Assembly: GCA_003520455.1 (NCBI GenBank)
Contig: DOUV01000681.1
Location: 1-23,341, forward strand
Direction of reading: 5' to 3'
Origin: Chloroflexota bacterium
Lineage (GTDB): Bacteria > Chloroflexota > Anaerolineae > Ardenticatenales > Ardenticatenaceae
Length of the DNA: 23,341 nt
The notes below the pieces were generated by a model, which searched no databases, had not been told where the DNA came from, and saw only the letters and a program-made list of their open reading frames with translations. Shown in pieces: positions 1-23,341 of the stretch; the first letter of the stretch is position 1, and every line of letters begins with the position of its first letter. Made by a program: the position numbers and the translations under genes.

Positions 1-147
1 GTCGCTGCTTCAGCCACCGCGCCGCCGCCGGCGTCCGGGGCCGGCTGGTCCATCTGGCTGGCCGCAGGCGCGGCGCTCGTGATCATCGTTGCCGTTCTCA
101 GTCTGGGGGCGATCGGTCTCTATCTCCGCCGGACCGGCAGCAAGTAA
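1..147 (+). CDS. C-terminal end of a membrane-anchored protein (5' partial)
   Basis: Frame 1 is open from the first base to a TAA at 145-147 and gives 48 residues. An Ala/Pro linker (ATAPPPASGAG) is followed by one hydrophobic segment of about 23 residues and a short positive tail (YLRRTGSK). This is the usual shape of the C-terminal anchor of an exported protein: the domain lies outside, the linker and helix hold it in the membrane, and the Arg/Lys tail faces the cytoplasm. The next gene is a cytochrome b subunit, so the missing part may be a haem-binding or redox partner. That is inference, because no catalytic domain is visible here. Confidence 0.6.
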   Translation, partial: VAASATAPPPASGAGWSIWLAAGAALVIIVAVLSLGAIGLYLRRTGSK

Positions 148-225
148 CAGGGGGTAACCCCCGAGGCAGCACTTCGAGTGGGCTCTACATCCATCGAGCC
201 ACATGAAGAGAGGTGGAAGATAACC

Positions 226-1236
226 ATGACACGACGAAAAGGGCCGGCGGGAGCCAGCCTGTTCCTGGCCACGCTGCTTTGGGTGATCCTGGCGGGCAGC
301 GCGGCCGCTCAAGGACCGGGGCAGACCCCGGGCGCTCTGCCCCAAGATGCCCTGTTCCGCGCCAGTCTCTTGCTTGCGCAGGCACTCCCCTTCATTATTG
401 CCCTGGGGATCTTCGCGGGCCTGTATCGAGTGAGACGCGAGTCCGCGCGGGACTCAGCCATGGCCGGTGAGAACGCCGTGCGGCGGCATGGCCGGGCCGA
501 CGTCGGCCTCCATTGGCTCAACGCCGCGGGTATCCTCATTGGCCTGGGCACGGCGGCCATGCTGCTGCGCTGGGTTAATCGCGTGCTCGACACGCAACTG
601 CTCTACGTGCTCCACTACGTCGGGGCCGCGCTCATTGTCTACGCGCTCTCCAATTTTATGACTCACGCGCTCGTCGGCGGCCACATGGGATTGTGGCCGA
701 AGCTGCGGGAAATTCCGGAGGCTCTCGGAGAGCTGGTGAGTTACCTGGGAATCTTCCATGAGCCGGGAGTGTTCGGGATTCGCCTGCCCCGGAGCATCGG
801 GCTCCCCATTGCCCGCCTGTTCGTGACCTTCGGCATCCGCAAGCCCAAGGACGTGGGCAAGTATCTGGCGACCGAGAAGGTGCTCTCGTTCCCCATCTGG
901 GCAATTCTCGTGGGCTTGATATTCATATCAGGTCTGGTGAAGACCCTCCGCTACGCCTGGCCCATCCCGACCACGCTCGTCGGGACGGCCACCTGGGTCC
1001 ACGACCTGACGGCCATCGCCGTTCTGATCTGGCTGGTTGCCCACATTGCTCCGACCACGCTCGTCCCCCGCAACTGGCCGCTGTTGAAGTCGATGTTTAC
1101 CACCAGGGTGTCGCTGGACTACGTCAAAGCCCATCACCCCGCCTGGTATCGACAATTGGCCTCGGATGAGCAGACAACTCGCTCATTCCGACCCGCGCAA
1201 GGCCTGGAATCCGTGTCTCAGCCGACAAGCGATTGA
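226..1236 (+). CDS. Membrane cytochrome b subunit, formate dehydrogenase gamma/b561 type
   Basis: This 336-residue protein has a signal-like or first hydrophobic segment (residues 11-29) and further membrane helices near 47-67, 98-115, 124-148, 222-240 and 258-280. The segment RADVGLHWLNAAG resembles the haem-b helix start of the FdnI/FdoI and NiFe-hydrogenase cytochrome b families. His96, His130, His147, His259 and His273 lie in or beside helices and are candidate haem ligands. Such subunits pass electrons between an external oxidoreductase and quinone. I chose the ATG at 226 because AGAGGTGG (209-216) precedes it; a GTG at 178 in the same frame lacks such a site. It lies just upstream of tatA and xdhC, so it could be the quinone-side partner of a neighbouring exported enzyme. 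The true partner is not shown. Confidence 0.75.
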   Translation: MTRRKGPAGASLFLATLLWVILAGSAAAQGPGQTPGALPQDALFRASLLLAQALPFIIALGIFAGLYRVRRESARDSAMAGENAVRRHGRADVGLHWLNAAGILIGLGTAAMLLRWVNRVLDTQLLYVLHYVGAALIVYALSNFMTHALVGGHMGLWPKLREIPEALGELVSYLGIFHEPGVFGIRLPRSIGLPIARLFVTFGIRKPKDVGKYLATEKVLSFPIWAILVGLIFISGLVKTLRYAWPIPTTLVGTATWVHDLTAIAVLIWLVAHIAPTTLVPRNWPLLKSMFTTRVSLDYVKAHHPAWYRQLASDEQTTRSFRPAQGLESVSQPTSD

Positions 1237-1273
1237 GGCCCAGCGCAAGACCAGACCGAAAGGAGGAATGGAG

Positions 1274-1429
1274 ATGCCATTCGGATTGGGAGGTCCTGAG
1301 CTACTGATCGTGTTGGTTGTCTTCTTGATCGTCTTCGGCGTGGGGCGGCTGCCGGAAGTCGGTGGTGCCCTGGGGCGGAGCATTCAGGAATTCCGGACTG
1401 GCATCCGAGAGGATGACGATCCGAGCTAG
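1274..1429 (+). CDS. tatA: Sec-independent translocase subunit TatA (short form)
   Basis: A 51-residue protein with the TatA/B signature: a short N-terminal stretch with Gly-Pro-Glu, one transmembrane helix (LLIVLVVFLIVFG), then the hinge and amphipathic helix RLPEVGGALGRSIQEF and a short acidic tail. TatA oligomers form the pore of the twin-arginine pathway, which exports folded cofactor-loaded proteins. AGGAGG at 1261-1266 is seven bases before the ATG at 1274; the ATG at 1268 is too close to it. The protein is shorter than most TatA (about 60-90 residues) because the tail is brief, but the core motif is complete. Three Tat-dependent iron-sulfur subunits lie downstream, so a dedicated export role is plausible. 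Confidence 0.88.
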   Translation: MPFGLGGPELLIVLVVFLIVFGVGRLPEVGGALGRSIQEFRTGIREDDDPS

Positions 1430-1436
1430 ACCACGG

Positions 1437-1470
1437 AGACTTCCGAAGTCTTCCAAGACTTCGGAAGTCT
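1437..1470. repeat. Perfect 16 bp palindrome between tatA and xdhC
   Basis: Positions 1437-1452 and 1455-1470 are exact reverse complements with CC between them. Each arm is itself nearly self-complementary around CTTCCGAAG. It begins seven bases after the tatA stop and ends before the xdhC ribosome site. No T tract follows, so it fits a dispersed palindromic repeat or an RNA-processing/attenuating hairpin better than a standard terminator. A degenerate relative (CTCCCGAAGTCTC) is present near 3168. Confidence 0.75.
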
Positions 1471-1485
1471 GACGAGGAGAACGGG

Positions 1486-2664
1486 ATGAAGGAGATCTTT
1501 CAGACGCTCGCGCAGAGCCATGCGGCCGAACAACCCGTTGCTTTGCTCACGGTGATCCGCTCCATCGGCTCGACGCCCCGCCATGCCGCCGCCAAGATGG
1601 CTGTTCGCGCCGACGGCTCCTGGGTGGGGACCATCGGGGGTGGCAGCATGGAGTACAAAGCCATCCAGGACGCCCTGGCTGCCTTGTCCGCCGGCACGCC
1701 GCGTCTGGTTCAATACCCGCTGATCGGGAGGACCCCCGAGAGCCTGGGCCTCTGTGGCGGCACGCAGGAGGTCTTCATTGACGTCCTCACCGCGCCCCGC
1801 CAAAACGGGCACCGGGCTGATACGCTCAGGCTCTGCGAGAGCCTGGTAGCAGCCTGCGACTCGGGCGAGCCGGCGGTCCTCATCACAGTCATCCACTCGC
1901 TCGAGGGGTTGGTCTGGCAGGTTGGTGAGAAAGCCTTACTCCGCCACGACACCTCTCTGGATGGCGTGCTGGGGCCCGGCGAGTTGGAACCGAGAGTGCG
2001 AGCGGCCGCTCAGCAGGCGCTGCAACAAAACCGCTCCCTGCGCCTGGGGTACCGTCCGGAAGACGACGCCTTCATCCGTCTGGACAGTTTCAGCCGGGAA
2101 CGGGTCGAACTCTTCGTGGATCTTATCCAACCGCGGCCGGAGATCCTCATCATCGGGGCGGGCCACATCGGCCTGGCACTGGCCGGAATGGGACAAATCT
2201 TGGGGATGCGAGTGCTCGTGGTCGATGATCGCACCGAGTGGCTCCAGCGCTTCGCTGGCGTCGATGAAACCATCATCGTTGCCTACGACGCAGAGACCGA
2301 AGCGCTCGAGCCGCTCCCCATCACGATCACACCCTCAACCGCGGTTGTCGTTACCACATGGGGCTGGGATGAGCCGGCCCTGGAGCAGGTCGCCGGTTCC
2401 CCGGCGGCCTACATCGGCCTGGTCGCCAGCCGCCGCAAGGCCAAACTCATGTTCGATGAGTTGCTGGCGCGGGGCGTGGCCGCGGAGGATCTGGCGCGCG
2501 TGCGGGTTCCAGCCGGCCTGGATCTGGGAGCCGAGACACCGGAGGAGATCGCGCTCGCCATTATGGCCGAGATCCTCCTGTCACAGCGTGGCGCCACGGG
2601 CCGCACCATGGTCGACATCAAGGGCCATCCCCTGGCGCTGATCACCGGGCGCAGCCGGAGATAG
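1486..2664 (+). CDS. xdhC: XdhC/CoxI family molybdenum cofactor maturation protein
   Basis: This 392-residue protein has both XdhC domains. The N-terminal XdhC_CoxI domain shows TVIRSIGSTPR (22-32), GTIGGGSME (48-56) and LGLCGGTQEVFID (87-99), with Cys90. The C-terminal Rossmann domain shows LIIGAGHIGLALAGMG (221-236), TTWGWDEPAL (290-299), YIGLVASRRK (309-318) and the family-typical GLDLGAETPEEIALAIMAEI (344-363). XdhC proteins bind the Mo cofactor, protect its sulfurated form and insert it into XDH-type enzymes, which fits three such enzymes downstream. GAGGAG at 1474-1479 precedes the ATG. It is the only intact xdhC here; a decayed copy lies at 15452-16510 and a tail remnant at 10497-10560. 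It may therefore serve all three trios. Confidence 0.93.
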   Translation: MKEIFQTLAQSHAAEQPVALLTVIRSIGSTPRHAAAKMAVRADGSWVGTIGGGSMEYKAIQDALAALSAGTPRLVQYPLIGRTPESLGLCGGTQEVFIDVLTAPRQNGHRADTLRLCESLVAACDSGEPAVLITVIHSLEGLVWQVGEKALLRHDTSLDGVLGPGELEPRVRAAAQQALQQNRSLRLGYRPEDDAFIRLDSFSRERVELFVDLIQPRPEILIIGAGHIGLALAGMGQILGMRVLVVDDRTEWLQRFAGVDETIIVAYDAETEALEPLPITITPSTAVVVTTWGWDEPALEQVAGSPAAYIGLVASRRKAKLMFDELLARGVAAEDLARVRVPAGLDLGAETPEEIALAIMAEILLSQRGATGRTMVDIKGHPLALITGRSRR

Positions 2665-2693
2665 ATATTCAGCGCCACCCGCACCCCCTGATT

Positions 2694-2722
2694 TCGAGCC
2701 CGGCTCTTCTGGCCGGGCTCGA
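2694..2722 (+). terminator. Probable intrinsic terminator after xdhC
   Basis: An 11 bp GC-rich stem (TCGAGCCCGGC with GCCGGGCTCGA) encloses a 7-base loop, 30 bases after the xdhC stop. The run CACTTTGATACTTTTCC follows, so the T tract is imperfect. It separates xdhC from the leader of the first enzyme operon. Confidence 0.7.
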
Positions 2723-2727
2723 TCACT

Positions 2728-2807
2728 TTGATACTTTTCCCCGTCCGATTGATACCTTTTCGCTTGAGTCCTCCCTAGACACCATGGTAGGGTAGACGCA
2801 TTGATAC
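2728..2807 (+). promoter_or_regulatory. Phased TTGATAC direct repeats, leader copy A
   Basis: TTGATAC occurs at 2728-2734, 2749-2755 and 2801-2807, a spacing of 21 and 52 bp, close to two and five turns of B-DNA. The first two sit inside a longer similarity, TTGATAC[C/T]TTTT. The 21 bp spacing recurs in copies B (10617 and 10638, the second as TTGATCC) and C (16566 and 16587). This is the pattern of a direct-repeat operator. A TTGACA at 2812-2817 could be a -35 element, but no convincing -10 is visible and it is not kept in B and C. The role is inferred. Confidence 0.45.
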
Positions 2808-3032
2808 CCCCTTGACAATGAGTAGCTGTCTTTTCCGTCCTCATAGACCCACCCCCGGAAGATGATGGTTGCTTCGTTTCACCTTCCGGCCTTACCCAAC
2901 AAAGAGCTTGTGCTCACCTCCGTGTTCCTCATAGTTTCCATGCCGTCTTGTACGAGATAGTTGCCCTTTCGGTACCGATTCGAACAAGTTGAGAGCAGAA
3001 CTTCTCCTCTTCAATTGTCTTGGCCCTGGCAG

Positions 3033-3194
3033 TCTGTCGAAGAAACCAGTTTTCTCAGACTTTGGCAGTTTTCGAGAGCAACTTTACGAGCAAATCAGGC
3101 CCACAATGAGAGTAGAGACGACCCGGCGGGTCGTCTCTACTGCCGGCAATAATGCTGCTTGAAACTCCCGAAGTCTCTCTCGTAAGCAGCTAGC
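3033..3194. repeat. Insertion with perfect palindrome (3111-3141), only in leader A
   Basis: Compared with leaders B and C, copy A has about 160 extra bases between CCTGGCAG and GTGCAATCGAAG. Inside lies AGTAGAGACGACCCG (3111-3125), one G, and its exact reverse complement (3127-3141). There is no ORF of note. It looks like a small palindromic repeat or non-autonomous element inserted in the leader, or a piece lost from the ancestor of B and C. Confidence 0.5.
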
Positions 3195-3223
3195 AGTGCA
3201 ATCGAAGATCAGATCGAACGGCG

Positions 3224-3439
3224 ATGACCCAAGCAGCCCAGCAGGATCTCACCTCCCACATCCTGCAGTTGGCGCAGTCGCTCTCTGCCTACCGGCGGCT
3301 GGATACGGAGGAATTGGACGGGCTCACACGCCGCTTGGCGGTATTGAAGCGCGAGGGGCTGGCCTCGAGTCGGACTCGACAAATGCAAACCAGGACGGAG
3401 GAGGGCCATGAGCGCGACATGACAAGCAGAAGTCAGTGA
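3224..3439 (+). CDS. Small conserved leader ORF A (71 aa), unknown function
   Basis: I do not recognise a family. The 71-residue product is a paralogue of the ORFs at 10990-11232 and 16939-17094, at the same place in each operon (between leader and Fe-S subunit gene). Shared pattern: QL..SL.A.R, then EL(D)..L.R.LA.LK, then LAS.RT. Charged and Leu residues alternate as in a helical or coiled-coil segment. There is no signal peptide, Cys or membrane helix. No strong ribosome site precedes the ATG. The stop is 36 bases before the start of the Fe-S subunit. It could be a small regulatory protein, an assembly helper for the trio, or a translated leader peptide. Amino-acid conservation across three copies is the main support. 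Confidence 0.6.
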   Translation: MTQAAQQDLTSHILQLAQSLSAYRRLDTEELDGLTRRLAVLKREGLASSRTRQMQTRTEEGHERDMTSRSQ

Positions 3440-3475
3440 CCAGAGGTTCAAGCGACCCAGAAGGAGAAACCAAAC

Positions 3476-4252
3476 ATGCCAGACAAAGAACAACAGCCGC
3501 TGGAAGAAGGGCAGGCAGGCCCGGTGAAGGACGGCCAAGAAGGAACCCGGCCTGTTCGCCTTTCGCGCCGGGACTTCCTGATTGGGGCCGGATCGGGTGC
3601 CGTCGTCACGGGTGCCGCCGCCGCCGGCTACATCGCGTTGACCCCCGCGAAGCAGGTGGAGGTCGTCAAGGAAGTTCCCAAGGAAGTCGTCAAAGAAGTC
3701 GAAGTTGTGAAGGAGGTCACCAAGGAAGTCCCCGTCGAGGTGGTCAAGGCAGAACAACTGCCCGCCACTATGCGCCGCGTGACCCTCAATATCAATGATG
3801 TGGACTATGAGGTGGTGACCGAGGTGCGCGCGAGCCTGTGGGAGGTCATGACCTACAAGCTGGGCATGACAGGCGCCAACCTGGGCTGCGACCGGGGCTC
3901 GTGTGGTGCCTGCGCCGTGCTCGTGGACGGCCGCGCCGTGAGTAGCTGCACCGTCCTGGCGGCGCGCCTGGGGCGCGGACAAAAGATTCTCACCATCGAG
4001 GGCCTGAGTAAGGGTACCCGGCTGGAAGACCTCCACCCTATCCAACAGGTCTTTTGGGAAACAGGTGGTGCCCAGTGTGGCTTCTGCACACGAGGGATCA
4101 TCATGTCTACCTATGCCCTGCTGTCAAATAACCAGAACCCCACCGAGGACGACATCCGTGAAGCCCTGGCTGGTAACATGTGCCGCTGCGGCAACTACCC
4201 TAAGATTTACGATTCGGTCTTCGCTGCCGCCAAAGAACTACGCGGGGCATAG
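3476..4252 (+). CDS. Tat-exported 2x[2Fe-2S] small subunit, XDH/CODH family (trio 1)
   Basis: This 258-residue subunit begins with a twin-arginine signal, SRRDFLIG (30-37), and an Ala/Gly-rich hydrophobic stretch to about residue 55. A Val/Lys/Glu repeat (61-91, units like KEVPKEVVKEV) then acts as a spacer. The enzyme part has a plant-type ferredoxin domain with Cys138, Cys143, Cys146 and Cys158, and an all-helical [2Fe-2S] domain with Cys201, Cys204, Cys236 and Cys238 (CGFC and CRCGNY motifs). All eight cluster ligands are present. Such subunits pass electrons from the Mo site to FAD. AAGGAG at 3461-3466 sets the start. No signal-peptidase AxA site is obvious after the hydrophobic stretch, so it may stay as a membrane anchor. 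It is followed by its large and medium subunits. Confidence 0.93.
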   Translation: MPDKEQQPLEEGQAGPVKDGQEGTRPVRLSRRDFLIGAGSGAVVTGAAAAGYIALTPAKQVEVVKEVPKEVVKEVEVVKEVTKEVPVEVVKAEQLPATMRRVTLNINDVDYEVVTEVRASLWEVMTYKLGMTGANLGCDRGSCGACAVLVDGRAVSSCTVLAARLGRGQKILTIEGLSKGTRLEDLHPIQQVFWETGGAQCGFCTRGIIMSTYALLSNNQNPTEDDIREALAGNMCRCGNYPKIYDSVFAAAKELRGA

Positions 4253-4282
4253 CGGAGTGAAAGGCCAAAGGAGGTAATAGCA

Positions 4283-6784
4283 GTGAGTACCAAAGGACAT
4301 GTGGACGTCTGGCGTGTCTTGCTCAAACCGGATTATGCGGCGCACCTCACCGACGGCCAGTGGCGCGAGCTCGCGAATGATCCTGACTGGCGGGAGGCAG
4401 AGGTAGAGTTTCCTCAATTGATGGACGAACTCTACGCCCGATTTGGAAGTAAGGTTCCCGGCTATGGGACCGGCTCTTCCGGCGCTGCCAACCCGTCGCT
4501 TGCGGTCGATGAGCTCTCAGTCCTGGGCAAAGGACACCGGCACGTACAAGGGATGGGAGTTGTCACGGGCGTCGGCAAATACGCGGTGAATCTGACCGTG
4601 TCCGACATGCTGTACATGAAGACGCTACGCAGCCCCCACCCCCGTGCCCTCGTGAAAGCCATCGACACCAGCAAGGCTGAGGCGCTTCGCGGTGTTGCGA
4701 TGATCTTGCACCGTTTTAACTTGCCCGAAGAGTACCAGGATTCGCGCCTGGAAGGCGGTCCCAAACCGCGCTTCCTCTTCGACGAGGAAGTCACCCAAGT
4801 CGGGGCGCCTGTCGCGGCAGTGGCCGCCGAGTCGGAGCACATCGCCGACGAGGCCATTCACTTGATTGACGTGGAGTACGAAGTGTTGCCGGCCGTGACG
4901 AACTTCCTGGATGGGATCAAGCCAGGCGCGCCCAAGCTATGGGACAACGAGTACGATGGCACGATTCTCGACATCAGTGAGCCGCTCGTGCGGGGCGATC
5001 CGGACGCCGGCATGAAGGAAGCTGGCGCGGTGGTGGACGCTATCAGCACCCGCTCGACCGAGCAGAATGCACCCCTCGAGCTCACCAGCGGCATTTGCTG
5101 GTGGGAAAACGAGCGCCTGACCTGGTACTGGACCGCGCGACATGCCCATGGAGAGCGTGCCCGGATGGCCCGGGCCCTCAAGTTGCCCTCGAGCCGGGTG
5201 CGGGTAATCCAGACCGGCTACCTGGGCGGCTCTTACGGCTCTCATCGAAATGGCGACGTCAGCGAGGTTCACGCAGCGATACTGGCGAAGCTCACCGGCA
5301 AGCCGGTACGGGCGACGGCCACCCGGTCCGAGGACTTCATCACCCGGACGGTTCGAGCCGCGGTACACACAGAGGGGAAGCTGGGGGTCAACCGCGACGG
5401 CGCATTCGTCGCTGCAACGTATAAACTCATAAGCGACACGGGCGCCGGCTCCAGCAATCGCTCCCCCGGTGCCTGGATCGGCTTGGAGACCCTCTACAAC
5501 ATCCCCAACCTGCGCCTGGAGGGCATCGGCGTTTACACCAACAACGTCAGGTCCGGCAGCTATCGCTGCGTCAGCCACCCCTACGCCACCCTGGCGCAGG
5601 AAACCCTGGTGGACAAGGCAGCCTATGCCGTCGGCATGAACCCGCTGGAGATTCGTCTCAAGAACGTCAACGAGGTGGGCCATCCGGATACGGGCAAACC
5701 ATACAGCAACCCCGGCATTCGCGATTGTCTGACCCAGGCGGCCGAGCGTATCAGCTGGGAGACGAAGTGGCATCCCGCCGGAGCCAAAGAAGTGCGGCCT
5801 GGCGTGTTCCACGGCATCGGCATGGCAGCCCACGCCTGTAGCCACGGCGCGGGCGGTCACCCTTCGACCGGCGTGGTGATAGTCAACCCAGACGGGACAG
5901 TCAACGTTGTCTCAGGTGCTGCCGAGGTCGGCGGAGGACAGCGGACGGTGATGGCGATGATTGCCGCTGAGACATTGGGCATCCCCTACGAACAGGTGGG
6001 CATCGCGCCTGAAATAGACACCGACTACACCAGCGACACGGGCGTCACAGCCGGCAGCCGGCAGACCAACAGCGGCGGTTGGGGGGTCTACGAGGCGGCC
6101 CTGGATGCCCGCCGCCAATTGCTGGAAGGGGCCGTCCAGAAGTTCACCGCTGACGCCAGGAAAGACGGACGAACAATCGAAGTCACGCCCGAGGCGTTGG
6201 ACATCCGGGATGGTTTTGTCTTTTTCAAGGATGATCCGGAGACCAAGATTCCCGTCGCAGATGCCGTGGAAGCCGTCGTACCAAGGACGCCGGTCATCGG
6301 GCGTGGGGCCCATTTCCACCCGCCGACGTGGGAACGGTTGGCCTTTGCTGCCCACGCTGCCGAGGTCGAGGTAGACACCGTGACCGGCTCAGTCTCGGTC
6401 CTGCGGTACGTCGCTGCCCACGACGTCGGCCGTGCCATGAATCCTCTGGGACTTGAGCAGCAGATTCAGGGTGGGGTGACCATGGGCATCAGTGCCGCCC
6501 TCTCCGAGGGATTGGTCAACGACAAAGCAACGGGGCTGCCACTCACAGACAACATCCTTGAGTACAAGGCGTTGACGATCAAAGACGCACCACGTAACGT
6601 CGAAGCCATCTTCGTAGAACATGCCAAGGAGTATGGGGTCTTCGGCGCTCACGGCATTGGTGAACCACCTATTGCTGTGGCGCCGCCGACCATTGCTAAC
6701 GCCATCTACAACGCGATCGGCGTGTGGATCACCAGCCTGCCGATTACCCGAGACAAGATCCTCGCTGCCCTAGAAGCTGCCTAG
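4283..6784 (+). CDS. Molybdopterin-binding large subunit, XDH/CODH family (trio 1)
   Basis: An 833-residue catalytic subunit without its own signal, expected to be exported together with the Tat-bearing small subunit. The conserved fold begins near residue 79 (SVLGKGHRHVQG). The first ~75 residues are an extension not present in the other two large subunits here. Mo-site motifs: GGSYGS (315-320), the substrate loop SYRCVSHP (426-433) with Cys429, EVGGGQ (548-553) in place of the usual GQG, AGSRQTNSGG further on, and GIGEPP with the catalytic Glu794. The Arg-Cys loop resembles the AYxCSFR loop of form I CO dehydrogenase in the position of Cys, though the rest differs. A GTG start follows AGGAGGT (4269-4275) with normal spacing. 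Substrate unknown; aldehyde, N-heterocycle or CO-like chemistry are all open. Confidence 0.93.
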   Translation: MSTKGHVDVWRVLLKPDYAAHLTDGQWRELANDPDWREAEVEFPQLMDELYARFGSKVPGYGTGSSGAANPSLAVDELSVLGKGHRHVQGMGVVTGVGKYAVNLTVSDMLYMKTLRSPHPRALVKAIDTSKAEALRGVAMILHRFNLPEEYQDSRLEGGPKPRFLFDEEVTQVGAPVAAVAAESEHIADEAIHLIDVEYEVLPAVTNFLDGIKPGAPKLWDNEYDGTILDISEPLVRGDPDAGMKEAGAVVDAISTRSTEQNAPLELTSGICWWENERLTWYWTARHAHGERARMARALKLPSSRVRVIQTGYLGGSYGSHRNGDVSEVHAAILAKLTGKPVRATATRSEDFITRTVRAAVHTEGKLGVNRDGAFVAATYKLISDTGAGSSNRSPGAWIGLETLYNIPNLRLEGIGVYTNNVRSGSYRCVSHPYATLAQETLVDKAAYAVGMNPLEIRLKNVNEVGHPDTGKPYSNPGIRDCLTQAAERISWETKWHPAGAKEVRPGVFHGIGMAAHACSHGAGGHPSTGVVIVNPDGTVNVVSGAAEVGGGQRTVMAMIAAETLGIPYEQVGIAPEIDTDYTSDTGVTAGSRQTNSGGWGVYEAALDARRQLLEGAVQKFTADARKDGRTIEVTPEALDIRDGFVFFKDDPETKIPVADAVEAVVPRTPVIGRGAHFHPPTWERLAFAAHAAEVEVDTVTGSVSVLRYVAAHDVGRAMNPLGLEQQIQGGVTMGISAALSEGLVNDKATGLPLTDNILEYKALTIKDAPRNVEAIFVEHAKEYGVFGAHGIGEPPIAVAPPTIANAIYNAIGVWITSLPITRDKILAALEAA

Positions 6785-6813
6785 GAGAGGCTGAGTGAAG
6801 GAGGTTATCAGCA

Positions 6814-7806
6814 ATGAAGTCTTTTGAACTGTACGATGCGACGACGGCCCAGGAAGCGGTCAAGCTCCTGGACCAGTATGGACCGACAGCGAAAGTGGTG
6901 GCGGGCGGCAGTGATCTGGTGTCGGGCATCCTGAAGGATTGGATCCAGGGCCCGGGGATGCCCTATCCTGAGAAACTGATTGACATCACCGCCATCCCGG
7001 AACTGAAGGGCATCAGACTGTTGGCCACGGGGGCGAGCATCGGCTCCGTTACGCCCCTCACCGACATCACTGAGTCCGAAGAGATCAAGGCAGGCTGGCC
7101 CGTCTTCTGGGAGGCGACCCACAGTGTGGCCTCACCCCTGATCCGCAACGAGGGCACCTTGGGTGGGAACCTCAACCAGCGGCCGCGCTGCTGGTATTTC
7201 CGCGGCGCGAATTTCGACTGCTACAAGAAAGGAGGCGACTTCTGCTTCGCCGTTACTGGCGATAACCGCTACCACTGCATCATCGAGGGCGAGTTGTGCT
7301 ACATCGTCCACCCCTCCGATACGGCTACCGCTCTGCTCGCGCTGAACGCCAGTGCCAAGATCACCGGACCGGGCGGGGAGCGGGTGGTACCCTTCGACGA
7401 CTACTTCATTGGCCCCCGCACGGACGTCCTGCGCGAGAATATCCTCGAGCATAACGAGGTCCTGGTCGAGGTGCAGATTCCATCCCTGGCGCCCAACACC
7501 AAGACAGCCTGGATCAAGCTTCGGGACCGGCAGGCATTTGACTTCGCGACGGTCAGCGTCGCCGCTGTCGTCACCTCGCAGGATGGCGTCTGGCAGGATG
7601 GGCGGATCGTGCTGGGGGGCGTGGCACCGACACCTTATCGGGCCAGGGTTGTAGAGGAAGCCCTGGCCGGGAAGAACATCAAGGATGCGATCAAGGATGC
7701 CGCTGCCCGGATCCGCAACGTCGCCCGGCCACTGAGCGAGAATAAGCATAAGGTAAAGATCGCCACCGGGTTGATCGAGCGCGCGGTGCTCAGCACCCTG
7801 GCATAG
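6814..7806 (+). CDS. FAD-binding medium subunit with [4Fe-4S] loop (trio 1)
   Basis: A 330-residue subunit of the CoxM/PaoB (YagS) type. The N-terminal FAD domain has VAGGSDLVSG (29-38) and the GTLGGNLNQR motif. It is followed directly by an insert with Cys126, Cys136, Cys144 and Cys162 (RCWYF, DCYKK, DFCF, ELCY) plus a fifth Cys155. In the E. coli periplasmic aldehyde oxidoreductase PaoABC, the corresponding insert of PaoB carries a [4Fe-4S] cluster. The C-terminal CO_deh_flav_C domain covers about 215-325. AAGGAGG precedes the ATG. The protein takes electrons from the small subunit and gives them to an external acceptor, here probably a cytochrome c. All four expected cluster ligands are present. 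Confidence 0.93.
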   Translation: MKSFELYDATTAQEAVKLLDQYGPTAKVVAGGSDLVSGILKDWIQGPGMPYPEKLIDITAIPELKGIRLLATGASIGSVTPLTDITESEEIKAGWPVFWEATHSVASPLIRNEGTLGGNLNQRPRCWYFRGANFDCYKKGGDFCFAVTGDNRYHCIIEGELCYIVHPSDTATALLALNASAKITGPGGERVVPFDDYFIGPRTDVLRENILEHNEVLVEVQIPSLAPNTKTAWIKLRDRQAFDFATVSVAAVVTSQDGVWQDGRIVLGGVAPTPYRARVVEEALAGKNIKDAIKDAAARIRNVARPLSENKHKVKIATGLIERAVLSTLA

Positions 7807-7825
7807 CTGTGGATCTCGTTTCGCG

Positions 7826-7871
7826 GGGGTTGACAGGGTCACACAGGGACGCCGGTCACCCTGTCAACCCC
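7826..7871 (+). terminator. Stem-loop after trio 1
   Basis: GGGGTTGACAGGGT (7826-7839) pairs perfectly with ACCCTGTCAACCCC (7858-7871) around an 18-base loop. It starts about 20 bases after the medium-subunit stop. There is no T run, so it may be a weak terminator, an RNA-stabilising hairpin or a palindromic repeat. Confidence 0.5.
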
Positions 7872-7933
7872 GGATTACGGTTGGCTGAGCCACACGGTGT
7901 GGCTGACGAAGTTTGAGATGAGAAAGGCACATT

Positions 7934-8791
7934 ATGTCCCCTGTAGACGAAACCCGTCTTCTCGAGACGGCGATGCGTGCGGCCCGAGCCGGGGGGCAAC
8001 TGGCCCTCGCCCGTCTTGGGGCGCCAGGCTATCAAAAGTGGAAGGGGCCTCGCGACCTGGTCACCGGGGCCGTCTTAGACATCCAGGAACGCATTGTAGA
8101 GGTCATCCGCCAGGATTTCCCGGATCACCACTGCCTGGCGGAAGAGGGCCAGGCGCTTCAAGAGCAGGATGCGGACCCCTTATGGATCATTGACCCGGTG
8201 GACGGAAGCCTTAATTTCTTTCAAGGCATCCCGTCGTTTTCGATCTGCGTGGGCTATCGCGAAGCGGGAATCTATAGGGTTGGTGTGGTCTACGATCCCT
8301 GCCGGGATGAACTCTTTCACGCCGTGTTTGGTCGTGGCGCCTATCTGAATGACCGTCGGATTCACGCGGCTCTCTACGCGGAAGGGCAGGACGTTGTGAA
8401 CGTTGACGGCGCCATGATCGGGACCGACTGGCCGGGGAGCGTAGGTGAACGGAAAGTCGCACTGCTACTCGCCCGGATTTTGGGCAATGAAGCTCTCCAT
8501 CTCTGGGTGCTGGGTTCCCCAGCCCTCGGGTTGTGTTACGTGGCGACCGGACGTCTGCACGCCTACTATCATCTCCAGCTAAACCTCTGGGACGTGGCGG
8601 CAGCCGCCGTCATCCTTGGGGAAGCGGGCGGCCTTCTGGCCGACATCACTGGGGGTTCGTGGCTTCACAGTGAAGGAGGATACCTGGGCACCAGTAGCGA
8701 TCTCGTTCACGACGCAATGCTCGAAATCATCAAGCCGATTCTCCGGCACCAGGGCGTGTTCCCCGCAAGTCTCGCTGGCGTTCATGGTTGA
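7934..8791 (+). CDS. Inositol monophosphatase-family phosphatase
   Basis: A 285-residue Li-sensitive phosphatase fold. The metal-binding motifs are EEG (70-72), WIIDPVDGSLNF (84-95) with Asp87 and Asp90, and the late LWDVAAAAVILGEAGG (Trp219, Asp220). The usual DGT is DGS here, a mild change. Family members hydrolyse inositol 1-phosphate, fructose 1,6-bisphosphate, or 3'-phosphoadenosine 5'-phosphate (CysQ type); the sequence alone does not choose. The start follows AAAGG at 7923-7927. The gene stops 14 bases before the cytochrome c start, so it is probably cotranscribed with it and yqeB. Why a sugar or nucleotide phosphatase is in a molybdenum hydroxylase cluster is unclear. It may be a passenger, or may act on a substrate or cofactor precursor. 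Confidence 0.85.
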   Translation: MSPVDETRLLETAMRAARAGGQLALARLGAPGYQKWKGPRDLVTGAVLDIQERIVEVIRQDFPDHHCLAEEGQALQEQDADPLWIIDPVDGSLNFFQGIPSFSICVGYREAGIYRVGVVYDPCRDELFHAVFGRGAYLNDRRIHAALYAEGQDVVNVDGAMIGTDWPGSVGERKVALLLARILGNEALHLWVLGSPALGLCYVATGRLHAYYHLQLNLWDVAAAAVILGEAGGLLADITGGSWLHSEGGYLGTSSDLVHDAMLEIIKPILRHQGVFPASLAGVHG

Positions 8792-8805
8792 CGTGGATCA
8801 AAGAT

Positions 8806-9612
8806 ATGATGAAACCTGTGACCCTGGCGGTCATCTTGCTGGCGGTCTTGGGATGCGCGACGGAAGCTGCGTCGCCGAGACCGCCGACGGCAACCGCTGT
8901 CAGGATCTCGATCGTGGCAACTCCCTCGCCGACCCGGTGGTTCGTTTCTTCCACCATGACGGCGACCCCGGAGCCCACCCTGATTACCAGTTCTCCCACG
9001 CCGCCGGCATCGACCCCCGTACCCGACGCCCACTCCCAGTTACCGACCGCCGAGGCGGAAATCGCCAGTCGTCACAGCCAGGCCCCACCACAGGCTACGC
9101 CTGTTGCTCCTCAAGAGCAGGTGGAGGAAGGCCAATTCCTCTTTTACGCCCTGGGGTGTTTCTACTGCCATGGGGTAAAGGCCGAAGGAGCGGTGGGTCC
9201 CAGGCTTGCTCGCACAAGTATATCGTTGGACAAGGTAATCAGCCAGGTCTACCAGCCGGAAGACGAAATGCCAGCATTCAGCAAAGAACGCGTCAGTGAG
9301 CGTGACTTAGCCGCCATCTACGCCTACCTGCATAGTCTAGACCCATTGGGGCCACGTCCCACGATCACCGCCGACAGTCCCGACAGCGCGGCAGGGGCAA
9401 CCCTCTATCGATACTTTGGCTGCTTCGGTTGCCACGGCTCCCAGGGGGAAGGCAAATTCGGACCACCCCTCGCCGGCATTGCATTGAGTTTCAAGGAAAT
9501 GCGCGCCCGGGTGCGAGAACCGAAGCAGCCCATGCCGCCTTTTGGTCCCGAGTATGTCAGCGATGAGGAACTCGCTCACATCTATGCTTTCCTGCAAAGC
9601 CTCGCGCAGTGA
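8806..9612 (+). CDS. Diheme c-type cytochrome, lipoprotein
   Basis: A 268-residue exported protein. A short hydrophobic signal ends in the lipobox VLGC (Cys17). A Thr/Pro/Ser-rich linker of about 75 residues follows, then two similar cytochrome c domains. Haem-binding CxxCH motifs are CFYCH (118-122) and CFGCH (206-210). Probable axial methionines lie in EDEMPAF and QPMPPFG, each followed by a V(S)[ED]...[IY]YA[YF]L helix. The two domains look like an internal duplication. It is the natural acceptor for an exported hydroxylase and would hand electrons to the respiratory chain. The start is uncertain: ATG 8806 or 8809 gives a good signal peptide, and a TTG at 8788 overlapping the upstream stop is possible. 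No strong ribosome site is seen, so translation may be coupled. Confidence 0.88.
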   Translation: MMKPVTLAVILLAVLGCATEAASPRPPTATAVRISIVATPSPTRWFVSSTMTATPEPTLITSSPTPPASTPVPDAHSQLPTAEAEIASRHSQAPPQATPVAPQEQVEEGQFLFYALGCFYCHGVKAEGAVGPRLARTSISLDKVISQVYQPEDEMPAFSKERVSERDLAAIYAYLHSLDPLGPRPTITADSPDSAAGATLYRYFGCFGCHGSQGEGKFGPPLAGIALSFKEMRARVREPKQPMPPFGPEYVSDEELAHIYAFLQSLAQ

Positions 9613-10493
9613 CAGACAGCTGCGTCGATACCGAGGCCCAGGATCTGGAACGAAGAGGGTGGAATGTGACAGCATACCAGACGCGGCCGGTGAATAACCC
9701 ACTGAACGCAGTGACGGTGGTGGTGAAAGGAGGCGGGGACCTGGCCACCGGCGTCGTGCATCGCCTGCACCGCGCCGGTATGCGGGTGGTTGTCAACGAA
9801 TTGCCGCAACCGCTGGTCATCCGCCGCCCAGTGTCTGTCGCCTCGGCCATCTTCGAGGGCGAAACCGAAGTGGAAGGCATCCGCGCTCGGCTGGTCGAGC
9901 CCGGCCAGGTCGAGGAGACGTGGCGGGGAGGGGCGATCCCTGTCTTGATCGATCCCGAAGCTCGAATTGTGCATCGCTGCCGACCCCAGGTTCTGGTAGA
10001 TGCCATCATGGCCAAGCGCAACACCGGTACCGGCATCGAGGACGCATCACTCGTCATCGCCCTGGGTCCGGGCTTTACGGCCGGGGTGGATTGCCACGCC
10101 GTCATTGAAACCAACCGCGGCCACCACCTGGGGCGCGTCATCCTGACGGGGAGCGCCGAGCCGAATATGGGGACCCCCGCTACCGTCGACGGCCACACCG
10201 AGGAGCGAGTCCTCCGGGCACCCTGTCCGGGCGTCTTCCACGGATACTGCCGGATCGGTGAGCGGGTCAGCGCCGGTCAGACTGTGGCTCACGTCAACGG
10301 CTCGGCCGTGCACGCTCAGATCGGCGGGGTGCTGCGGGGATTGCTGGCCGACGGCGTCCCGACCACGACCGGGATGAAGGTGGGCGATATCGACCCCAGG
10401 GGGCGGGTGGAATACTGCTTCACCATCTCGGACAAGGCCCGAGCGGTTGGTGGCGGTGTACTGGAAGCGATCCTCTGCCTGTTGTGGAAATGA
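9609..10493 (+). CDS. yqeB: YqeB (EF2563 family) selenium-dependent molybdenum hydroxylase protein
   Basis: This 294-residue product shows the YqeB features: VVVKGGGDLATGVVHRL (37-53), LPQPLVIRRPVSVASAIFEG (65-84), and ALGPGFTAGVDCHAVIETNRG (151-171). A lipoyl-like CPGVFHGYCRIGERVSAGQTV segment lies near 206-226. By comparative genomics the family is tied to molybdenum hydroxylases carrying a labile selenium atom, together with YqeC and SelD. Its biochemistry is not settled. A GTG at 9609 overlaps the cytochrome stop by four bases (GTGA). A GTG at 9666, behind GAGGG, is an alternative and would remove 19 poorly conserved residues. The last codons abut a remnant of xdhC. It suggests that at least one of these enzymes uses selenium in place of the sulfido ligand. 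Confidence 0.85.
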   Translation: MTDSCVDTEAQDLERRGWNVTAYQTRPVNNPLNAVTVVVKGGGDLATGVVHRLHRAGMRVVVNELPQPLVIRRPVSVASAIFEGETEVEGIRARLVEPGQVEETWRGGAIPVLIDPEARIVHRCRPQVLVDAIMAKRNTGTGIEDASLVIALGPGFTAGVDCHAVIETNRGHHLGRVILTGSAEPNMGTPATVDGHTEERVLRAPCPGVFHGYCRIGERVSAGQTVAHVNGSAVHAQIGGVLRGLLADGVPTTTGMKVGDIDPRGRVEYCFTISDKARAVGGGVLEAILCLLWK

Positions 10494-10496
10494 CTC

Positions 10497-10560
10497 GCAG
10501 CCTGCAGCCGGCCGGGCTGGATCTGGCACCGAGACGCCAGACGAGAGCGCCCTCGCCCTA
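10497..10560 (+). pseudogene. xdhC tail remnant
   Basis: Directly after yqeB is a short piece matching the C-terminal coding region of xdhC. GCCGGGCTGGATCTGG followed by ACCGAGACGCCAGACGAGA corresponds to the GLDLGAETPEE region, with a small deletion that breaks the frame. The same broken tail ends the larger pseudogene at 16459-16510. It marks the left part of the 570 bp direct repeat and shows that a copy of xdhC, or only its end, once preceded leader B. Confidence 0.65.
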
Positions 10561-11079
10561 GCGCCCTGGCACTCCTGACCCAGCGCCCGCCCGTTCACGT
10601 GACGGGGCGCGTTGTATTGATACTTTTCCCCGCCAAGTTGATCCTTTTTTACCTTGGGTCGTTCCAAGATACCGTGATAGACTACAAGCCACGATACTGA
10701 TACCCCTTGGCATTAGCACTTGTCTTCGCTGTCCCCACACGTCCAATTGCGGAAGATGATGCCTGCTGCGTATCGTTTTCTCTGTTCCTAACCAAATAAC
10801 TCACGCTCACTTCCCTATTCCTCAAAGTATCCGCGCCGCCGTCTTGTACGAGATAGTTGCCCTTGCGGTACTGATTCGAACAAGTCGATAGCAGAACTTC
10901 TCTTACACAATTGTCTTGGCTCCAGGAAGTGCAATCGAAGATACGAATCCGCTTCACGGCGAGTGTAGACTGCGGCGGATTGGACGCCCATGCTCAAAGC
11001 AGCCGAGACGGGTTTCGCCGGCCGCATCTCGCAGTTGGAGCGGTCGCTCGGCGCCCATCGCCAGGTGCATGTCTGGGAA
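10510..11079 (+). repeat. 570 bp direct repeat, copy B (xdhC tail, leader, start of small ORF)
   Basis: Positions 10510-11079 align without gaps to 16459-17028 (offset 5949). Comparing by eye I count about 15 mismatches, so roughly 97% identity. The repeat contains the xdhC tail, a hairpin at about 10586-10610 (around CGTTCACGTGACG), the TTGATAC repeats (10617, 10638, 10697), the conserved leader core and the first 30 codons of the small ORF. Identity falls sharply after that. It covers the stretch 10494-10989, which otherwise holds no convincing + strand gene. Confidence 0.9.
10837..10920 (+). promoter_or_regulatory. Leader core, copy B
   Basis: The 84-base block from CGCCGTCTTG to TTGTCTTGGC is about 89% identical to 2941-3024 (copy A), against clearly lower identity on both sides, and nearly identical to 16786-16869 (copy C). 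It lies 70 bases before the small ORF. This level of conservation between otherwise diverged operons points to a function: protein-binding site, structured 5' UTR, or a coding frame on the other strand. No known riboswitch was recognised. Confidence 0.5.
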
Positions 11080-11232
11080 TTGGACGAGTTAGAGCGTCAA
11101 CTGGCAGAGTTGAAAAGCCAGGTGCTGGCCTCACATCGGACTCAGCAAACGAAGACCGAGACCGAGACGGAGGTGGAGGATGAACTGAACGTGACGACCC
11201 GGAGATTCGCAAGCGAAAGTCAAGCCATATAG
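10990..11232 (+). CDS. Small conserved leader ORF B (80 aa), unknown function
   Basis: This is the longest of the three related small ORFs. The product has a Leu-rich amphipathic stretch (ISQLERSLGAHRQ, then ELDELERQLAELKSQ) that suits a short coiled coil, then a Thr/Glu-rich polar tail (KTETETEVEDE). It has no Cys, signal or membrane segment. Residues 1-30 are almost identical to ORF C because they lie in the 570 bp repeat; residues after 30 are closer in pattern to ORF A. Its stop lies 16 bases before the ATG of the Fe-S subunit, with that gene's AAGGAGG (11234-11240) in between, so the two may be translationally linked. No strong ribosome site is seen for this ORF itself. Confidence 0.6.
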   Translation: MLKAAETGFAGRISQLERSLGAHRQVHVWELDELERQLAELKSQVLASHRTQQTKTETETEVEDELNVTTRRFASESQAI

Positions 11233-11248
11233 CAAGGAGGGGACAGAT

Positions 11249-11980
11249 ATGGCGAACAGAGAGCAAAAGCCGTTAGGAGAAGCCACAGAGGAACCACGAG
11301 AGGAAGAAATTCAGGCGCTCCGTATCTCGCGGCGGGACTTCCTGATTGGGGCCGGATCGGGTGTGGTCGTCGGGGCAGCAGGTGCTTATGGCATCGTGCG
11401 CGTTCTAGGGCCAGAGGCGCCAGAAGCGAAGGAGGTCGTGAGAGAGACACCAGCCGAGGTGGCCAAAGAGGCACCAGCCGAGGTGGCAAGACTGGTGCCG
11501 GTCGAGTCCAGGGTAGTCTCCTTGGACGTGAATGATTCGGTCTACATGGTGGAGGTAGAACCCCAAGCGACATTGGCAGAAGTGCTGCGGTACGGGCTGG
11601 GGCTCACTGGCACGAAGATTGGGTGTGATCGTGGCATGTGCGGCATGTGTACCGTTTTGATGGATGGCAAGCCTCTTTACTCTTGCTCGCGGCTAGCGAT
11701 CGAAGCCGACGGCAAAAAAATCACGACCATCGAAGGGTTGGCTAAAAATGGCGAACTACACCCAATACAACAGGCATTCATCGACAAAATGGGTTTCCAA
11801 TGCGCCTTTTGCACGCCCGGGATGATTCTGGCCTCGAAGGCGCTACTGGACGTGAACCCGAAGCCGACGGAGGCAGAGATTCGGAAAGGGCTGGCAGGCA
11901 ATCTGTGTCGATGCGGCAACTACCAGAAGATCCGCAGGTCAGTTCTTGCTGCCGCTGAGATCATGCAGAAAGGAGCGTGA
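11249..11980 (+). CDS. Tat-exported 2x[2Fe-2S] small subunit (trio 2)
   Basis: A 243-residue subunit with the Tat motif SRRDFLIG (27-34) and a following Gly/Ala/Val segment to about residue 52. The spacer differs from trios 1 and 3: it carries repeated TPAEVAKEAPAEVA units instead of Val/Lys/Glu repeats. Ferredoxin-type ligands are Cys126, Cys131, Cys134 and Cys146; helical-domain ligands are Cys185, Cys188, Cys220 and Cys222. All eight are present. The start follows AAGGAGG at 11234-11240. The DNA coding for RRDFLIGAGSG is identical over about 30 bases to the same part of the trio 1 gene, although the rest has diverged. It lies four bases before the large subunit. Confidence 0.93.
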   Translation: MANREQKPLGEATEEPREEEIQALRISRRDFLIGAGSGVVVGAAGAYGIVRVLGPEAPEAKEVVRETPAEVAKEAPAEVARLVPVESRVVSLDVNDSVYMVEVEPQATLAEVLRYGLGLTGTKIGCDRGMCGMCTVLMDGKPLYSCSRLAIEADGKKITTIEGLAKNGELHPIQQAFIDKMGFQCAFCTPGMILASKALLDVNPKPTEAEIRKGLAGNLCRCGNYQKIRRSVLAAAEIMQKGA

Positions 11981-11984
11981 GATA

Positions 11985-14360
11985 ATGGCCCAGGAGTTGA
12001 AAGTTGTCGGACAACGCGTTCCGATGGTCGATGCAGTTGAGAAGGTGGTGGGCACCGCGAAATATGCAGGTGATATTACGCTTCCGGACACGTTGCACGC
12101 GAAGATCTTGAGAAGCCCCTATCCCCACGCCAACATCAAACGGATCGACATCGGCAAGGCGGAGGCTTTGGAGGGTGTGAAGGCGGTACTGACACGCAGC
12201 AGCATAGGCGAGATCCACGAGAGCCCGATCGATCAGATTATGGCTCAGGAGAAGGTGCGCTACGTGGGAGATGCAGTAGCCGCGGTAGCCGCAGTGGACG
12301 TCGAGACGGCAGAAAAGGCACTCGAACTGATCGAGGTCGAATACGAGGTCTTGCCGGCAGTGCTGGACGCTGAGGAGGCCCTAAGGACAGATGCGCCCCA
12401 ATTGTATGAAGATGGCAATCGGGTTCAGGGGTTCGCGGGAAACCCCTTGATAAAGAAGCGCTACGGGGACGCCGAGCAGGCTCTCCGCGAATCGGATGTC
12501 ACGATCGAGAGAAGTTACCGAACCACTCTGCAGATGAACGCTTGCCCCGATCTAAAGAGAACCCTGGCATATTGGGAGGGGGACAGACTGACGCTGTGGT
12601 CAACTTCTCAGGGGCCCTTTGCCAGTCGCGATGAAGTGGCCAAGGCACTCAGTGTACCTCAAGGTAAAGTGCGCGTGATTTGCCCTTATTCAGGGGGCGG
12701 ATATGGATCCAGCAACAAGTCAAAAGGTCAAGGAGACTACCGGGTCATCTGTGCTCTGTTGGCCAGGAAAACTGGACGGCCGGTGAGCCTGGAGTTCACA
12801 CGTGCTGAGGAGATCATAGTCGGGCGAGGCAGAGTTCCTACCGCCACGCGCGTGCGTGCCGGGGCCAAAAAAGATGGCACCCTCACCGGTTTCTACGTGA
12901 CGGGCTTTGGCAACACCGGAGCCTACGACGAATCGGGCTACACAACGATGAGTAGTGGGTCTGAATACTCATATTTCGGCACTTATGAGGTCCCAACCTA
13001 CTATGAGATGCATGTAGCTTTCACGAATACCCCCGCGGCCGATGAGTTCCGAGGTTTCGGAGGGCCAACGCTCAACTTCGGTTGCGAGACCGTCGTGGAT
13101 GAACTTGCCTATGAGATCGGCATGGATCCGGTTGAGTTCAGGCTGAAAAATCACATGACGGCACCGGCTCTATACGGTACAGGGCCAACGCTCATCCTGG
13201 CGGCCAACTTCGAAGAGTGTCTACGGAGAGGAGCGGAGGCCATTGGATGGAAGAATAAGTGGCATAAGCCCGGGGAGGGTCCGCTCATTGACGGCACCAG
13301 AAAACGCGGTGTCGGTGTGGCCCTGTATACGAAAGGTGGTGGCCTGGTGTGGAGTGACGCTGCGGTCAAGGTGCTTCCTGATGGCTCTATTCAGGTATTG
13401 CAGGGCGCGGCGAACATGGGTGTCGCAGCGAACACGACCATGGCTCAGATTGCGGCTGAGGTTTTCAGCGTTTCGTATGACAACGTGCGAGTAGTGTTCG
13501 GTGATACCGACGCTACACCCTTTGATAACGCGACCAATGCGAGTAGAAGCGCGGTTAATGTCGGTAATGCCGTGAAACTTGCCGCAGAAGATGCCAGGCG
13601 GAAGCTGTTCGAGCGTGCAGCTCCATTGTTGCAGGCTGATGTCAAGGAATTGGACATCGAGGATGGACGCATCTTTGTCAAGGGGAAGCCGGCTGAGGCC
13701 GTTACGGTGACGGAAGTGCTGCAGCCCGGGAAGACGATCACTGGCCTTGGCCACTGGGATCTTGACGATCCTACTACCTGGACAGACGAGCAGTTAGAAG
13801 GCTTTTTCCGGCTAGCAAGGCAGTTCCAAGAGAAAGCCAAGCGGCTTGGCTACGAGTACCAACTGCCTGAGTTGCCTCTGCAGAGGCGGTATCGCATTGC
13901 AAGGCCGGTCCAAACGGCTGCAAACTTTGTTGAGGTTGAAGTGGATCTTGTAACCGGGGAGGTAACTATCCCTGAGGTTGTCATTGCCGCGGAGATAGGG
14001 CAAGCGCTCAACCCGGATGTGGTGGAGGGTCAGTTGGAAGGGGGGTTCACCCAGAGCATGGGGTATGCCCTCTACGAAGCCGTGAAATTGGATGGTCCTA
14101 CCGGGATCCCGCTGACGGACGACTGGGTGGAGTACAAGGCTGTAACACATGAGGATGCACCCGTGTTCAAGCTGATCATGGTTGAGTCGAAACCGGCGGG
14201 CGACCCGACAACACCCTTTGGTGTCGCTCCTTTGGGCGAGGCCACGACCGTGGGTGCCGCTCCGGCTATAGGCAACGCGATCTACAACGCCATTGGGGTT
14301 CGGCTTCGGGAGCTACCGTTCACACCGGCAAAGATTCGCCAGGCGCTGAAGACGGCCTAG
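11985..14360 (+). CDS. Molybdopterin-binding large subunit (trio 2)
   Basis: A 791-residue catalytic subunit starting at the ATG at 11985, with AGGAG at 11971-11975; an upstream in-frame ATG at 11946 lies inside the small-subunit gene and is rejected. Motifs: GGGYGS (237-242), the XDH-like substrate loop EFRGFGGP (354-361) with Arg356, and PLGEATT with the catalytic Glu752. Where the family normally has a GQG loop whose Gln contacts the Mo cofactor, this protein reads NMGVAAN (477-483), so the Gln is missing. It has no signal and should leave the cell with its small subunit. Third codon positions look less GC-rich than in trios 1 and 3, which may mean a separate origin. Substrate unknown. Confidence 0.93.
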   Translation: MAQELKVVGQRVPMVDAVEKVVGTAKYAGDITLPDTLHAKILRSPYPHANIKRIDIGKAEALEGVKAVLTRSSIGEIHESPIDQIMAQEKVRYVGDAVAAVAAVDVETAEKALELIEVEYEVLPAVLDAEEALRTDAPQLYEDGNRVQGFAGNPLIKKRYGDAEQALRESDVTIERSYRTTLQMNACPDLKRTLAYWEGDRLTLWSTSQGPFASRDEVAKALSVPQGKVRVICPYSGGGYGSSNKSKGQGDYRVICALLARKTGRPVSLEFTRAEEIIVGRGRVPTATRVRAGAKKDGTLTGFYVTGFGNTGAYDESGYTTMSSGSEYSYFGTYEVPTYYEMHVAFTNTPAADEFRGFGGPTLNFGCETVVDELAYEIGMDPVEFRLKNHMTAPALYGTGPTLILAANFEECLRRGAEAIGWKNKWHKPGEGPLIDGTRKRGVGVALYTKGGGLVWSDAAVKVLPDGSIQVLQGAANMGVAANTTMAQIAAEVFSVSYDNVRVVFGDTDATPFDNATNASRSAVNVGNAVKLAAEDARRKLFERAAPLLQADVKELDIEDGRIFVKGKPAEAVTVTEVLQPGKTITGLGHWDLDDPTTWTDEQLEGFFRLARQFQEKAKRLGYEYQLPELPLQRRYRIARPVQTAANFVEVEVDLVTGEVTIPEVVIAAEIGQALNPDVVEGQLEGGFTQSMGYALYEAVKLDGPTGIPLTDDWVEYKAVTHEDAPVFKLIMVESKPAGDPTTPFGVAPLGEATTVGAAPAIGNAIYNAIGVRLRELPFTPAKIRQALKTA

Positions 14361-14384
14361 CCAAGACAGAAGGAGGTCCTGGAA

Positions 14385-15374
14385 GTGAGACAGTTCAAAC
14401 ACTTCGACGCCAAGACGGTCGAGGAAGCGATTGCGATCCTGAGTGAGTACGAAAATGCGAGAATCATAGCCGGGGGCCAGGACGTACTGACCCTGCTCAA
14501 GGACAAAGTCCGAGGGCCTAAGTTCGGCCTACCCGATGTTGTGGTGAATATCAAGAACATCCCGGAACTGATTGGGGTTCGGGAGACTGCGGATGGCTTG
14601 GAGATCGGTGCTCTCACCATCTTGTCAGATATCGAATCCCACCCGACGATTCAAGAACAGTATGGTGTTCTGGCTAAGGCAGCTGGCGAGGTGGGTACGC
14701 CCCAGGTCCGCAATGTGGGTACCTTAGGGGGCAATTTGTGTCAGCGCCCGCGGTGCTGGTATTTCCGCAGGGCACTGTTTGACAAGTGCTACAAAAAGGG
14801 AGGTGACTTCTGCTTTGCAGTAACCGGTGAGAACTCGTATCACTGTATCCTGAAGGGCGAGCTATGCTATGTTGTTCACCCCTCAGACACGGCACCTGCA
14901 CTCATGGCCTTGAATGCCTCCGTCAAGATTGCGGGACCTGATGGTGTGCGGACAGTCCCGCTGGATGAATTCTTCATCGGGCCACGGGAGGATGTCCTCC
15001 ACGAGAATGTTCTTCAGCCCAATGAGGTTTTGACCCAGGTTCAGGTGCCTACTCCGACAGCCAACACACGCGGTGCCTTCGTAAAAGTCAAAGAGAGACG
15101 CGTGTTGGATTTTGCTCTTGTAAGTCTGGCTGCTGTGGTGAGCGGGCAGAACGGGACGATAGACAAGGCCACCCTTGTACTCGGGAGTATCGCGCCAACG
15201 CCCTATCGGGCTACGGAGGCTGAGAAGATCCTTGAAGGCGGTACATTGAATGAAGCCCTGGCCCAGCGTGCGGGAGAAGCAGTGGTCATGGGTGCTCGTC
15301 CCATGAGCCAGAACGCGTATAAAGTAGACATCGTGAAAGGTTTGGTGCAGCAGACCCTTCTCTCTCTTGCTTGA
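14385..15374 (+). CDS. FAD-binding medium subunit with [4Fe-4S] loop (trio 2)
   Basis: A 329-residue CoxM/PaoB-type subunit with a GTG start behind AGGAGGT (14371-14377). The FAD motifs are AGGQDVLTLL (a Gln in place of the usual Ser) near 29-38 and GTLGGNLCQR. Cluster ligands Cys124, Cys135, Cys143 and Cys161 match those in the other two medium subunits; extra Cys residues lie at 154 and within GNLCQR. The C-terminal flavoprotein domain is complete. It ends the second operon and is followed by a terminator hairpin. It should pass electrons from the trio 2 iron-sulfur subunit to an external acceptor; no cytochrome gene follows it directly. Confidence 0.92.
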   Translation: MRQFKHFDAKTVEEAIAILSEYENARIIAGGQDVLTLLKDKVRGPKFGLPDVVVNIKNIPELIGVRETADGLEIGALTILSDIESHPTIQEQYGVLAKAAGEVGTPQVRNVGTLGGNLCQRPRCWYFRRALFDKCYKKGGDFCFAVTGENSYHCILKGELCYVVHPSDTAPALMALNASVKIAGPDGVRTVPLDEFFIGPREDVLHENVLQPNEVLTQVQVPTPTANTRGAFVKVKERRVLDFALVSLAAVVSGQNGTIDKATLVLGSIAPTPYRATEAEKILEGGTLNEALAQRAGEAVVMGARPMSQNAYKVDIVKGLVQQTLLSLA

Positions 15375-15392
15375 AGATGGACGGAATGAACT

Positions 15393-15444
15393 AAGGGGTC
15401 GTTCACGAGGTCGTTCTCGGATCTCGTGGATGACCCTTTTCTTT
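15393..15444 (+). terminator. Intrinsic terminator after trio 2
   Basis: AAGGGGTCGTTCACGAG (15393-15409) pairs with CTCGTGGATGACCCTTT (15423-15439) through Watson-Crick and G-U pairs, around a 13-base loop. TTTTCTTT follows at once. This is the best terminator shape in the window and closes operon 2. Confidence 0.75.
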
Positions 15445-15451
15445 GGTCTAC

Positions 15452-16510
15452 ATGAAGAGAGAGTCAGCTGAGCAGGAACGTTCCTACACAACGACTTCTC
15501 ACGTTGATCCGCTCCATCGGCTCCATCCCCCGCCACGGGCCGCCTGGATGGTCGTGCGCGCCGACGGCTCGTGGGTCGGTACCATCGGGAGCAGGAGCAT
15601 GCAGCACAAGACCCTCCAGGATACCTGGGCCGCCCTGGCGGCCGACAGGCCGCACCTGGTCCAGTATCCCCTGATCGGAAGGCCCCCAGAGCCTGGGCCT
15701 CTGCGGCGGCACCCAGGAAGTGTTCATCGACGTCCTCACCCCAGCCCAGCGCAACGGACGCGGGGCTGACAGCGCCGAGCTCCTCGAGCACCTGGCGGCG
15801 GCCTGCGCGGCCGGCGAGCCGGCGGTCCTCATCACGGTCATCCGCTCATCCGAAGGGTTGGTCTGGCAGGTGGGTGAGAAGGCCTTGCTCCGCTGAGATG
15901 GCTCTCTCGCTGGAACGCTGGGCACCGGCGACCTGGAGTCACAAGTGCGGGCGGCGGCCCGGGAGGCCCTACACCACAATCCCTCCCTGCGCCTGGGGTA
16001 TCGCCTAGATGAGGAGACTCTCACCCCCTGGACAGCTTCAGCCGGGAACGAGTAGAGCTCTTCGCAGACCTCGCCCAGCCGCAGCCGGAACTCGTGATCA
16101 CCAGGGCCGGCCACATCGGGCTGGCCCTGGCCGGGATGGGACGCATCCTGGGCATGCGCGTGGTCGTGGTCGACGACCGGCTCGAGTGGTTCCAGCGCTT
16201 TCCCGAGGCCGATGAAGCCATCATCGTGGCCTATGATGCTGCCATGGAGGCTCTGGCCCCGATCCCGGTCACGCTCGCGCGCTCGAGCCACGTCGTGATC
16301 ACCACTTGGGGCTGGGATGAACCGGCTCTCGAGCAGGTCGCCAGCTCCCCGGCCGCCTACATCGGCCTGGTGGCCAGCCGTCGCAAGGCCAAGCAGATCT
16401 TCGAAGACCTGGTGGCGGGCGTGGTGCCGGCGGAGGACCTGGCGCAGGTGCAGCTGGCGGCCGGGCTGGATCTGGCACCGAGACGCCAGACGAGAGTGCC
16501 CTCGCCCTAG
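15452..16510 (+). pseudogene. xdhC: Decayed xdhC
   Basis: The DNA follows the intact xdhC (1486-2664) over most of its length, from the IRSIGS region to the GLDL region. It is broken by several small indels (near 15540, 15690 and 16020), an in-frame TGA at 15894-15896 where the intact gene has His-Asp, and a final frameshift leading to the stop at 16508-16510. The longest readable part, 16094-16510, still shows GHIGLALAGMG, TTWGWDEPAL and YIGLVASRRK, but the Rossmann GAG is changed to RAG. The last ~30 codons of the family are lost. It sits before leader C as the intact gene sits before leader A, which supports a duplication of an xdhC-leader-trio unit. Confidence 0.9.
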
Positions 16511-17028
16511 CGCCCTGGCACTCCTGACCCAGCGCCCGCCCGTTCACGTGACGGGGCGCGTTGTATTGATACTTTTCCCCGCCAAGTTGATCCTTTTTTA
16601 CCTTGGGTCGTTCCAAGACACCGTGATAGACTACAAGCCACGATACTGATACCCCTTGGCATTAGCACTTGCCTTCGCTGTCCCCACACGTCCAATTGCG
16701 GAAGATGATGCCTGCTGCGTATCGTCTTCCCTGTTCCTAACCAAATAACTCACGCTCACTTCCCTATTCCTCAACGTATCCACGCCGCCGTCTTGTACGA
16801 GATAGTCGCCCTTGCGGTACTGATTCGAACAAGTCGATAGCAGAACTTCTCTTACACAATTGTCTTGGCTCCAGGAAGTGCAATCGAAGATACGAATCCG
16901 CTTCACGGCGAGTGTAGACTGCGTCGGATCGCACGCCCATGCCCAAAGCAGCCGAGACGGGTTTCGCCGGCCGCATCTCGCAGTTGGAGCGGTCGCTCGG
17001 CGCCTATCGCCAGGTGCATGCCTGGGAA
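16459..17028 (+). repeat. 570 bp direct repeat, copy C
   Basis: Ungapped partner of 10510-11079. It starts in the xdhC pseudogene tail, covers the whole leader (TTGATAC at 16566, TTGATCC at 16587, CTGATAC at 16646) and ends about 30 codons into small ORF C. The stretch 16511-16938 holds no other convincing gene. Because the enzyme genes on either side are far more diverged, the near identity means recent duplication or gene conversion of the regulatory cassette. Confidence 0.9.
16786..16869 (+). promoter_or_regulatory. Leader core, copy C
   Basis: The 84-base core corresponds to 10837-10920 with one change (AGATAGTTGC to AGATAGTCGC), and to 2941-3024 with about ten. It lies 69 bases before small ORF C. 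Same possible roles as in the other copies. Confidence 0.5.
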
Positions 17029-17094
17029 GTGGAGGAGCCTGAGCGCCGCTTGGGAGAACCGGAAAGCGAGGTGTTGGCCTCGAGTCGCATCTGA
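16939..17094 (+). CDS. Small conserved leader ORF C (51 aa, truncated)
   Basis: Third paralogue of the small leader ORFs. The first 30 residues nearly match ORF B (MPKAAETGFAGRISQLERSL). The middle keeps the pattern LG.(P).SEVLASSR, and a TGA at 17092-17094 ends it where A and B continue with a polar tail. Two prolines replace Leu in the helical part (EEPERRLGEPESE), which would weaken a coiled coil. The gene therefore looks partly decayed. About 95 bases separate it from the Fe-S subunit, more than in the other operons. Confidence 0.5.
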   Translation: MPKAAETGFAGRISQLERSLGAYRQVHAWEVEEPERRLGEPESEVLASSRI

Positions 17095-17189
17095 GAACGG
17101 CGACCAGGATGGAGGTGGGTTATTACAGCAATGCAGTGACCGAAGAGTCCACACGTAGAAGCCCAAGACATGCTGAAGGAGAAAAACAC

Positions 17190-17954
17190 ATGGAGAACAA
17201 GGAGAAACAGCCATTAGAGGAAGGGCAAAGAGGCCTTGCCGAGGGCGACGAGGAAGGGGCCCGGCCGGTCCAAGTTTCGCGCCGGGGCTTCCTCATTGGG
17301 GCCGGGGCGGGCGTCGTCGCCACAGGCGCGGCGGCTGCGGGCTATATTACGCTGACTCCCCCGAAACAGGTGGAAGTCATCAAGGAAGTCCCCAAGGAAG
17401 TCATCAAGGAAGTTGAAGTCGTCAAGGAAGTCGTCAAGGAAGTGCCAGTACCCGCGGAGGCCGTGAGCGCGGAGCCGTCCACGAGGCTGAGGACGGTGAC
17501 CCTGAATGTGAACGGGCAGGACTTCGAGCTAGAGGTGGAAGCTCATTGGACCCTGGCGAGGGTGCTGAGAGATTCACTCGCGTTGACAGGTACCAAGATG
17601 GCCTGTGATCACGGGATGTGCGGCGCATGCACTATTCTCGTCAACGGCACGCCGGTCTACGCCTGCATGCAACTGGCGATCAGGGAGGCCGGGAAGGAGA
17701 TTCTTACCGTCGAGGGCCTGGCACAAGAGGGCAAGCTGCACCCACTCCAGGCAGCCTTTATCGAGGGCTATGGGACCCAGTGCGGGTATTGCGCGTCAGG
17801 ATTCCTGGTCACAGCTAAGGCCCTCCTGGATGCAAATCCCGATCCGACCGTCGGGGACATCAAGGAGGCTCTCGGCGGCAACCTCTGCCGGTGCGGCTCG
17901 TACCACGAGGTCATCACGTCCGTTTTGGCTGCAGCGAAAGCGATGCGGGCATAG
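17190..17954 (+). CDS. Tat-exported 2x[2Fe-2S] small subunit (trio 3)
   Basis: A 254-residue subunit whose ATG at 17190 follows AAGGAGA (17176-17182); an in-frame ATG at 17109 has no such site. The N-terminus closely resembles trio 1: QPLEEGQ, then SRRGFLIG (30-37), an Ala-rich stretch, and the Val/Lys/Glu spacer (about 61-88). In the Tat motif Asp is replaced by Gly, which the pathway tolerates. Cluster ligands are Cys139, Cys144, Cys147, Cys159 (ferredoxin domain) and Cys198, Cys201, Cys233, Cys235 (helical domain). All eight are present. It is followed 15 bases later by its large subunit. Confidence 0.93.
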   Translation: MENKEKQPLEEGQRGLAEGDEEGARPVQVSRRGFLIGAGAGVVATGAAAAGYITLTPPKQVEVIKEVPKEVIKEVEVVKEVVKEVPVPAEAVSAEPSTRLRTVTLNVNGQDFELEVEAHWTLARVLRDSLALTGTKMACDHGMCGACTILVNGTPVYACMQLAIREAGKEILTVEGLAQEGKLHPLQAAFIEGYGTQCGYCASGFLVTAKALLDANPDPTVGDIKEALGGNLCRCGSYHEVITSVLAAAKAMRA

Positions 17955-17969
17955 CAAGGGAGGAATGCC

Positions 17970-20195
17970 ATGGCTGAGTTGAACGTCGTGGGGAAACCAG
18001 CCCCACGGAAAGATGGATATGCTAAGGTCACGGGTACCGCAACGTTCTTTGCGGACGTGCAGCTCCCCGGGATGCTGGAGGCCAAGCTTCTTCTGAGCCC
18101 TCACCCCCACGCCAGGATTGTCAGCATAGACACCAGCAAGGCAGAAGCCCTTCCCGGGGTCTACGCGGTACTCACCTATAAGAACATCCCCGATATCTAC
18201 GCACACACTTCTTCTCAGCATAAGACGGAAAGGCGCATCCTGGACTCGACACTGCGCTTTGTAGGGCAGGAAGTGGCAGCCGTAGCCGCAGAGGATGACG
18301 ATGTGGCAGAAGAGGCTCTGGATCTCATCGAGGTGAAGTATGAGCTTTTGCCTCACGTATTGGATCCTGAAGAGGCGATGCGGTCTGGGGCGCCGCAGTT
18401 ACACCAGCACGCACCGAATAATATCGTTGGTGGAAAGCCGACCATTTACGAGCGGGGCGATATTGAGCAAGGCTTTCAGGAAGCGGACCAAATCTTCGAA
18501 CAAACGTACCGCACGCAACGTATCCACAACGTGGTTTGGGAGCCCCGAGGCGCCACGGCGATGTGGGAAGGAGACACCTTGATCCTCTGGACGTCGACGC
18601 AAGGGCACTACGGGGTTCAGCAAGACGTAGCCGAGGATCTGGGGCTACCGGTCAGCAAGGTCAGGGTCATCGCAGAGCATGTCGGTGGTGGCTTCGGCGG
18701 TCAGACCATGGGCTATCCTCATCAGACCATTGCCGCACTGCTGGCCCGGAAGACAGGCAGACCTGTCAGGCTACGCTTCAGCCGCCGGGACGACTTCTTG
18801 CTCATGCATGGGCGATGGCCGACGATCCAGACCGTCAAAATGGGCGTGAAGAATGACGGCACCTTGACAGCCATTTCCGCCAAACAGATTACGGACGGTG
18901 GTGCCTACCTGAAGGCCAGCCCCACGAACATGTTTGGCGTCTACCGGGACGGCCCCAATTGCCCGCACATGAGATTAGAAGGATATGGCGTATACACCAA
19001 CAGTTTTACCAGCGGCAACATGCGTATGGTAGGGGGGCCAATGGGCCAATGGTCCCTCGACAGCATCATGGACGAGGCCTGCGACGCCATGGGGTGGGAC
19101 AAGGTTGATTTTCTCCTGAAAAATCTGTCCTTTGACGTGCACTCCGAGTCGGGTTTGCCTCGGTCCAGCACTGGTCTGCGCGACGCGATCTTGCAAGCCG
19201 CCGAGCGGTTTGGGTGGTACGAGAAGAAGAAAACTTATCCACTGATCAATGGTAGCAAACGGCGGGGCATTGGTGTTGGCTTTGTCGTTTCAATGGGGGG
19301 ATATGTCCCGTTTTATAGCAACGCCGCAGTCAGGGTCCATCAAGATGGATCCGTGACAGTGCTCCATGGAGCCACTGACATCGGACAGGGCGCTAAGACG
19401 GCCACGGCGCAGATCGCGGCCGAAGCATTGGGAGTGCGCTACGAAGACGTGGAAGTCATCCATGGTGATACTTTCACAAGCCCGCCAGGTCCACCCGCTT
19501 CTGCCCACCGTACTCTGATAATTGGTGGGCCGGTTGTTCTGGAGGCCGCCCTAGATGCCCGGCGACAGCTCCTAGAGATCGCGGCGGAGAAACTAGAGGT
19601 CAAGCCGGAGGATCTGGATACGGCTGAAGGGCGCATTTTCGTCAAGGATGCCTCAGACAAAGGCATGACGTTCGGCGAAGCCGTGCGCGCTCGGGAGTAC
19701 ACATGGGTCGTCGGCAACGGGCACTTCAAGCGGCAGACCCAGTATGCAAGCTTTGACGGTGGCGTCGTGTTCGCTGAGGTGGAAGTGGACATCGAGACCG
19801 GACAGGCGAACATTGTCAAGCTGGTCCAGTCGCATGATGTCGGTAAGGCAATTAACCCGCTCATTCTGCAAGGCCAGGCCTTTGGCGCGCTCATACAAGC
19901 AGCGGGTTATGTCCTGAGTGAGGAAATGCACGCCGACGCAGCGACCGGGATCTACCTGAATTCGAATATTCACGAGTTTAAGATGCTAACCATCCGTGAT
20001 ATCCCTGATATGGAGCTGATTCTGGTAGAACCGGGAGACGCAGTTGGACCTTTCGGCGCTCACGGCGCGGTGGAGAGCTTCATCCAACCCCCGGTGCCTG
20101 CCATTGGCAGCGCCGTGTGCCAAGCCATCGGAGTGCGCATCAGGGACCTGCCCATCACATCCAATAAGATCCTGAAAGCGCTGAAGCAGGCCTAA
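17970..20195 (+). CDS. Molybdopterin-binding large subunit (trio 3)
   Basis: A 741-residue catalytic subunit, the shortest and most standard of the three. Motifs: GGGFGGQ (239-245), the substrate loop GNMRMVGGP (349-357) with Arg352, the normal DIGQG with Gln473, and GAHGAVES with the catalytic Glu702. The loop GNMRMVGGP is closer in shape to the MRAPGE-type loop of periplasmic aldehyde oxidoreductases than to XDH. GGGAGGA precedes the ATG. It lacks a signal and should be co-exported with its small subunit. Aldehyde or isoquinoline-type substrates are possible, but the substrate cannot be read from the sequence. Confidence 0.93.
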   Translation: MAELNVVGKPAPRKDGYAKVTGTATFFADVQLPGMLEAKLLLSPHPHARIVSIDTSKAEALPGVYAVLTYKNIPDIYAHTSSQHKTERRILDSTLRFVGQEVAAVAAEDDDVAEEALDLIEVKYELLPHVLDPEEAMRSGAPQLHQHAPNNIVGGKPTIYERGDIEQGFQEADQIFEQTYRTQRIHNVVWEPRGATAMWEGDTLILWTSTQGHYGVQQDVAEDLGLPVSKVRVIAEHVGGGFGGQTMGYPHQTIAALLARKTGRPVRLRFSRRDDFLLMHGRWPTIQTVKMGVKNDGTLTAISAKQITDGGAYLKASPTNMFGVYRDGPNCPHMRLEGYGVYTNSFTSGNMRMVGGPMGQWSLDSIMDEACDAMGWDKVDFLLKNLSFDVHSESGLPRSSTGLRDAILQAAERFGWYEKKKTYPLINGSKRRGIGVGFVVSMGGYVPFYSNAAVRVHQDGSVTVLHGATDIGQGAKTATAQIAAEALGVRYEDVEVIHGDTFTSPPGPPASAHRTLIIGGPVVLEAALDARRQLLEIAAEKLEVKPEDLDTAEGRIFVKDASDKGMTFGEAVRAREYTWVVGNGHFKRQTQYASFDGGVVFAEVEVDIETGQANIVKLVQSHDVGKAINPLILQGQAFGALIQAAGYVLSEEMHADAATGIYLNSNIHEFKMLTIRDIPDMELILVEPGDAVGPFGAHGAVESFIQPPVPAIGSAVCQAIGVRIRDLPITSNKILKALKQA

Positions 20196-20216
20196 AACCA
20201 TAAGGAGGCCAGAATC

Positions 20217-21212
20217 ATGAAGGCTTTTGAATACGTCGCTGCCTCAAGCGTGGAGGAGGCCATCTCGGTGCTCAGCCGGCACGATGGCAACGCCAGGCCT
20301 ATTGCAGGTGGGAGCGACCTGCTAGGAATGGTCAAGGATAAAATCCAGGGACCGGCGCTCGCGATACCGAAGGTGGTGGTTGATCTTCGGACGATCCCTG
20401 GCCTGGACGCTATCAAGGAGGATGGTGGGGGCCTTCGTATCGGCGCTCTGGTGACTCTCAGTGCGCTCGAAAGTTCGGAGGTGATCAAGAGCAAATTTCC
20501 AGGCCTGGTTCAGGCAGGCTGGGAAGTGGCTGCACCCCAAATTCGCAACGTGGGCACGGTAGGGGGGAACCTGGCTCAAAGACCGCGCTGTTGGTACTTC
20601 CGCGATGGGCTTTTTGGCGACTGCTACAAGCGCGGCGGGGACTTTTGCTACGCGGTCACGGGCGAGAATCAATACCACTCTATCCTCGAGGGTGAGTTGT
20701 GTTACTTCGTTCACCCCTCAGACCTGGCTCCCATGTTGATCGCTCTGGACAGTACGCTCACTACAGCGGGACCCAACGGAGAACGCACTGTTCCTGTAGA
20801 GAAATTCTTTACCGGCCCGCGCGAGGACGTCCTGCGGGAGAATATTCTGCAGCCCAACGAGATCATCACCGAGATTCAGGTCCCCGGAACGTGGGCAGGT
20901 ACACGCCAGACATTCCTGAAGCTCAAGCTGAGGGAATCGTTCGACTTTGCTGTGGTCAGTGTTGCGGTGGCGCTCAAAGGACCGGCGAGAGGTGCCATCG
21001 AGGATGCCCGCATCGTGCTGGGGGGTGTGGCGCCCACGCCGTATCGCGCCACGAGGGTGGAAGACTTGCTCAAGGGCAAGGTCCTCGATGAAACCGTAGC
21101 CCAGCAGGCAGGACAGGCTGCTGTGCTGAACGCTCGGCCAATGAGCCTCAATGCGTACAAAGTGGATTTGACCGAGACCATGGTCAAGCGCGCGCTGATG
21201 TCCATCGCCTAG
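20217..21212 (+). CDS. FAD-binding medium subunit with [4Fe-4S] loop (trio 3)
   Basis: A 331-residue CoxM/PaoB-type subunit. FAD motifs are IAGGSDLLGM near residues 32-41 and GTVGGNLAQR. The cluster ligands Cys125, Cys136, Cys144 and Cys162 are kept. The fifth Cys seen in trios 1 and 2 (YHC) is Ser here, which shows that it is not a ligand. AAGGAGG at 20202-20208 sets the ATG. The C-terminal domain is complete (VLGGVAPTPYRA and the ARPMSLNAYKVD ending). It is followed 20 bases later by a cytochrome c gene, its likely electron acceptor. Confidence 0.93.
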   Translation: MKAFEYVAASSVEEAISVLSRHDGNARPIAGGSDLLGMVKDKIQGPALAIPKVVVDLRTIPGLDAIKEDGGGLRIGALVTLSALESSEVIKSKFPGLVQAGWEVAAPQIRNVGTVGGNLAQRPRCWYFRDGLFGDCYKRGGDFCYAVTGENQYHSILEGELCYFVHPSDLAPMLIALDSTLTTAGPNGERTVPVEKFFTGPREDVLRENILQPNEIITEIQVPGTWAGTRQTFLKLKLRESFDFAVVSVAVALKGPARGAIEDARIVLGGVAPTPYRATRVEDLLKGKVLDETVAQQAGQAAVLNARPMSLNAYKVDLTETMVKRALMSIA

Positions 21213-21232
21213 TCTACGGAGTCGAAGACAAG

Positions 21233-21829
21233 GTGATAGGAGGACACAAAGTTAGCGCTACTGTAATCCTGCTGGTGGGAGTGTTCTGGCTCGGTGGTTG
21301 CAGCGGGGCCAGGTTGTCCTCATTACCCACTCAGCCTACTCGGGAGCCCGAAGGCGCCAGCGTGGCTTCTACCGCCACCCTGGCGCCTACCACTCTAGTA
21401 TTCCGCTTGACTGCAACCCCCAGAGTAACCACTGTTACCCTTACCATGACTCCGGTTCCTCCCACGACCACCGGCTCCCCATCGCCACCCCCGAGTCGGG
21501 CAATGGCCAGCCCTACCCCACCGCCAACGGCGTCACCCAGTGTCACCAGCACCCTGCACAATGAACATGGATCCCACTCTTTGTCTCCCGAGCAAGCTAG
21601 AGGGCAACGTCTCTTCGAGACGCATTGCATCGGGTGCCATGGCACGTATGGACAGGGAGGTGGCGAGGCGCCTTCCATAGCGAAGACAGGTAGGACGTTA
21701 GAGGAAGTCCATTATCAAATACGGCGCCCGTTACGCTTCATGACGATGTTTGCAAAAGACCAGCTTAGTGATGAAGAGATAGGCTATATCTATGCTTATC
21801 TCCAGGTTCTCGAGATACCACAAAGGTGA
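21233..21829 (+). CDS. Monoheme c-type cytochrome, lipoprotein
   Basis: A 198-residue protein with a hydrophobic signal ending in the lipobox LGGC (Cys23), a long Thr/Pro/Ser linker (about 30-110), and one cytochrome c domain. The haem motif is CIGCH (132-136), and the distal Met is probably in RFMTMFAKDQLSDEE. A final IGYIYAYLQVL helix matches the end of each domain of the diheme cytochrome at 8806-9612. The GTG at 21233 is the only in-frame start upstream of the signal; AGGAGG lies just inside the gene (21238-21243), so the true start is not certain. As the last gene of operon 3 it is the likely partner of the third hydroxylase outside the membrane. Confidence 0.85.
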   Translation: MIGGHKVSATVILLVGVFWLGGCSGARLSSLPTQPTREPEGASVASTATLAPTTLVFRLTATPRVTTVTLTMTPVPPTTTGSPSPPPSRAMASPTPPPTASPSVTSTLHNEHGSHSLSPEQARGQRLFETHCIGCHGTYGQGGGEAPSIAKTGRTLEEVHYQIRRPLRFMTMFAKDQLSDEEIGYIYAYLQVLEIPQR

Positions 21830-21841
21830 CACCTTATTTTT

Positions 21842-21900
21842 GCGCAAAAGTCGGGGGGTTGCATTGCCCGGGAGCGAATAGAGCCCCCCGAGTTTTGCGC
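21842..21900 (+). terminator. Long inverted repeat after operon 3
   Basis: GCGCAAAAGTCGGGGGGTT (21842-21860) pairs with AGCCCCCCGAGTTTTGCGC (21882-21900), with one mismatch and one G-U pair. The loop is 21 bases. It starts 12 bases after the cytochrome stop, so it could end operon 3. It also lies 80 bases before a transposase pseudogene and may be part of an IS end. Confidence 0.5.
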
Positions 21901-21979
21901 GAACGATGCGCTGACAGCGGACGGGGCTGGGATGATACTGGCGGTCGCAAAGGCTGCACCGGCCAGAAAGGAGATCGCC

Positions 21980-22713
21980 ATGGCCGTCGAGATCTATCTG
22001 GAAGAAGCGACCGATCAGTGTGGCTATGTGCCGTTGGCCGTCCCGGGATATTGTCTGACCCGCAGTGGGGTCTTGCAGCAAGCCCTCTGGTCGGGGCTGG
22101 AGCTGCCGATGAAGTGCTAGGCGCACACGCCGAGCGCGAAATTGCAGGATGTGCTGGTCGCGATCTTGGTGGGGTGCCGGAGCTTGGCCCAAGTGAACAC
22201 GCGCCTGCGTCCGGAACGGGCCTTGGCGCGGGCCTGGCCGCGGCCCACCTTTGCAGAACAGTCGACGCTGGAGGCCTTGCAGGCGGCTCAGCTTGACCAC
22301 CTGGGCGCGGGGAATACGCGGCTCTTACGCCAGGACAGCCAACTGCGCCACCACAACTGGGCCTGGCCGGTCATCGTGGATCTGGATCCGACCAGCCTGC
22401 TCGCTTCCAAACGTGCTGGAGGCAGCCGCAAGGGCTGGGGCAGTGGGAAAAAAACAGCTCCTGCCGCCATGTGCTCCGCTTTACCCTGGCTGGCTACCAT
22501 GAGAGTCTCCTCTCCGTCACCTATCCCGGCGATCGGCATGGGTATGCGTACTGTAAACCGGCGGTGCACCACCTGCTGCAGGTCTGGCCGTGGACCCGCG
22601 ACCAACGGGGCCAGATCATCTTGCGCAGCGATGCCGAACAAGGCACCGATGCCAACCTCGCCTATCTCTTATGGCTCAACTTTCGGTATTGTCCCTCATT
22701 TTCAGTGATGAGG
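21980..22713 (+). pseudogene. Broken DDE transposase (IS4/IS1380-like superfamily)
   Basis: The reading frame from ATG 21980 is interrupted by a TAG at 22118-22120. It resumes in the same frame with KLQDVLVAILVGCRSLAQVN and VIVDLDPTSLLASKRAGGS, shifts to the -1 frame at a run of seven A (22448-22454), and continues with TLAGYHESLLSVTYPGDRHG and IILRSDAEQGTDANLAYLLW. The order 'VDLDPT..., SGKK, LYPGN-like, LRSDxxxGTDAN' is typical of a DDE transposase; the Asp residues of the first two catalytic motifs are visible. The C-terminus is missing: the protein similarity ends near 22690, where an IS1-like end seems to start. Family assignment is approximate. Confidence 0.75.
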
Positions 22714-22733
22714 TAGTCAAACTTTGACCCACT
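22704..22733. mobile_element. Possible left end of an IS1-like element
   Basis: AGTGATG followed by CAAACTTTGAC (22704-22728) resembles the left terminal repeat of IS1-family elements (GGTGATG...CAACTT...TGA). It lies where the transposase pseudogene loses its similarity and about 85 bp, not counting the MITE, before the IS1-like reading frame. The right end is outside the window, so this cannot be confirmed here. Confidence 0.4.
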
Positions 22734-22919
22734 CAGGGCTTCTCAAAAGTTCTGTTAGCCCGACAAACTGAACACTCAGAGGGCCTTGTTGAGCCCTATT
22801 GCCGCGGGTCATTGCCCGCGACACATCGATGAATGGCCCACTTTCGGCACGTTCAAGGCCTGCTAGGCGCTTCGTGCGCCCGACAAAGGACGCGAGAGCC
22901 TGACTTTTGAGAAGCCCTG
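22734..22919. mobile_element. 186 bp MITE-like element with 17 bp TIRs and 9 bp target duplication
   Basis: CAGGGCTTCTCAAAAGT (22734-22750) and ACTTTTGAGAAGCCCTG (22903-22919) are perfect inverted repeats. TGACCCACT directly flanks them on both sides (22725-22733 and 22920-22928), as expected for a 9 bp target-site duplication. The 152 bp inside have no convincing ORF. They contain GCCCGACAAA twice and small hairpins (CGCGGG/CCCGCG, GGCGC/GCGCC). This is the structure of a miniature inverted-repeat transposable element moved by a transposase encoded elsewhere. Confidence 0.85.
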
Positions 22920-22973
22920 TGACCCACTGGTGTATCCTCGACAGCATGAAAATGCAAGTCTGAGGCTACCAAA

Positions 22974-23341
22974 ATGGATTGGGAAACGCTTTATTGTCCT
23001 AACAAAAGGTGCAAATACTATGGTTGGCCCTTTCGACAAGGCAAATTGGTGAAAAATGGGAGCAGTTATGGGCAACCGAAAGCGCTTTGTAAAGAATGTT
23101 GGACTGGTGTGGCCTTGAGTTACGCCACCGCCTACTATGGTTTGGAGCGTGACCCGGCGATTTTCGCGACCGCCGTGCGCGCCCTGGCGGAAGGAAATTC
23201 CATCCGAGCGACTGGTCGCATCTTGCAGATCGACAAAGATACGGTCTGTGGTTGGCTGAATCGCGCCGCTCTGCATTGCCGTTCGGTGGTGCTGTACCTG
23301 GGGAGTCATCTACAGGTGACCGAATGCCAGTTGGACGAGTT
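22974..23341 (+). CDS. IS1-like transposase, N-terminal part (3' partial)
   Basis: An open frame from the ATG at 22974 runs off the window end (122 codons). The N-terminus has a zinc-ribbon pattern, LYCPNKRC (Cys8, Cys13) and LCKEC (Cys39, Cys42). A helix-turn-helix region follows (ALAEGNSIRATGRILQIDKD, about 70-90), then the start of the catalytic part (TECQLDE). This order, with insA-like DNA binding followed by the DDE part in one frame, matches IS1-family transposases of the single-frame type. No frame break is seen so far, so this copy may be active. Confidence 0.75.
   Translation, partial: MDWETLYCPNKRCKYYGWPFRQGKLVKNGSSYGQPKALCKECWTGVALSYATAYYGLERDPAIFATAVRALAEGNSIRATGRILQIDKDTVCGWLNRAALHCRSVVLYLGSHLQVTECQLDE

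What the first reader, a model, noticed from the sequence alone, without database searches (positions are those of the whole stretch)
2723..21829. Three tandem exported molybdenum-hydroxylase operons built on one repeated plan
Each unit reads: xdhC sequence, leader, small ORF, Tat-Fe-S subunit, Mo subunit, FAD/[4Fe-4S] subunit. The enzyme parts have diverged strongly, but the 5' cassette has not. The order small-large-medium is the same in all three, and cytochromes c follow units 1 and 3. It looks like an expandable module that puts different catalytic subunits behind a shared expression and export cassette.
Basis: partly seen in the sequence, partly recalled or inferred. Interest (0 to 1): 0.8.

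Follow-up and report, generated by a model that had tools for sequence, protein, structure and literature searches.

The report
Shared export front-end, different enzymes
A stretch of DNA from an uncultured, probably Chloroflexota, bacterium carries three different exported molybdenum enzymes whose front ends (switch region, small helper gene, export tag) have been copied between them by recombination, and related bacteria show the same habit of plugging different enzymes behind one front end.

Summary
The three S-L-M trios are real: Tat-tagged 2x[2Fe-2S] subunit, Mo subunit, FAD/[4Fe-4S] subunit. The description needs correcting. xdhC is intact only before unit 1; it is a pseudogene before unit 3 and a short scrap before unit 2. 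S-L-M order is generic (70 of 80 loci). The enzymes are three old, separate subfamilies (L 39-42% identical), and unit 1 has its own neighbours elsewhere. The 5' parts recombine: units 2 and 3 share 563 bp at 97.7% identity, ending inside the small ORF. S3 is a chimera: its Tat signal and linker match S1 (74%), its Fe-S domain does not (48%), with a sharp border at nt 3740 (0 of 2000 permutations). S2 keeps its own Tat region. In Chloroflexota relatives the Tat leader, and an upstream sensor-kinase/regulator pair, follow the host lineage while the enzyme behind them is of one or another type. The small ORF belongs to an unnamed protein family that also precedes hydrogenases and formate dehydrogenases. 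So 'different enzymes behind a shared front end' is largely right, but the shared part is a mosaic, moves by recombination, and is not specific to molybdenum hydroxylases. The leader DNA itself was found nowhere else.

The parts
229..1236 (+). cytochrome b561-type membrane protein
   Evidence: Pfam PF01292 E 3.3e-6, just under the curated cut-off; a similar gene lies near alpha-type units in relatives
1274..1429 (+). TatA-type translocase component
   Evidence: PF02416, 2.4e-16
1486..2664 (+). xdhC, intact (Mo-cofactor chaperone family)
   Evidence: PF02625 and PF13478
2725..3223 (+). leader 1: TTGATAC repeats at 2728 and 2749 (21 bp apart) and 2801; conserved core 2942-3024 with inverted repeat 2947-2988
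3224..3439 (+). small ORF 1 (71 aa), member of an unnamed helical small-protein family
3476..3739 (+). S1 Tat signal and linker (the recombining part)
   Evidence: change point
3740..4252 (+). S1 Fe-S domains (subfamily here called alpha)
4283..6784 (+). L1, Mo-binding subunit
   Evidence: PF01315, PF02738, PF20256
6814..7806 (+). M1, FAD/[4Fe-4S] subunit
   Evidence: PF00941, PF03450; 67-72% identical to alpha-type M in six genomes
7934..8791 (+). inositol-monophosphatase-family protein
   Evidence: PF00459; also near alpha units in relatives
8806..9612 (+). di-haem c-type cytochrome, lipoprotein-like N-terminus
   Evidence: PF13442; CxxCH twice
9609..10493 (+). yqeB-type maturation protein
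   Evidence: TIGR03309, 346.9 bits against cut-off 220
10509..10600 (+). scrap of the 3' end of the xdhC pseudogene; start of the block shared with unit 3
10601..10989 (+). leader 2 (within block 10509-11071, 97.7% identical to unit 3; inverted repeat 10843-10884)
10990..11232 (+). small ORF 2 (80 aa)
   Evidence: predicted as one long helix
11249..11980 (+). S2, with its own type of Tat region
11985..14360 (+). L2
14385..15374 (+). M2
15505..16560 (+). xdhC pseudogene (frameshifts)
   Evidence: 78% nt identity to the intact xdhC with many indels; PF13478 in the open part 16094-16510
16561..16938 (+). leader 3; inverted repeat 16792-16833
16939..17094 (+). small ORF 3, truncated to 51 aa
   Evidence: listed as P0136
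17190..17453 (+). S3 Tat signal and linker, like S1
17454..17954 (+). S3 Fe-S domains, a different subfamily
17970..20195 (+). L3
20217..21212 (+). M3
21233..21829 (+). mono-haem c-type cytochrome, lipoprotein-like N-terminus
   Evidence: PF13442; one CxxCH

Best explanation
Three PaoABC-like, Tat-exported molybdenum hydroxylases of separate ancestry sit in tandem, and their 5' regions have been exchanged by homologous recombination. A block running from xdhC through the leader and small ORF to the Tat signal and linker was duplicated between unit 1 and unit 3 and fused in frame to the unit-3 Fe-S domain; the unit-3 xdhC copy then decayed. Later a 563-bp piece (xdhC scrap, leader, first part of the small ORF) was copied between units 2 and 3. 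Effect (inferred): the enzymes come under the same switch, and S3 uses the host's own kind of export tag, which carries the whole S-L-M trimer out of the cytoplasm as PaoA does for PaoB and PaoC. The c-type cytochromes after units 1 and 3 probably take the electrons. In related Chloroflexota the same principle works over a longer front end (sensor kinase, LuxR-type regulator, small protein or TatA, Tat leader) that follows the host lineage while the enzyme behind it is of type alpha or beta (my labels). Shown: homology, mosaic edges, tree conflict, pseudogene. Inferred: regulation, export, electron path, direction of copying.
For: S1/S3: part before the Fe-S domain 74%, Fe-S part 48% identical; S1 against the alpha-type L185 shows the reverse, 42% and 74%. 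Trees of 66 Tat-S proteins (quick method): the N part joins S1+S3 (SH-aLRT 99); the C part puts S1 in a 38-row alpha clade (99) and S3 outside it. AU tests: the C part rejects S1+S3 (p 9e-6), L186-L189 (3e-66) and P0013+P0024 (1e-42); the N part rejects the alpha clade (7e-17) and the beta clade (0.003). Change point at S1 residue 89, 0 of 2000 permutations; third-position identity 36/59 in Tat+linker and 62/106 in the open xdhC part, against 64/156 Fe-S, 260/732 L and 139/327 M. Block 10509-11071 differs from unit 3 at 13 of 563 sites. Second case: the beta-type unit of G416 has a kinase 63-64% like those of the alpha units in G001 and G421 but 51% like that of the beta unit in G460, while M and L of the two beta units are 78% and 66% alike; the G460 kinase is 60% like that of the G435 alpha unit. 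In eight genomes chosen for having Tat-S hits, M1 finds a homologue at 67-72% (six) or at 54-55% (two), never both; other hits are at 41% or less. Hitchhiker export of PaoABC: PMC4273604 (passages).
Against: S2 does not fit: its N and C parts both point to P0004 (N-part clade S2+P0004 not rejected, p 0.61), so at most leader and small ORF are shared there; the N-part clade S1+S2+S3 is borderline rejected (p 0.048). The N alignment has only 77 columns and long branches, and S3 is a long branch in the C tree. Tested groups were named after trees were seen. The leader DNA was found in no other genome. No sensor kinase/regulator pair is in the window. The small ORF is truncated in unit 3 and its u1/u2 dN/dS is 0.89, so it may be under little constraint here. 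The window lies in a record without a held genome, probably a metagenome contig, so the u2/u3 repeat could hide an assembly error. Relatives are draft genomes, so a missing enzyme type may be a gap. Nothing is known of expression.
Confidence: 0.75

Rival explanations
1. Plain tandem duplication of one operon followed by faster divergence of the enzyme parts and strong constraint on the 5' part.
For: Same gene order and similar 5' parts in all units.
Against: M1 and L1 are 67-72% and 53-59% like alpha enzymes of other genomes but only 50-52% and 39-40% like M2/M3 and L2/L3, so the split is older than the cluster. In S1 against the alpha-type L185 the Tat part is less conserved than the Fe-S part (42% vs 74%), the reverse of what this rival needs. 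Third-position identity also differs between the two parts.
Confidence: 0.08
2. Convergence: the Tat signal and linker are alike because each host's Tat machinery and cell envelope select for one sequence, with no exchange.
For: Tat leaders look lineage-specific in several lineages; the linker is low-complexity.
Against: Third (mostly silent) positions are also more alike in Tat+linker than in the Fe-S part (36/59 vs 64/156, Fisher p 0.0096); the adjacent pseudogene and non-coding leader are alike too. In G416 and G460 the sensor kinase shows the same pattern.
Confidence: 0.12
3. Assembly artefact: the near-identical u2/u3 block joins pieces that are not neighbours.
For: 563 bp at 97.7% identity in a record with no held genome; the unit-3 proteins P0002 and P0136 are listed with a contig of 8516 bases, so probably a second record breaks off somewhere in or near this region (inference).
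Against: The two copies differ at 13 sites and have different flanks (yqeB vs xdhC pseudogene). The older u1/u3 mosaic does not depend on this block. A small ORF seems to be the neighbour of an S2-like S in another organism too (P0004 and P0124 share the contig length 2579; inference).
Confidence: 0.07
4. The leader is a remnant of a mobile-element end (a resemblance to repeated IS21-type ends, recalled from memory), and its spread is transposition rather than recombination of host DNA.
For: Repeats TTGATAC...TTGAT(A/C)C 21 bp apart; transposase-like ORFs after 21829.
Against: No transposase gene at any leader; the copied blocks run on into xdhC, small ORF and S genes; the inverted repeat is in none of 277 loci. 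The host's own genome could not be searched.
Confidence: 0.05

Closest known systems
E. coli PaoABC periplasmic aldehyde oxidoreductase with its chaperone PaoD
   Same: Heterotrimer with a Tat signal on the small 2x[2Fe-2S] subunit only, a FAD subunit, a Mo subunit, and a dedicated helper (passages of PMC4273604 and PMC3958847; that PaoD is of the XdhC family is recalled). PaoB and PaoC match the M and L profiles.
   Different: Gene order S-L-M here; in paoABCD it is S-M-L-helper (subunit roles, operon from the abstract of PMC3909100 in the listing). Three units in tandem; recombined front ends; small ORF, tatA and cytochromes nearby.
4-hydroxybenzoyl-CoA reductase, aldehyde oxidase (5y6q) and CO dehydrogenase, xanthine oxidase family
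   Same: Fold and cofactor domains of L and M.
   Different: The eight subunits given to NCBIfam (M3 was not) all score under the equivalog cut-offs, so the substrates are unknown. That the four-cysteine insert in M is as in the reductase beta subunit and PaoB is recalled.
Tat-substrate proofreading chaperones such as HybE (others, HyaE and NapD, recalled)
   Same: Small gene next to the gene of a Tat-exported redox subunit (role of HybE from PMC4273604).
   Different: Nine members of the small-ORF family have no Pfam or NCBIfam match at a curated cut-off; small ORF 2 is predicted as a single helix; the family also lies next to non-exported enzymes such as acetyl-CoA synthetase.

Membership tests
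Xanthine oxidase family (molybdenum hydroxylases) | Hammerhead and two Mo-cofactor-binding domains in L; two [2Fe-2S] domains in S; FAD domain in M | tested here: met
   Pfam above cut-offs for L, M and the Fer2_2 domain of S in all three units; eight cysteines in S
Xanthine oxidase family (molybdenum hydroxylases) | Catalytic glutamate near the C-terminus of L | tested here: met
   one aligned invariant E (L1 794; motifs starting at L1 788, L2 746, L3 696); its role is recalled
PaoABC-like exported hydroxylases | Twin-arginine signal on S only | tested here: inconclusive
   RR-x-F at residue 31, 28 and 31 of S1-S3; no signal-peptide predictor was run on S, L or M, and export itself cannot be tested here
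PaoABC-like exported hydroxylases | [4Fe-4S] insert in M | tested here: met
   four conserved cysteines in the RPRCWYFR...C...C...C insert of M1-M3; cluster binding itself not testable
PaoABC equivalog (aldehyde oxidoreductase) | Scores above the equivalog cut-offs for Pao subunits | tested here: not met
   NF041671 257-337 bits against 1180 for L; NF008514 129-164 against 322 for S; it may work like Pao but is not filed as Pao
Selenium-dependent Mo hydroxylases | yqeB maturation gene nearby | tested here: met
   TIGR03309 above cut-off at 9609-10493
Selenium-dependent Mo hydroxylases | Enzyme subunits above the selenium-dependent models' cut-offs | tested here: not met
   TIGR03311, TIGR03312 and TIGR03313 far under cut-off wherever they matched; selenium use stays open
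Known RNA leader or riboswitch | Match to an Rfam family in the leader | tested here: not met
   two matches in the window at E up to 1, both under the gathering score and outside the leaders; folding z-scores near 0

The most novel reading that the evidence does not exclude
Chloroflexota keep a 'socket' for exported molybdenum hydroxylases: a host-lineage front end (sensor kinase, LuxR-type regulator, a new single-helix small protein, TatA, and the Tat signal with its linker) into which different S-L-M 'cartridges' are swapped by recombination at the linker/Fe-S border. The window shows a cell that multiplied the socket to three. The small protein may be a general helper of Tat-exported redox enzymes, as it also precedes hydrogenase and formate dehydrogenase genes.
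Probability: 0.4. Interest if true: 0.75.

Novelty: new variant of a known kind. Interest (0 to 1): 0.58.

Why it matters
Export tags are usually treated as belonging to their enzyme. Here the tag, with its switch region and helper genes, behaves as a separate unit that follows the host while enzymes are exchanged behind it. That would explain how a bacterium puts a newly acquired multi-subunit redox enzyme under its own control and export system in one step, and it can be tested by swapping leaders. It also gives a new small-protein family with a testable role in export or assembly of folded redox enzymes.

Tried and rejected
Leader as structured RNA: Rfam, single-strand folds with z near 0, three-sequence consensus with one compensated and one broken pair; no support. 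Leader as sigma-70 promoter: no consensus site in 2640-3500. Leader in viruses: a 17-mer scan found 6 IMG/VR contigs; the match stops after at most 20 bases and the six share one other sequence context, so they are one unrelated conserved site. Leader in genomes: only matches of 16-34 nt (none in 37); one looked at, L094, lies in an ORF that reads like proC (name recalled). Plasmids and phages: no match. Viral relatives of M: none. I first took the small ORF for an orphan (one database relative); an alignment search overturned this. The expectation that it would be specific to these enzymes was also wrong. A uniform three-unit cassette was rejected because of S2. The rival explanations are not exclusive, so their odds need not add up to one.

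Literature: six full-text searches; their listings showed no paper on exchange of Tat leaders between molybdenum hydroxylases. Only PMC4273604 and PMC3958847 were opened, passages only; other papers were seen as listing with the start of the abstract. Most subscription journals are not in that library.

Rows dropped: P0001, P0002, P0003 and P0050 were left out of the S comparisons (small ORF, copies of window proteins, one fragment). The trees used 66 rows: 3 window, 13 relatives, 3 further loci, and 47 chosen by me from the 117 remaining of the 120 listed S hits (of 7517 matches). In one search the small-ORF u1/u3 and u2/u3 values used a wrong start and are not used. In one search two of the 68 Tat-like S (L034, L059) look false. 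In one search several 'downstream' picks were spurious ORFs or were missed, and were re-read by eye.
Full report
WHAT IS THERE. The window holds a b561-type cytochrome gene, tatA, xdhC, unit 1 (S1-L1-M1), an inositol-monophosphatase-family gene, a di-haem cytochrome c, yqeB, unit 2 (S2-L2-M2), an xdhC pseudogene, unit 3 (S3-L3-M3), a mono-haem cytochrome c and then transposase-like ORFs. No whole genome is held for it. The named relatives among the best 120 S hits are Anaerolineae and Ardenticatenaceae MAGs, and the closest M of unit 1 are in Chloroflexi MAGs, so the host is probably a Chloroflexota bacterium (inference).

THE ENZYMES. All three trios carry the domains of the xanthine oxidase family, a twin-arginine motif and eight cysteines in S, and a four-cysteine insert in M. 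None of the eight subunits given to NCBIfam reaches an equivalog cut-off (M3 was not given), so substrates are unknown. M subunits are 50-56% and L subunits 39-42% identical to each other, while M1 is 67-72% and L1 53-59% identical to alpha-type enzymes elsewhere. S-L-M order is generic: 70 of 80 loci. Of the 72 loci in which an S was found, 68 show a Tat-like motif by pattern, two of them doubtful.

THE 5' REGIONS. xdhC is intact before unit 1, a pseudogene before unit 3 (78% nt identity, many indels), and a ~90-nt scrap before unit 2. Leaders 2 and 3 belong to a block of 563 bp with 13 mismatches (10509-11071 against 16458-17020), after which similarity falls within the small ORF. Leader 1 is 63-72% like the others in the windows before the core, 90% in an 83-nt core, and about 130 nt longer after it. 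The core holds an inverted repeat with arms CTTGTNCGA/TCGNACAAG in all three leaders and in none of 277 loci. Upstream lie TTGATAC-like repeats 21 bp apart. Both may be regulator sites (inference). No Rfam family and no stable fold was found.

S3 IS A CHIMERA. S1 and S3 agree at 74% before the Fe-S domain and at 48% within it; S1 against L185 shows 42% and 74%. A change-point scan puts the border at S1 residue 89, nt 3740 (0 of 2000 permutations; for S1/S2 97 of 1000 and S2/S3 659 of 1000). Third-position identity is alike in Tat+linker (36/59) and the open xdhC part (62/106) and lower in Fe-S (64/156), L (260/732) and M (139/327). This fits one duplicated block from xdhC to the linker. Trees and AU tests agree, with the caveats of few columns, long branches and groups named after the trees. 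S2 does not share this history: its best relative P0004 agrees in both parts (64% and 83%).

BEYOND THE WINDOW. In Chloroflexota relatives the Tat part tends to follow the host lineage. Compared over a 28-residue Tat core and the Fe-S part: P0013 and P0024, both listed with a 10,408,881-base contig of an Ardenticatenaceae MAG, are 86% and 44% alike; L189 and P0024 43% and 73%; L189 and L188 82% and 39%. Not every pair does so: P0025, listed with the same contig, has a Tat core only 50-54% like the other two. In seven loci (L185, L186, L187, L189, L250, L252, L253) a sensor kinase and a LuxR-type regulator lie upstream of S; in five of these TatA or the small ORF was also seen there (Pfam check of the L189 genes). 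The beta-type units of G416 (L189) and G460 (L252) have kinases closest to those of alpha-type units of G001/G421 (63-64%) and G435 (60%), not to each other (51%), although their M and L are 78% and 66% identical. Of the eight genomes examined, six have an alpha-type M and two the other type, none both. This is a sign of enzyme exchange behind a standing front end that does not depend on the window.

THE SMALL ORF. One database relative was found with the single sequence and 22 entries with an alignment, two of them the window's own (P0123, P0136); none has a Pfam assignment. Seven have the same longest-contig length as an exported S listed (P0124/P0004, P0127/P0014, P0132/P0026, P0128/P0079, P0129/P0121, P0142/P0042 and, for unit 3 itself, P0136/P0002); I infer that they are neighbours of S of several subfamilies. 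In 23 of 396 genomes of one class there are 24 matches at E up to 1e-5 (at most 14 candidates scored per genome). Read by eye, the next recognisable gene was a Tat-signal redox protein in 10 of 24 (NiFe hydrogenase small subunit 5, formate dehydrogenase 2, Rieske protein, ferredoxin-like protein, S), a lipoprotein-like cytochrome in 3, and other or unclear genes in the rest; acetyl-CoA synthetase lies next to it in 3 (Pfam check for three loci). Small ORF 2 is predicted as one long helix, mean pLDDT 84.3, pTM 0.46. A role as helper of Tat export or assembly is a guess.

HOW IT PROBABLY WORKS. By analogy with PaoABC, where only PaoA carries the Tat signal and PaoB and PaoC ride along (PMC4273604, passages), each trimer is assembled with its cofactors in the cytoplasm and exported whole, then passes electrons to a c-type cytochrome. 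Copying the front end to another trio gives that trio the same switch and, in unit 3, the same export tag. This is inference from anatomy; nothing was measured.

VERDICT. The enzymes are new members of a known kind. The recombining, largely host-specific front end with a sharp in-gene border, and a new small-protein family, are the interesting part.

Noticed in passing
7934-8791; L185, L186, L187, L188, L197, L250, L253, L078: An inositol-monophosphatase-family gene lies next to or near the M gene of alpha-type units in these eight loci, on the opposite strand there but on the same strand here. It was not seen in some other alpha loci such as L192. A link to the cofactor is possible.
   Followed up: partly
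L240 8774-11782; L264: Formate dehydrogenase genes with a Tat signal are interrupted by one in-frame TGA, probably selenocysteine; a small-ORF relative lies upstream.
   Followed up: partly
9609-10493: yqeB of the selenium-dependent Mo hydroxylase maturation set lies between units 1 and 2; whether any of the three enzymes uses selenium is open.
   Followed up: no
21940-22716 and 22974-23341: A frameshifted transposase-like remnant (by eye) and the start of an ORF with a weak helix-turn-helix match at the window's end, a possible route for rearrangements.
   Followed up: no
4283-4507: L1 has an N-terminal extension of about 75 residues that L2 and L3 lack.
   Followed up: no
13758-13877: L2 has an extra stretch of about 40 residues (DLDDPTTW...YQLPELP) absent from L1 and L3.
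   Followed up: no
L245, L260, L261, L267, L277: The small-ORF family lies before the Tat-tagged small subunit of NiFe hydrogenases in five Chloroflexota loci, in L261 after a LuxR-type regulator.
   Followed up: partly
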